Source of the DNA: Cristatella mucedo
Lineage: Eukaryota > Bryozoa > Phylactolaemata > Cristatellidae
DNA: 64,000 nt
Direction: 5' to 3'
Assembly: GCA_009760855.2 (NCBI GenBank)
Contig: WPIO01000032.1
Location: 3,231,001 to 3,295,000 of the forward strand
Shown one piece after another: positions 1 through 64,000 of this stretch. The position numbers were made by a program, and so were the translations under genes. Below the pieces are notes generated by a model that saw nothing but the letters and a program-made list of their open reading frames with translations, did no database searches and was not told the origin of the DNA. The stretch's first letter is position 1. Each line of letters starts with the position of its first letter.

Positions 1-292
1 ACCACATTTAAAAAGTTATTAAAAACGTACCTATTTCGGACAGCATTTAGTGAATCCCTGTCGTTCGTTCTTTTTATGCTTATGTGTGTTGACAATGTGC
101 ATGCTGCCAGTAACCACACTTGCATGCTGACCCTTGTGCATGTCACCCCTAACCATGTTATTCATGCTGTTTATCAAGCATGATATCACTCAACATTGGA
201 TCGTGTTTCCTTTGCAGCACATGTAAAGCGCCTAAAAGGAGAATGGGTTTTCTGAGGGAACTTTATCAAATGTATTACTATTATTATTATTT
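1..292 (+). mobile_element. LINE family A, 3' end (truncated by window edge)
   Basis: The sequence matches the last codons and 3' UTR of the better copy at 2300-3346: acatttaaaaag, then ctatttcggacagcatttag. It ends with the gcgcctaaaag...ttctgaggg hairpin and ATT repeats. The remainder lies left of the window. Confidence 0.8.
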
Positions 293-1403
293 TACAGTTT
301 TAGATTTATTTAATGGCGTAGGACAAGTAGTATAGGTAGAGCCTTGTGTATAGAAGCAATTCCATCCTTAAGACTTCTAGCTCCAAGCAGATGACCTTGG
401 CTATCTACCTGAGTGAGTAAGGCTGACCAGACTGGTGGTCCAAAGCTGCTGCTCGCATATTAAAATTTCTGTTATCCCACATAAAAGTCATCGGAAACTT
501 AGCCGCATCCTTCTATAGATAGCTTTCCTAAGGAGTAAACTTTTTTGCATTTTGAGGTTCATGGACAGTCACCAGACAGTAGGTCATTCTACAAACACGG
601 CTCACTGCATTTTCGTCATGCAAAAAAGACAGGCCACTGCATTATCAGGCAAAATGAGCAAACAGGTAGCCATCATGCCCAATATTGCTGCCGTACGAAC
701 CTTTACCAACCTTTACGAACCATTACGAACCTTTGCCAGACATATTGACACTTTTAGAGACCCGATTAGTGGTATTGTTGGACCAGGTAGCAGGAAATCT
801 GTTGTTGTAGACCAGTTTTCATTTATCAAACCCCTTTTATAAACATCTGTACCACCGATCATTCCTCAAAGTGTGCGCTTACCAGTAAATTTCTAGAACA
901 CGTAGACCTGAACACTACTCTCCTTCTCTTCGGACACCATGTCGCGTCCTTAGTGACCGCTGCTTCAACTGATGACTCGACAGCAAGTTCGCTGGTAACC
1001 CGACAATTAACGTTTGCCATTGATAGGCAGTTGTGCTCGTCCGCTAACTAGATTTCAAGCCTACTGATGGCCTGGAAAATCTCCGTGTGGCCGCCAAATC
1101 TGCGACTTCTTGGACCTAGCCAGGAACTAGGTGAGGGGGCCTAAACGTTTGCCAGGAGAGGGCACGAGGATCCCCTCAGCCTTGCTTTTTCGTCTGCAGG
1201 GACTTAAATTGGACAAAGCCTGTGTCTCTGATAACCGTTATTTGGTTGCAGAGATGGAGAAACTCACAGCTCGGACCCATTACCCTGCCTGAGGACGGGC
1301 CTTCACTAAATCTAGTCGAACTGACGCAGCCTTTACAGACAAGGTTTTAATGGTGATCTTAAGAAAATATTTTAACCGGATTTATATTGAAAGAAAGACT
1401 CAC
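293..1403. other. Intronic sequence, nothing recognised
   Basis: Two short overlapping open frames near 545-842 are not protein-like. A triplet of near-identical 'acgaaccttta' words at about 695-735 is a small local repeat. No splice-bordered Cys-rich exon was found here. Confidence 0.5.
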
Positions 1404-1487
1404 CGCAAGTGTACCCTCCATCATGCTGTCCATCAAAGCAGTACGTGTTCACAGGGCACGGTGCACTGAGGCACCCGTCATAGCGGT
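1404..1487 (-). CDS. Exon 19: four-Cys half-EGF exon, last one visible
   Basis: This is an 84-nt exon, phase 1 to 1. The acceptor is CACCTATCTTGCAG and the donor ACTTGCG/GTGAGT. It encodes [17 protein letters not shown] and ends GGYTC. It pairs in spacing with exon 14. A strong donor follows, so the gene goes on to the left of the window; the stop codon is not here. Confidence 0.8.
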
Positions 1488-4400
1488 CTGCAAGATAGGT
1501 GGCATAACGCTGATAATATAGTGGCACTTTCATCTCACGGTGCATACAATACTAGCCTGATTATTTTACACCTGCTCTTTGAACACGTGACGTTGCGTTT
1601 CTATACAGGTAATTTCTCCTTACTAAATTAAGGCTATTGGTCTGAATGCTAAATTTTAAAATTAATTAGGCTTGTCAGTGTTGCGTCTATGGAAGTATCT
1701 CTTGGCATATGCATTAACTTTGCGTTGAAAAAATTAATTTTTACTTGCTTTCAATAGCTACCAGAGTAATTTAGAAAATACGGAGCCCGCTGAGGAACAC
1801 ACAAGTGAAGCAAAGAGATTAAAATTAATATGAACCAGCCTTTGTATCTACAAAACGTTCTAGAGTGGTCTATTGTATTGGACCACCTAAAGGATCAGGT
1901 AGGCGTGAATTTAACTCAAGCTGACAGGTACTTGCTCTAAATTTCAGCAGATGTCCAGTGCCTAAAATAGATTGGTTCTTGTGGCGCTATACAGTATTGT
2001 ATTGTTAATTTTTTTGTTATTATTATTAAAAAAAATTGCTGCACTGAGTACCCATTTTTTATCTTTGCTTTTCATGAGCGAATGTCTCACCTGGTAGATT
2101 TAATTCAAGCATTACTGCACCTTAACTGCATTTCGCTTACTTTCACGTTGCGCCCCATTATGAAGCAGTAGGCGCAATGAAAGTTAGGTCTAATGATAGC
2201 ATCATGTATTATTTAACGGGAAACTACAGCAGTTGTTAAGCAAATGCACTACGATGCCATTACATGGTTATGATAGTGCTATTTATTCCTCCCAGCCTTC
2301 GAGCACTTCAAATTCTCTCAACTAACTTGCTGCATGCATTGATGACATCCGCACATGGATGGCAGCAAATTTTCTAAAAATAAACGATGATAAAACTAAC
2401 TCACTAGTTATGGGCAAACCCAGTGTGATTCAGAGATTGGAAAGGCTGACGCTCAAAATTGGCTCTGCAAGCATATGTCCAGTTGAATCAGCTCGAAATC
2501 TAGGTGTCATATTGAAAAGCGGCCTCTCGTTAGACGACCAAATCAGCTCCACAGTCAAATCTGCCTATTTTCAGCTTCATACCATTGCTAAAATTCGGGC
2601 TTGTTTAGATAAGGTTACCAAGTCCAAGTTGGTCCATGCATTTGTGACATCCCGTCTCGACTTCTGCAACACACTGCTTACTGGCCTACCAGCATGCGCG
2701 ATCAGGCGACTGCAGCTGGTGCAAAACTCTGCAGCTAGGCTTGTCTGTCGTGAGCGTCGCAGTTGCCACATCACACCACTTCTCCCCAACCTGCACTGGC
2801 TACCAGTCAAGCAACGGATTGACTTCAAAGTTTTGTCGCTCACTTTTAGGTCCCTTCATTCTATGGCTATAGCCTATCTCTCCGACGTACTCCCCCATCA
2901 GGCCAAGCATCACCAGCTTTTTGGAATCCAACAGTCTACAAATACCTCGTACAAACCTTAAATCCTTTGGAGACCATGCATTTAGTTCGTATGCTCCCAA
3001 AGCCTGGAACTCCCTCCCCACCTGCTTCAGAACATCCCCTGACCTGACCACATTTAAAAGGAACTTAAAAACACACCTATTTAGGACAGCATTTAGTGGG
3101 TCCCTGTGATTCGTCCTTCACGTGCTTATGCGTGCTGACACTGTGGATGCTGCAACTAACCACATTTGCATGCTGACCCTGTGCATGTCACCCCTAACCA
3201 TGTTATTCATTTTGTTTGTTTTTCAAGCATGATTTTACTTACCATTCAATTGCATTTCACTTTGCAGCAAATGTAAGGCGCCTAGAAAGAGATTAAGTTC
3301 TCTGAGGGCGCTTTATCAAGTGCATTATTATTATTACTATTATTGGCAGCTGCTTTGTGTAATCTTATAAGCTTAGCCTTGACTACTTGCATGAGTCCCA
3401 TTTATTAAAGGATATCGGGGATGTATCTAGTGAATTGTACACACAAACCAAATTTATCAGTCGGAACTAGAAGATTATTTACGACTTTACAACTTCATAC
3501 CCAGACATAGCGGTACATCGGTGGAGGTATCTTCCAATTATTTATCCCAGCATCAAAATTAATTAGCTGTCGCCTACTTTTGCCAACACAATGTCTATAA
3601 CAGACGCCCTCACTACACGGCTCCCATACTGCCAGCCTCAAGGAGTAATCCCAACGTTGAGGGGCTCCCACTTCAGGAACCTAGTCGTGGGTTTTACTCC
3701 AACAGTAGGAACATTGCCTGCTGCAAGCGGTTAAATCATTAGCCTTTTTTGAATACTGTTAAATGCACGCTATTCAATTGCAGCGACACAGTTCTTTCAC
3801 CCACTTACGAGATCTTTTCTATCTACCTGTCTTTCATCACTGTCACGTCTTCGTTACTTCCGGTGCCATATGCCTAGATTAACCACGAGTATTGCCCTTC
3901 GTTGCTGGATGAGGTGAATTCAGCTGGCTACTGGTTTTAGAGAGAATAAGCATCGACGGCCAAAAAACCCGCACATTTCCTTAACATAATGCAGCCTTTG
4001 GCCTCGTTTTTGCTTATGTACTATTTTGTTGCTATTATTTCTAATCGAAACGACGAAGTGCATCTTTTTTAAATGCTTTGTCACCTCACGTTTTGAATTT
4101 AGACAACAATCTAGGTGTAGTCTGGTAGTAAAAAAAATATTACCTAACGATTTCTATTTGCCTAAATAATGCGAGCGAACAACCGAGCACCATGCCATTA
4201 CAAATGAGTTCAACCAAAGATAAAAGGACTCGTCTGAAAGCGTGAACTGGAGCAACGCATCCTTATAAGCGGGAGCGCAGCTCACAGGAATTACGCTGCT
4301 CCAAGGGTGTGCTTGTTATGTGAAACTAAATCAGCTTTCTAGCACTTCAGGCTAGCCAGTGTCAAGTATCTAAAATATGATGATGGACTATTTCTGTGTT

Positions 4401-7400
4401 TCCAACTCAATCTAAAAAAAGTTGGAATGAAACTCTATATGGCAAACCTTCCTGGTATTAAGTACGGTTGGTATTGGTCTTCGTGTCGAATAACAAGTAC
4501 TGGCGTAATTTCTTGCCAAGTTTTATAGCTCATTGTTTATTTGGCCAATTTAAGCCTCACGTATTACCATGTTTTAATGTATGACCTGTGGTCTTATTAA
4601 ACAATTTATTTCCAAAAATCAACTGAATGTGAATAATTGACTGTCTATTCTGCCTATTGCCAGTAGCGTCCTGAATAACAGTTCTACCCCCAACATTCAA
4701 AATTAAATATGTAAGCAAAAGTGTCCGTTCAGTAAATATATTAAATAAACTAAAAGTAAATAGCTAAAAACATATTCCTTACACTTAAATTATCTTAATT
4801 AAAGACTTACTTCCGTCCGCTCGCCGTAGCAGCCGTACACATAGAAACAGATTTCACACTACTATAATCGTATTCATGCCGACCGGTGCTAGTCAGCCGA
4901 ATACCAATTAACTAACTAGCCCATTATTCAGCCCCGAAGCAAATACGATGCGAATGTTTGGTAATGCCCTAACTTAAATATCTTATTCACAAATATAGTG
5001 GCAACGAAAAATAAATAGCCAAAAAACTGTATTAGTACGGCTTCAACTATAAGTAGACATTAATTCATTAATCGATGACACATATCTCATTACAAAATTA
5101 TTTTTCTAAAATTCGTAAAAATGCTATTGATTTCTTTCTAACGTGTTTGGGATTACCTACGAGCGATTTTTTATTTAATTATTCTCCAAAATTGAGTTCG
5201 ACGAGATCTAACGGTTTAATATTTAAATGCTGATCATATATAATGCAGATCTGCGATGATGTGTGAGCTATCGATTGTTATTATTTACGTGATCTATCTT
5301 CTATTAACTTCTATTCAGATTCAAACACGTCTTACCAAGCTTGCATGTTTGGTTTCCGATAAGGTAATATCCTCTCTTGCACACACATTTTGACAATGAC
5401 GACGCGCAGATGGCGTTTGGTACAGACGGGCAGCCAATAGTAGTTGTGCAAGGATTGCAGAAGGGACAATTGTTGATGATCATATTGTTAGCAGCTACAA
5501 ATAAAAATTAATAATAACAGTGAAACATAAGCAGGACTAATCAGCCAGTAAATGACAGCTGTAGACGTTTAGCTGTTTCTGAGTTAAAAACAATAGGATT
5601 TAAGTATTTCCTAAGCTATAGCTTAGGCCCTATTTGTTTCAAATACGAAGCCATCGGATTTCGTCGTGGGTGGGACTGAAAGCTGAAAACGATTTTGGCT
5701 TCGAGCGTATAACGACTCCGCTACCTCTTGGATACTAGTATGGTGCTCTGAAGTTATGAGTACTCAATCGCAGTACTTCATGCCTCGTATGGGTCAGTTG
5801 TGGTCCTTCTTTTTGACAGTGGAATGTAGAGCTACACGTCAAGAGTTTGGATCCTTTGGTATAGGCAACGTCATTTTTGACGTCCGTAGTGGCCTACTAA
5901 TGTCTGCATTCCTGCGTGCATCCGCACGGCTTTTACTCGTCATTAGTGGGGCATCAATGAGCTATGAACACTAGTTAGGAGCGCGGAAAGACGCCTTCCA
6001 AAATGCAAGTAATTAATTATTTAATTAGGCTACGTGCGAAAGGCTTAACAAGCTAGGCATTTGAATACGTAAGTTATCTAACTGTAATTCTATTGCAATA
6101 GCTGATTCACTTAACAAAAAATGTACCTTCTTGAACGCATGAACGTGAAGCTTGATTTGCTCGATATCCGTCAGAACAGCAGCAGTAACCGGCGTTACAG
6201 TATGAATTGGTAATAGAACAATCTCTGTCAGATGTGCACTCAGTCGGGAAGCACTCGTTAGGCGCTAAAACGACACAGAGCATTATTTTCTCAGTAGCCT
6301 TGAACTTATAAACTTACAGAGTTTTTATTTTTTAAGGTGACATGATATTTCATAATTTCATGAGGTTTTAGCCGAATAATAGATTATGAAATGCAATAGA
6401 GACTGAATAAACTATAATGATGATATTTTTTTTGTTGCTATCAGGAATTTGAGAGCTGCGTTCTGCGAGGTAAATCAATACTGGTGGCTTCAACTATATG
6501 TCAGCAGCCAATCGATCTTTTCTCCAGGTGGTTTTTGATGCTATAATGAAGCGATATATATCTTCTTATGATTTTCCATTGATAAGCGCAGTAAAATAGG
6601 TTCTCTTATAGGAGGCTGCACAAAATCCGCTGGCTTAGAAATTAGTAAAATATCCTACTCGTTTTTCTAGACCCAATCTCCGAACCTTCAGTAGTCTCAC
6701 ATGCTACCCAATACGACCATTGTTCATTCGCAAGCTTCAGATCTTCATTCAGAGATGAATCTCTGGAAACGCGTTCCAATAACAGCTAGCGCAGGTAGAT
6801 TGCTGTATTTGGGTTCCGACTTGGTCCAGCTTCAGAAATTTTTACCGTGAATTCGGATTCAAAAATAACCCATAGCTAAACATAGATAGAGCTTGAACGT
6901 TTACATCGGAAATAATAAATTGTCATTGTTTGCAATCCGATGTATTTTTATTTTAGTAATATGGTTTTTTTCGTCAGACAATATTATACTAAATCATTAG
7001 AAAAATATTTGGCTTATATTTACTTTACTAATAAGTTGATCTGCAGCATGTTAGCTTTAGCTCTAGGGACATTGTGCTAAGCATTTAAATCGAAGGTAAT
7101 TAAATTTAAGGAAGGTAAAATGTATGCGTAATATATTTAAGAAATGAGTAAGTCGAGGTATTTCGAATATGCTGCAATGCAAAGTGAAGCTAATAAGGGT
7201 TTGCGACCATACAATCTCCTGCATAACCCTAAATTATTCTTCGTGGCTTTGTGAAGTTACAGATGGAGATACATTATATCTACATCAATATGAAATAAAG
7301 ATTTAAACTCCCACAGTGCTTGTGAATGCAGTAGATTACTTCGGCTCACACCGTGTAAAGTAGTGTTTAGTTGCAGAAACCATTAGGCGGCAACACCACT

Positions 7401-10400
7401 GTTTTCACATACAGTGTGCTGTTGATTTACCTGTGGATTAACGACTCAAGGGTACCTTCTTCGTCCTGTATTGAAGAGGAAGTGCTCAATTACATTTAAG
7501 AGGTCGTATCGCATCTCAGCTTAACCCAATTTTAAGGAACTCATCCATCCTATACCTGAAGCTGCTACTGCACATTAGGAGTACGCGGATGACGGAATTT
7601 TAAAGGCATTCAAAACTAACACATTGGAAAGAAAAGCTGTACAGGTTGATGGTCATCTACCCCGTGGTTGCCACTATTTGATACAAGCTTATCATTCTTT
7701 ATATTCGTATTATCAAATCAGCCTATGCAAAATCTGTAGTATCTATGACCTCGAAAACCATGTATCAATTTTGTGTAACCTTTTTAATTAGCTTCACGAT
7801 AACCTTATGCAGATTTCCTGGTTGTAGAATGGTCATTGATATGGTTTAGATATTACCTAGCTTTGCTACCATAGAATTTTAACCTTTAACATTGAGCTGT
7901 TGTTCACGTTGCACAGTGACCAAGCTCTGTTATGAAGGTAAAATAATGAAACTATCGGAACCGTTACTATTAATATCATAGAAAAATACCAGTTGTTTGC
8001 ATGAATTCCGATAGATTAGCACCAGTATGGTTTTTAAGCCAATTAAAGCCGTATTACTGAACTATGGACTACCATTACCAGCGAAAACTTAGTCATTTGC
8101 ATTAGCTCGTGCACAGCCTTCATTGTCCGAAGCCGGTGAGTAAAGCATCACTAGTATCTCATTTAATTGTGGGGTTTTAAAACGCTACATTGAGGACAAC
8201 TTGTAGAGATAGTGTAAGTCCAAGTACTCAACTAAAATGCTCTAGGTATGCCTTACATTTATGAAGAGCAATGGTTCATATATAGAATCATACGCAAAAT
8301 TTCAGAAATACCTGTTACGGGCTTAGGATGCTCAAACAGGCATGACTTAAGTTGAATTGGCTCTAATTATCTTTCGGCTGATTAAGTAATGGGATTGGGC
8401 TTTGGCTGCATTTCTTCTGAAGGCCTGAAAAGTCTCTTGAATTGAAAGTGGGCAAGTATGAGCAACTATCCGTTACGCTCGGTGTATTTCTTAAGGCCAA
8501 GGCATCTGCCATTGTATTCAGAACTTTGTTTGGGCCCTGAAGGAGGGTAACCTAACACATGTGCTCACGACTTTCCTCGGTCCCAGCAAGCGCCAAAGCA
8601 GCCACAAGGGCTAAGGAGACTCCATTGGGGGCTCATAAACCCTCTCAAGGTGAACTCAAGCCTAGCTAGACCCTCTTCGCGGGGCTCCTAACCCTCTTTT
8701 AGGAGGAGTTAAGTCAAATCACGGAAAGTCATTTCCATCTTTAGATGTGAAGGTTGAGTCCAATAGACTTAAGCGCTTATCAGCCTTTTTATTGCACATA
8801 AAAAGAGGTTTTAAACCGTTTCTAGAAACTTGAGAATTCAGGCGCCTGAGAGAGGATATTCCTACCTTTGGAATCCTCCTCTTTGGGATGTATAACCCAG
8901 AGGAGGGCATTTAATCCTTCAAGGTTATACCTTGGTCTAACTTGAAAAAGATGGATTACCTTAGACAGGTACTTTAGACTAGGAAGTAATAGGTACTCAT
9001 TTAGGTACTATAGAGTAAACAAAAGGCTTAAGCTTGATTAGGCTGATTAAGATTAACTCACTCCGTTCTCGCCTACTTGAGTGAGAGGTTTATTGGCCCT
9101 CAATAACTTATCTCAGATCTTACCCCCTTAGGGTATAGTACTCTCCCTCGTCGAGGATAAACATTGAGGGTTAATCTCCTCTTGAGGCTATATCAATCGG
9201 AGCCTCGTCGAGGATAGAATCCCTTCTATATTCACCTCTCCTTACTTGCAACATCTATTAACTGATACAGATGTGATTAGTTGGTAGGGATTTGCAATCA
9301 TCAGAAGGCTAACCCTGGGCGTTCGGATCGTCTTTAGGGGTTAGTATTCTGGTCTGATCACTCTCGTATTAAATAAGCAAAATACGAAAACAAAATGCGT
9401 TGAGAAGTATAAATTGTTAGAGGAAGCAGCCTCGTCGTTCTCCAATTAAAACAGTTCATCCAAAGCTTCGTACGATGCTGTATTTACCTCTCGGTGTTGA
9501 CTGCATGGGAAGCTAGGGGGAATCAGTATTTACACCGAGGTGGGCGCTCATGGTGCTCCTATGACGATTTATATCAACTGAGCAGCAGAGAGAAATATGT
9601 ACCTCCATGAAGAGTGAAGACCTGAGCAGCCTGACCCTACGTACTCACTACATTCCTACCAAAGTGTCAGCAGTAAACTGGAGGTATTGTCCCCCGAAAG
9701 TCGACTGCACATGAGCGATGGGAGGAGAATATCCTTAAGTTTAGCTGCTGGCTCTTTAGTAGCAACTAAGGGGTTAGGGAAAGCTTAGACTAGGACCATC
9801 CTGATACTATTGCGTAGAAAAAGGACTAGAGAGGACTCTCGTCCCCGGATTGCAGCAACCAGGCGGAAAGTAGAGGCCCGTGGCGTCCCTATACCTCTCA
9901 CTTCCGTAGTCCTCTTCCTCAGGGCCTACATAAACTCAATCAAGATTGGTTGATCTATGAAGAGGTTGAGCTGATACCTGTTGAGGGAGTTCCTCAACTT
10001 CTTAGTTGAGATACGCTAAGGGTATTTATCATTAACGAGTTTTTACTCTTATCCCCACAGGGGAGACGGCGGCGCTTAAGCCCTCTCCTAAGGAACTCTA
10101 AGTGCGTTCTTAGTTGGATTAGGCCCGAGGAATACTGTGACAACTTTACTCCTTAGAGAAATCTTAGACTTTATAAAGGGACTAGATAAGCTAAGTTAAG
10201 CTATCGGGCTCATACCTTGAAGATGAGATTCCCCCTCTAGTCAAAGTTAACCTGTCAAAGGCCTTCCTTCATCAGACTTGCTCTAATAACTCTCTAGGAA
10301 TTTCCCCATAGTTTTACTCTAGGTGAGTTCTTAGTTGGGTTAGGGGACTAAGTCCCCTAACCCAAGTAAAAACTCGGTCAGAGTTGCTTAAGAGTGGTCT

Positions 10401-13400
10401 AAAGCAACTCCATCTCCCCTGTGTGGGATAAGAGTAAAAACTCATTAATAAGAAATACCATTAGCGTATCTCAGCTGAAGACTCTCTTCCCAAACGTCGA
10501 GGAGGAACCTGCCAGAGAGAGTCCCTATACCTCCTCAGAGAGACTAGCCTCTTCCCTCGGAGGAATAGGGGGACCTGTTCCCCTAACCCAACTAGCAACT
10601 CACTCAGAGTCTATAGATATGGTCTTCAGGAGACGAGCTCTGTTTACTAGACCTTAGTAAGGTAGCCACATTGCTTGCAGAAACCTCTGAGAATATTTTA
10701 AAGAAGGTCACAGGTTGCGATTATGCCATTGCTTTAGTCAGAGAAGACTTTATGGCAACACGAAGGTGCACCCTTTTTTCAGTAAAGAAGGCTGAAAACT
10801 TTTCGGCTAAGCCGTTAACATCTGGTGAGTGAGATGTGTCAGCAATGGCCAGTAAATTGCTTACCGTGCTATAAATTCGTTTTGGTCTGTCTGGCAGAAC
10901 TTCAGTTTTCGAATTAAAACAAAGCCCTAGCTTTTTAAGCTTCCCGGTGTAGACTCTAAGGAAGTCTTCGAAATAAACTAGACACTTGAGGGTAGGTGGT
11001 ACTTAATTAGCGTGTATTTATGCCAGGCGAGATTTTTTTGAACCCTAAGGAAGTGGACACTTGCTGCTGTGGTGAAAGCATGGCTATCTCATCAGGCGGG
11101 TTTTATTACAATCAAAATTCTGTAAGATGTTCTTAAAAGTATGTTCGATGGAACCTTTCTCTGATTATATTCATGTCGTGGAGATCCAATTCGCTCTGAA
11201 AGCCCTAAACTGTGGAGCAAACTTTCACAATTCTTACGCAACTACGACTAATCAGCAGCTGCTCACTGTGGCACATCCTGTTCAGCCATCCTGAGCCGCT
11301 ATTTCTGTGCCACTCGGTTCCTCTACTGTTCTCTTGACTCAGCTTCTCTTCTCACTTTCGCTTTTGTATGTGAGATTAAATCTGTCGGCTATCGAATGCG
11401 TACCAAACGCTTGTTTTAGTCTGCTGAAGAAAACTCCTCTGTGTAACACCCACTTGTTATTCGTGGCTTTGTAGTTACAGACTGAGATATAGTAGAAGGT
11501 TGACGAAAACTTGCATGTGCCGTGATTTTAATTGTAATTTTGTAATTTAGCGAAATAATAATTTAATGAATTTAATAAAGATTTAATGAAAATCACACCC
11601 ACTAACTTCATCCTCACCTTTATCCATCCTATTCTTGCTTAAGTGTCGCCAGTCGTTTTACAAAAAACCAAGCACTACAATGCATAACTCACTGTGATGT
11701 GACAAGAAAATGACACCGCAAAAGACGTAATGACTTCAGCTTGGCACCAACTGTCAGTTATAACCATACAAGTTAATTCATGCTGTTCACATGAACTTGG
11801 CTTTAAGTGAAAATTTAAATCTAAAGCTTATAAAGCTCTTCGTTAAGTTATATTAATAAGGTAGCCTTTGTGGGATCTTTCCCATTCGAGAGCTTTTACT
11901 ATATTCAGTAGGCTAGATTAGGGTAAAAAGGTAGGGTAGAATTCTTTCAGTCATTTTTTCTTGTGAATATTGACTGGTTACTTTGTCAGCTTCCCAATTT
12001 TTAGGGGCAGAAAATTAATGGAACCTTTGATAACCATGTTTAAGAAAATATATTATATTATCACAACGAAATAGCAGAAGGCTTATGTGAAGCGGCTTAT
12101 GTGCAGGAACGCTTGTCGAACGCAATCGAGCCTTACACAATACGCACTCTCCAGAGGCTAGCAGAATAAAGCCGCTGCGGCAGATGCAGTAGTTGATGCT
12201 GAGTCCACTGGTACAGCCCCAGCCACCTTTCAGCTTGAGGCAGTCCACGTTAGACTGGCACTTCACAGCTATAGAAAAGACGCAAAGGTATTCAAGCTGT
12301 TCAGACTTAAACCATACAAGCTGCACGAGTTGCAAAGTGTGAATTTAATTTGCCTGGTCATGGCCAGATGCTCTCCGTAGCTAATTTAACAGCATCACTT
12401 CACCTTGAGGAGCATATACGCATTTAGTTCCGTCGCCGCTGACTTGGAAGTTTTCTTCGCATGTGCAGAAATTGTTGCTGCATATCGCGTAGTTTAAGTA
12501 CTGGCAAGCGCTGTCAGAGGAGCAAGGAACGTTGAGGTTCGTATTCATGTTCAATGTTGGATCTGCAATTCGTTACATATAATTGGCAGCATCTTATTTA
12601 GTTGACTAATTTCCTACTTATAAAAGCTGCAAGCTTTTGTACCCACTTTTGGATCTTGTTTTTATTAAGCTTTTAAAAACAAATCAGGCTCTTTCTTACC
12701 CATATAACGCAGCTTAAATAAAAATTTCCCCATAATAATCTTGCCAATTGAACTAAATATGCATATGTCAGCCACATAAAGTGCTCTCACCATTTCTAGT
12801 GTTAAGCGTCCCCTGATTAAGCGTCTCATATTTTCTGATAAACTAGTGATTGAAGTCATTGAAAATATGTTGTGATAGATATATGCCCAAATAGTGCTTG
12901 CCTAAAGGTTGGTTTCGTTTGACTTCATGACAAGAGCTGACTAGACTTAATTCAAAAGAAAATAATTTCACCTGCCCCTCTCTGAATTAGTTTCATCGTA
13001 CGAATCATATTTTCCTTCCTAATGCGTAGTGCTTTTATTTATTCTGTAAAAAAGGAAGGTTTTATGTTAGTCTGAGTTTATCCTGTCTCTTCAGCCTATT
13101 TGAAGTGCCTAGAAAGACACATAGATGCCTTGAAAAGCTATGCAAATGTGTTGTTACTATATAATTATTATGTTGGAATTGTGTGACGCATTTACTGGTA
13201 ATTTGCCTTGATGAGCTACAATGTATGACTTACCTCTGCATTCGTAACCAAGATTTTTCCCCATGCAGACTGTTCCAGATGGACACCGAACACCCACGCA
13301 TGGGTCTGCTCCTGAATAATCAAAGAAAAGCAAAGTGAGCCAAACACATCACTTTCGAAATAGTCTTCTTAAATATTTTCTACTATTCAGACAAGCGTGT

Positions 13401-16400
13401 CTCCATCATTACTAAATTTCTTATGGAAGTTGCTCTTTTTGGTTGTCTGCTGAGTATTTTATGCATTTATTTACATTCACCAACAATAATTATTACGTAG
13501 TATGTTGAATTGACTGCTGTAATTTAATTTATAATAGTGCTTTATAACGCGTGAATTGGATCTCCCAGTCACGCCTAAATAGCTTCAGGTTTGCAAAGTT
13601 GAACATTACAAGAAGCCTAGTCAGTGTTTCATCAATTAAACAATCTTCAACTGTCAAAAGTCAACTGCTCTTTGCTCAAGCTCAATCCGCACTAACTTTT
13701 TCTGAAGAAATTAATAAGTAAACTTTACTATTTATAAAATCTCTCTTTAAAAATATATTGACCTGCGCAATGACTAGCCCTTCTAATCTAGACAGATTAT
13801 AAAATAATGCAGAAACTGGCTACAAACATACATGAGCACCTAGCCATGCAAGCGGCATAGCGCATGCTCTGTGAGTGTGTAAAAAGCAATTTCTATTGTG
13901 TTATTTCTAACTCGTCCTTACAAGCATTCCAGGATTGGTGCAGCATGGCCCACAATTTAGCATTTTCTGAACATAATCGTGGCGTCCGATACCCTTCTTC
14001 AGAATATTATATTCGTGTGCACATATGCACACCGTCAGTTGATCTCATAATCCATCAATATCATTTAAATTTTTTATTTAGTGCATGCTCTACCCCTGAG
14101 ATAAATTTTTCGGCTGCATAGTCTGTATATTTATTAGTATTAGCTTCATTCTGGTTGCATCGCTGTAGTTTCTCAAGTTTACAATGTCTACCCTTCAATT
14201 TTTGAGCTCTCGTATTTCAACATGTCTCACTAATCGTAAATACCTTTGATCTATCCACGTTCGTTGGGCTTAAGAAAATAAATCTGGCTTTTCCAAAGCC
14301 CTTAAAAAGTACATTTGATTATAAATAATAATAACACGTGTATGGCGCTCTAGGAGAACTACATCTCTTTCTAAGCACTCTGCATTTACGGTAAATGAAG
14401 TTTCGTAAGCTGCTTACTTCTTTCTGCTCTTTTTATTCATTGAACCGTACCCACTGGAAATCATGTGCACACGGTGAACTTAACGCTTGATCTTCAAATA
14501 TCTTTCTAAATTACGACTTTAACCAAGATGCGAAAAACTTTGGGCGGAGCACTTACATGGTTTTTATGACTTCGATGAGTTGAGGATGCGTCGAAAATAA
14601 GTCGAATAAGTATTCAAAAAAGTTTAGCTCATAAAATTAGCAGTTCTATAACTTTGGTTATAGTTTTCAAAAGGTTTTAATCCGTGAAAAGGCTTGACAA
14701 ACTGAGTCTTGAACCAGCAGCACTGATGCCCGACTTTCTGAACTTGGCCGCGAACGCCGAAATGCATGAAGGTCACCATTTCACCACCGGCACGTTACGT
14801 CAGAGGAACGCAAGTTTTTTTAGCAAAAATGATTAAAGCATTTCTATCATAAGCTGCTTCAAAAGACGGAAAAATTAGGCTGCAACCAACTTCCAGTGAT
14901 TTCAGTCTTTATTTAGCCATGGGTTCGCAGACTAGTTGCATGGTGCTCATGTTTCACAGCTCGGGTGGTGGGTTAGTGTCCTGAAGCAGGTGATCTTTCA
15001 TTACTCGCAAACGTCGGCATAATAGGAAGAGACTATGACTTTTCTATAGACGTATAAATAATGCTATTTAACCAGCTTTTATTTAATTTACACTACGTTC
15101 ACAGCTCCGTTTCAATGTGCCTATTGATGGAAATTCAAGGATAACAACTACATTCAATAATAAAAATATTCCCTAAGAACTGCACAAAGAAAAACCTATA
15201 AGTTTTCTCTCCTAAAAGTCTCGTGTAATGATTGTTCAATTACATATGTCTCAGACCCTTTTTTCACGGGACTTTGATAACATTGTCTTCAGTTGCGGTA
15301 TGCAGAGCTGTGGTAAGGATTTTTGTAGTGACCACCTAAGAATTTTTAATACGTGAAGATAATCATGCTGCTCTCAGACACTGACGAACCTAACCAAGAC
15401 GTCCTTACTGGAACTGACCAAAGTATGGCCGAGCGATTTGCCTTAGTAGCCACTACCTGTCTCTCTGTCTTGCAAGGCTCAAGAACATTTTTTAGCAATC
15501 GCCGCAGCTTGCGACATGCAGCTTGTGATCATTCGAAGCTTACGGGGTCTGAATTTTACTGGCGAAAGCAGATTCATCATAAAAACTTGCCAGTCAGCTG
15601 AGCAACAGTGAAGAATCAGAGAGTCAGCAAAGCTGCCCACCGGGAGCGTGAGCGTCCTCAGATCGTTGTTTTTTTCGGTGGATTTACAGAATATTTTAAG
15701 CAATTCGGTTCATTAATAAATGGGCACGAATTGTATTTGAGATGCGAGCTAACCACTTATGCATAATAGCTACTTTCAAATTGGTAAGATTTCAAAAACT
15801 ATGATGTAAAAACAGTGTCTTAGAAGCTAAAATAGATCCTTCAGCATGCATTGCTTGCGATACCAGGATAGGACAATGTTTCAGATTCTCTACTTTACCC
15901 TCTTTAGCCTATTCAAAGTTAAATTAAATTAATTGAATTGATGTATTTAAAAACTAGGTTTGTAGGTTTCAGAATTGAAAATGGTTTTGAACAGGTTTTA
16001 CAATTCCTTTTTAAAAGGATTTAAAAACCTCGTATCCATTCGGATTATGATGCTCAACTTTCTAAAACAAAAATAATCAAGGAAGTTTGTCACAATGCCG
16101 GTTGAGACTAGATGACAGAACAGCTAACTAAGTGATACGAAACTTCAGGGAGCTAAGCATTTTTACTTGAGTTAGCAACAGTAGTGCAACATTTCTATCA
16201 GGCCAGGGCTGTACAGTGCTTGAGATAGGCAGGTTTAAAAAATAGTAAGAATCCTTTGCAGCAAATGCATAGTGTCTAAAAAGAGATTGAGTTCTCTGAG
16301 GATGCTATTTCAAATGTACTATTATTACTAGTATCTGGTTTATGATCATATTTGTGTTATTGGTAATGGATTCAAAGTTATAAGAACAATGGGAGATGCA

Positions 16401-19400
16401 GGAACCACCGGGTGTTATTTATCTCTCGCAGCATTTACTTCGTTCTTTTAGTCATCCTTTGTATATGCGTGAGTGTTTTAGCTGTGCATGATATTATTAG
16501 CTATCACTTGTCGCGGTTCCTTTGCGCCAACGCAAAAATCAGTAGAAAGATTTTTTCTCAACAGCAACTGTGCAAACGAATAAGAATTATGTTTAGCTAT
16601 ATTGTAGTAACGGATAAATTACCATTCGTAAGTCATCTGCTACATAGAAAGCCCCACTTCTAATTACAGAAAAGTGGCTCAGATTACCATATTATAGAAG
16701 AAATGTTTTAATGCATTTTAGACCTGCTATAAGAGATACAGAAATACTTTTCTATCCCTATATTTATGTGATTAAAGCGGATAGAAATAGGTCTCTCTTT
16801 GCACATATATGCAAAGAATGGCATACCGATACATCTTTTATCACTAGTTAGTGTATAGCCATTCTTGCAGTTGCACTTGGTTCCTGATGGTGAGCTAACG
16901 CATCCTATTCCAGGATTTTCGCTGTTTCTTGTGGTGGAGTCGGTTAGGTTGCAGTCAAAATCTGATTTACACGCAGCTCCATATTCTGCAATAACGTCAA
17001 ATCCTTATATCAGCCATTCCATTAAGAACAACGAAAACGCTCCTTACTTTTGAAGAGAAAAACAGAACTGCATCTCTGCAAAGGGAACCGATATGTTGGA
17101 ACTCAATGGAATATATTTCCGTCTTTAACTCCACAAAGCTGCAAGGACTAAGTGGGTGTTACGCGAAAATTGTTTCTGTACAGCATTCAAAGCACAAAGT
17201 GCCTTCGGTGCTAAATTTTCCTTTACACAACTTTTTGGAATTCTGCAGCTCCTGCAGCTATCCATGCTCTGGGTGAAGAGTTACAGCACTAAGATTTTTT
17301 CAGCAGTTCTGCAGCAACTACTTACGTATACAAAATCCCGAGATTTGATCAGTGATGTAAGTACTGCTGTCACATTCACAAACACCTTTGTCGAAATTGC
17401 ATATCCAGGAATATGAGACACTTGTGCAAGCTTTGTTATTATCACATGGTAGACCAGCTAAAAGCAATAAGCACGTAAAATCATCCAGATATGTTAATAC
17501 TAGGCGAGCCAAGAAGGGTCTTGGTGTGACATCTATGGAGCTCATTTCTTGTCTACATGACAGCGTGCATGAACTGAAAAAATCTTCAGGTTCAAGTCCT
17601 AGCCGATCTTAAATCTTCAAGCGCTAAATGTCCGTTTGCTCTTTACCTGGGCTCGGTGCACAATCTTCATCATACAATCCGTCGCCGTCCTCATCTTCAA
17701 AAAGGTATGCATGACTAATGTGCAACCACAAGAAATCGCTCAAGGTTAATTTGAATATTTACGCCTATCAAAATATGCTGATTAAAACATTTCTAATGCT
17801 CCAGAATATTGATTAAGGAATAATTAATTTCTCAGAAAGATTATCTCCACAGTTTATGTGTACATATTAAATAACGCACTGGTCGAAATTTTTTGCAAGA
17901 TAAGTTAACTGGTCTGTCGCTGCTCATTGCACTTTGTCAGATAGAAACGCGATTATGGAAACTTGTTAGGATTATGGAGGATTGTGGAGACTTGGCAGAA
18001 GTTGCCAGATTTTTCTGGTCTAGTGTGGACTTCCTAATGAGATTCCGAAAAAGAATTAATTGTGGAATGCCGTAAAAAACCTAAGGCTAACCACCTATTT
18101 ATTCTGTGAGTTGTGCGGGACAGTGGAAATTGTGTTACGCTTAGATGAACAATAAATATGTGGTCTATACGGCTAGTATTCTTCGTAACCTGAGAAATAG
18201 ACCTTCGAGATTACGTCTTTTATGGAAGATTGAAGGTGGGTATCGATGGCAAAGCAAGGACCATAAGAAGATCAGTCCGGATGTTATTCAGGGGAGAACT
18301 GTCTGATGATACTAATAATGATAATAATAATAATAATAATGCATTTTTAAAACACCTCCAGAGAACTTAATCTCTTTTTAAGTACTTCACGTATGTTGCA
18401 AATAAAGCATAATCGCAATCTTCCTTACTGAAAAGAAAAGCAAAAAATGAGCCTGCAAGAGTGCCACAAATATCGCTCAAAATGTGTTGGCCAAGGATGG
18501 ATCAAGTAAATGAAAAGGAAGCCTGAGGAATTATTAGTGATAGTATGCACAGTTTCTCCACGCTTGAGCACATAAAGAAAAATTTAATGTGTACAATGCT
18601 GGTATGTACATGTGGTATGGTCGTATGTGTATGGTATGGTATACATCATGGTATGCACATATGCTGGTCGATTCTTAGAGTCGCTTTAAGGGTTAATGTC
18701 AATAAACTACTGCAAGGACTGGCCCAGCGATCGAATACCTGTTTAGGGTGCATTTTAAAAGATACAAATTTTAAAATGATCTGAATTTTTTACTTTTTTT
18801 GAGTTAACCTTCGTTTCAGTTAATTTAAAATAACTAAAACATTAATATTTCTTCGGAGCTTTAAACTTTACTGTAGTCAGCAGCTGAGGCTTTCTTCTTT
18901 TTTGAACATGGTTTAGGAGCTTAATCACTAGGCTCCGACAAGATCTATAGATTTATAATTCCGCATAATATTAAATTATGTAGGCTATTGTTTGCACATA
19001 GTATAATTTCCCTCTGATTTCCACGCTGAAAAGCTTTATTTTAGTATATAAGTATAATCTTTGGTCAAAATAGGTCGGTTTCACTCGTGCCTCCGGTTTC
19101 GGAGGCCATTGGGGCTAAAAAAAATTATGTGAATCTGATTCTGACTCTATTCTCGAGTTTAATTTATTCGTTACTCAAGACCATTCAAAATGTATAAGAC
19201 TGTCTTTGAGCAAAGCAGCGAGATACATAAAAAAGCGTTCAAGACTCGTCTTTCTGCTATGGGGCTATACTTTTGATACCCCTTAGACAAGTGAACAAGT
19301 GTTTTTTTACTTCAGTTATTGGCTTTCTGGTAAAATAACCTTCACCAAGCACCAAGCCCGTTCTTACAAGCTTCTCAAAAGGAAACATCGCCTATTTATT

Positions 19401-22400
19401 AAGCGCTGGGCTCGAGCTACCATTTGAGATTAATCATGCTTACAATGGCGGGTGGTGAAGAGAGATCGGCTATTGATTGGTTCAACCTGACATTTGGCGG
19501 CCAATCGCGGCAGGGTAACTGAGGGTGTTTTTAGATGTAAACTTGCAGAGAGCCTTAACAAAGAACCTCAGCAAAAACGTCTCGTTAGCCAGGGCTGAGA
19601 CATCTTTTTCACTGGCATGGTTTTTTATTTATTAGTGCCATCAGCAGTCTGAAAGAATCGTTTGTTTTTTTGGAGATTCAAGACCTATTGTTAAGAATAT
19701 GCTAGACCGAAATCAAGCTGTTCAGTGTTAGAACAATAAGACCAATCTTCAGCCAAGACTTTGCTTGAAATTTTCACGCGAGCCGCTTCATGCCATGCAG
19801 CAATAATAAAATTCGCACAACCTGGGCTCAGCTTAAAAATCGTTGAGCATTCGTGCATTTACCCAACGTGAAGCAGGAGCTAAGCTACAAAGCTAATAAG
19901 CATTATTTAAACTTAAGAATCGAGACTATAAAATGCAACGCCTTTCCCATGTCAAGCACTTTTTGAGTAATCACTATAAAGATACTTGTCCGCGGAGCAC
20001 CTGAAATCTTTCAATTAGATTACCATTGAGGGCGTATGACCCATAGCAAAACTCTTCATTTACTAGACCGTCGCAGTCATTGTCTAAGTCATCTCCGGCC
20101 AGTGGGTCCGGTTGAGTAGCTTGTCTCACGCATGGCTACAAAACAATACAGACTAGTTCTTTCGAAAAGCGAATAGACAGTGCAGTCTCAAATTTTCGTA
20201 GCAGTTAATATAGCAATTCTTGAGATAATGTTCATGCTGCTCTTCTTTTTTATAGAGCTAAATGCATATTAAAGTGTTTTAATAACTCATATTGCTTGAA
20301 ATAATATTTTATAAGTATCATCCTATTGTATAAGCATCGCAAAATCATGGAAAGAAGTATGACTATGTATTATATTTTATTAAGATTATATAGCATAATA
20401 TATATAGTATGATTCTTCTCGATGCGGTTTTTCCGGCAACTAAAATCCTTTGACCCTCATTTTTTTAATATCAAACGTGAAGCTTACTTTGATCCTGATT
20501 CGACTATAATATGACACTTTTTCTGTTTTTTCAGATTATGGAAATGCAAGAACATTTTAATCATTACCATCGGTTGCTTAATCAGTTTCGAGCTAGCACT
20601 CTGAGGAATGCCTAATAATCCTTATAACTAAAAATATAACATTAACAATATCTTTTTTGCTAATTTGTAACAAATCAATTGCAAGCAATAATACTGAGCC
20701 CGACATACCAGGTTGATTGGCCACCAGCGAGCTCCAGTGACTGAGTAATGTCCGTCTTGGTCTTGGGCGCTGTAGCCGTAGGCTGCAAATTGAACGTATG
20801 GTAATCGGTGGCGTATCCGAAATATCTGCAATGTTTGGCCTAATACTTTAAATTAGTTGCAGCCTCTCAAGGCGCGTGGATCGAGGCAGTAGATTGGCTT
20901 GTCAGCGTGCTTACCATCGGCATAGCACCAGGTGCCCCAGTTACAGGAAAGCTGTCTGCTAATCTTCTTAGGACGTACGAGCCATAGCTTGATGCCTGGA
21001 TATTAGAAGCGTAAGTAGACTGCTTGTAGGTGACGTTCATACCATTTGCAATGAGCTTTTGAATGCTCACTTCGTTTACAATAAGTCCGTCTTTCAGTTT
21101 GTCCTTCAGGACGATTAGGCAGTGTGTATACGCTAAGTCACTGGCCATGTCTGGATGACCAAATATTGCAAACGTCGCAAAACTCCTGCAGTGAAACTTC
21201 TCAGAATGTCATGTCAAATACGCATTGGCTAGCATCATGCAAGTACTCTGGTGAGCATTGAAGGTCTTGTAGAGCTTTGTCTCTAACATTGGCTTACACA
21301 ATTACGCTCAATTTCAACAAAACTATTCATTTCTGCCTCCTTTTTCAATGTACTTTCCTTGTGCAAGCAATCGGGTTAATAGAATGAACCAGTCACTGTA
21401 ATCAAAATACGATCCGAAGGCCTATTTCATATTGATATTGGACACGTCGTATACCAGTTAAATTGAGCATGAGATAAACTTCTGCCCCATTTACAAAAAA
21501 AAAGCATTTCTACAGGCATTTGGAGACACGGGCATGTCAAGCTAATAAAAATACCTGCAGTCTTCTCCACTCAGCTGCTGTGTTTAGTTAACATGTATTT
21601 TGTAGTGCATTTGCAAGTACCTCTGGCACTAACCTTTACAAATGCAAAAAGGCTTGATTGGTGTCACTCTGTTTTGTGCTAACATCAATGTTCGACCTAA
21701 TCCGGAACCAAAATGATGGAGTATGCCCTCCGCCCCATTAAAGCTACCCTGGTATCGGTAAAGTTACCGAGATCCCAAATTTCGTCAATCTTGGCTCACT
21801 TTAAGTCTGCATTAAGACACCTTCTATTGAAGATAGCATTGCTTAGTTACAGCTGCAATACCAGACTGTTGCCAGATACTTTTAAACACCAAAAACGTGT
21901 ATCATGCTTTAAAGCATATTCTGTTACTCCGCTTGAGTAGATATGCACTACATTTATAAATTTGTTTATCTGTTGCACTCACTAGCAGCCGATCAATAGA
22001 CCAGCTTCAATCCCAATGCCAATCTCGATTGCGAAGGTTTTACATAAGTGCAGAGGGGTCCCGCCTTACGAAGGCCGTGGGTAAGGAACAATCCAATTTA
22101 GGAACACTGTGGCTGGCCAGAAAATTACTCATCTAGGGACCTGGCTTTCGGTTTATGAAGGTTATGAACCGAATTCACTGAGATTTTAATGGACTTCACA
22201 AGTACTCCGACTTCAGAAAGCCTTTGAGTTGATCAATTATCACTGTTTTCCAAATTAGCACTTCCAGGTAAACGAATATACGCCAATGTATTGTGCACTA
22301 AATCAATCCTCGAAGGTGCTAACATGGTGTCATTACACTGCAAGGGTCGGGTGTAGGTTAGGTAATACCTCAGCCAGCAATGAGTGACGAAAGCTCATGA

Positions 22401-25400
22401 GTAGAAACAACATAGAAAACGGAATACCCACAAGGATTTCTTTGCAAGACTTCTCTCTGAGATTCGACTGCTGACCATAAAAGCTACCGGGCCTAGCCAT
22501 TCCTTCTGACTGAGCAAACAGCGCTTGTTCGTTCAAGTCCCCAGAATTTCAATCTACATTACTTTAAACGTTCGTAAGCGTTTGTTATATTTATTTAATG
22601 GAGAAGGAATTTATGATGTGCGCGGAACTAACTACTATAATCCGCTACCAATTCGGATTACGAGTTATTCGGGCAAAAATTCAAGTCCAAAAACGAATTA
22701 CGTCCGTAGCTAGGGATTGCACTGCATATATGAGATCTGTGCAAGCTGTAACACCTCTAATTAGCACAACAACGCAAGCCTCAACGCATTAAAACAAATC
22801 AGACGATCCAATGAGTCATTAGTGTGACGTTTTTTGAGTGCACTTTCCTCAGCCTAAGATGGGTTACGCAAAGTAGCAAAACACGGACTCTATTAGATAC
22901 GGATTGAAACTGCCTGAGAGAACTGAATCATTTGCTGGGATTTTTGAATTTGCTGGAAAAGACGCGGTTGAATTAGTTAGTTAAAGCGTGCTCAGCGTCG
23001 GCACGAGTAAGCTCACATAGGGCAACTCAGACCGACAAAGGCAGTGTCAGCAGGCGTAGGCATACCAAGGTTAATTAGCAAAAGCAGAGCAAAAATGTTC
23101 TGAGGATCAGGGTAGTTGATCAGGATCAAATGATCTGGGTTTTTAGCTTCTTTCTTAGATTAGTCAAGTCGGAATTTTTTTGATGTCAGTTGGTAGTGAG
23201 TTTCAGGCTTTCAGAGCATACGAACTGAAGACGCGGTTTTCAAAAGATGCGAGTAGTGGTGGAGCCAAGGGCAGGAGTCATTAGCCGTTCTCAGGGGCCA
23301 GAGACCTGGGCCTTCTATTTCTTACATCCCCCAACAGTCACCAACGACAAAATGATGTATCCCTCGATGAGCATCCGCCCAGCTCATGTCGAATAAACAC
23401 TTCGTTTTTTTGCTATGACTATTCCTTACTTGTAGGTATGGTTCACATAAAAAAATATTCGGGTATTGCCCCTACATAAATATTTTTCAGGTCTTGCCCC
23501 TCTGGGTGCAAATATATGATCAGCGATTGTATATGAGGTTGCTTAGAGGCACAGCTAAACGACTTAATTCAGAAAAACGGGCGATACTGTGCGTAGCTTC
23601 ATTGGGAAGTATTTCGGATATCTATGCCGGAGCGAGAGAGTCAAGGGACCTAAAATAAAACGTTGAAATATCGTCGAAGTCGAGAAGCTGTTTTATCGAA
23701 ATCCAGTGCAGGCACAGATGAGTTTAATGTGGAAGTTGTTACTTTCACAACAGACAATCCTAGCTGCAGGCTTTTGCACCACCTGTAAGCGTCTTACTGC
23801 AAAGGCCAACACCTTCGAGTAGTGAACTACATGAATTTAGAGTAAATTTTTGCCAACGCGTAGGACCAGCATGGCTGTGGCGTCCCTGTGTAAGCAGGCC
23901 CAAATTTTTGCAATGATTTGAAGGTGAAAGTAAGGATATTTGATTATGGAGTTAGCGTCTTTATCTACTAAAACGTCCCTTTGGAACACGATAACCAGAC
24001 TTTGTGCAGACGCTACCTATGCTACTAAGATGTGCTGCCCTAGCCTATTTTTAGGGCTAGGCTTTATCATTCTAAAGAACCATTAGTTGTTCATAAACAG
24101 CAAGCTTCTTTAATCGTCATTCAATTCGCGGAGCTTTTTTTTAATCCAAGTGCGAGTGCCAGCACTACATGTTGCAAAGTATTTAGACATACTTCAAGGT
24201 AGAGGGCAACCAAAGCACGGGTACAAATGTGCGAAAACGGCATAAAAACTAAAGGGGCTTTTCTTCACGATTAAATTGAAAACTCAAGAGGGATAGAATA
24301 AGTTGTGAAAATTAGTTAACGAAGCAGATCACGGCGGGGTGGGCACTTCGTGCTCTAGAGACTCCCGGATGGCTGCTGCCCAGTATTTTCAAAGCTCTTA
24401 AATTTCCAGCTGCAATAGGACCTAAAGCATTGCAGTGTTAATACCCAGGCTAAAGCATAGGCTCAAAAAACGGATTTGGGCATCAATCATTTCAAACGCT
24501 GATAAGAGATCCAACACAATTAGGAGATGTACTCTACCTAAGTCAGCCTTCCTCATAAAATCTTTATTCAATCGCAGCGGTGCTGACTTTGACGGTGAGG
24601 TCTTGCCGAACGGAAAATTGAGCGGAATTGGCATGGCAGCTATTTTTTTCTTACAGCATTTATGTCAATGTTAGTAGGTTTTCGCAATTCTCACATGATT
24701 TTAGATAAAGTCATAAACTTGCGTTTCAAATAAAACCTGGATATGCTTAAATATTAATATTTGTTTTATAATAATATTAACTATAATCCTAAAGTTCTAT
24801 GGAAATATCAGATAGAGTGCGTGACCTCTGATATTAGTAGGTCCGAGCACGTGAAACAAAAGAGAGAATGAATCGGCCATATTGCACAAAGTTCAGCTAT
24901 AAAGAGTCATCCTGGTCATTGAAATGGATGCTAGTACCCTCAAGTACAAGGAAATTAAGATTTCTGGGACACTGATGAGAAAGGCTGCCATAGAAACATG
25001 AAATTAAGCATTAATTAGTAAGTGGATAGCGATAGATGACTACCACCATAATCAGCTTGATGTTGGAGCGACTCAGTACAAGAGATTCGAAAGGCTGATT
25101 CCAAGCGACGGTAAGGGACTTTAAATTAAGGAAGGAGCAAGAGACAACGGTCTGCTCTCCCATCAGTTTTCACTGACGTTGGGGTGTGGAAGAAGGAAAA
25201 GCGTGTATGAGCGGCAACGCTACCGGTCAGGTGGTGAGTCGATTTTTTCTAAGTATTGGTCTCAGCAGACAATAACTGCATCGTCGGGAGTCATTTGAAC
25301 GACCGATTACTAGGTGCTTGTTGCACACGGAAAGCTCATAATGTAAACAAACTTTATGGGTGGCCTAGCTTGGTATGGATCTGGTGACCACTGCTTTAGT

Positions 25401-28400
25401 GTGATACATTGCAATGCTTGAGGCTCGAGATTATTCACGAAATATATGTAAATGCACCCTTGTCCCCACTTTTGCTTTAAACTGGACTTCAAGCGAGAGA
25501 GCAAACTGACTTCACCTGATAAAACAAAAATTATTTGAAAATCATCACTGAATCCGAAGGACATTCATGGATTCATGGAGCAGGATGGAAGTAGCAGCTC
25601 CGGACGGTTACAAATGATGTGACACAGTCTGCAACACGTAAGAAGACGTCTTTGCGTAAGAACTGTGGAGGTGAGTACCACAGTCTAGGACCTGCAAAGC
25701 AAAAGCTTCTTTCGCCAACAGCCTTTAAGTGGGAATTTGTAACAACTATATATTTTCTTTAGACGACCTGGGGGCACTAGGAGGCTGAAACTGGTGGATC
25801 AGTAATGCTAGGTATGAAGAAGCCAAGTAAGTGATCGCTGGTCTCTTGGTTCAGAATCGGATGTTTGCTCTGTATTCATTGGTTTACCAGGTAGCCATTG
25901 GAGCTCCTTCAGCAAAGGAGGTACGTGGCTGAACCTGGTAGAAGAAATGGTATCCAGGGGATATATTTGAACAACAATAGCAGAAAGAAAATAATAAAGA
26001 TGATACATTTGATATATAGCGCCCTCAGAGAACTCAATCTCTTTCTAGGTACTTTACATATGCTGCAAAGGAAGCAATGGGTATACAAGATTGTACCGAA
26101 GAATACCATGGCCAAAACTAGTCCGTGCACTTGCCATATCACGTCGAAACTTCTGTAAATAGTTAATTACCACTTCTTCTGCCAGCGAAAAAGATGCTTA
26201 GGGTTAGTGCAAAACTCTACAGACCGGTATGAATGCGATCCAAGTCTTAGCTATTGCACGATCTCACTTCCCTTTAACATGCACCAGTCAGCCACCAGGT
26301 AGCCTATCGACTTCAAGATTGTATTGCTCACTTTCAGGTCACTCTGTTCTCAAGCTCTAGCCTAGCCATCGAAAATATTTCTTAATAAGCTTTCTCGTCG
26401 TACCATCCGCTCTTTATACTCAGCAGCTTAGCCTTGCCTCTAACCTACATCAAATTCTTTTGATACTGCGCCTTCGTTTCTTAAGTTCCTAAAGCCTGGA
26501 ACTCACTCCTGACTGACTTCACGACATCATCTGACTTGTGACATTTAAAAAGAAACTAAAAATCTACGCGTTCCTCACAGCTTTACTTTCGTCTGTGTGA
26601 ATTCCTATGTGTGCTTATGGGGGCTGAAAATGTGTAAGTTTCCACCAGCAAACCAAATGACTTTCGACATATTTGCTTTCCAGCCTACGCGAATTGCCTA
26701 GAAAGATTTATTTATTTTGAATGTTAATCCAGTGTCACTATTATTATTATTATTATTTCGAATTATTCAAGCGCACGAATTTCGCTTTGAATATTGGCTG
26801 TTGGGCTCAATTTGATTTTGATGACGTTTTAAATTTTCAATACGAGAAATTGGATGACTCTTTATCAGCACATTAGCCGCCGTACTCACGTAAAGTGGCT
26901 AATAGAGACGGCGATAACCATGGCAGCATCATACGGATCATTCGAAGCCCATGCCGGCCCCATCAATTTCAGATCTGGTACATAGGCTCCCCAATATTCA
27001 GGTAAATGGAAGTATTTATGGTCGGAACCTGACGAGATGGCTATCACCATTATTGGTTTGTCAGCGCTCAGCCAGTCACGTTCATTTATGTGGCCTCTCG
27101 ATTCGTCGTGAAAGAAGCCAGATAGTTTTCTAACTGGCACGCCTGCTGCAAGAGTTTCCGCAGTGGTCGATTTCGATGTAGAATTCCATATTCTGAGCTG
27201 TTAGAAACGATAACATGGCATAGAAATCTGGAAGTGGCTTCTCGAAATCATATCATTGGGAGATAGCGATACTCCAGCACTTTGAACTAGCCAAAAATGA
27301 TGGGCGTGAAGCTTCTGCAAAAGCATTCCTACTTCTGATTGGTTTATGCAAGTTCCTTTTCCGTGCACCCACAACAGCCTCATCGGCACTGTAAGACGCG
27401 GGCCTAAATAAATTATCTCATAAAAATCTTTTGCATATAACAGCCTGAATAAATAAAACAGGCACTTTCCCACCTTAAATTTAAGTTCACCTGATATTAT
27501 TAATTCTTGGAAGCTCTTTAGAATCTGTCAATTAGGTAGACCTTTGAATTATTTCTCTTGCAGGAATGGCTGTATATTCAATTTAATTTATAGGGTAGGA
27601 TCGCCCTTACTCTTTAAAATTAGACCATAATAATTATGCTGAATCGAGGAGGATTATAGAGAATTATTAAATTCAAAGATTTTTTAAATAACTGAATTGA
27701 ATAGGTACACATGCTTGAATTGGTTTGATATAGTAACTTTTAAAAGAAATTAAGTCAGCCAATTTATTTCTCACGCATGTAAATTCGCTTACAAATATCT
27801 ATCTTTATAAATAAAGTTGCATTGGTCTATTAAGATTTTTTAGCTAGAAGAATTTGTTGAAACTCTGTTGGTGATACCAATAATAATAATAAAGAACTTA
27901 GATACGCAAGCGGCCATAAGTTTTGCCACACCCACTCTAACTATGGGTGTTTGGTCAATTATTGCTGTAGATAGCTCTAAAGTTCTCCCGGAGCATCCAA
28001 ACAAATAGAATTTATGGAAAAGTAAAAAAAAGTCCAACACACAATTGTTTTAGCATGAACACAGCAGCATGTGCAGTAGAAACTCTAAATCTAGTAGGAT
28101 GTGGCCCCTCCCCGATGAACGACCACTTCCACTATTCGGGCTGGCATGACTCGACGAGTTTGAGTGTTACGTCGGATGCCATACCGCTTGCAATTTGTCT
28201 CATAATTTGGCCGGCGACCTTATGCTAGTGTGTAGAGCTCTTGGCTGACGGTGAACCTTGTTCCGCCAATGTTCAATCGCTGAATCTCGTCTCACAGATG
28301 TCCGGGCTCTAACTCGGCCACTGCAAGCGTGAGAAATGAGGGAGATTGTCTATAATCTGCTGCACAACTTTTGCTGTATTTTTCAGATCTTTGTCGTGTT

Positions 28401-31400
28401 GATATGTAAAACTAGTGCCTAGCAGTTCAATGCACTTGGCACAGCAACATCGTCCAGGATTCGCAGGTGTCCTGTATTCATTATGTCTTCAATGAGGCGA
28501 AGGGTCCCTACACCGCCTGTTACAAAGCCTCCCCGAATCATCATTAATCTGGACCCGAACTTCACAGTATATTTCAAGCAGACATCAGCATATGCTTCGT
28601 CACTCCTGCTTCAAACGTAGGATTGATGTTAGCAACTGACATACACTGTGTACATACTTTCGTCAGTAAAGAATACCGGTGTCCAACCTTCGGTAGTTCG
28701 GTGGCTACGCTGCCATGCCCATTGAAAATATGCTTCTTTGTGGGCTATCTTCAGTAGTGGAACTTACTTTGCCACTCTTGCCAAAAGCCCTTGTTCGCTG
28801 AGCCTTCGCCTCATCGTCCATCCACTGAGGATCTTGCCGGTGGTTAGCTCGAGTACTTTGGCATGGAATCGAGCAGAGGCAAACGGACCTTCAGGCAATC
28901 CATTTTCAGTAGCCGATCATTCCTCTTGGTAGAAGCCCGAGGGCGCCCAGGCGGAGGCTGGTTCTTCATCGTCCCTAGCACAGACATTTTCCGAATGTTT
29001 TATCGAACAGCTTTCTCGCTTATTCCCAGCTTCCATGTGGTCGCTCTGCTGCTAACCTTCACAAGATGGTAAGACCATAGCTTGCCTTTAACAAATCAGT
29101 AAGGCGACCTCCCTTTGCCATGGCTGCTAGTACTGCACTCACGTGCCGATACGGTCTGCCGGCTTTGACCAAGGTCACCAGATGTCCGTCCAACTTCCCC
29201 TGCGTGCTAGCTCAACGAGACTATGTTACAGTTTATACTACACAAATAAAGTTTGCATGTATGTATGCATGTATGTCTCTCCATCTGCAACTCCACAAAG
29301 CCACAAAAGCTACGTGTATGTTACGAATGGGTATGGGTTTTTATAGCCCACTTACTGTAGTTTGAGTGTATGCCGGCTTCTCTAATGAGCCTGTGATGTG
29401 GTATGGACACAGGCCGGTAACCGCTGGTGGCCAGATGGTGGATTCACTATCAGGGTCGGCCACTGCACAGTTGTGGTCCTCGATGAATCATCGGGGTCAC
29501 CCGGGGGACTGGAGGAGTGGAAGGCGACTCTAGTGGGAGAAGGGGACGAAGGCAGTCGTGCGTCTTGCTACTCCGTGCCTTGTACAATAAACCGTTGGCG
29601 TTGTTCATCGGCCGGCTCTCTGATGGGCGAACCGAACTACACTTACGGCCTAAGCGGCTTTCGGTACGCATTCGGTAGCCAGCAAACTTCATCTCACCTA
29701 ACAAAGAGAAAGTGGGAAGCATAGCAGAGTCATGAGAGCAGTTGAGGTAGTGAGTAGCGTAAAAGTAGCAGCTAATGGCTGCTTCAAAGGATGAGCCATA
29801 GTCGGCAGTAGGAGAGTAGTTGTCGTTGCGTAAGAATTGTGGAAGCGAGTTCCACAGCCTAGGACCTGCAGAGCTAAGCTTTCATCGCCAACGGTCTTTA
29901 AGCGGAGGAATGGAACAGCTAATTTATTGTCCATACAGGATCTGGGGACACGGAGAGGCTGAAACTGGTGCAGCAGTTCAGCTTGGTATGGAGGAGCCAA
30001 GCCTCGGCGGGCCTTGTGGATCAGCGTAAGCACCTTGCCGTAAATCCTTTGGTCAACCTGAAGCCATCTTAGCTCTTTTAGCAAAGGAAACACGTGCTCA
30101 AACTTCTGGAACTTGAAAACTAGCCTTGCAGCCATATTGATAGCCATTAGCAGAGGTCTGCAAATGCTACACGAAGGATGTTGCTCATATTTAAAGATAC
30201 AACCTCAATACAAACTTGTTTCCTACTAGCAGATGTTTGTATTATTATTATCATATACCATATCCATGGGTGAGCGGATTAATACTTCCCTCGCAGCCAA
30301 CAAACTCTGGAACTGCAACCGGCCATCGGTATTGGGGATATCCGGTTGCTAAGGATTTGCGGGTTCAGCACTCAGAAGCCCTCTCGAGCAAAATGTTACA
30401 GACCAAAGCATGGCTTCTTGATAGCCAATGAATGATAAACACATTCGTGAGTATTTACCATCAATGTACAGTATGTCCACCTATTGGCCGAGATACATCG
30501 ACCGGAGTCACAGCAGGCCAAGTGTTGGCAAAACATATGGCTGCTAGTGTGGATCCCTAAGAAAATTAACGTTCTTAATAGCCACTCTCCAAAGTCTAGA
30601 ATTAAAAATATAAACTTATTAGTGATGCGAACATGCAATAATGCTTCACGTCTGAACGAATAAAAAAAGATCTATCCATATAGGTTAAGCATGCTGTGAG
30701 GAGTGGGTGGTTGGGGTTTTTCGTTTAGCTTTGTGTCTTTTGAAAAGAAGGAACTTCTCTATGTCGGTCGATAAACATGTTCAGGCTTTAAGTGAGCTGC
30801 AATGAAAATCGATGGTTTATATCAACCAACTTTGTATCAATTCGACCATGCTAAGGTTGCTAAAAAGAGATGTCTTTAAGTGAATTGGTCCAAGTTCTTG
30901 TTCTGATTAGCAGAAACATAACTATTCCCTTTTTCTGCTGGTGGATACTCAGCTCGAAGATCTGCTGGAAATTTTTTATCGTAATTCACAAATTCCTAAA
31001 CTAAATTTGAAGTCTCAGGCTTCTAAATTACATTTTAAGTCTCGACAAGACTTAATCGAGGGTTGGCCATCTATCAACATGTTAGCTGCACTCAGTCGCT
31101 GCAACTGATATCAATGTTTACTACTTTATTTTTCTAAATTTGAACTTGATATCTTTTTTGGTGCCTTAAGATAGGTGGATGATGCTCAAGGTGTTCACCA
31201 GTCTGAAGGGACTACGTAGACAATACCCAGAAAGCTAGCTAAATGCTTTGACTGCCGAATGTGAATAAATCTTGTTATTTGTATCTTCCGCCTCGTGTGT
31301 ATGTTCCAACAATAACAAAGGTGACATACTCTTATCAAATACAAATATTCTGTCACGATTGCAAGCTGTCAACTCACATTACTAATAAATCATGCCCAGC

Positions 31401-33141
31401 CGAGCGCACGGTCATCTCATTTAGTCTTTTGCCTGTGTTCCCTTCGGTATCGAAAAACATTTAAATCACAAAACGATAAGACCATCGACATTGATGCTGC
31501 CCACGCGAAAGAAAAATATCTTCCGCGTTCCTGCCATCGAATTCTCTGTCTGACAGGCTCTTGTCGGTGGATTGCTGCAATAAGACACTGTTCGATGCTC
31601 GGTACACGTTTTTCTCCTTTGACTAAGTATGCTGTGCGTTCTCGCCCGGATGAATTGCGTTTTACAGCAGACGGAAAACTATCTACAGCGACTAACCGAA
31701 ATCTTGAAGAAATAAATAAAAGATCTATGCCGACTGTTCATCGACTAGCATATTAGGGCTAACGGAGATCGCACCAATCCAACCTGGCCAAGGCCGACTG
31801 TCGCTTCTATCAGCACATAGTTTAATCGCATATCCACAATCTGAATTAAGTCGACCATCAACCATCTCCTTAACTGCTCAGAGGTCTCAACTTTACTTTA
31901 TCTCACCTTACCTTACCTTAGTTCGCCTTACACAGTGATCTTTTTACCAAGCAATTCTATGGATGATATAGGCAATCTTTTCTCAAGTGTCTTTGACAGT
32001 ATGATAGATCAGATGGGATCATACATTCCATCTCCAAGGTAACATCCCGACTGTAACTACCACCCTTAGTTTCTGGCTACACGTCCATCTTCACAGTTCA
32101 GCGTGACACTACTGAATCACCTCAAAGTTCGTCTACCAGTCCGGTAAGACTGCTATCCCTCCAGGCCTCTTCCCTGTCTTCACCTTTTGAGATGCATAAA
32201 GTTACTGTTGCCCTATATAGTTAACATAATAACTATGTTCTTGCTTGTCCCAGCAACCTTCAAAAAGTACTGTTGCTAGGCCACACCTATCATTAATAAG
32301 TCAACTCTAGTCAAGGAAAGCGTAGCAATCTCTGCCCTGTCTCGCCACTGCCATTCCCACAAAAGACAGCGGAACGATTAGGGGCAGGCAAACAGAAACT
32401 CATACAACAATGCTTCATACATAGCTAGTAACGTCCGGTCAGGTATTAGAGTTAGCCGATTAGGCTTGGCCCACTGGTTAAGGTACTCGCCCTTGACCGA
32501 GGTCTACCCAAGGTCCTGTAGCATATGTGAAGTGCCTGAATAGAGATTAAGTTCTCTTAGAGCGTTAAACAAATTAATTATTGCTATCATTATAATCACT
32601 CGACAGAGTCAGCTCTGTTTGTCCATAATTATTTCTACATGAATGCATACGTAAATAGTCTCTCCTGCTTTTTTTTTATCTCTAGACAGCGATTGATAAT
32701 AGTAATTAACAACTCTTTCTTCAGCGTCTGTCATATCACCTACGCATCACTGGCACTATATTAATGTAATGTAAAGTACCTGAATTTAAGTGCATTAAGC
32801 CATGATGTCTAATTGGGTGTTACGCATGAGATTTTTCTATGGCACACTTTCAAGCCTAAGCGGCTTTTGGTACGCAAGCAATAGCTAACAGATTGCAATG
32901 GTTTAGGTCCTTTCTCAGTCAGTGACTTTCGAGAATTGATGTGAACGGGCATTAGTCATCGCAGAAGCGTCTAAGGTGCGGGCTCCCCAGGCACCTGTGC
33001 TTGGTAAACATTTTTTTTTACAGTACATACCATCAAAATTGTTCATGTGATCTCTAAGCATCATCTAGGCTTTCATTTTTGTGCAGATGTCATTGAGTTG
33101 TGTCTGTGCTTTGTTGACACATCACTTTCGTCCAACACGTT

Positions 33142-33216
<75 letters not shown>

Positions 33217-36200
33217 TCTATCTCTATCTCTGTCTCATTCACTCACTTCTGTTGCTGCATGCAAGATTGTCGTCCACACTTGCATTGCAGGAAAATTTCT
33301 CACCTGTCTTGACAATAAAATGAACTTACTGATATAGCGAAGCATAGTGTCACTCAGGAACGGAAAACATAGCCCCTAGATTAACTCACCTAGCATATGA
33401 CCACTATCTTCTGCACACAATCGGGGAATCCGGATCAACACTTTTCAGTTTAATCAGGATTCCTTTCACTTGATGAATACAACAGCTTAACTTGAGTATG
33501 TCTACTTTCAATTACTTAATATTGTCCAAAATCGGGCCCGCTTAGAATGTGAGTGTTAAATCCAAGGTGAGCCATAAATTGTAAATGTTCCGTAGACTTC
33601 TTTACTACAATACTCACAGGTCTTGTGACCTAAGCCATTAGGCTCTAACAGCTATTTCCAAACTCTGCGGCTAGGGTTTGTCTGTTGTGAACATTACAAT
33701 TTCAAAATAAACCACTTCCACGGACCTGTACTGGCTTCCGATCAAGCAGCGTATCCAATTCAAGGTTATTCTCATCTCCTTTATTCTCTTAATTCTCTTG
33801 CTCTACCCTACTTATAAAAGGACTTCCAAATCACTTAAGGCATCACACCAATCGCTTATCTGATTCAACTCGTGTACCTTTGCCTCTATCCAACTCCAAG
33901 GCCTTGGAAGACCATGCCTCAATTCCATATTCGCCCAAAGTCCGGAATGACTCTACTAACGTCTCGACATACCCTGAATTGACGAGAAGTAAGAAACTGC
34001 AAACCCCACGTGTTCTTTGAAGCATTTGCTAGTCCTTTTGATATTTTCTTTGTGTGATTCGGCGTCTTGACATGGCGCACTTTATGATTAATAAACCGAA
34101 ATGCTTCTTTTACGGTATATTTCAATTCACGGAAAGATATATTTTCTCTTAAGAGTTATGCAAATTTCGTAATAATATTATTAAGTCGATAATAAATGCG
34201 ATAAGATTTATTAATGTAGTTATGAGATTTATTTATAAAGACGAAATTTGTAAAAAAAAATTGAATTTAATGTTAGAGCGTGAGGAGCTGAGAACCCAAT
34301 TTTTCAATACCTGTCAAGCCTTTTGTGTTAGGTTAATTTTGTTAGCTATTCGAGTGCAGACATTATTTACAGAAGATGCAGAGGAATTCGGGCTAAGGCT
34401 AAATTTTCGTCAGCTTTTCTTCACCCAAAAGTCTGTTTGTGGGTCGTGTATTTTTAATGTCTTAAACCGCATGTCACAAAATATTTGCCTATTTTTTGCT
34501 ATTAATTTTTAAAGTACCTTGCTAGTGGAATAAATTAATAGAAAATAAATATGAGCTAATTCCAGACAGCCTTCACCAAATAGCGGTAGAGGCTTGCAAA
34601 CCATCTTGCAGTGAGAAATAAAAAATTTTCTGCTGCCGAGCTTAAACCCACGATCTGGGTCGGGAAGTAGGAGCACCTTACCACTTAGCTAAGTCCCAGT
34701 GGCAAAAATTCAAATTCAGGCGATTCCACAGCCACATTTATATACCGGAAGAAGAGCTCTTACGGCTTCCCGCGCTGAGGTTGGTAATCTTGAATTCTTC
34801 TCCACATGACTGGAATCAGCAATATCTGTCATCCGGTGGGAACACTTTACCGCTGGCTAAGACTCCAAGAAATATCTATCGGCAGAGCCATCAGCACAGC
34901 AGTACCTAACCTTTCATTGACTTATCGAAGAGTTAACTGCGAATTGGTAATACTGTCATTTTTTATTATGCATGAGTTTGGGTCTATTTAGTATTTACTA
35001 GAAATAATGACAATATTAAATGTTAAAATAATGACAATATTTAATGCTGGCACTTTCTTCCATATTTTGTGTTAGCGGCTTGTTTAAAAGCTCTCCCTCA
35101 TAACCTCTAGTCTAGTTTTCTTAGGCTGCAGCTAACGTTGTTGCTAACTTGTTGCACCATAGAATTCAATCAATCGGGGCCGAACTGTAATTCGTCTTCA
35201 GAGCACAAAGGCAGAGAGCTACTGAGAAAACATTACGCTAAAATTATCAAATTGTGTATGAAAGCAACTGAACTGCCGTATGTGCTAGTGAGCTATTGGT
35301 GATCCAAAAATTCAGACTGGTTTTTCGCCATCAATGCATATATTTTGTCGTGATATTTCTGTCTACATATCTATTTTGTGTGCAAGAGAGACTAGGAGTA
35401 TTTCATTAACATTCCAAAGTCAGAAGAAATTCTGTGAATTTCACCTGCAGTACTCTTTTTAGTGAACTGCTTCAGGAAGGACTGCACATTTTCTGAAACT
35501 CCTCCTTGTGATAAAATTGCCACGCATCTGCGCTGTAAAACCAGCTCCGTATTTTAGGAAACGAGAGTTAACTTCACATACTAATCGTAGCAAGTCGCCT
35601 TGGGATAAGCTGGCGTTGATACACGAACAGAAAAGTAGCATCATTTCGGAAAACAGTTAAGCCCACTTTTTATCGTGCCACACTACTACCGTCTTCTGTT
35701 TACGGCTGTTGTATTTAATAATAATATATTTAATACATTTTTAAACTTTCTATCTAGGCACTTTACATGTTCTGCAAAGGAAGCACGATCAAATGTTTGG
35801 CGGTCACCATGATAATCTCAGAGGGAAAACGTAACTAGGCTGACATGTACACTATCAACATGTAAATGTGATTAATCGCAGCATGCGCAGTTTCAGAACG
35901 CAGAGGCCCATAAAAAATCACAAGAATCCGCCAAATGTTGTCAAAATATGTGCGTTTCAGCTTATTTTTAAATGTCAAGTCGGGGATGTCAGTCTCGAGT
36001 GAGTTCCAGGCTTTGGGATCATACGAACTAAGGGCATGGTCTCCAAAGGATTCGAGGTATGCATGCGGTGTAACTAAACGGTTCGATTCTGAAAAGCGAT
36101 TTGCTCGACGCCTAGCCTGGTGGTGAGTAGTTCTGATGGGTAGGTTGGAGTCAGAAAATAAAGGGAACTAAAAGTTAGTGACAAAACCAGTAATTCGATA

Positions 36201-39200
36201 CGCTGCTTGACGGGACGATAACGCAGGTCGGCAGAAGTGGTGTGAAGTGGCAACTGTGATGCTCACGACAGACAAGCCTAGCTGCAGAGTTCTGAACCAA
36301 CTATAAGTGCCTGATTGCACAAACAGTTAGACCAGCAAGCTGGAATACTGCGAACTATGCTAGTAAAGTGTATTTATTATTTCCGTATCTAAAGCGTAGA
36401 AAATAGAAGGCCTTAAAAATAAGACCTCTTGCACCCAATCAATCATATTTTTCAAGAAAACATTTCATGCTTGGAATAACACACCAGCTCTCGGCTTGGT
36501 TAACTATCAGGAAAAAACAACGTGCACGAGTACCAGCTTTCAGCGATCGACCGTGTGCCTATTGGGTGTCAGTATTTGTATAAGAACTCACTTTATGAAT
36601 ATTGAACTTCGCAACGCTGTCATCTGTTCTATTGTAAAATAGGGCACACCTTTTCAGCGATCCTGTGCCACCACTCATTAGTTGTATACTCCTTAACTAT
36701 TGAGTATGGTATCATATTTTCTATAGCTTGAGTTAGTATATTCGATTATCAGAAATAGGTTATCTAATAATTTAAAGAAATTGGGAGATTCTCACTTCTT
36801 TTGGAACAAAGGCTGATAGTTTTGGTCACCTAAAAGTCATAGTGTAAACTGCTTGGCTTGATTAGTCAGAATTGGCTTTTTGAATGCATGCTCCAAGTCG
36901 AACTCTCGCTCGATTCTGCTTACGTAGTAAATAAATTTATTGATGCATTTCTTAGTAGATAATAGCCAGCTACGTTTATAGAAGCTTTAGCTTAGCAACA
37001 AGTCTCAATTGAGCCCAAAAAAATTTCTGGCTTGAATCATCTCATTTTTGCAGGTACCCTTCTGACTTGCTTCGACAAAAATAGCCCCTGCTAAAGCCCT
37101 GCAAAAGCTTTCTTGAACTTGAGCTGGAAATCGCGGATAAAAAAACTCAATTCCCAGCCTCTTGCTTTTTGGAATGGCTTTTTGACAAGAGCATTGGAAA
37201 TTTCTCTGGGTTTAGTGTTGTTAGATAAATAAAGGCATATTAAGAATACTGAAGATTTTTTCAAAAAGTTTGACAATTATAAGACTTTGCTGCTTTCTTT
37301 TTTCTTAGTGTCAATTTTAATAGAGTGCAGGCTTAAAAGAAGCCTTCCTCTTTCTTCTGGAATTCAAGGGCCAGTAGTAATGAATATTTAAAGTTAATAA
37401 CCACAAGTCTAAAGACTTACCTGTGTACCATCCACCTTAGCTATAACTGCCAGGCTGTCAGGAACCGTCCACCTGTCCGGTGTTCTCGGAAATGGATACT
37501 CTTTGCCCCAGACTGGAATAGCAGGACATAAAATCAACGCAGGGCTCATACAGAGCAGAAGAATTTATAATTGTGATGCATAGCCACATTAGTATTATTT
37601 TTATTTATAATTATATCATTGTTACTACATTAATCTAATTGGGTCCTTGTAAATTTGTAGAGTTACATGAGGAAGTATATTACATTATATATGCATTGCA
37701 GTGCTGTTAATTCCAAATGCTAACTCTGAGTCTTAAAATGCAGTTCCGACGACATCCAGCTGTTTCTTATCTTCAAAACTCTCAGAATCAACTACAGTGA
37801 TTTACAAACTGACAAAATGCTTTGCAGACGTTCAGTTCTGGATTTCGGTCAACATTCTTAGGCTAAATGATGTTAACACCGAGCTGCTACTTATGGATAC
37901 CCCAAAGCTAACAGCTATGATACTGACTTTGCTGTGTTATCCTGGGCTGTCATAGTGTGACCGTCGCAGATTGATATTAATTTACGTGTCTTCTTTTATG
38001 TTTATACGTTGTATTCAAAAGACTCTCAACACAGTGAGGGTATCTGTTTGATTTTTGTCCATGATAGTGGACTACTTAAAGTAGAATCTGGCTAAATATC
38101 TTAATGGCTCGGTTCTCTCTACCTTAACTGCTGCAATTCAGTATCGAGATTTGGCAAGGCTATCGGAAAATGACTTAAGCCTCAACAAATGTTGATGAAT
38201 GCGGCTTCTAGATTGGTCTTTAAAGCTCAGAAACTCCGTCGCTCCTCTCATTTGCCAAAGGAGCTGCAACTAGGAACTACTTCACCAAAAGATGCCTTCT
38301 CGCCCATAGCTTCTTGGGGCAATAGCTTTGTTCTCTTACCATTTCACTTAAAAAAAGTTGGTGACAGATTATTTTTTCCCGGCACTAGATCGTGGAATGC
38401 ACGCACTTGCTTTTTTGCGCAATGACATCTTGTTCTCTTCTACCGAATGTGGAACAGCTTTTCCAGTCTCAAGTCATTATTACCCGCTATCTCCTATCTT
38501 ACCTATCCTTACCCCTTGTCAGCTTACACGCTACCTCTAGGCCAATTACTCCTACTTACTTGCTTCCTAGTGGGGAGTCAGGATTGTATGTATGTATGTA
38601 CGCATCTCCGTCTGTAACTACACAAAGTGATAAAGACCATGTGGGTGTTACGCAGAAGAGTTTTGTATAGCACACTCACAGCCTAAGCGGTTTTCGGTAC
38701 GCATTCGGTAGCCAACAAACTTCATCTCACGCAAGAAAGAAAAAGTGGGAAGCATAGCAGAGTCAGGAGAGCAATTGAGGTAGTGAGTAGCATGGAAGTA
38801 GCAGCTCAGGACCGCTAAAATGAATGAGCCATAGTCGGCAGTAGGAGAGTAGTTGTCGTTGCGTAAGAATTGTGGAAGCGAGTTCCGCAGTCTAGGACCT
38901 GCAGAGCTAAAGCTTCTGTCTCCAAACGTCTTTAAGCGGAGGAATGGAACATCAAATGTATTGTCCTACCGGGACCTGAGGGCGCGAACAGGCTGAAACT
39001 GATGCGGCAGTTCAGCTAGGTACGAATGAGCCAAGCCGTGGCGGGCCTTGTGGGTCAGCGTAAGAACTTTGCTCTGTATCCGTTGCTCAACCGGCAACCA
39101 TCCTAGCTCTTTCAGCAAAGGAGACACGTGCTCAAACCGCTGTGACTTGAAGACTAGCCTTGCAGCCATATTCATGGTCAGCTGCAGTGGATAATAGTTT

Positions 39201-42200
39201 TCTTTGGTAGCCCAGCCAAAATAGAATTACAATAATCAAGTGGAGGCAGACCTAAGGAGCTAGTTAAATTTTTTACAAGCAACTGTGGGAGACAGCTCCT
39301 GATCCTTGATAGGGATCGGACGTGATGGCTAGCTGTAGAGGCAGTCTTCTGAATGAAGCTTTTAAAATTGAGACAGCTGTCGAAAATGACACCTAAATTT
39401 CGAGCACATGGTGATGGTCCCACAATAGCATCACCTATTAGAAGAGCAAAGCCTTTTATTCCAGCTACACGCTTAGGGTGTCCTATGAGCAGCAGTTCGT
39501 TTTACCGTCATTCAGTTTCAAGAAGTTTTCCGACATCCAGGATTGAATGTTGGCAAGGCAAGCATTCAGTTTCTCAGTTGCTGCAGCAGATTCCGACGGT
39601 TTGAATGACAAATACACTGAGTATCGTCAGCATAAAAGTGATATCCCACTCCATCGGGATTAATCGCTTTTCCCAGAGGTTATGTATAAATGGAGAACAG
39701 CAAGGGACCGAGTACAGACCCTTGAGGGACTACACAGGTGACCCTTCTCGTGTGTGAGACCTGACCCTCATACGACACGGATTGAACACGATCAGACAAG
39801 TACGATTTAAATCACGCCAGTGCTTTGTCTGCCAGACCGATCGTTGTTCTCAATCGCTCAAGCAGAACATCGTGATCATTGGTGTCGAAGGCAGCAGACA
39901 GATCTAGCAGAGCATTCCCGTCGTCGTTGCCACGTAGAATGTCATTGTTTACAGTTTCAGTGGAGTGCTGCCACTTGAACCCTGATTGAAATGTTTCTGA
40001 CATGTCATTATTTTTAATTCGTTCAACCAGCTGCTTAGCAACAATTTTTTCAAGAATCTGTAACAAGAAATGAAGAAGGGAAACTGGGCGATAGTTTACA
40101 AGGACCTCTGTATCTAATCAAGGCTTTTTAAGTATGGGTCTAACGATTGCCGATTTGAAGGACTTGGGGACGTCCCATTTTTTAAAGAAGCATAGCAAAT
40201 CTCGGTTATGGCAGGGCTAAGGTGGTCTGCCAGTGACGACCCCAGAGGTGATCGTACAGGGTCTTCAGGAGACGAGCTTTTTTAGCTAGAACTTACTAAG
40301 GTAGCCACATCGCATGCAGTAACCTCGGAAAAAATTCTAAGGAAATCACAGGTAGTGATTTCACATTTGCTTTACTCGGAGTCGGCTTTATGGAGACACG
40401 AATGTGCACAATTTCTTAAGTAAAGAAGGCTGAAACTGTTTCGGCTGAGCCGTTAATTTCTGGGGAGTCAGACCTTTCAGCATTGGCCAGTGAATGATTT
40501 ACTGTCTCATAAATCTGCTTAGGTTCCGACTGGCAGGAATTCAGCTTTCGAGTGAAAAAGAAGCCCTGGATTTTGTAAGCTCCGTGTGTAAACTCCAAGG
40601 AAGTCTTTGAAATTGACTAGATCTGCATCAGAACCGGATTGCTTGAAACGGCGTTCAAGCCTGTGCTTAACCATGCGCATCTTTTGGAGTTTTTTTGTAA
40701 ATTGAAAGGAATCTCCACGACTTAGAACCCGGATAGAATGAACGAGAGCATGCTTGTCTAGAGCACTCCTGAGTGTCATGTTCATCGCATCAGTGAGGGT
40801 ATCGAGGCTGCCGGTCGAGTCTGAATGCAGATCAAAAAGACCTGCATCACAAACAGATTTCAAAAACTTGTCTGTGTCAAAGCTTTGTAAGTTACGTCGT
40901 TTTACAACTTCAACACTTAACCCTGTACGTACTAGGGCGCAGGAACAGTAAACGAGACCGAACAAAGATCTGAGAGGGTTAGTGGGCACACCATAAGTTC
41001 AGTGAGGAGGACATCCTTGGTGATCACGAGATCTAGAATGTGGCCACCACCGTGGGTGGTATGATTAACGTGTTAGACCAAACCAAATTTCTCATGACAG
41101 TCAAGAAATGAACGGTCCTCGCTGTTTCTAGGGTCGTCAACGTGAATATTGAAGTGTCCTACAAGATTCTCATCCAGGGAGAACAGGACCTGCAAAATTG
41201 TTATGCAGGCAGTGCTAGACCTGCAATTAAGTAACCATTATAGCTCAAAATAATAGTGTTTATTCGACCTAACTCTGTGGTTGCTCACGCATTGTCATTA
41301 AGAGCAATAGTTTTGTCATTGGTGACAGCCGGGGCATACCGTAGGAGGAGGTAGAGGCGGCTCAGGTCGCTGCCCTTCGGTCGGTGCCTCCATCTGCCCC
41401 TCCCTCTGCCCCTCCCCTGGCTCCGCTACTGATGCTGTCCTGACACATCTGCGTTTCGCTTTTTGAAAGTCATTTAGCTATCCTATGCGCAACAAAGGTA
41501 GCTCTGCTATGACTATGCTAAAGACACCTTTCCAGTTTAACACCTCCTTCATCATCGTAGTTTCGTGGAGAACAGTAGGAGACCTTTAAAAAATTACACT
41601 ATTGAACCCCTTTTAATTATTCGACTAATCGATTGAACTTAAAACGTTTACTTCACTTGAGCTATGTACGCATTTGATTGCGAAATAGGTAAGACAGCAA
41701 ATTTCACAGTAACGACGACATTGATTGTAATTGGTATATTAGATCAACAGTATCTCTTGCATAAAATATCATCTTAAGTTTCACTGTCTAATCATACGTG
41801 AATTCTTGGCTGGCTGCATTTCTCGATCAGCTAGACTTATGCCTCTCATTTTTCAATTTTCCTTTTTTTTTGAGATAAATTATTTTTGCTAGCTATCCTT
41901 GAGCTATATAGGTGCTGGGTGTGCTTAAAAAAATCTTCAGCACATCAATCGCTAATTTCTTTATACGAAAGGGGAACCGCACGCATTTATACGTACGTAA
42001 CGCATTTATACGCACGTAACGGGTATAGAGTGTATAAGTATGTTTATGTCTGAATATGTAAATACATGTATTTATATAGTATTTCCTATATTTTTAGTAA
42101 CGCTGTATCTTATTTTTGCGTGTAATTGATTGGAATCATAAGATATCTTGGAGATTTTGCGGTTAGCCTGCAGCATTCAAGTACCTTAGGGATGTCGCCT

Positions 42201-45200
42201 TCACGAATCATGCGGTAACCAAAAGCTCGCTGTATCTTATTTTTACGTGCAATTGATTAAAATATTAAGCTCGCTGTATCTTATTTTTACGTGTAATCTT
42301 AGAGATTTTGCGGTTAGGCTGCAGCATTCAAATACCTTAGGGATGTCGCCTTCACAAATCATGCGGCAACCAAAAGCTCATACCTTCAGTGGGCTGGAGG
42401 AGCTCTTCCATCTTGTCGGTAGTTAATCCCCACTCTCCTTGATAACCTCGAGTAGATGACGCTTGCACCGCTATCTCTTTGGCACTGATTATGCGAGTTC
42501 CTGAGAAGTCAGCTAAAACGCGCAGTCGGATAAGTCAACAAAACCTTTAGCGGGACGTGCAGGGGGATTAAAAGCGTCGAGCGCATTCTTCTCGTCGGCT
42601 CCTCGAGCTAATGACAGTACTGTGCGAGGAAGTGACGTACGCCTGCACTACCGCAAGTCTGGGCTTCGGATGTGCAGAATTTAATGCTGCCCTCTCACTG
42701 GGAATACTCACAAATTGTGTTTCCGTTGCTGTGAACATAGCTGCAATGAGACACAAACGGGTCATAATTCCATCTTTCCTGCGGTTGGCCATAGGGTGAA
42801 TTTATTATTTGCCAAGCGTGAGAGCGGTCTAATCGTTTTGACAGCTGTCCATTGCTGCCGTAGGTCTGTCCTCCACAAGCAAGAGAAATGGGGGTGGAGT
42901 GACAAGGGAAGTAGCCCCCGACGTCTACGTAGTCGTTGACATCGGTAACGAACTGACGGTACCTGAAATTTTAAATAATTTTGTTACGAGAAATCCCGCA
43001 TAATTTCCGGAAAAGTTACCTTAATTTAAGTCAAAAAGAAATAACTCATATCGTGTAGATGACGCCGAGTATTTATTATGTACATGTATTTGCTAAACTA
43101 AATTTGAAACCAATATAGCAGCGTAAATCGCAAAATAAAATTTAGCTGTAAGAGTGCAAGCCTTTTGGAAGCATATGAAATTTACTCTTAACTTTGTAAA
43201 ACACATCTTAATTCTCGTACTGAACTGTTCACTTATTATAGTGTTGCACACCGTATTCAGAGTTTCAAGCCTTTTTTAAGCTATTTGGGTGAAAACAGAG
43301 CACTTGATTAACTTCTTGCTATGCTGGCCCAATAAAAATACCTGTGACTGAAGTGTCAGAAAATAATCAAAATTAAAGCACGGGCAGTGCTTGAATTTTT
43401 TTTAATGCATGCACATAGAAATTGAAAGAGCGAAGTACCTCTATAAAATAATTGTAGACTAAATACAACGATAATACCAATAGAAATAAATGTATAGAAT
43501 ATTCAATTGTCCCTAAGAGAACTAAATCTTATTCTAGGCACTTTAAATATGCTATGCTGCAGAGGAGTCGTGTAAATTGATTGGTGGTAACGTGCAGAAT
43601 CTTGGCAACCTTTAGCACACGCAAGAAAAATTCATTCCCACGAACTAGGAATGAAGAATATGAGAAACTGGTGGTTTCATCTGCGAGAAACAATTGAAAG
43701 ACTGCAAGTGTCTACTCACCACCTCAGCTGCTCTCCTGACTCTGCTATGCTTTCCACTTTCTCTTTGTCGCGTGAGACGAAGTCTGTTGGCAACCGAATG
43801 CGTACCGAAAGCCGCTTAGGCTGTGAGTGCGCTATACAAAACTCTCCTGCGTAACACCCACATGGTCTTTATGACTTTGTTGAGTTACATACGGAGATCC
43901 AACAACAATAGACAGTCATAAATTACCCTGCTCATTCACTGACTTCACTACATTTTTCTTTTCGCAAGGGACGCGAGATAAAATATAGCTAATTAATAAT
44001 AATAATAATATTGTACTTGATAAAGCGCCCTCAGAGAACTTAATCTCTTTCTAGGCGCTTTACATTTGCTGCAAAGGGAAATGCAATTAAATGGTAAGTA
44101 AAATCATGCTTGAAAAACAGACAAAATGAATAACATGGTTAGGGGTGACATGCACAGGGTCAGCATGCAAATGTGGTTAGTGGCAGCATGCACAGTTTCA
44201 GCACGCATAAGCACGTGAAGGACGAATCACAGGGACCCACTAAATGCTGCCCTAAATAGGTGTGTTTTTAAGTTCCTTTTAAATGTGGTCAAGTCAGGGG
44301 ATGTTCTGGCGCAAATTGGGGGGGAGTTCCAGGCTTTGGGAGCATACGAACTAAATGCACGGTCTCCAAAGAATTTGAGGTTTGTATGAGGTATTTCTAG
44401 ACTGTTGGATTCCGAAAAGCGGGTGGTACGATGCTTGGCCTGATGGGGGAGTATGTCGGAGAGATAGGCTGGAGCCATAGAATGAAGGGACCTAAAAGCG
44501 AGCGACAAAACCTTAAAGTCAATCCGTTGCTTGACTGGTAGCCAGTGCAGGTCGGCGAGAAGTGGAGTAATGTGTTGGATGCGACGCTCACGACAGACAA
44601 GCCTAGCTGCGGAGTTTTGCACCAGCTGCAATCCCCTGATCGCACATGCTGGTAGGCCAGTAAGCACTGCACAATCAATGAATTCTTCTAAAAGCGCTAG
44701 TCTTTAGGTGTCTATTTGATTTTATATACTTTCCTTATATCAGTTTCAGCTTTGAAAAAGCCCCTTACAATTTGTTATGTAGTACAGACAGTAGAATATA
44801 AGCATTATTTCTTTCGAATGATAGCTATCAGCAACTGAAATAGCCCGGTTTCTTTCTTGAGAATTTAATATTTTGGTTAAGTTTAAATGGCAGTGAGGTT
44901 CATGTGGACTAAAAACATAGTGGAAAAACTCGCGTATAATCTATACATGAACGATGATATACTGATTGAAATCAATTACGCGACGACTCTGATGATCTAA
45001 TCATCTTGTCAAGAAAGCTTTGAAAAATGTTCATATAATATAGCTATGGCGATCTTCGATTCAAAATTTTCATAAGCGTCCAACAAACCTGGAAATTCTT
45101 CCGGCTGCAGCAACAGGAGGCAATATCACCGTCACATGGTTGTTATCATTTGTTGATATGATAGTGATGCACGCGTAGAAATCGTCCCTGGGTGGAAGGT

Positions 45201-48200
45201 AAACGTAGTACTCTCTACCAAGAGCTTCTATTGGAAATACTACAATTCATCGGATCATTCTAAAGTACTTACACGAGTAGTTTATAACAAGCTTTGAAGG
45301 CCTAATCAAGGTAATCATTTGCTGCAAGTCTCACTATTTTTCTCAAAGACTAGTTAGCAGGCACAACAATTAACTGCAGCCGCATTGCTAATGCTCACCA
45401 GTGAATGCTGAACCACTTCGCCAATCAAGCGATCCCAACTGAACGACGACATCATCTTCTGTCTGAAAAGCATTAGTACTGTTTCCAGTTTCTTGAAATG
45501 CAAGTACAGCTAAGGCATTAAACAATACACTTATTTTAATTCGATTTGTAATCATCTTGGAATAAATATAAGAATGACTCAAAGAATGTGAGCTAGCACT
45601 AAAGGGGTAGGTTATCTATTCTAAAAGCTAAACAATTTTACATAACTGCTGCCGCAGCTAGGCTACGTGTAGTACCTTCGCGCATAAAATTCTTTACAAT
45701 AATTGAAGCACTGCTGCGATGAGGTTTGATGCTAGAATTATCATCTTGATAACAGTGAATGCCAACAATACCGCATTAAAAACTGTGAATTTTGATAAGG
45801 CAGATATTATTTGCCATAGCTGCAGCTATTACCGTATCTTAAGATAAGTAAAATAGACTAGCCTTACTGCTGAGGTCAGGCTTCGACTTCATATCAAACT
45901 TTTTTCATAAACGCGAAACCAGGAACTGGCTTTCTATAGATGCGAATTCGTTTGTTACTCTAGCATAAAAGATCAAACAATTAAGACTTTAATTCACAGC
46001 TGGTAAGAACTACAGACAGCGAACTTCTTAAGAGAAGTAGTGTTTGTGCATGCGTGTGAGGGCATGCTCGTGTGAGCTGGGTGGTGATGGCTTGGAGTGT
46101 GTGCATTGCATTGTGTTCCTGCACGAATGCGTGCGTGGTAGCCCGTGCTAGCTCAACCATTAGTTTTTTCACTGCTGAACTTTGTAAGAGAATGTTCGGC
46201 ATGCCACTCAATTTTCCATTGGTACTAAAAGCATTTGTTGAAATTTGGATAATTACTTATTAACATCTCGCACTTTGATGCTTTTCAAACAAAAGATAAA
46301 GACTGCTTGAAAGTAACATTTGCAGCACCAGGAATAAACACTCACCTAGGAAATATTTAGAATATAGACCCCATTATTACCGAAGATTTCCTATTCTTGA
46401 GAAAATAATATTAGCTTAAACAAGAAATACAATATTGACCTCATTAGCTTGGTCATCCTCAAAATACGACAGGACTTGATATAATCGACGGTTGGATATA
46501 TTTGAAGATGCTGCATACCACTGTATGCTTTTTAACCCGGCTATGGAGTAATGGCTTGAAATTTACCTCATCCTTAGCGTCCATTTGCATTGTACAACGA
46601 TATGCCCAGTCAAATCTTTTTAACTAAATCTTCACTTTTAGCCTTTGTCGATGGTTGGTTACTATTGTATTATTTCCATCGCTTCTGAACTTCAACAGTG
46701 CCTCCTGAGAAGTTAATTCATGTCCACAGCATTTGATGTTATTTTGTTTTCTCAACGAAGGCATTCAATTATAGTTTAGCTTTCTGGTCAGTATAAAAGC
46801 ATTACCAACGTCTAGCTAGTATTATTTCCTATCCAGTGTGTCAGCAAACAAATTTTAATTGAACAATATTCACGGTAAAACTAAGCTTCGTCTCATAGAA
46901 GAGCACCGTATAGTCGTAAGTAATACTAGCTGGCTTGACAGACTCTTTTGTATAGTGACAGAAGAGCCTTTACGGCTATTACCACAGCTTGCAGCAGCGA
47001 TAAAGGATTGCCCACCACAGGATTTGAACCCTCGACCTCGGTACTGAAGTCGTGGAAAGCAACCACCTTACCTAGTGAGGCATCACGGCTCACCAGTTAT
47101 GTCAGTACACCCATTATCAGAGGTGCATGTGTTGACGCACTTACAATATAGTCCAGCGTGTCTGTTTGGGTGAATTTTTAGAAATTCTGAATTGTCGTGG
47201 AAGACATTCCTTGAGATCGGTATGCACGACCAAAATAGCTGATTCAGATCACAATAGCCATCACAGCACTTCGCGAGTAATCTGTCTCCGTATTAAAAAA
47301 AGTCCTAGCTGATTAAACAGCCTCTTTTGTATAGCGACAAAAGAGCCTTTATGGCTATCACCACCGCTTGCAGTGACGATAAAGGATCGCCCGCCGCAGG
47401 AATCGAACCCACGATCTCGGGACCGAGGTCGTGAAAGCAACCGCCTTACCTAGTGTGCGATCACGGCTCACCGAATTAAGTGTCCATCGTACTGTAGAAG
47501 CTCGCAACGCTTTTAGAGACGAATTTTTTTTTTGAGTTTACACTAAATACTCCTTGCAGATTTTTCCAATGGAAAGCCTAGATAGAAAAAACTTTTTATC
47601 AGTCCTCCAATTTCAAACAGACAAGTCTTGTTGTCGAACCGGCTCAAAAATAACCTTAATATCCAGCTGAGTCTCTTTGATTGGAGTACACATAGAAAAG
47701 TAAAGTTCAGTAACCTCTCCTGCCTGACTCGGTAACTGTTTCTTTTTCGTCACAGACCGCTATTAAGATCCTAATCTGTGGAACTTACTTTTTCAATTCC
47801 TACACGAGGAAATCATCTCTGCTGATCCCGACTCTGACACATTCATCCTATGAAAGAGTTACGTATGCTCAGACGCGATCTCACAGATGCAGGACTAACT
47901 TGGCCATTGTGAGCTTATTCAAGTATGGTGAGATATTTTCAATATCACCTTGCTACACCCTTAAGTAGCCAGTCTTGACTGTTGAGCTTGTTTGTTCATC
48001 TAGCAGAAGGTCATTTTGGTACAGGACATCCAGATTCTATGGACTGGCAATTAAAAATGTTCTCTACTGTCCCAGCTAATTTTTATAATTAGGCTTTCCG
48101 GTTTCTAGGTGAGGCTGAGTTTGACCATTTCTACTAGTAGAAAAGTAAAACAGAATTTGTTAGTGGTACTGTAAATTTTGCAAACGCCTTGAGTTGTAAT

Positions 48201-48602
48201 TTAAAGAGTTGCAGCTATAAATAAAAATTGTATTTCATTAAAAATACGCATGTATTTTTAATGTCATTACACCTAACAACGATTCTCACTGGCCACCATC
48301 AAGATATAAAATTACCAATGTTGGATTGCAACTGTATAAAAAATTTATCAGCCTAAATTCGCAATAAAATTACAAAGTACATTGCACTTGTAAATGAAAT
48401 AATTACTCACTATAAGTGTTGCAGCTTTCAGAGAGATCGAGCACATATCTGTTGGTGTTGGATCCGTTATGCACTGATCGTATGGCATTGCTCTCATCGA
48501 TTGGCTGAATGGCAATTGTAGGGCGTATGGTTTATTAACTGGTGTGTTGAATGGTAAATACGTGGGAGGCTTTCCACAGCGAGCTAGCTGTGTCAACATG
48601 CC
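1404..48602 (-). CDS. Multi-exon gene: IgGFc-binding-type domain plus acidic linker plus EGF-like array (partial)
   Basis: I joined nineteen exons by eye from GT-AG borders, matching phases and continuous protein sense: 48602-48411, 45462-45399, 45227-45089, 42740-42712, 42512-42384, 37512-37421, 27197-26890, 21185-20915, 20825-20709, 20135-20024, 17694-17647, 17457-17326, 16985-16827, 13311-13234, 12562-12404, 12268-12137, 6264-6127, 5494-5336 and 1487-1404. They give about 847 codons with no stop. Residues about 86-440 follow the strand pattern of the IgGFc-binding protein N-terminal domain ([30 protein letters not shown]). Residues about 470-497 carry DNDCDG and DEDGDG acidic loops, and residues 501-847 are Cys-rich EGF-like modules. 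Family knowledge places such proteins outside the cell. The true start (signal peptide) and the stop codon were not found, so both ends are open. All LINE and SINE insertions fall in introns, which argues for a working gene. The function is not known from sequence. Confidence 0.85.
1870..2035 (+). repeat. Degenerate SINE S1 or LINE A tail
   Basis: The stretch agtgcctaaaatagattgg ... ttcttgtggcgctatacag followed by a T/ATT-rich end matches the tail shared by SINE S1 and LINE A. The upstream tRNA-like head is too worn to score. Confidence 0.4.
2300..3346 (+). mobile_element. LINE family A, 5'-truncated copy (end of RT)
   Basis: The frame starts in the reverse transcriptase downstream of the catalytic core ([16 protein letters not shown], then SARNLGVIL and [14 protein letters not shown]). 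It continues to [20 protein letters not shown] and, after one frameshift near 2925, to [14 protein letters not shown] and [14 protein letters not shown] with a stop at 3107-3109. These are landmarks of the C-terminal part of CR1/L2-type LINE polymerases. The 3' UTR (3110-3345) ends with a hairpin and ATT repeats. The copy is dead: it is truncated at the 5' end and frameshifted. Confidence 0.9.
3347..5335. other. Intron, AT-rich, no feature recognised
   Basis: No protein-like frame, RNA head or LINE tail was seen. The base mix is AT-rich with long runs of A and T. Confidence 0.5.
5336..5494 (-). CDS. Exon 18: eight-Cys EGF-like module
   Basis: This is a 159-nt exon, phase 1 to 1. The acceptor is TTTTTATTTGTAG and the donor AGCTTG/GTAAGA. 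It contains [35 protein letters not shown] and TC. The final K-C-V-C-K-x-G-Y stretch is clearly EGF-like; the additional N-terminal C-x-x-C pair is extra. Confidence 0.83.
6127..6264 (-). CDS. Exon 17: eight-Cys module
   Basis: This is a 138-nt exon, phase 1 to 1. The acceptor is TGTCGTTTTAG and the donor AAGAAG/GTACAT. The peptide runs [14 protein letters not shown], then [16 protein letters not shown] and SCVQE. Eight cysteines with a CCC run are unusual for EGF and point to an EB-like or lineage-specific Cys module. The phase agrees with exons 16 and 18. Confidence 0.8.
6265..7217. other. Intron, AT-rich, no feature recognised
   Basis: I see no coding or repeat signal that I can match to other parts of the window. 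Confidence 0.45.
7218..7285 (+). mobile_element. LINE family B, 3' end fragment
   Basis: The sequence cataaccctaaattattcttcgtggctttgtgaagttacagatggagat parallels the last part of the family B 3' UTR (compare 11440-11485 and 43850-43890). Confidence 0.6.
7286..8480. other. Intron, no feature recognised
   Basis: No match to the repeat families listed here and no exon-like frame was seen. Confidence 0.4.
8480..10616. repeat. Block of direct and inverted repeats, origin unknown
   Basis: The base mix differs from its surroundings: it is rich in CTC/GAG and aggagg/cctcct words. Two arms of about 66 bp, at about 10001-10066 and 10411-10477, are inverted copies of each other (gagatacgctaa, cattaa-gagtttttactctta). 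A 27-bp palindrome lies between them at 10337-10363. The words cccctaaccca and cctcgtcgaggata recur. The right border at about 10616 is sharp, abutting LINE B sequence. Open frames here (8719-8910, 10421-10657) do not look like proteins. A foldback or other non-autonomous element is possible. Confidence 0.6.
10337..10363. repeat. Perfect 13-bp-arm palindrome
   Basis: The arms gggttaggggact and agtcccctaaccc flank a single central A. Parts of it (cccctaaccca) recur at 10577-10588. Confidence 0.9.
10617..10990 (-). mobile_element. LINE family B fragment (upstream of RT core)
   Basis: Aligned by eye with 40258-40640: both contain ggtcttcaggagacgagct, aaggtagccacat and gtaaagaaggctgaaa. It corresponds to the linker between endonuclease and RT. 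There are many small changes and no open frame. Confidence 0.8.
11150..11490 (+). mobile_element. LINE family B, 3' end
   Basis: It begins with the end of the polymerase frame (compare [16 protein letters not shown] in the 29.7-30.1 kb copy). It continues through ttctcttgactcagcttctc, gaatgcgtaccaaacgc and taacacccacttg to the conserved terminus gttacagactgagat. Confidence 0.8.
11491..12136. other. Intron, no feature recognised
   Basis: AT-rich sequence with no match to the repeat families of this window. Confidence 0.4.
12137..12268 (-). CDS. Exon 16: six-Cys EGF-like module
   Basis: This is a 132-nt exon, phase 1 to 1. The acceptor is TCTTTTCTATAG and the donor ATTGT/GTAAGG. It contains [29 protein letters not shown] and GEC. 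There are six cysteines, again a C-x-C pair followed by x-x-G-F. Length and order match exon 12, suggesting module duplication. Confidence 0.82.
12404..12562 (-). CDS. Exon 15: six-Cys EGF-like module
   Basis: This is a 159-nt exon, phase 1 to 1. The acceptor is ACGAATTGCAG and the donor CTCAAG/GTGAAG. The peptide includes [32 protein letters not shown] and TKC. There are six cysteines with a C-x-C pair and a D-G turn. The intron to exon 16 is only 135 nt. Confidence 0.83.
13100..13172 (+). repeat. Worn LINE A/SINE tail
   Basis: The stretch gaagtgcctagaaagacaca ... tgcaaatgtgttgttactat resembles the shared tail, with a decayed second hairpin arm. Confidence 0.45.
13173..13233. other. Short intron end before exon 14 donor
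   Basis: Only the splice donor side of exon 14 is recognisable. Confidence 0.4.
13234..13311 (-). CDS. Exon 14: four-Cys half-EGF exon
   Basis: This is a 78-nt exon, phase 1 to 1. The acceptor is TGATTATTCAG and the donor TGCAGAG/GTAAGT. It encodes [18 protein letters not shown] and ends GYEC. Only four cysteines are present (C-x4-C-x5-C-x8-C), the first part of an EGF-like fold. It closely resembles exon 19 in spacing. Confidence 0.82.
14319..14392 (-). repeat. LINE A/SINE tail
   Basis: An ATT run (read as aataataat), then ggcgctctaggagaactacatctctttctaagcactctgcattt, is the shared hairpin tail on the minus strand. Confidence 0.65.
16250..16332 (+). repeat. LINE A tail
   Basis: The tail reads tttgcagcaaatgcatagtgtctaaaaagagattgagttctctgaggatgct followed by attattact. 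The hairpin arms agaga/tctct are intact. Confidence 0.75.
16827..16985 (-). CDS. Exon 13: six-Cys EGF-like module
   Basis: This is a 159-nt exon, phase 1 to 1. The acceptor is GACGTTATTGCAG and the donor GTATCG/GTATGC. The peptide contains [10 protein letters not shown], then [19 protein letters not shown] and KRC. The C-x-C followed by x-x-G-Y is the end of an EGF fold; the first Cys spacing is looser than in canonical EGF, so EB module is an alternative. Confidence 0.83.
17118..17210 (-). mobile_element. LINE family B, 3' end fragment
   Basis: It contains the reverse of the family B terminus: tccgtctttaactccacaaagctgcaaggactaagtgggtgttacgcg. It sits inside the 340-nt intron between exons 12 and 13, so that short intron carries a retroelement relic. 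Confidence 0.65.
17326..17457 (-). CDS. Exon 12: six-Cys EGF-like module
   Basis: This is a 132-nt exon, phase 1 to 1. The acceptor is TTGCTTTTAG and the donor TGTATAC/GTAAGT. The peptide contains [26 protein letters not shown] and GFCI: six cysteines in an EGF/EB-like spacing with a C-x-C pair. It has the same length (44 codons) and similar Cys order as exon 16. It lies 189 nt from exon 11. Confidence 0.83.
17647..17694 (-). CDS. Exon 11: 48-nt acidic loop exon
   Basis: This is a 48-nt exon, phase 1 to 1. The acceptor is CCTTTTTGAAG (weaker) and the donor AGCCCAG/GTAAAG. With the split codon it encodes [16 protein letters not shown], a direct continuation of the previous DNDCDG loop. The two loops together make a paired acidic calcium-type site. 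Confidence 0.8.
17695..20023. other. Intron between exons 10 and 11
   Basis: It holds one LINE A tail (18312-18410) and a short GTATG-rich run (18600-18665). No exon-like signal was found. Confidence 0.45.
18312..18410 (-). repeat. LINE A tail
   Basis: A run of aataat units is followed by acacctccagagaacttaatctctttttaagtacttcacgtatgttgcaaat, the reversed family A 3' end. Confidence 0.75.
20024..20135 (-). CDS. Exon 10: acidic DNDCDG linker
   Basis: This is a 112-nt exon, phase 0 to 1. The acceptor is TATTGTTTTGTAG and the donor CTCAATG/GTAATC. It encodes [20 protein letters not shown], continuing [10 protein letters not shown]. The D-x-D-N-D-C-D-G-x-x-x-E-E motif resembles the putative calcium-binding loops (thrombospondin type-3/MopE-like) that often follow an IgGFc-binding-type domain in invertebrate proteins. 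The family association is from general knowledge, not a search. Confidence 0.85.
20709..20825 (-). CDS. Exon 9: end of IgGFc-binding-type domain
   Basis: This is a 117-nt exon, phase 0 to 0, separated by only 89 nt from exon 8. The acceptor is AAACATTGCAG and the donor AACCTG/GTATGT. It encodes [20 protein letters not shown] and then a Gly/Tyr-rich end with [13 protein letters not shown]. In the family the domain closes with 'F-x-x-x-x-Y-G-(Y/F)-S', which is visible here. Confidence 0.83.
20915..21185 (-). CDS. Exon 8: IgGFc-binding-type domain, C-terminal part
   Basis: This is a 271-nt exon, phase 2 to 0. The acceptor is TTTCACTGCAG and the donor GCCGATG/GTAAGC. It encodes [20 protein letters not shown], then [18 protein letters not shown], and ends [14 protein letters not shown]. 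The 'G-L-I-V-(D/N)-x-x-x-(I/L)' strand corresponds to the part of the family where an extracellular loop shows a short ligand-like strand. It follows exon 7 across a 5.7-kb intron in the correct phase. Confidence 0.85.
21186..23184. other. Intron, no feature recognised
   Basis: Several short frames (for example 21713-21940 and 22333-22536) show no family resemblance and are treated as chance. Confidence 0.4.
23185..23830 (-). mobile_element. LINE family A copy with an insertion
   Basis: The stretches 23185-23250 (gagtttcaggctttcagagcatacgaactgaa) and 23640-23830 (agggacctaaaa, cagacaatcctagctgcaggcttttgcaccacctgtaa) match two neighbouring parts of the copy at 43994-44685. The roughly 390 bp between them is foreign and includes a repeat shared with 41300-41450. 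Confidence 0.7.
23250..23370 (+). repeat. Short repeat shared with 41.3 kb
   Basis: The sequence ggtggagccaagggcaggagt, and further on cagtcaccaacgacaaaatga, aligns with the minus strand of 41305-41445 (gcggagccaggggagggg, ctgtcaccaatgacaaaa). The spacing is similar. The family is not recognised. Confidence 0.5.
25570..25960 (-). mobile_element. LINE family B, C-terminal fragment
   Basis: It parallels 29760-30110 and 38780-39150: ggaagtagcagctc, tgcgtaagaactgtgga, cagtctaggacctgcaaag, caaaggaggtacgtggct. The frame is broken throughout. Confidence 0.8.
25985..26094 (-). repeat. LINE A tail
   Basis: The stretch aataataaaga ... atagcgccctcagagaactcaatctctttctaggtactttacatatgctgcaaag is the reversed 3' end. 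It directly abuts the next, oppositely oriented LINE A copy. Confidence 0.8.
26095..26757 (+). mobile_element. LINE family A, worn 3' half
   Basis: It matches 2620-3345 in order: cgtcgaaacttctgtaaat, gtgcaaaactctac, cagccaccaggtagcctatcgacttcaagat, aaagcctggaactc, then the 3' UTR and ATT repeats. Several stops and indels are present. Confidence 0.8.
26890..27197 (-). CDS. Exon 7: IgGFc-binding-type domain, largest exon
   Basis: This is a 308-nt exon, phase 0 to 2. The acceptor is CGTTTCTAACAG and the donor TTTAC/GTGAGT. It encodes [20 protein letters not shown], a linker with [14 protein letters not shown], then [20 protein letters not shown], and ends [16 protein letters not shown]. The D-K-P-I-M-V strand and the later D-P-x-x-A-M stretch are typical landmarks of the family. 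No Cys is present in this exon, unlike vertebrate FCGBP D domains, which are a different module. Confidence 0.87.
27198..28059. other. Intron, no feature recognised
   Basis: AT-rich. A minus frame at 27201-27473 continues past the acceptor of exon 7 but has no coding character. Confidence 0.4.
28060..29200 (-). pseudogene. Tc1/mariner-type transposase, broken
   Basis: Reading the minus strand through several frameshifts gives, in order, [13 protein letters not shown] (helix-turn-helix region) near 29170 and GRPRAS near 28950. [15 protein letters not shown] (first catalytic Asp context) follows near 28680, then [20 protein letters not shown] near 28510. [16 protein letters not shown] (second Asp context, normally QDNDPKHTA) lies near 28400 and LQWPS-SPDI near 28320. 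These are the ordered landmarks of Tc1-type DDE transposases. Stops and frameshifts make it a relic. I could not identify the terminal inverted repeats or TA duplications. Confidence 0.85.
29255..30160 (-). mobile_element. LINE family B, 3' part with an insertion
   Basis: A minus frame (30147-29698) encodes [40 protein letters not shown] and [16 protein letters not shown]: the end of a LINE polymerase. The 3' UTR then follows, ending in a CATA-type microsatellite (29255-29275). Compared with the copies at 38.6 and 43.8 kb, about 240 bp is inserted in the UTR (about 29372-29610). The insertion is bounded by imperfect direct repeats of gccggc-tctct-atg. Confidence 0.85.
30161..32457. other. Intron, no feature recognised
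   Basis: Only small frames and a short cctta run (31905-31925) were seen. Confidence 0.45.
32458..32595 (+). mobile_element. SINE S1 copy
   Basis: The tRNA-like head has box A ggcttggcccactggttaagg; box B is decayed. The tail reads gtgaagtgcctgaatagagattaagttctcttagagcgttaaac followed by aattaattatt. It is the same layout as the intact copy at 59701-59830. Confidence 0.8.
32805..32895 (-). mobile_element. LINE family B, 3' UTR fragment
   Basis: The stretch attgggtgttacgcatgagattt ... aagcctaagcggcttttggtacgcaa matches the reversed 3' UTR at 38645-38705. Confidence 0.75.
33143..33236. repeat. (CT)n microsatellite
   Basis: There are about 34 CT units, followed by impure ctatct units. Confidence 0.95.
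33650..33990 (+). mobile_element. LINE family A-related C-terminal fragment
   Basis: The order ccaaactctgcggctaggg, cctgtactggcttccgatcaagcagc, ccttggaagaccatgcctc, cccaaagtccggaatgact parallels 2720-3015 but is clearly diverged. There is no open frame. Confidence 0.7.
34565..34725 (-). mobile_element. SINE S2-type, tRNA-like head
   Basis: On the minus strand, ggacttagctaagtggtaagg fits a Pol III box A, and gatcgtgggtttaagctcgg lies where box B would be (degenerate). The following part (tttctcactgcaag) resembles the S2 copies at 46.9 and 47.3 kb. Confidence 0.65.
35715..36405 (-). mobile_element. LINE family A, 3' part
   Basis: It starts with aataataat and a reversed tail (ctatctaggcactttacatg) and continues in parallel with 44060-44670: gagttccaggctttggga, cgacagacaagcctagctgcagag. 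The frame is broken. Confidence 0.85.
36406..37420. other. Intron, no feature recognised
   Basis: No repeat family match and no exon-like frame was seen before exon 6. Confidence 0.4.
37421..37512 (-). CDS. Exon 6: IgGFc-binding-type domain, WGKEYPFP strand
   Basis: This is a 92-nt exon, phase 1 to 0. The acceptor is TCCTGCTATTCCAG and the donor ACACAG/GTAAGT. It encodes [20 protein letters not shown] and [11 protein letters not shown]. In this family a 'LG-x-E-Y-x-V' strand is followed by a strand ending in 'IVA-x-x-D-x-T'; both parts are visible. It is flanked by introns of 4.9 and 10.2 kb, each filled with mobile elements. Confidence 0.85.
37513..38179. other. Intron, no feature recognised
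   Basis: AT-rich sequence with nothing I can match to a repeat family or an exon. Confidence 0.4.
38180..38578 (+). mobile_element. LINE family B, C-terminal fragment
   Basis: It encodes [17 protein letters not shown] and LPKELQ, the family B word AARLVFK...LLKEL. It meets the next copy tail to tail at about 38580. Confidence 0.75.
38580..41230 (-). mobile_element. LINE family B, longest copy (endonuclease end to 3' tail)
   Basis: Read on the minus strand through frameshifts. The endonuclease end is near 41150-41000 ([26 protein letters not shown]). A linker frame follows at 40989-40519 with [10 protein letters not shown], then RT motif A near 39890 ([20 protein letters not shown]). Next come [16 protein letters not shown] near 39710 and the YHFYADDTQ catalytic box near 39630. 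After these, [34 protein letters not shown] and [20 protein letters not shown] appear. The 3' UTR ends in TATG/CATA units (38585-38602). The order AP-endonuclease then RT fits the L2/CR1/Rex-Babar group. It is 5' truncated and has several stops. Confidence 0.9.
41305..41445 (-). repeat. Short G-rich repeat with possible G-quadruplex
   Basis: On the minus strand there are four G runs (gggg-a-gggg-caga-ggg-a-gggg, 41397-41417). The flanks are shared with 23250-23370. The family is unknown. Confidence 0.55.
41446..42101. other. Intron, no gene
   Basis: A local direct repeat cgcatttatacg(t/c)acgtaacg occurs twice at about 41980-42020. Nothing else was recognised. Confidence 0.45.
42102..42383 (+). 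repeat. Imperfect tandem duplication next to a splice donor
   Basis: A segment starting near 42102 (gctgtatcttatttttgcg) and ending at caaccaaaagctc near 42228 is repeated at about 42226-42380. The core agattttgcggttag ... aaaagct occurs twice and the head cgctgtatcttatttt three times, at about 42102, 42227 and 42269. The right copy ends exactly at the donor of exon 5, inside the intron. Identity between copies is high, so the event looks recent. Confidence 0.8.
42384..42512 (-). CDS. Exon 5: IgGFc-binding-type domain, middle strands
   Basis: This is a 129-nt exon, phase 1 to 1. The acceptor used is GCGTTTTAG (AG at 42513-42514) and the donor GAAG/GTATGA. It encodes [20 protein letters not shown] and then a segment with [13 protein letters not shown]. 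The pattern small-S-x-x-I-x-V-Q matches the strand where this family has 'S-x-x-P-I-x-V'. A second AG lies 12 nt further in (AG at 42501-42502) in the same phase, but joined to exon 4 it would make the codon TGA, so the outer AG is favoured. Confidence 0.8.
42712..42740 (-). CDS. Exon 4: 29-nt micro-exon
   Basis: The acceptor is TTGTGTCTCATTGCAG and the donor ATTT/GTGAGT, both strong. It is the only segment I found between exons 3 and 5 that enters in phase 2 and leaves in phase 1, as needed. It encodes (S)YVHSNGNTI and extends the beta-rich domain plausibly. A longer open frame through it (42792-42568) starts with a hydrophobic stretch resembling a signal peptide, but that reading does not fit the phase of the next exon. 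Confidence 0.7.
42741..43494. other. Intron, no feature recognised
   Basis: No repeat match was found. Confidence 0.4.
43495..43650 (-). repeat. LINE A tail
   Basis: It contains cctaagagaactaaatcttattctaggcactttaaatatgct, the reversed 3' hairpin, followed by UTR-like sequence. Confidence 0.7.
43720..43900 (+). mobile_element. LINE family B, 3' UTR
   Basis: The sequence runs ctgctctcctgactctgctatgc, then accgaatgcgtaccgaaagccgcttaggctgtgagtg, then taacacccacatggtctttatgac, in the same order as the reverse of 38640-38770. Confidence 0.85.
43994..44685 (-). mobile_element. LINE family A, well kept 3' part
   Basis: A minus frame (44667-44227) encodes [59 protein letters not shown] and [14 protein letters not shown], with no frameshift. 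The 3' UTR and the full hairpin (aaagcgccctcagagaacttaatctctttctaggcgcttt) precede aataat repeats. This is the best-preserved C-terminus of family A in the window, hence among the younger copies. Confidence 0.92.
45089..45227 (-). CDS. Exon 3: first conserved strands of IgGFc-binding-type domain
   Basis: This is a 139-nt exon, phase 1 to 2. The acceptor is TATTTCCAATAG and the donor TCCAG/GTTTGT. It encodes [19 protein letters not shown] followed by [21 protein letters not shown]-aromatic strand, then a short loop and a T-V-x-V strand, is the signature start of the IgGFc-binding protein N-terminal domain. This is the strongest single piece of family evidence, together with exon 7. Confidence 0.85.
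45399..45462 (-). CDS. Exon 2: entry to IgGFc-binding-type domain
   Basis: This is a 64-nt exon, phase 0 to 1. The acceptor is TGCTTTTCAG and the donor ACTG/GTGAGC. It encodes [21 protein letters not shown]. Only 171 nt of intron separate it from exon 3, and the split codon G/AA gives Glu at the join. Its role is to lead into the first beta strands of the domain. Confidence 0.7.
45463..46926. other. Intron, no feature recognised
   Basis: Only short chance frames were seen up to the first S2 SINE. Confidence 0.4.
46927..47095 (-). mobile_element. SINE S2, copy 1
   Basis: The minus strand has a tRNA-like head (tgagccgtgatgcctcactaggtaaggtgg ... gagggttcaaatcctgtgg, box B ggttcaaatcc) followed by a unique body ending in a hairpin of ctcttttgt/acaaaagag type. 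It is about 80% like the copy at 47304-47473 by eye. Confidence 0.8.
47304..47473 (-). mobile_element. SINE S2, copy 2
   Basis: The minus strand reads gtgagccgtgatcgcacactaggtaaggcgg ... gatcgtgggttcgattcctgc, with a perfect Pol III box B (ggttcgattcc). The 3' part folds as ggctcttttgt ... acaaaagaggc. It has the same orientation as copy 1, about 210 bp away. Confidence 0.85.
47474..48410. other. Intron, no feature recognised
   Basis: AT-rich sequence before the donor side of exon 1, without a repeat match. Confidence 0.4.
48411..48602 (-). CDS. Exon 1 of model: leader with three Cys
   Basis: Sixty-four codons, phase 0 to 0. The acceptor is TTTATTTCAG and the donor ATA/GTGAGT. The peptide ([16 protein letters not shown] ... 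[19 protein letters not shown]) matches no domain I can name; it holds three cysteines and is proline-rich. It precedes the IgGFc-binding-type domain and joins exon 2 in frame. A Met sits at codon 2, but the sequence after it is not a signal peptide, so a further upstream exon is likely (see the candidate at 50146-50227). Confidence 0.65.
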
Positions 48603-49599
48603 CTGAAATAAATCCTACATTAGGCAACCGTCTGAACAAACAGAGTTAAACTTCTCAATAAGCTACCCTCGGAATGCCTGCCAAAAGGTGTGACTTGCGG
48701 ACATGTGGCGTTATACTTAGGTAAAAATGAAATATGCCTTATTTACTGGCAAGATAGCAGTGCGCCTATATGTGGTCCTTTAACGAGATTAGACCAAACT
48801 TCGGGTTTCTAGCTAACTTCTTAAGTGGCACATGAGAACCTGGAAAGTTCAACCGGCTATCTCTTTTAGTGGGCATTGATGCTAACCTGAGTGTGGAGTA
48901 CGAATGGTCAAATAAATAATTCAACATAAAGAGGCTAAATAATCTGATGGTGCTATACAAACGTATTGACACTATTATGAACATACATGATAGCGCAGCA
49001 ATTAGCCATGCTTCTGTGCAAGCCAAGCCTTCGTCTCGGCTTAGTTTGTCTTATCCCTAGGATCCAATTTCAGCTCCTTCACATCCCACTAAATGAGAAA
49101 AGTGCAAGATTATGGAAGTCGCAGTCACGTCATGAAAACATGTCCAAAGAAATAATATTTGGGCTTTCGCCTAGTTAGCTAAATAATTTCCAAAAAGGAT
49201 TCCCAAAGGTAAGATAGCATTCATATTTGCATTTGCGCCAAGATGTCAAGTAAATGCTTTTGCTCGATCAAGCCTTTTAAATATTTGCTACGGATTTTAA
49301 TATCAACCCTTTGTTTGAATAGGCCACCAGGAGAGATATATGTACAGATTTGACTACCGCAGATATATGTTTCAACAATTACTGGCCTTGTAACTTTATC
49401 ATGTAACAAGGCACACTAAGCCTCAGCTCCTTATCTTTCACCTTTCGGTTTCAGATTCGTTAACATGCGATTGTAAGCTCCCTCTTGTTTGCAATCACTA
49501 ACAAAGACCTCGAGATTTTAAACGTGTTTTTCTTTTTTAATCATTTTTCATTTTGCTTGTAATAATTTGGTTTTTCTCCCACATCCCTATTTTGTTAAG
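48603..49599. other. Upstream of exon 1, nothing certain
   Basis: A minus frame (49026-48766) begins with a hydrophobic stretch (MACTEAWLIAALSC), but no donor in the phase needed by exon 1 follows it. Confidence 0.4.
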
Positions 49600-49606
49600 C
49601 TCTCGC

Positions 49607-49768
<162 letters not shown>

Positions 49769-50145
49769 TTGTCTTTATGGTTCGTCCTAATTTTTTTTTA
49801 TCCTACTCCGAATCAAAGCTCGTGTGATAGAACGAGCAATGATTTCTATCCAAAACATAATCACTGGCGATGAATCCCCTACGATCTCACTCAGCACAGT
49901 CTGCGAGCTATCTACCCGCTAGAATCCTACGGTGGCTAGCAGGCAAAATGTAATACCTGAGATGTATGATGATGCTAGCAATTAGAGATAATTTTAAAGC
50001 CTCATAATAGAAATTAGTATCTTTCTAAGCAGCTAATATAGCCTGTAACGGATTGTTGGTTATGCATACCCAGCTAATAACTGGTCTGTTGGGAGGCTGA
50101 ACGTTGACCTGTTTGGTTTTTGACACCAATGATTTTCAGACCTAC

Positions 50146-50227
50146 GCTAGTGGTTGAGTTCAGTCGTGTTGGTGCCTTTTGCGACCATGATGCGAAGCGG
50201 AAATCAATGCGAAACCAGTCGCTTCTG
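50146..50227 (-). CDS. Candidate upstream exon of the same gene
   Basis: This 82-nt stretch has acceptor AGTTTTTGTCAG and donor ACTAGC/GTAGGT. It leaves in phase 0, as exon 1 requires. It encodes RSDWFRIDFRFASWSQ and then a short polar end; the composition is protein-like but I do not recognise a domain. The open frame continues past the donor, so it could also be chance. Confidence 0.3.
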
Positions 50228-51619
50228 CTGACAAAAACTTGATGCAATGGCCTCATATAATCCATAGGCAATGCACCAAGAAGTGTAGAGAAGCCCAGTC
50301 CGCTTTTAAACCATCTTTGGGTAAAAAAGCGTCTCTATCACCTAGCAGGTATAAATCGAATTAAAATGACGATAAAAGAAGCTTGGCTCTTTAAAGAGTC
50401 AGTTTCATCTATTCAATAGTTAAAGCTACAGTTGGTCACCATCGACTTTGACTATCTTTCAAATATTCTTATTGAATGGAGTGCTATCGTGCCTGCAAAA
50501 TTTGGCATCTCAGAGACCGACAGCCGAGTACTCTTATTTTGATATAGTAATTACACAAAAACAATTATTCCTTACATCGCTTGTGTGCTTTTGGAGAGCC
50601 CGACACTATTCTAGCGGACCCATTCAAACCCACGCCTATTAAAACTTCATCTAATCTGGCTAACTGTGCCATTTTGGTATGATTAGCAAAGTCTTTAAAT
50701 TGATTATCATAGCCAGATCAGCTATGCGTCATTGCGTTCAAGATGCAACTATCTGCTCGTCCATTTATGAAGGGGATGCCTGTACTTATAGTAGTGCCTA
50801 TAAGGTGCTAGTGGGTGCGCATTTCTTTGTGATTGTTTCTGTATGTGGCTATACGCTGTATACATAGGTGGCAACGCCTGATCCGGATTGCTTCCAAGAC
50901 TTCAAGCGTCTACACTTTTCTGATTCGTGAATTACACGCTCTTACTTCCTAGAAACGATTGTCAGCATCAGCAAATATTTCAAGTTACACTTTGGTGTGA
51001 GTCAGCGAAGGAAATCTATCCTGGATATCAATCTTAAAAGATCATAATGATGTACTTGCAATTAGCTGGGTTTAAAGTATATGAGCGAAAAAACCTTAAG
51101 ACCTCCCAAGTATAGCTCTAGATCCCTTGTGCACTCTACATGCAATTGGAATTTTTCCTAGTATAAATAGGGTGTAGTAACTAGTGTTCATTAGTTGATG
51201 TTGTGAGGAACTTCCTATACTTCCAAGATTTCATGCGTGAAAAAGTGATAACAGCCTCACAGTTATTTCTTTTAATGTACTATTATTCTGCAATAATTAC
51301 TATAGCAATTCGTTTTCATGAGTAATTGTAACATTGCAATAACTACGGCAAAAACTTGCGAATAGGACTAAAGGCAGTCTGACTTGGGCTCTTAGCACTT
51401 GAACCCGCCTCACAACAGACAAGTTGTTAGTAATCATTTATATTGGTATTTACATTGGTAGCTATGTTGTAGGAATTGTGACCAAGACCGGATGCGACTC
51501 GGTTGCAATGAAAAACATTACCAGATAAAGACAACTATACTGGTAATAGGAAAGCTATCATTTTTGTCTAAATCACGAGGAAAAGCCTCCCCATGGTGTA
51601 TGTCACGGAGTAGAAGGTG
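50228..51619. other. No feature recognised
   Basis: Only short unrelated frames were seen. Confidence 0.4.
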
Positions 51620-52022
51620 ATAATAATAATAATAATATTAATGCACTTGATAAAGTGTCCTTAGAGAACTCAATCTCTTTCTAGGCGCTTTACATTTGAT
51701 GCAGAGGGAAACGCGATTGAATGGCGAATAATATCACGTTTTATGACCGTTATGAATAACATGGTTAGGGGCAACATGCAGAAGGTCAGCATGCAAGTGT
51801 GGTTAGTGGCACCATGCACAGTGTCAGCCTGCATAAGCACATAAAGGATGAATCACATGAAACCAGTAGATGCTGTCCTAAATAGGTGCGTTTTTAAGTT
51901 CTTTTTAAATGTGGTGTAGCCAGGGATGTTGTGACGCAAGTGGGGAGTGAGTTCCAGGCTTTGGGAGCATACGAACTAAATTCGCGGTCTCCAAAGGATT
52001 TGAGGCTTTTACGATGTATAAG
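51620..52022 (-). mobile_element. LINE family A, 3' part
   Basis: It starts with aataataat, gataaagtgtccttagagaactcaatctctttctaggcgctttacat, then the UTR and the last codons ([20 protein letters not shown] on the minus strand). It breaks off exactly where the GA repeat begins. Confidence 0.88.
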
Positions 52023-52066
52023 AGAGGGAGAGAGAGAGAGAGAGAGCAGAGAGAGAGAGAGAAAAA
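52023..52066. repeat. (GA)n microsatellite
   Basis: About 20 GA units with small impurities. It may mark the break point of the preceding LINE. Confidence 0.9.
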
Positions 52067-52239
52067 GAGGAGAGACAGAGAACATAGATAGTGAAAAGAA
52101 GGGGCTTACAGTGAATCCCTGTATTAGCAAGTAATTCAAGGGCTCTATCGCGTGGCCGACAGTCATTTATGTCTATGCATTGACATCTCCCCTCCCGCTG
52201 ATGTAGGACCTAGGACAATACACCACTGTGCCAGTGATA

Positions 52240-52360
52240 CATATGCCTGTTCAAAGGCTCTCCAAAAGGATCTCAAAAGGATCTGATGGTTAATCGTTTC
52301 AAAAGCCGTCACTGGTTAACACATATCCAGCAGTGTCTGGACACGTGCAGTCTGCTTGAT
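52240..52360 (-). mobile_element. Possible RT fragment of another LINE
   Basis: The minus strand encodes VTAFETINHQILLRSFWRAF, which resembles RT motif A (AFDTxNHxILL) with the catalytic Asp changed to Glu; a stop lies just upstream. It is too short to classify. Confidence 0.35.
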
Positions 52361-52419
52361 AAGATTGATTATAGACTGAGTGCATGTTTAGCTCTGAGAG
52401 AGCATTTAATCTAGAGCTG

Positions 52420-52480
52420 TAATCAAACTCAATCAAATCAATTCAATCAAATCAAATCAATTCCAATCAATTTCAAACGA
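52420..52480 (+). repeat. Short (AATCA)-type tandem
   Basis: Units such as aatcaaatc and aattcaatc are repeated with changes. Confidence 0.7.
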
Positions 52481-52699
52481 GCTGTAATCTATCGGAAGAG
52501 AGCTTTCGTGTAAGCCAGCAGTTAAAAGACGATTACAGCCTTAATAGCTTGGAATAGAGCGCGGTCGCATGCTGAAAAGCCTACGTGACCATTTGAATGT
52601 TTTCTCACATGAGAAACAGGCTTGATAAAGCGGATCACAACATGAAAAAGCAGAACGCTGCAATAACTTTTATATATATCTCTCTCGCTCAACCTTAAG

Positions 52700-53060
52700 C
52701 AAGATCGCGAAAATAAAGCGACCACTCGCGGCGGTCGCCCCGTGTGTTATGGTGGCCACAGGAACTGGATCAGCTGTCCCAGGATTCATGCGGTGCCGTG
52801 ATAACGGACTCCTTAGTTACGGCGGCCCCGGTAGCAGAAAATTCTCAATACATTATCCCTAATGTTCGTCTACTTGCCGAAAGACAGTCACTCCCGGTTT
52901 TTGATCCGATGTAAACATACCAATGTAAGCAGGTTTCTGCCAAGTAAATAAAGAGTGGGCCTTGGAATGCCGTTTACCGCTGGTTGCTATGGGCGGGCGG
53001 GGAAGCAGAGGCGGGACAAGGCACCCTGCCGATAGGGGGTTTACTCTTTTATGATCTTGT
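52700..53060. promoter_or_regulatory. GC-rich stretch with GC boxes, promoter candidate
   Basis: It contains gggcgggcgggg (52992-53004), a second gaggcggga site and gttgctatgg, a half-site like the RFX X-box. CpG is frequent relative to the AT-rich surroundings. It could serve the minus-strand gene or an unseen neighbour. No transcription start can be proved. Confidence 0.25.
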
Positions 53061-53929
53061 TATACTACCAGTCGGACGTGCGATCTCGAGGGGCGTGTCA
53101 TTTTCGGGAAAGTTTTATGTTTTATTATTTTCCAAAGTTATTTTTTGAGGGTCCGTTTAGGGCTGAGTAGCTTGTATCCGTAGAGTTCACCAGAAAACCG
53201 CAGTTCCGGCTCCGTTATTTTTCAAGGAAAATTATTTTGTTGAGCTCGATTATACTTCCGGTTTAAATAGATCTTACATAACTATTTTATTGACCAAGTT
53301 CCAGTCATCTGACAACTACCAAAATTTGTGATTGCATTTATTACTAGTTTATTTTTTAATATGCAAGCTTCAAACAAATTTAAGTTTTTGACTACTTCTT
53401 AAAATATTTGGCAGGCTACCCCGTTAACAGGTAACCGGTACGAAACAGGGCTGCAACGATGCATGCTCTTTGGGTGCCTATAGATTACCAGTGGCCAGGT
53501 ATTCCTACATAGCCAATCATTTTGCTTTTTTTTGTTTCTGGGATAAGCTATATCAAAGCAAAAGTGAGATACATGAATGACTCGTGCGTCACTTTTGAAT
53601 GAAAAGTAGCATTCCGGCGTGTTGGAGTGCAAGCAAGCAAAGCAAAAAGAGGCTCCTCGCACGCTGACATTACCCTAGTTGTCTTTACGCCTACTGCGGA
53701 AATGTAGAGGATATCGGTCGTCGGTACAGTTGTCTGAGCAGTTGGCTGTCGATCAAAATCTGCGTAATTTGGTGTATATATAAACACAAATTCTCGTCCA
53801 GTGATGCCGGCGGCTGTTAATGAATGTGCAGAGGCATTAGGGCACGCTAGAGTGATATGGTAGCATTACCTTCACGACTCTGCGTCGCCGTCGTACTCAC
53901 TGATGCTGGCTGTCTGTGGATAGAATAAC

Positions 53930-54650
53930 ACTAGAATGAGCAGCTGCTCGCGAGCCATGGCAGACACAATGGTGAAAATTCAAACTTTCAGGCGACTTTT
54001 TGTCTGCCGCGTCGTCCGACGCGCCGTAAAAATACGTTTCCTGTTAACCGCTGCCCGCGGCAGTCAAACGTGTAGGGCGACTTGCATCCTTTTTTGCACA
54101 GCAGAACTACAGTCACTGAAGTGGCGAAAAAACGAAACTCTCAGCCTTAACAAATAACTGAGCATTGCTTAGTCGAAAGAACCGAACCGCTCCAACCTAG
54201 AGGTCTCTTTAAAACGGCGTTTTAATGCTCGGAAGGTATGGGGAGAAGAAAGCCGCCAAGCATTGGAGCACTTCACCACCCAGCATTCGAAGCAAACCGC
54301 ATGCTGACCGCACGCGCCCGCAGGCTGAGCTAAGAAACATGCACGGCGGCCCGGCTGCTAAAATGAGCCGCGCGGCCATAGCGCGCGAACGTGCGCTTCG
54401 CTGAAACTGCGAACGCCGTTTAACCACAGATAGCTGAGATCGAGCGGAGATGGGTTCCTGTCAGCGCGGTCACGCGGGAAACACGCACCGATGTGCTGAC
54501 TTGCCGGCGCTCCTCAAGCTAATGCCACCCGAGTCACGCGAGGCCAGATCAGAGGGTTCGACTGGCCACTTCGCGAGGAAGCTGCTTACTCTTGGCTCGA
54601 TGCCTGCGTGCTTTGGCCAGTCGCGCGGCTGAATCAGCTTATCATTATTT
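53930..54650. other. CpG-rich island-like segment
   Basis: It is markedly GC- and CpG-rich (for example gagccgcgcggccatagcgcgcg) compared with the flanks. Open frames on both strands (54427-54209 minus, 54450-54632 plus) follow from composition and show no family. It is a candidate promoter or first exon, at a plausible distance upstream of the minus-strand gene. Confidence 0.35.
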
Positions 54651-54689
54651 TCACGTTTACTTTTTTCTAATGAAAAACTGGTTGCACCC

Positions 54690-54765
54690 TTGATGTGAAG
54701 CGCCTAGAGAGAGATTGAGTTCTCTGAGGGCGCTTTATCAAGTACATTATTATTATTATTATACT
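54690..54765 (+). repeat. LINE A tail, near perfect
   Basis: The sequence tgaagcgcctagagagagattgagttctctgagggcgctttatcaagtac followed by attattatt is the cleanest example of the tail. Nothing of the LINE body precedes it. Confidence 0.88.
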
Positions 54766-57700
54766 AGAGGCTCTGACCTCACTTGCGTCTATTGCTGACT
54801 TTCCTCGACCTTTGATGTCTCATTTATTTTCTAACCTTGATCAACTCAACAAGCTAAATGGAACATGACATAGGGAGCTCGAGAAATGAAAGCCAATTCA
54901 GAGCCTACCAAAATAGTGTTCATGTGACTAATGTATACATCGCCTAAATCTAATTTGAGCTCAAACTTAGCACTACATTCTCCTTCCCTCGGGGCTTAAA
55001 ACGACATTCATTAGAGCTGCCAGCCAATGATTTTGTTCCATTTCACGTAAAGTTTACATATTGCGTGCTGCACCATTAATTATTGGTAAAGCATCCGTAT
55101 TTGCAATGTCAATGTGGAAAATCTCACAAGGTATGAATGTGTGAGCTTTTTTTTAGGCCAATAGCTACTGGGCAATGAGCAAATGCTATGGCAGATGCAT
55201 TGAGAAAGAGATATTTTAGAGAAAGTCGTTCATATTCGCAAGCATTTATGAACTGAATTTGTTCAGCTGACCAGGTGGCCAAGTGGCTCATATCACGGAT
55301 ACGGGATCATTTAGGTCAGGGCTAGCAATCCAGCACCTGGTAACGTACATCCTTATATAAATAAATCCAGCAGCCCATATAACCATAATCTAACTTGCGA
55401 ATCAGGAGAGCCGCCCCTGAGGTGCCTTATTGCTTGGCACAACGCTTTTTCTTTTCAAATATTGTCACGGAAATCATTCAATTATTTCTTCACACGAATT
55501 TATATCAGGAGCCTGCGGTCCCACGTTTTTAGTCAGTGACTCCTCCTCACACATACTTAAATTTTAGTTCGTGCCGCCAGAATTATAACACCATTTAAGT
55601 TACGCTCTTACTAGAGAGCACGAACATTCATTGGACTTATGCCAATATACCATCAAATAAAATGAAAGATTCCGTCAATGATATTTGATTCTGGAACCCT
55701 TGGCTACTATCACCTATTGGAAATTATGCTGATGACTTCAAACACCTTTGCAAAAGTATGCTATTACATGTACACGTGTTTCTAAATATGTTTTCATCGC
55801 ATAATTGTTGTCATTGAGCTCTTTCTGTAAATATTTAAGGCCTGCGGTTTACAAATAAGCCACCCGGGAATAAAAGCAACTGCGACGTCTTTACTTGCAC
55901 GTAACTGCGTTAACAAACTACCAATGAAAAAATGGTTATGACAACCGAGCGTACTATCGTGTTCTAATTCTCTGTTAAATGGTGGATGCAACAAAACTAG
56001 GGAATTTTACACAGGCGAAACTTAATACAATTGATTGAAGGAAAATTTGGTGCTGAAACCAAGTCTTGGACATACCTGGTGTAACACAGTAACTTTTCTT
56101 TTCTTCCATTGCTAGAAGAAGTGACTGACTTGACTGCTCTGCAAATTATGTACGATAAAAACCAAGAAGACATGGTTGCGCGCGTCTAGCACAAAGGCGG
56201 CGACTGCTACAGCTGCCACGCCTGGCATTTTGTTTCCTGAGGTTCATGGCTGCTGATGCCCTCTACTGCTCTCCTGTGACAAGTCATCATCTTGCTTCTG
56301 CTGTTCTGGCATCGCAAGATGAGATGCCGGCCACGCACTGAGTACAAAACGTACCTTCTTAGAAAACACTCAGTTCTGCATGTTTTCCAAAATAAAGGCT
56401 CCACATTTTGCATTGCTTCATTCGATATAGCATTTTGATTAGTCCTCTATGTGCGTCGGACCTCGACTGGATTGCGCCGAGTTGCGTTACTCCAGCTTGC
56501 TAGCGAATGCCTTGGTGATTGCTATTGATTGGTAACCTGTTGACCAGAGAGCTCGGATTGGCTATCACATATTAAATAGTAAATTAAATTATCCTAATAT
56601 GAAAATTATATGTTAAAAACTTCACGCTAACTAGTAGTTTATGGAGAATAGTCAGGAAGTTTCAAGAAGCATCACAGCCAAATTATAGAATCAAAGAAAG
56701 CGCTTTTCGCATTGAGATGTAGTCACAAACCAAAGGTTACTTTTCTTTCTAACGTGCTTCTCAATGCCCGAATGTAGAGACAGCGATCTTACAGGAAAGC
56801 TAGTTGAAAACTTTGCAGTCCCAACAAGCGAATAGGAAAATATGTCACATCAGATTGCTTTGAAATGACAGAAGCTGGGTACCAGAAGCCACTTAGCTCA
56901 AGCACTTAAATCATCTTGTTTGGATTTGAGCTACTCCTTAAAGGCTGTTCTTCATGCCTGGGTAACGAGCTGCTTATACTTGGTTTACAAGTATGCAGTT
57001 TGGCTTGTCTGTGTTGAACTTTAGCAAATGGCACTGTACACTGTTTCGCAAATACCTTTATTGGATCATCCTCAAGTAATGCGTGGGTGGATTCCTTATG
57101 ACATATTTCTCTCGCGTTAGAACAGTCCTTACCTTGCTCCTGCCTGCCTCTATCGAGCGCTTACCCATTAGGCTTCATCCTATATCACGTGCTCCACCAC
57201 GTGCTCTGATTATTGGCTGATCACCTAACGGATTCAAATTTCTCCGGGCTATGCTTTCAGTCGTCATCTTGTATGCCTGTAACTCGATACCGCCTCCGAA
57301 CCAGTTTCACACACTGCATACGCCCGCGACCGAATTAACAGCTTGATTTTTTATATAAGGCACCGGAGAGCCCTCATATGTTCTCTCTATCTGTCTGAGT
57401 CTTTTCAATGCTTGGCGTTTGTTGGTGTCTATAATTTTCCTACAAGAATAAGTTGGGCTAAGATAATTTATGTTGCTATGTGACTCCTGCGAATTCATGA
57501 GTGTTTTAAATTAAGATACAGATTCTGTTGAAGCTTCTTCTAATCTGCAATCTTACATATGCTCGATTAATAAAGGTAACTATTGAGTTTTTGGCTCAGC
57601 GCCTGGAGAGGCTACTAATCTCTTATATTTAATGCGTATCTGTTCTGTATTCGCACCTTGCACGAGAGCACTCCACAACATACCATGGACTAAACATTTT

Positions 57701-58399
57701 GGTTTGCACTGAATAAGGATCAGTTGATACTGTTCCAGTAGCGCTTATGGTATATAGCTGCTGAGTCTTAGCAGATTGTGCTCTCGAGGTGCGGCTGCTT
57801 TTTTTCTGTGCACTTGACTAAAGATTGGTTATGCAATTTTTAATCTTTTAATTACAATATGTTTAAAACTACTGATAAAACACCGGCTTTCTCACCTCGA
57901 AGGGCACATGCACTGCCGTGCGTTGCGAATTATCGAGTCCTACCCCAGTCTGGTGACAGCACTAAGCGTGGCTGGAGGCAGAGGGGGATGGAGTGCTGTG
58001 TGAAGCATTTAGTGTAAATAAAGCACCTCTGTAGCTGACAATCTCAAAAAGGAGCCGACCAAAGAAAAAACAGAGGATAACATGGTGCGTCATTGGCCTC
58101 TAATATAGAACCTTGGTCAACGAGAGTGATTTTACCTTCGTTATATGCCAATAACCCATAACTTTATCACCTTAGCGATATCAGGCTTATATATGTGTAA
58201 TATTTGTATGAATTCTGACGGTACCCGTCGGACGCAAGAAATTAGCTCTCTCGGAGTGTCTATTTATATCTAAAACGGTTGCGAAGAGTTCTAATGTTGA
58301 CAGTATGTGGTTAATATTCTGGATAGTTACTCAAGCTCATTGCGTGCAGAGAAACAAGCAACTATGCCAAAGTTAATGAGCAAATCCTGCGTACTAGTG
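54766..58399. other. No gene recognised
   Basis: A stretch at 55269-55345 has a box-A-like word (ggtggccaagtggct) and may be a worn tRNA-type SINE. Other frames are short and without family resemblance. Confidence 0.45.
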
Positions 58400-58460
58400 A
58401 CAGCTAAGCAAACTGCAGGAATGGAAAACAATTCGGCTGCTACGGTGGCGTCGGGAGGCT

Positions 58461-59021
58461 TTACTTGGTTTCGCGGCACATTGCTGTAACAGGGCTGCCG
58501 GTAAGCCTTGGTCTTAAACGGTGCAGAAGCTGCGCGAATCTGCGGTCTGGCCAGAGGCAAGCCCTTTCAATGATCGAACACCTTAATTGCAACTTGCTGC
58601 TCAAACGGCAGCGAGCCACGACTGTCTGACTATGACCGGTATTTATTATTCGCGTTCCTTGAATTACCACGGCCTGGGACCCGCCTGCATACGTCCAGGG
58701 CAGCATAAAAAGCGTAAGCCGATGAATTAGGCGGGAGAGCGTGCCTTTGTCATTTAGCTGAGTTTCGCTCTCGGCTTTGAGCTGTACAAGAGTGGTTTTA
58801 CGCCATGGCTTGCTCTGGAAGCCTTCAACCCTCCATCGCTGTCGAATAGACTTTGCTACTCCGTGGATAAGGACATTTTTGCCACGGTACTGGCGCTCTT
58901 CTGCTCGGCAGCGCTGCGCTGCTGTCCGCATATCTTCGTTCATTGGTGAGTGCTGCGTTTGTAGCCACCTGGCTTTGTCAAGACGTGGAAGCAGCAACAC
59001 TGTGCTTGTAGCATCGCTCAT
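58461..59021 (-). other. Open frame of 186 codons, identity unknown
   Basis: The frame lies in a GC-rich stretch and begins MSDATSTVLLLPRLDK. It is rich in Arg, Leu and Gln, and there is an overlapping open frame on the plus strand. I see no domain, signal peptide or repeated motif. Long chance frames are expected at this base composition, so it may not be coding. Confidence 0.2.
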
Positions 59022-59507
59022 AGCTCATCTTTTATACGCTCCATTGTTTTTTGGCTTGCTGCGTAGAAATTCCGAATTATCAGAGGTTTTGGCATGCAAT
59101 CTTTAAAGAGACGAATAAATGCCAGCTCACAGAGTCAGTGACTGCGCTCTCAGAATTCTACCGCGCTACGGGCTGGGTTGATGGGGAACAGATCACCGTC
59201 GGACCTAAGGAATCAACTGTTAAAGTAACACTTTGTCTGTCTGCACGTTAGAGCGAGACAATATTAGTAGGCTAAACTTTCCCAGATCACACTGACTGAG
59301 CTTTGCGTCATGTTACTGGACCGAATCAAAATAAAGTTACTGTTGTCATTTCCACAACTCCGCGGCGCCTAAAAGCAAGGCGTCTAATCAACGGGCAGCC
59401 TGCACCGGAAGCTGCGTCCGAAGCTGAGCCACCTGTCACCTTTTATACGTGAGTAGGGAGCGGACATTCGCCATTCAGTGTTCTTCAAGAAAAAGTAAGG
59501 GCGGTGC

Positions 59508-59614
59508 ATGAATCTAATGCAAAGCAAGATACGCCGTCTGGCTAACACGTTGCTCCATCGGCTTACACCAGCCTACCTACCCGACCTCCTCGTTCTCCGA
59601 GCTCCTCAGCATTA

Positions 59615-59691
<77 letters not shown>
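59508..59691 (+). mobile_element. LINE family C, left part, interrupted
   Basis: It encodes LHRLTPAYLPDLLVLRAP, the 'P-A-Y-L-x-D-L-L' word found near the end of CR1/L2-type LINE polymerases. It is followed by a (TA)n run and then by a SINE. The remainder continues at 59840. Confidence 0.7.
59622..59690. repeat. (TA)n microsatellite
   Basis: About 34 uninterrupted TA units, directly left of the SINE target-site duplication. Confidence 0.95.
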
Positions 59692-59693
<2 letters not shown>

Positions 59694-59700
59694 CATTCAT

Positions 59701-59830
59701 ACAGCGCCCCAAGAGAAATTAATCTCTATTCAGGCGCTTCACATATGCCCGGGGCTCGAGCCCACGACCTCAGTCAGACCTTGGTCGGGGCGAGCACCTT
59801 AACCGCTAGACCAAACCAGCTCGGCGAGCG
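59701..59830 (-). mobile_element. SINE S1, complete copy with target-site duplication
   Basis: Read on the minus strand, a tRNA-like head has box A tggtctagcggtta and box B gggctcgagcccc. The tail is agcgcctgaatagagattaatttctcttggggcgct. The 9-bp direct repeat ttcattcat flanks it at 59692-59700 and 59831-59839. It sits inside LINE family C, so it is younger than that element. The tail matches that of LINE A, which may supply the enzyme. Confidence 0.92.
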
Positions 59831-59839
59831 TTCATTCAT

Positions 59840-60475
59840 TTCTCTGTCCCTCGAAGCCGATTAACCTTATTACCTTACCTTATTACCTTATAATCTTATT
59901 AACCTTAATCTTGCGGCGATCAAGCCTTCAGCTCGTATGCAACCGAAAGTCCGGAACTTGCCTCTGGCTACGTCGACCACCTGCAATAACGTTGCATCCA
60001 TTAAGTCTAAGCTAAAGAGGTATCTGTTCCGGGCGGCTTTCCCTTCGCCTCTTTCGCGTGTACCTGTGCCTGGTACAGGGAGCGTTACTGGCTTCAAGGC
60101 TTCAATTCCGCCAGCAGGTCGCAGTGTTCTCTGAGCACTTCACTGCGGCCCATCGTCACTCTTCCGATGGACGGGTATGGGCATACCTGTCCTCCATTCA
60201 TCCACCGTCGCTCTTCTCATCTTCAGTGGTTACGTGTAAGCTGCCCCGGTCCTTCTCCCACTCCCACGTTGCAACTCCCTAGGCGACTCTTACTTCCATT
60301 AGCCTTCCTCCTGATATGTTTTACTTACTGCTCTAGGGTCGCCGGCTATTGGTCACGTAGGCTACGTTCCAACCTTCGGGGTGGGGCTGCGGTTGACTCG
60401 AATGGTTGGAGGCTGCAGGTTATTAGCCGTGCTGGGCAAAGCCCGACGCTTCGGCCTCACACGGCCCTAAGATAA
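59840..60475 (+). mobile_element. LINE family C, right part
   Basis: It encodes MQPKVRNLPLATSTTC and IKSKLKRYLFRAAF, the usual end of the polymerase frame, then a GC-rich 3' UTR. That UTR ends in a hairpin-like gccgtgctgggc ... cctcacacggc (about 60427-60466). Confidence 0.7.
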
Positions 60476-60867
60476 ATAGACCGTCCCTCTGGCCAACAGC
60501 CTAAACTATCATTCTAGCTCGTCTTACAACATACCGGCACTCCATGCGGTCGATACTTGTGAGTGCTTCTGTTACAGCTCGTTAGAGAATACTCTGAGTC
60601 TGGCGCTCTCACGATCACTACACACGCTCGTTCTTGTGCAAATGACCTCGAGAGGCCCAGTCCAGCCAGTTGCCCGGCTCTTTCAAATGGCGATCCACCT
60701 GCCATTTTCACGATGTGGTGCGCAAAGCTAAAGTTTAATTCCATATCTTAGACCAGGGTGTGGCAAGTTTTTCCATACAATTTAATGCAATTGAGCATTC
60801 GCATACTTACTTAAACGGCCCACAACAGTCGGACAAGCAGGCGGCCCGTAACTTCAGAACTTGTAAC

Positions 60868-61432
60868 TCTAAAAATAGACAAACCAAGTACGATTCAGAA
60901 ATTGGAAAACCTAGCGCTCAAAATCGGCTCTGACAGCATATATCCTGTTAAATCTGCACGAAATCAATGTGTCTTCTTCCAAGAGGACCTTTCATTAGAC
61001 GACCACATCAGCTCCACCGTCAAGTCTGCCTATTTTCAGCTATTTAATATTGCTATAATTTAGGTTGTTTAGACCGGGATACCACATCTAAATTGATCCA
61101 TGCACTCATGGCAGTTAAAAAGAAGCTAAAAATGCAACTATCTATAACAGCATTTAGTGGGTCTGTACGATTCTTTCTTGTGTTATGCGTGATGACAGCC
61201 TGTCCGATTCTTTCTTCGTGTTATGCGTGATTTCACTGTGCATGCTGCCACTAACTATACGTTCATACTGACCCTATGCATGTCACCTCTACCCTGTTAT
61301 GCTTTTTGACATTGAGCATTCTACTACTAACGTTCGATCATATTTCCTTTGTAGCAAATTTAAAATGCCTAGAACGAGATTAAGTTCTAGGGTGCTATAT
61401 AAATGTATGTTATTATTTTAATTATTATCACG
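60868..61432 (+). mobile_element. LINE family A, internally deleted copy
   Basis: The first part (agtacgattcagaaattggaaaac ... gaccacatcagctccacc) matches 2420-2640. It jumps at about 61110 to the last codons (gttaaaaagaagctaaaaatg), then to the UTR and ATT tail. About 420 bp of the element is missing. Confidence 0.88.
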
Positions 61433-63077
61433 ATTCATAGAGCTTTGATTGCAACTGCCTATTATAGACATCGGTTCTAGTGGAATAACTGGTTGCTATT
61501 TCAGGTCTTTCTCAAGTCTCGCGCTGCTCCGAAGACTCCATGCACGCACTAGCATCCGGCACTGAATTCATGCAAGAGAACCAGATGGATCAGTATAAAG
61601 AGCAAAGGTTGCTTGAAAAAGCGGAGTGTTTCCTGCGACGAAAGCCTGCAAGAGCTTGTGCGCCATCAAAGCCGACTAGATAATCGTCCACGGCGATCTT
61701 TCGCATGCTCGGCCACGACATCGTGCGATACGTTCTTTCCTCGTGCCTTGCTCTCCGAGCTAGCCTGAGAGCTATTTTCAAGTTCGTCGGCAGTTCACTA
61801 ATGCACACTGGTATGAATGACGGAGCGGTTTTTTAAGTGAATGCTTTCGGAAAAATCTTTTCTCCGTCGGAAATCTAGCAATTTCTGATAGACATGCGAA
61901 TCACTTAGCGTGTGCTAGCTTTATGTAAATACTGTCTCAAATGAGCCCCAGGATTTAAGTTATTGATGTCACTCACAGTGTCGACAATAAGAAAGGACTA
62001 ATCTTTATGAGCTGTACCTAAGTAAAGCATCGGACGAGCAACAGTATTTTCATTTATGCTTGCTGTAATAGGTAAATTGTTTGCTTCGCGCTTTTACAAA
62101 GATAACGCGGGAGAGCTCACTTAATTTAAGTGAATTTCTAATGCCGTAATCTCTCTATGCATATATGCGAGGATGGACCAGCGTCAAGTTGAATACTGTG
62201 TTGATTTGATGCTTAGTATACTAAATTTCGCACCGTTTCCAATTAAATTAAGTTTCGTGCACTCCTCCGGCATCGCTTATATTCCATGCATGCGATTCTT
62301 TTGTACTGTCGATCCATTATTCGCTCCAATCCCGCCCGACTGCTAGCGTCAGTTTGTGGTAGATGGATGTTCCCACAGACGTTGCCGATGCATGGATTCG
62401 TGCCGGAACGCCGAGTCATCCGCCGAGTACCGCTGTCTGCCTCATGGGCAGTCTGATCTCTCCTAGGGCCTTCGCCTAATGTTTACGGGTCTGAGTCGCG
62501 TTCCCTCACATCCTTGAATGCCATTCTTGGGAAAACCGGTTAAATTATTGGCGCTAACCCCTGTATCTGTAAATAAAAATAAACTGTAAGTTGTCATCGA
62601 CCCAAACGCAAGCCCCGAATGACCATGACTACCACGTAGTCGTTTGTTTGTTCGTTGGTGTACGTTTGGGCCGGCTAAAGCAGCTAATGCGGCTTACTGC
62701 GATCGACATGTACATGGGGGCCATCTGAGCTGTATACAAGAGCTCGCTGCCTGTGGACTCGCTTCGCTGAGTCATAGCTGACAACGCTTCGCCATCTTGC
62801 CTCATGACGGAAGACTGCGCCATATTGCCTTGTGAAGGTAGGATGCGCCATCTTGGGGCGTGACGGAGGGCAGGACGGATTTTCTCGCTTGTATTTGTAG
62901 AGATTGCAACAATGTACTAACGCTGTTTTTTCAAAGCTTGTATTACGACATCAACATGAATTTCCGACATTGACTAATGAGATTACGATAAGCTCTTTAT
63001 TAATCTTTATGATTTAGCTGCGTTTTCAGTAAGCTCAACACTGATACCATTTTATGTTCCAATTTTTTGGCGTCACC
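61433..63077. other. No gene recognised; small tandem repeat
   Basis: Around 62780-62875 a unit of about 30 bp (gcgccatcttg ... tgacgga) appears three times with changes. An AATAAA-type word at 62569-62583 is not supported as a polyA site. Confidence 0.45.
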
Positions 63078-63130
63078 CACAGCTGACCAAGTAAACGGCA
63101 TGATTAATGCCGGTTACTTGGTCAGCTGTG
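63078..63130. repeat. 53-bp near-perfect hairpin
   Basis: The arms cacagctgaccaagtaa and ttacttggtcagctgtg, plus inner arms cggcat/atgccg, flank the 5-base loop gatta. There is a single A/G mismatch in 24 positions. Confidence 0.95.
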
Positions 63131-63217
63131 AAATAATTTTAATGTGACTGTATGCTACAGTGAGGATGACCGTTGGGCAGACCAAGACGCAAGCGGAAAT
63201 GTGCGTAGACGGAAATT

Positions 63218-63330
63218 TGGGGACAATAATAATACGTTCGTATAACGACCTCAGAGCACTGAATCTCTTTCTAGGCACTTTATAGATGATGTACATGAAA
63301 CTTTACGAAATTATTGGTGGTAAATTTCGC
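63218..63330 (-). repeat. LINE A tail
   Basis: The sequence aataataat, then aacgacctcagagcactgaatctctttctaggcactttatag, is the reversed 3' end followed by a stretch of UTR. Confidence 0.75.
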
Positions 63331-63849
63331 AAGAAGTTGATCGTTAACCCCATTGGACTCTGAAAGTAACGACACACAGCGTTTGCTAGCATGGATGATT
63401 TGGCAAAAGCATAAATGCCAATGGGCATCATAAACAACAACCTGCCAACATAGTAATGAATCTTTTGATTTTCTAGATCGCTATGTTTGGACTTCCAGCC
63501 ACGGACTCAGACCTTGATTCTCAAATGACGTCAGAAGTTTGACATCGCAGCTTTTGTAACATCAGAAGATAGATCATGTTGACTTTTTTTTCTTGTGCTA
63601 ATTTTTGCAGTGGCTGAACATTAGTTCTCATTATCGAATGATTGTTAATCTTGGGAAGAAATCCGATTCTCCGGAGATATAACTAGCCAAGTTTTTCCTT
63701 TTTCCCTTATTATGTGGGCTTTTTTGGAGGGTTCTGAGGCTTGCTAAAAAAATTTCCCTTTAGCAGCTTTCAAATACTTGTGGCCAAGATGAGCATAATC
63801 AGGCATGTGATCACCGACCTGTTAAATGCTAGCATTAAAATTGGGACGT

Positions 63850-64000
63850 TCAGATGGTTTGGCCCAGTAATTAAGGTACTGTCCCCGACCAAGGTTAAGG
63901 TTAATGTATTTGATGGCCGAGGTCGTGGGCTCGAGCCCCGTGGCATATTGCGACACGCCTGAATAGAGATCAAGTTCTCTTGGGGTGCTAAACAAATTAA
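63850..64000 (+). mobile_element. SINE S1 copy, cut by window end
   Basis: The head is gatggtttggcccagtaattaagg; box B is gtgggctcgagccccgtgg. The tail is cgcctgaatagagatcaagttctcttggggtgctaaacaaatta. About 17 extra bases sit between box A and box B compared with the copy at 59.7 kb. Confidence 0.88.

Follow-up and report, generated by a model that had tools for sequence, protein, structure and literature searches.

A many-exon gene that joins an IgGFc-binding head, an acidic linker and an EB-module array and probably ends in a membrane span

The stretch of DNA analysed here, 64,000 bases long and referred to as the window (C255:3231001-3295000 in its own genome of 572,011,866 bases on 688 contigs), raises the question of which protein its minus strand encodes, where the gene begins and ends, and whether the product leaves the cell. 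A preliminary description had read positions 48602 to 1404 as 19 exons for a secreted-type protein that joins an IgGFc-binding-like domain, an acidic linker and an EGF array. The 19 exons were rebuilt from splice sites and open frames on the minus strand, which yielded 921 residues with matching phases and no stop, and the exon carrying GREYYV began at residue 86, as had been described. However, neither limit is a true end of the gene: the start is probably at 53958, and the low end runs out of the window. The full model has 30 exons and 1,551 residues and spans 85,978 bases; 21 of the exons (987 residues, hereafter the window protein) are in the window, and exons 22-30 lie below its position 1 on contig C255. 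All 4,656 coding bases are stop-free with consistent phases, and exons 13-29 both start and end in phase 1 without exception. The locus is a genuine animal gene with many exons, it encodes an extracellular protein, and most of it lies inside the window. We read it, with somewhat better than even confidence, as one gene whose product is a type I membrane protein, about 1,551 residues long. This protein would comprise a signal-like peptide, an IgGFc head, a two-loop DxDxDG linker, about 16 EB/TILa-like modules (mostly with an exon each), a single membrane span and a cytoplasmic tail rich in Ser, Pro and His; the head would stand on a stiff stalk with a calcium-set hinge, and ligand binding would be linked to the cell.

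A profile search of the spliced protein identified the Pfam family IgGFc_binding (PF17517) at 76.1 bits (E 3.8e-21, cut-off 25.6), and the window protein gave 73.3 bits (E 2.7e-20); the head proposed at the outset is thus borne out. The matching stretches cover profile positions 8-286 of 297 and lie close to the protein N-terminus. The match begins in exon 5 (45089..45227, profile position 8), which alone scores 14.5-16.4 bits, under the cut-off, and it is followed by exon 6 (42712..42962), an insert-like exon with 3 Cys that is required by phase and neutral to the profile. Exons 7 (42384..42512) and 8 (37421..37512; its donor, CAG/gtaagt, scores 12.6) reach 34.1 bits by themselves (E 2.2e-8). 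When the domain was assembled stepwise, exons 5-8 scored 47.8 bits, the addition of exon 9 (26890..27197) raised this to 67.7, and exon 10 (20915..21185), the end of the domain, to 76.5; adding exon 11 (20709..20825), which has WWPINL and sits between domain and linker, gave 76.0, which dropped to 75.2 once exon 6 was omitted. Neither exon 9 alone nor the pair of exons 10 and 11 alone gave a Pfam match, and exons 9-11 together scored 17.5 bits, under the cut-off. Exons 7-10 therefore have good support from the IgGFc profile, and exons 6 and 11 are placed by phase and splice sites only. The codon score was uninformative here (exon 9, -0.03; exon 10, -0.01). Searches with exons 5-11 found no sequence match among solved structures at E 10 and no relative on plasmids; exons 5-10 found no relative in IMG/VR or in GTDB genomes (15 GTDB pattern matches, 0 confirmed), and head plus linker had no NCBIfam match. 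Just within the intron after exon 7 there is an 84-base direct duplication (42145-42228 and 42296-42379, 94% alike).

The 5' part of the gene was assembled from other evidence. Exon 3 (48411..48602, 64 codons), the first exon of the preliminary description, was placed by phase, and exon 4 (45399..45462) by splice sites and phase; the codon score of exon 3 is +0.09, with another frame at +0.11, and no Pfam family lies above its cut-off in exons 3 and 4 together. An upstream G-x-x-F strand, of the kind expected in this family, was sought before the paralogue loci were inspected, and the paralogues in the genome, read by eye, do carry G-x-x-F strands N-terminal to the part covered by Pfam. Such a strand is found in exon 2 (53674..53813, AGITGREFVFIYTPN), where GREFVFIYTPN probably forms the N-terminal strand of the IgGFc head; this exon joins the exon at 48602 in phase. 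Upstream of it, exon 1 (53901..53958, MAREQLLILVLFYPQTASI) has the start context GCCATGG, encodes a signal-peptide-like sequence, ends in phase 1 and is open and splice-compatible with exon 2, which gives it moderate support as the probable start. The motif class of exon 2 occurs twice in the six frames of the window, and both occurrences fall within exons of the present gene; in 20 Markov sequences the mean was 0.15, with a pattern that was written after both occurrences had been seen. A profile built from six paralogue domains gave 3.1 bits for residues 1-198, 2.8 bits for exons 2-4 and 4.5 bits for exon 2 alone; of 200 shuffles, 4 reached 3.1 bits, the best scoring 5.1. Since this is not significant, the case for exons 2-4 is made by motif, phase and splice sites, and the homology of exons 1-2 is not statistically proven. 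Taken together, position 53958 is the probable start of the gene, and exons 1-3 probably belong to it.

Between head and stalk, two exons encode an acidic linker: exon 12 (20024..20135) holds loop 1 and exon 13 (17647..17694, 48 bases) holds loop 2, both with the DxDxDG pattern. A search of the six frames of the window for D-x-[DN]-x-D-G returned 3 matches, namely the two loops and one in a simple repeat. The linker matched no Pfam family at E 10, and an NCBIfam acidic repeat reached 7.7 bits on it against a cut-off of 41. Judged by its motif, the linker is possibly calcium-binding. That such a linker accompanies IgGFc domains had been proposed, and the proposal gains support from the same genome, where a similar linker on contig C222, DDDLDILVNEDC, adjoins IgGFc domains (loci L026-L028, pieces of C222:6372001-6508500).

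After the linker, the window holds eight Cys-module exons; six of them carry 6-8 Cys, and the other two carry 4 Cys each (spacing 4,5,8 and 4,5,10). Exons 14 (17326..17457) and 15 (16827..16985) are 6-Cys modules, EB-like and EB/EGF-like, respectively; exon 14 alone scores 15.3 bits for EB (PF01683; cut-off 24.3) and exon 15 scores 14.9 bits for EB and 23.3 bits for FXa_inhibition (cut-off 33.4), all under cut-off. Exon 16 (13234..13311) is a 4-Cys, TILa-like module (spacing 4,5,8) with 17.4 bits for TILa, short of the cut-off of 27. The 6-Cys exons 17 (12404..12562) and 18 (12137..12268) score 28.8 bits for EB together, above the cut-off; alone, exon 17 gives 20.8 bits and exon 18 gives 17.0 for EB and 20.5 for D_CNTX, under the cut-offs. 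Two 8-Cys, EB-like modules follow, exon 19 (6127..6264; EB 16.9 bits alone) and exon 20 (5336..5494; no EB match alone), which stay under the cut-off as a pair (19.6 bits), and exon 21 (1404..1487, 4 Cys, spacing 4,5,10) ends in a donor from which the model goes on below the window. On longer segments, EB was found in the window tail of the spliced protein at 27.5 bits (E 3.4e-6), in exons 21-28 (402 residues) at E 1.3e-5 and in the 721-residue array of exons 14-28 at 37.7 bits (E 2.2e-9); the scores above the cut-off were 27.5, 28.8, 25.7 and 37.7 bits, depending on the segment scanned, and within the 987-residue window protein the family reached 20.8 bits, under the cut-off.

The tail had been described as EGF/EB with at least eight Cys modules. 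The count stands, with eight module exons in the window, seven more downstream and about 16 modules in the full model. The EB half of the name holds, but the EGF half does not (the highest scores were 20.6 bits for cEGF, with a cut-off of 26.6, and 18.2 bits for EGF, with a cut-off of 21.5), and 'EB array' fits better because the EGF families stay under their cut-offs. Other Pfam matches, including PGC7_Stella, OSK, D_CNTX and FXa_inhibition, were at chance level or under cut-off, and a comparison of the window tail with solved structures at E 1 gave no sequence match. We also counted candidate module donors with a loose splice and Cys filter, which retained 14 on the minus strand of the window (all 8 used ones included), 3 on the plus strand and 1-4 in each of 10 Markov sequences. 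The same filter gave 8 minus and 3 plus in 30 kb of outer flank, and 3 and 0 in the 10 kb of locus L013; Cys-rich open segments in the 40 kb below the window numbered 10 minus and 1 plus. Given the count in the outer flank, such numbers are weak as proof of an array, which the EB profile supports better.

The gene model continues for about 32 kb below the window, where seven Cys-module exons come first, then an exon with a membrane span, and finally a tail that is rich in Ser, Pro and His and ends in a stop. Module exons 22-28 lie on the minus strand of C255 at 3229639-3229490, 3225549-3225424, 3221667-3221536, 3214623-3214459, 3208546-3208322, 3208196-3208011 and 3207770-3207633; exon 26, ending at 3208322, stays in phase only through a GC-AG intron (TAG/gcaagcc). 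Exon 29 (C255:3199635-3199468, minus) encodes the end of the stalk and the span, with a mean hydropathy of 3.36 over 19 residues, followed by RRRKRDRSKR. After an intron of 83 bases (GT-AG), exon 30 (133 residues) starts at C255:3199384 on the same strand and supplies the tail and the stop, with AATAAA about 107 bases past it; 23 Ser, 12 Pro and 12 His are among the last 134 residues. If the 83-base intron is not spliced, the membrane exon runs to a stop after a shorter tail. Between the last of the module exons and the membrane exon lies a gap of about 8 kb; the membrane exon could belong to another gene, and the gap could hold more exons. The predicted features of a type I protein are a signal-like peptide, a single span judged by hydropathy and the RRRK flank, and the product is probably such a protein, anchored in the cell membrane. 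The earlier term 'secreted-type' is thus probably wrong, because the part of the model downstream of the window closes with a membrane span and a cytoplasmic tail.

The rest of the window contains several repeats. Broken copies of non-LTR retroelements form two pairs, 2672-3342 with 43994-44669 (92.6% alike) and 29639-30141 with 38672-39175 (85.7% alike), and an RVT_1 match lies at 39815-40117 on the minus strand (E 1.6e-8). Two copies that are 83% alike, at 46926-47094 and 47305-47472, carry a GGGTTCGATTCC-like box; Rfam gave no match to them, and we take them to resemble a tRNA-derived SINE. Dinucleotide arrays of CT and TA occupy 33144-33236, 49609-49766 and 59613-59690. Rfam and tRNA scans of the whole window returned no matches.

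Three other readings of the locus have to be weighed. The same head, linker and modules could make up a secreted mucus, adhesive or matrix protein, with the membrane exons spliced out or belonging to another gene. The 8 kb between module and membrane exons would allow this, and the documented relatives are described as secreted (oyster, PMC6337334; the frog glue protein PRIT-Dg, PMC11237159). However, the membrane exon fits the phase of the chain and comes with an acceptor and a basic stop-transfer, and a small intron follows it, then a stop and AATAAA; moreover, when the same acceptor filter was run over about 68 kb, two of the matches listed were this exon, two were of low complexity, and one (3171678) was weaker, with a hydropathy of 2.02. 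We regard a secreted product as unlikely.

The other two readings concern the gene itself. Upstream of the IgGFc domain, the signal-like exon 1 lies in phase, and a second signal-like ATG at 45555 competes with it as the predicted start, in which case exons 1-3 would not be part of the gene. This ATG was our first choice: its phase fits, and when the hydropathy of its own peptide is taken as the threshold, only one is retained among the 73 open ATG 50-mers of the minus strand. It was later ranked lower on account of the intron-like composition of its extension and the GREF exon upstream. The extra 93 bases are 30% GC with a codon score of -0.23, as against 47% GC for the exons of the 45555-start model together, and this start would lose the GREF exon and the strands before EALGREYYV that are present in paralogues, which makes it quite improbable. 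Finally, the locus might be a decayed copy in which some exons are no longer joined and no working protein is made; the N-terminus is divergent, and there are many retroelement relics in the window, introns included. Against this stands the frame of 30 exons, stop-free and consistent in phase throughout, and we consider decay very improbable. The reading that we retain is the membrane-anchored protein that starts at 53958.

Relatives of the head occur elsewhere in the genome. A PF17517 profile search returned 36 exon-level matches (not genes), all above the cut-off, on C266, C676, C56, C38, C222 and C55, compared with 0 of 14 control genomes. No exon of the present gene was found by this search at E 0.001, and none on C255, because the gene is split into weak single exons. 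One differently built member, L001 (C266:1620694-1621746 region), has an open frame of 832 codons in which a single exon contains the complete IgGFc domain (profile 1-297), then a Ser/Thr/Pro-rich stretch; when residues 1-640 were compared with L001 by BLASTP, the domain core (283-410) aligned at 26.9 bits (E 0.002), along with a second piece at chance level. The tandem genes on C222, in which IgGFc domains alternate with DNDCDG/DNDNDG linkers (at least 3 domains in 10 kb of L026, by eye), resemble the present gene in having an IgGFc domain beside an acidic linker. They differ in that domain and linker are repeated, and at these loci, which were read in frames of at least 75 residues, the tail search matched nothing but the linker. 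Of the 15 matches of that search in the genome, 10 fell in the window gene, 2 in the downstream exons (E 0.49 and 1.06) and 3 to linkers on C222 (E 0.004-0.023); a second EB tail was not found in the genome by this one search.

Compared with the family domain (PF17517/IPR035234), the head matches significantly near the N-terminus, but it has about 70 extra residues (exon 6) inside and divergent N-terminal strands. The EB modules share with PF01683 the C-x5-C...C-x-C...C core, and the array and exons 17+18 exceed the cut-off; unlike in the family, the loop lengths vary, most single modules are under the cut-off, and 4-Cys, TILa-like modules are interspersed. In human FCGBP, an H domain of 450 residues contains the IgG Fc-binding domain (PMC9354016). 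The N-terminal domain of FCGBP is of the same family as the present head, but FCGBP continues with VWD-C8-TIL repeats, for which the present protein gave no match above the cut-offs, and this one probably ends in a membrane span. VWD and C8 had no match at E 1 in the window protein, exons 21-28 and the unspliced membrane exon, and TIL (at most 16.1 bits against 24.5) and TILa (17.4 against 27) were under their cut-offs.

Several invertebrate and amphibian proteins offer further comparisons. The frog glue protein PRIT-Dg has a signal peptide and IgGFc domains and no VWD (PMC11237159); it differs in having several IgGFc domains with disordered repeats, and the part consulted mentions no Cys array or membrane span (PMC11237159). 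Oyster IgGFc-binding proteins have been proposed for mucus and larval adhesive (PMC6337334). One of them, EKC18867, is annotated as an IgGFc-binding protein with seven EGF domain sites; it is also annotated as zonadhesin-like and predicted to be extracellular, and the text consulted mentions no acidic linker or EB array (PMC6337334). The limpet adhesive candidate P-vulgata_2 is predicted at the cell membrane and has EGF x11 and BLAST similarity to an IgGFc-binding protein, but the domains listed for it in the part consulted are vWFD, EGF, KSPI and TSP1, with no IgGFc domain (PMC7333891). A search of open-licence literature found no IgGFc domain combined with an EB module; this architecture may be described in other literature.

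The IgGFc domain is named for its antibody partner, IgG, which is absent in invertebrates. If the present animal is an invertebrate, the ligand of this domain cannot be IgG. In the mechanism that we propose, the cell would present a beta-rich IgGFc head on a long, stiff, disulfide-rich stalk, calcium would set the hinge between head and stalk, the head may bind glycoprotein, mucus, matrix or microbial ligands, and the cytoplasmic tail would couple this binding to the cell. A role in mucus, adhesion or defence, as first suggested, may fit such a protein. More tentatively, and at slightly less than an even chance, it may be a membrane-anchored IgGFc receptor whose EB stalk raises the head about 16 disulfide modules above the membrane, whose hinge is set by calcium and whose cytoplasmic tail is rich in Ser, Pro and His; it would then represent a branch, at the cell surface and possibly active in signalling or phagocytosis, of a domain family that the sources cited describe in mucus and glue proteins, without a second copy in the genome by the one tail search. 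The gene also shows that one genome reuses a domain-linker unit with different tails, and, if the membrane-anchored member is real, the question of the IgGFc ligand would become one of receptor and ligand on cells.
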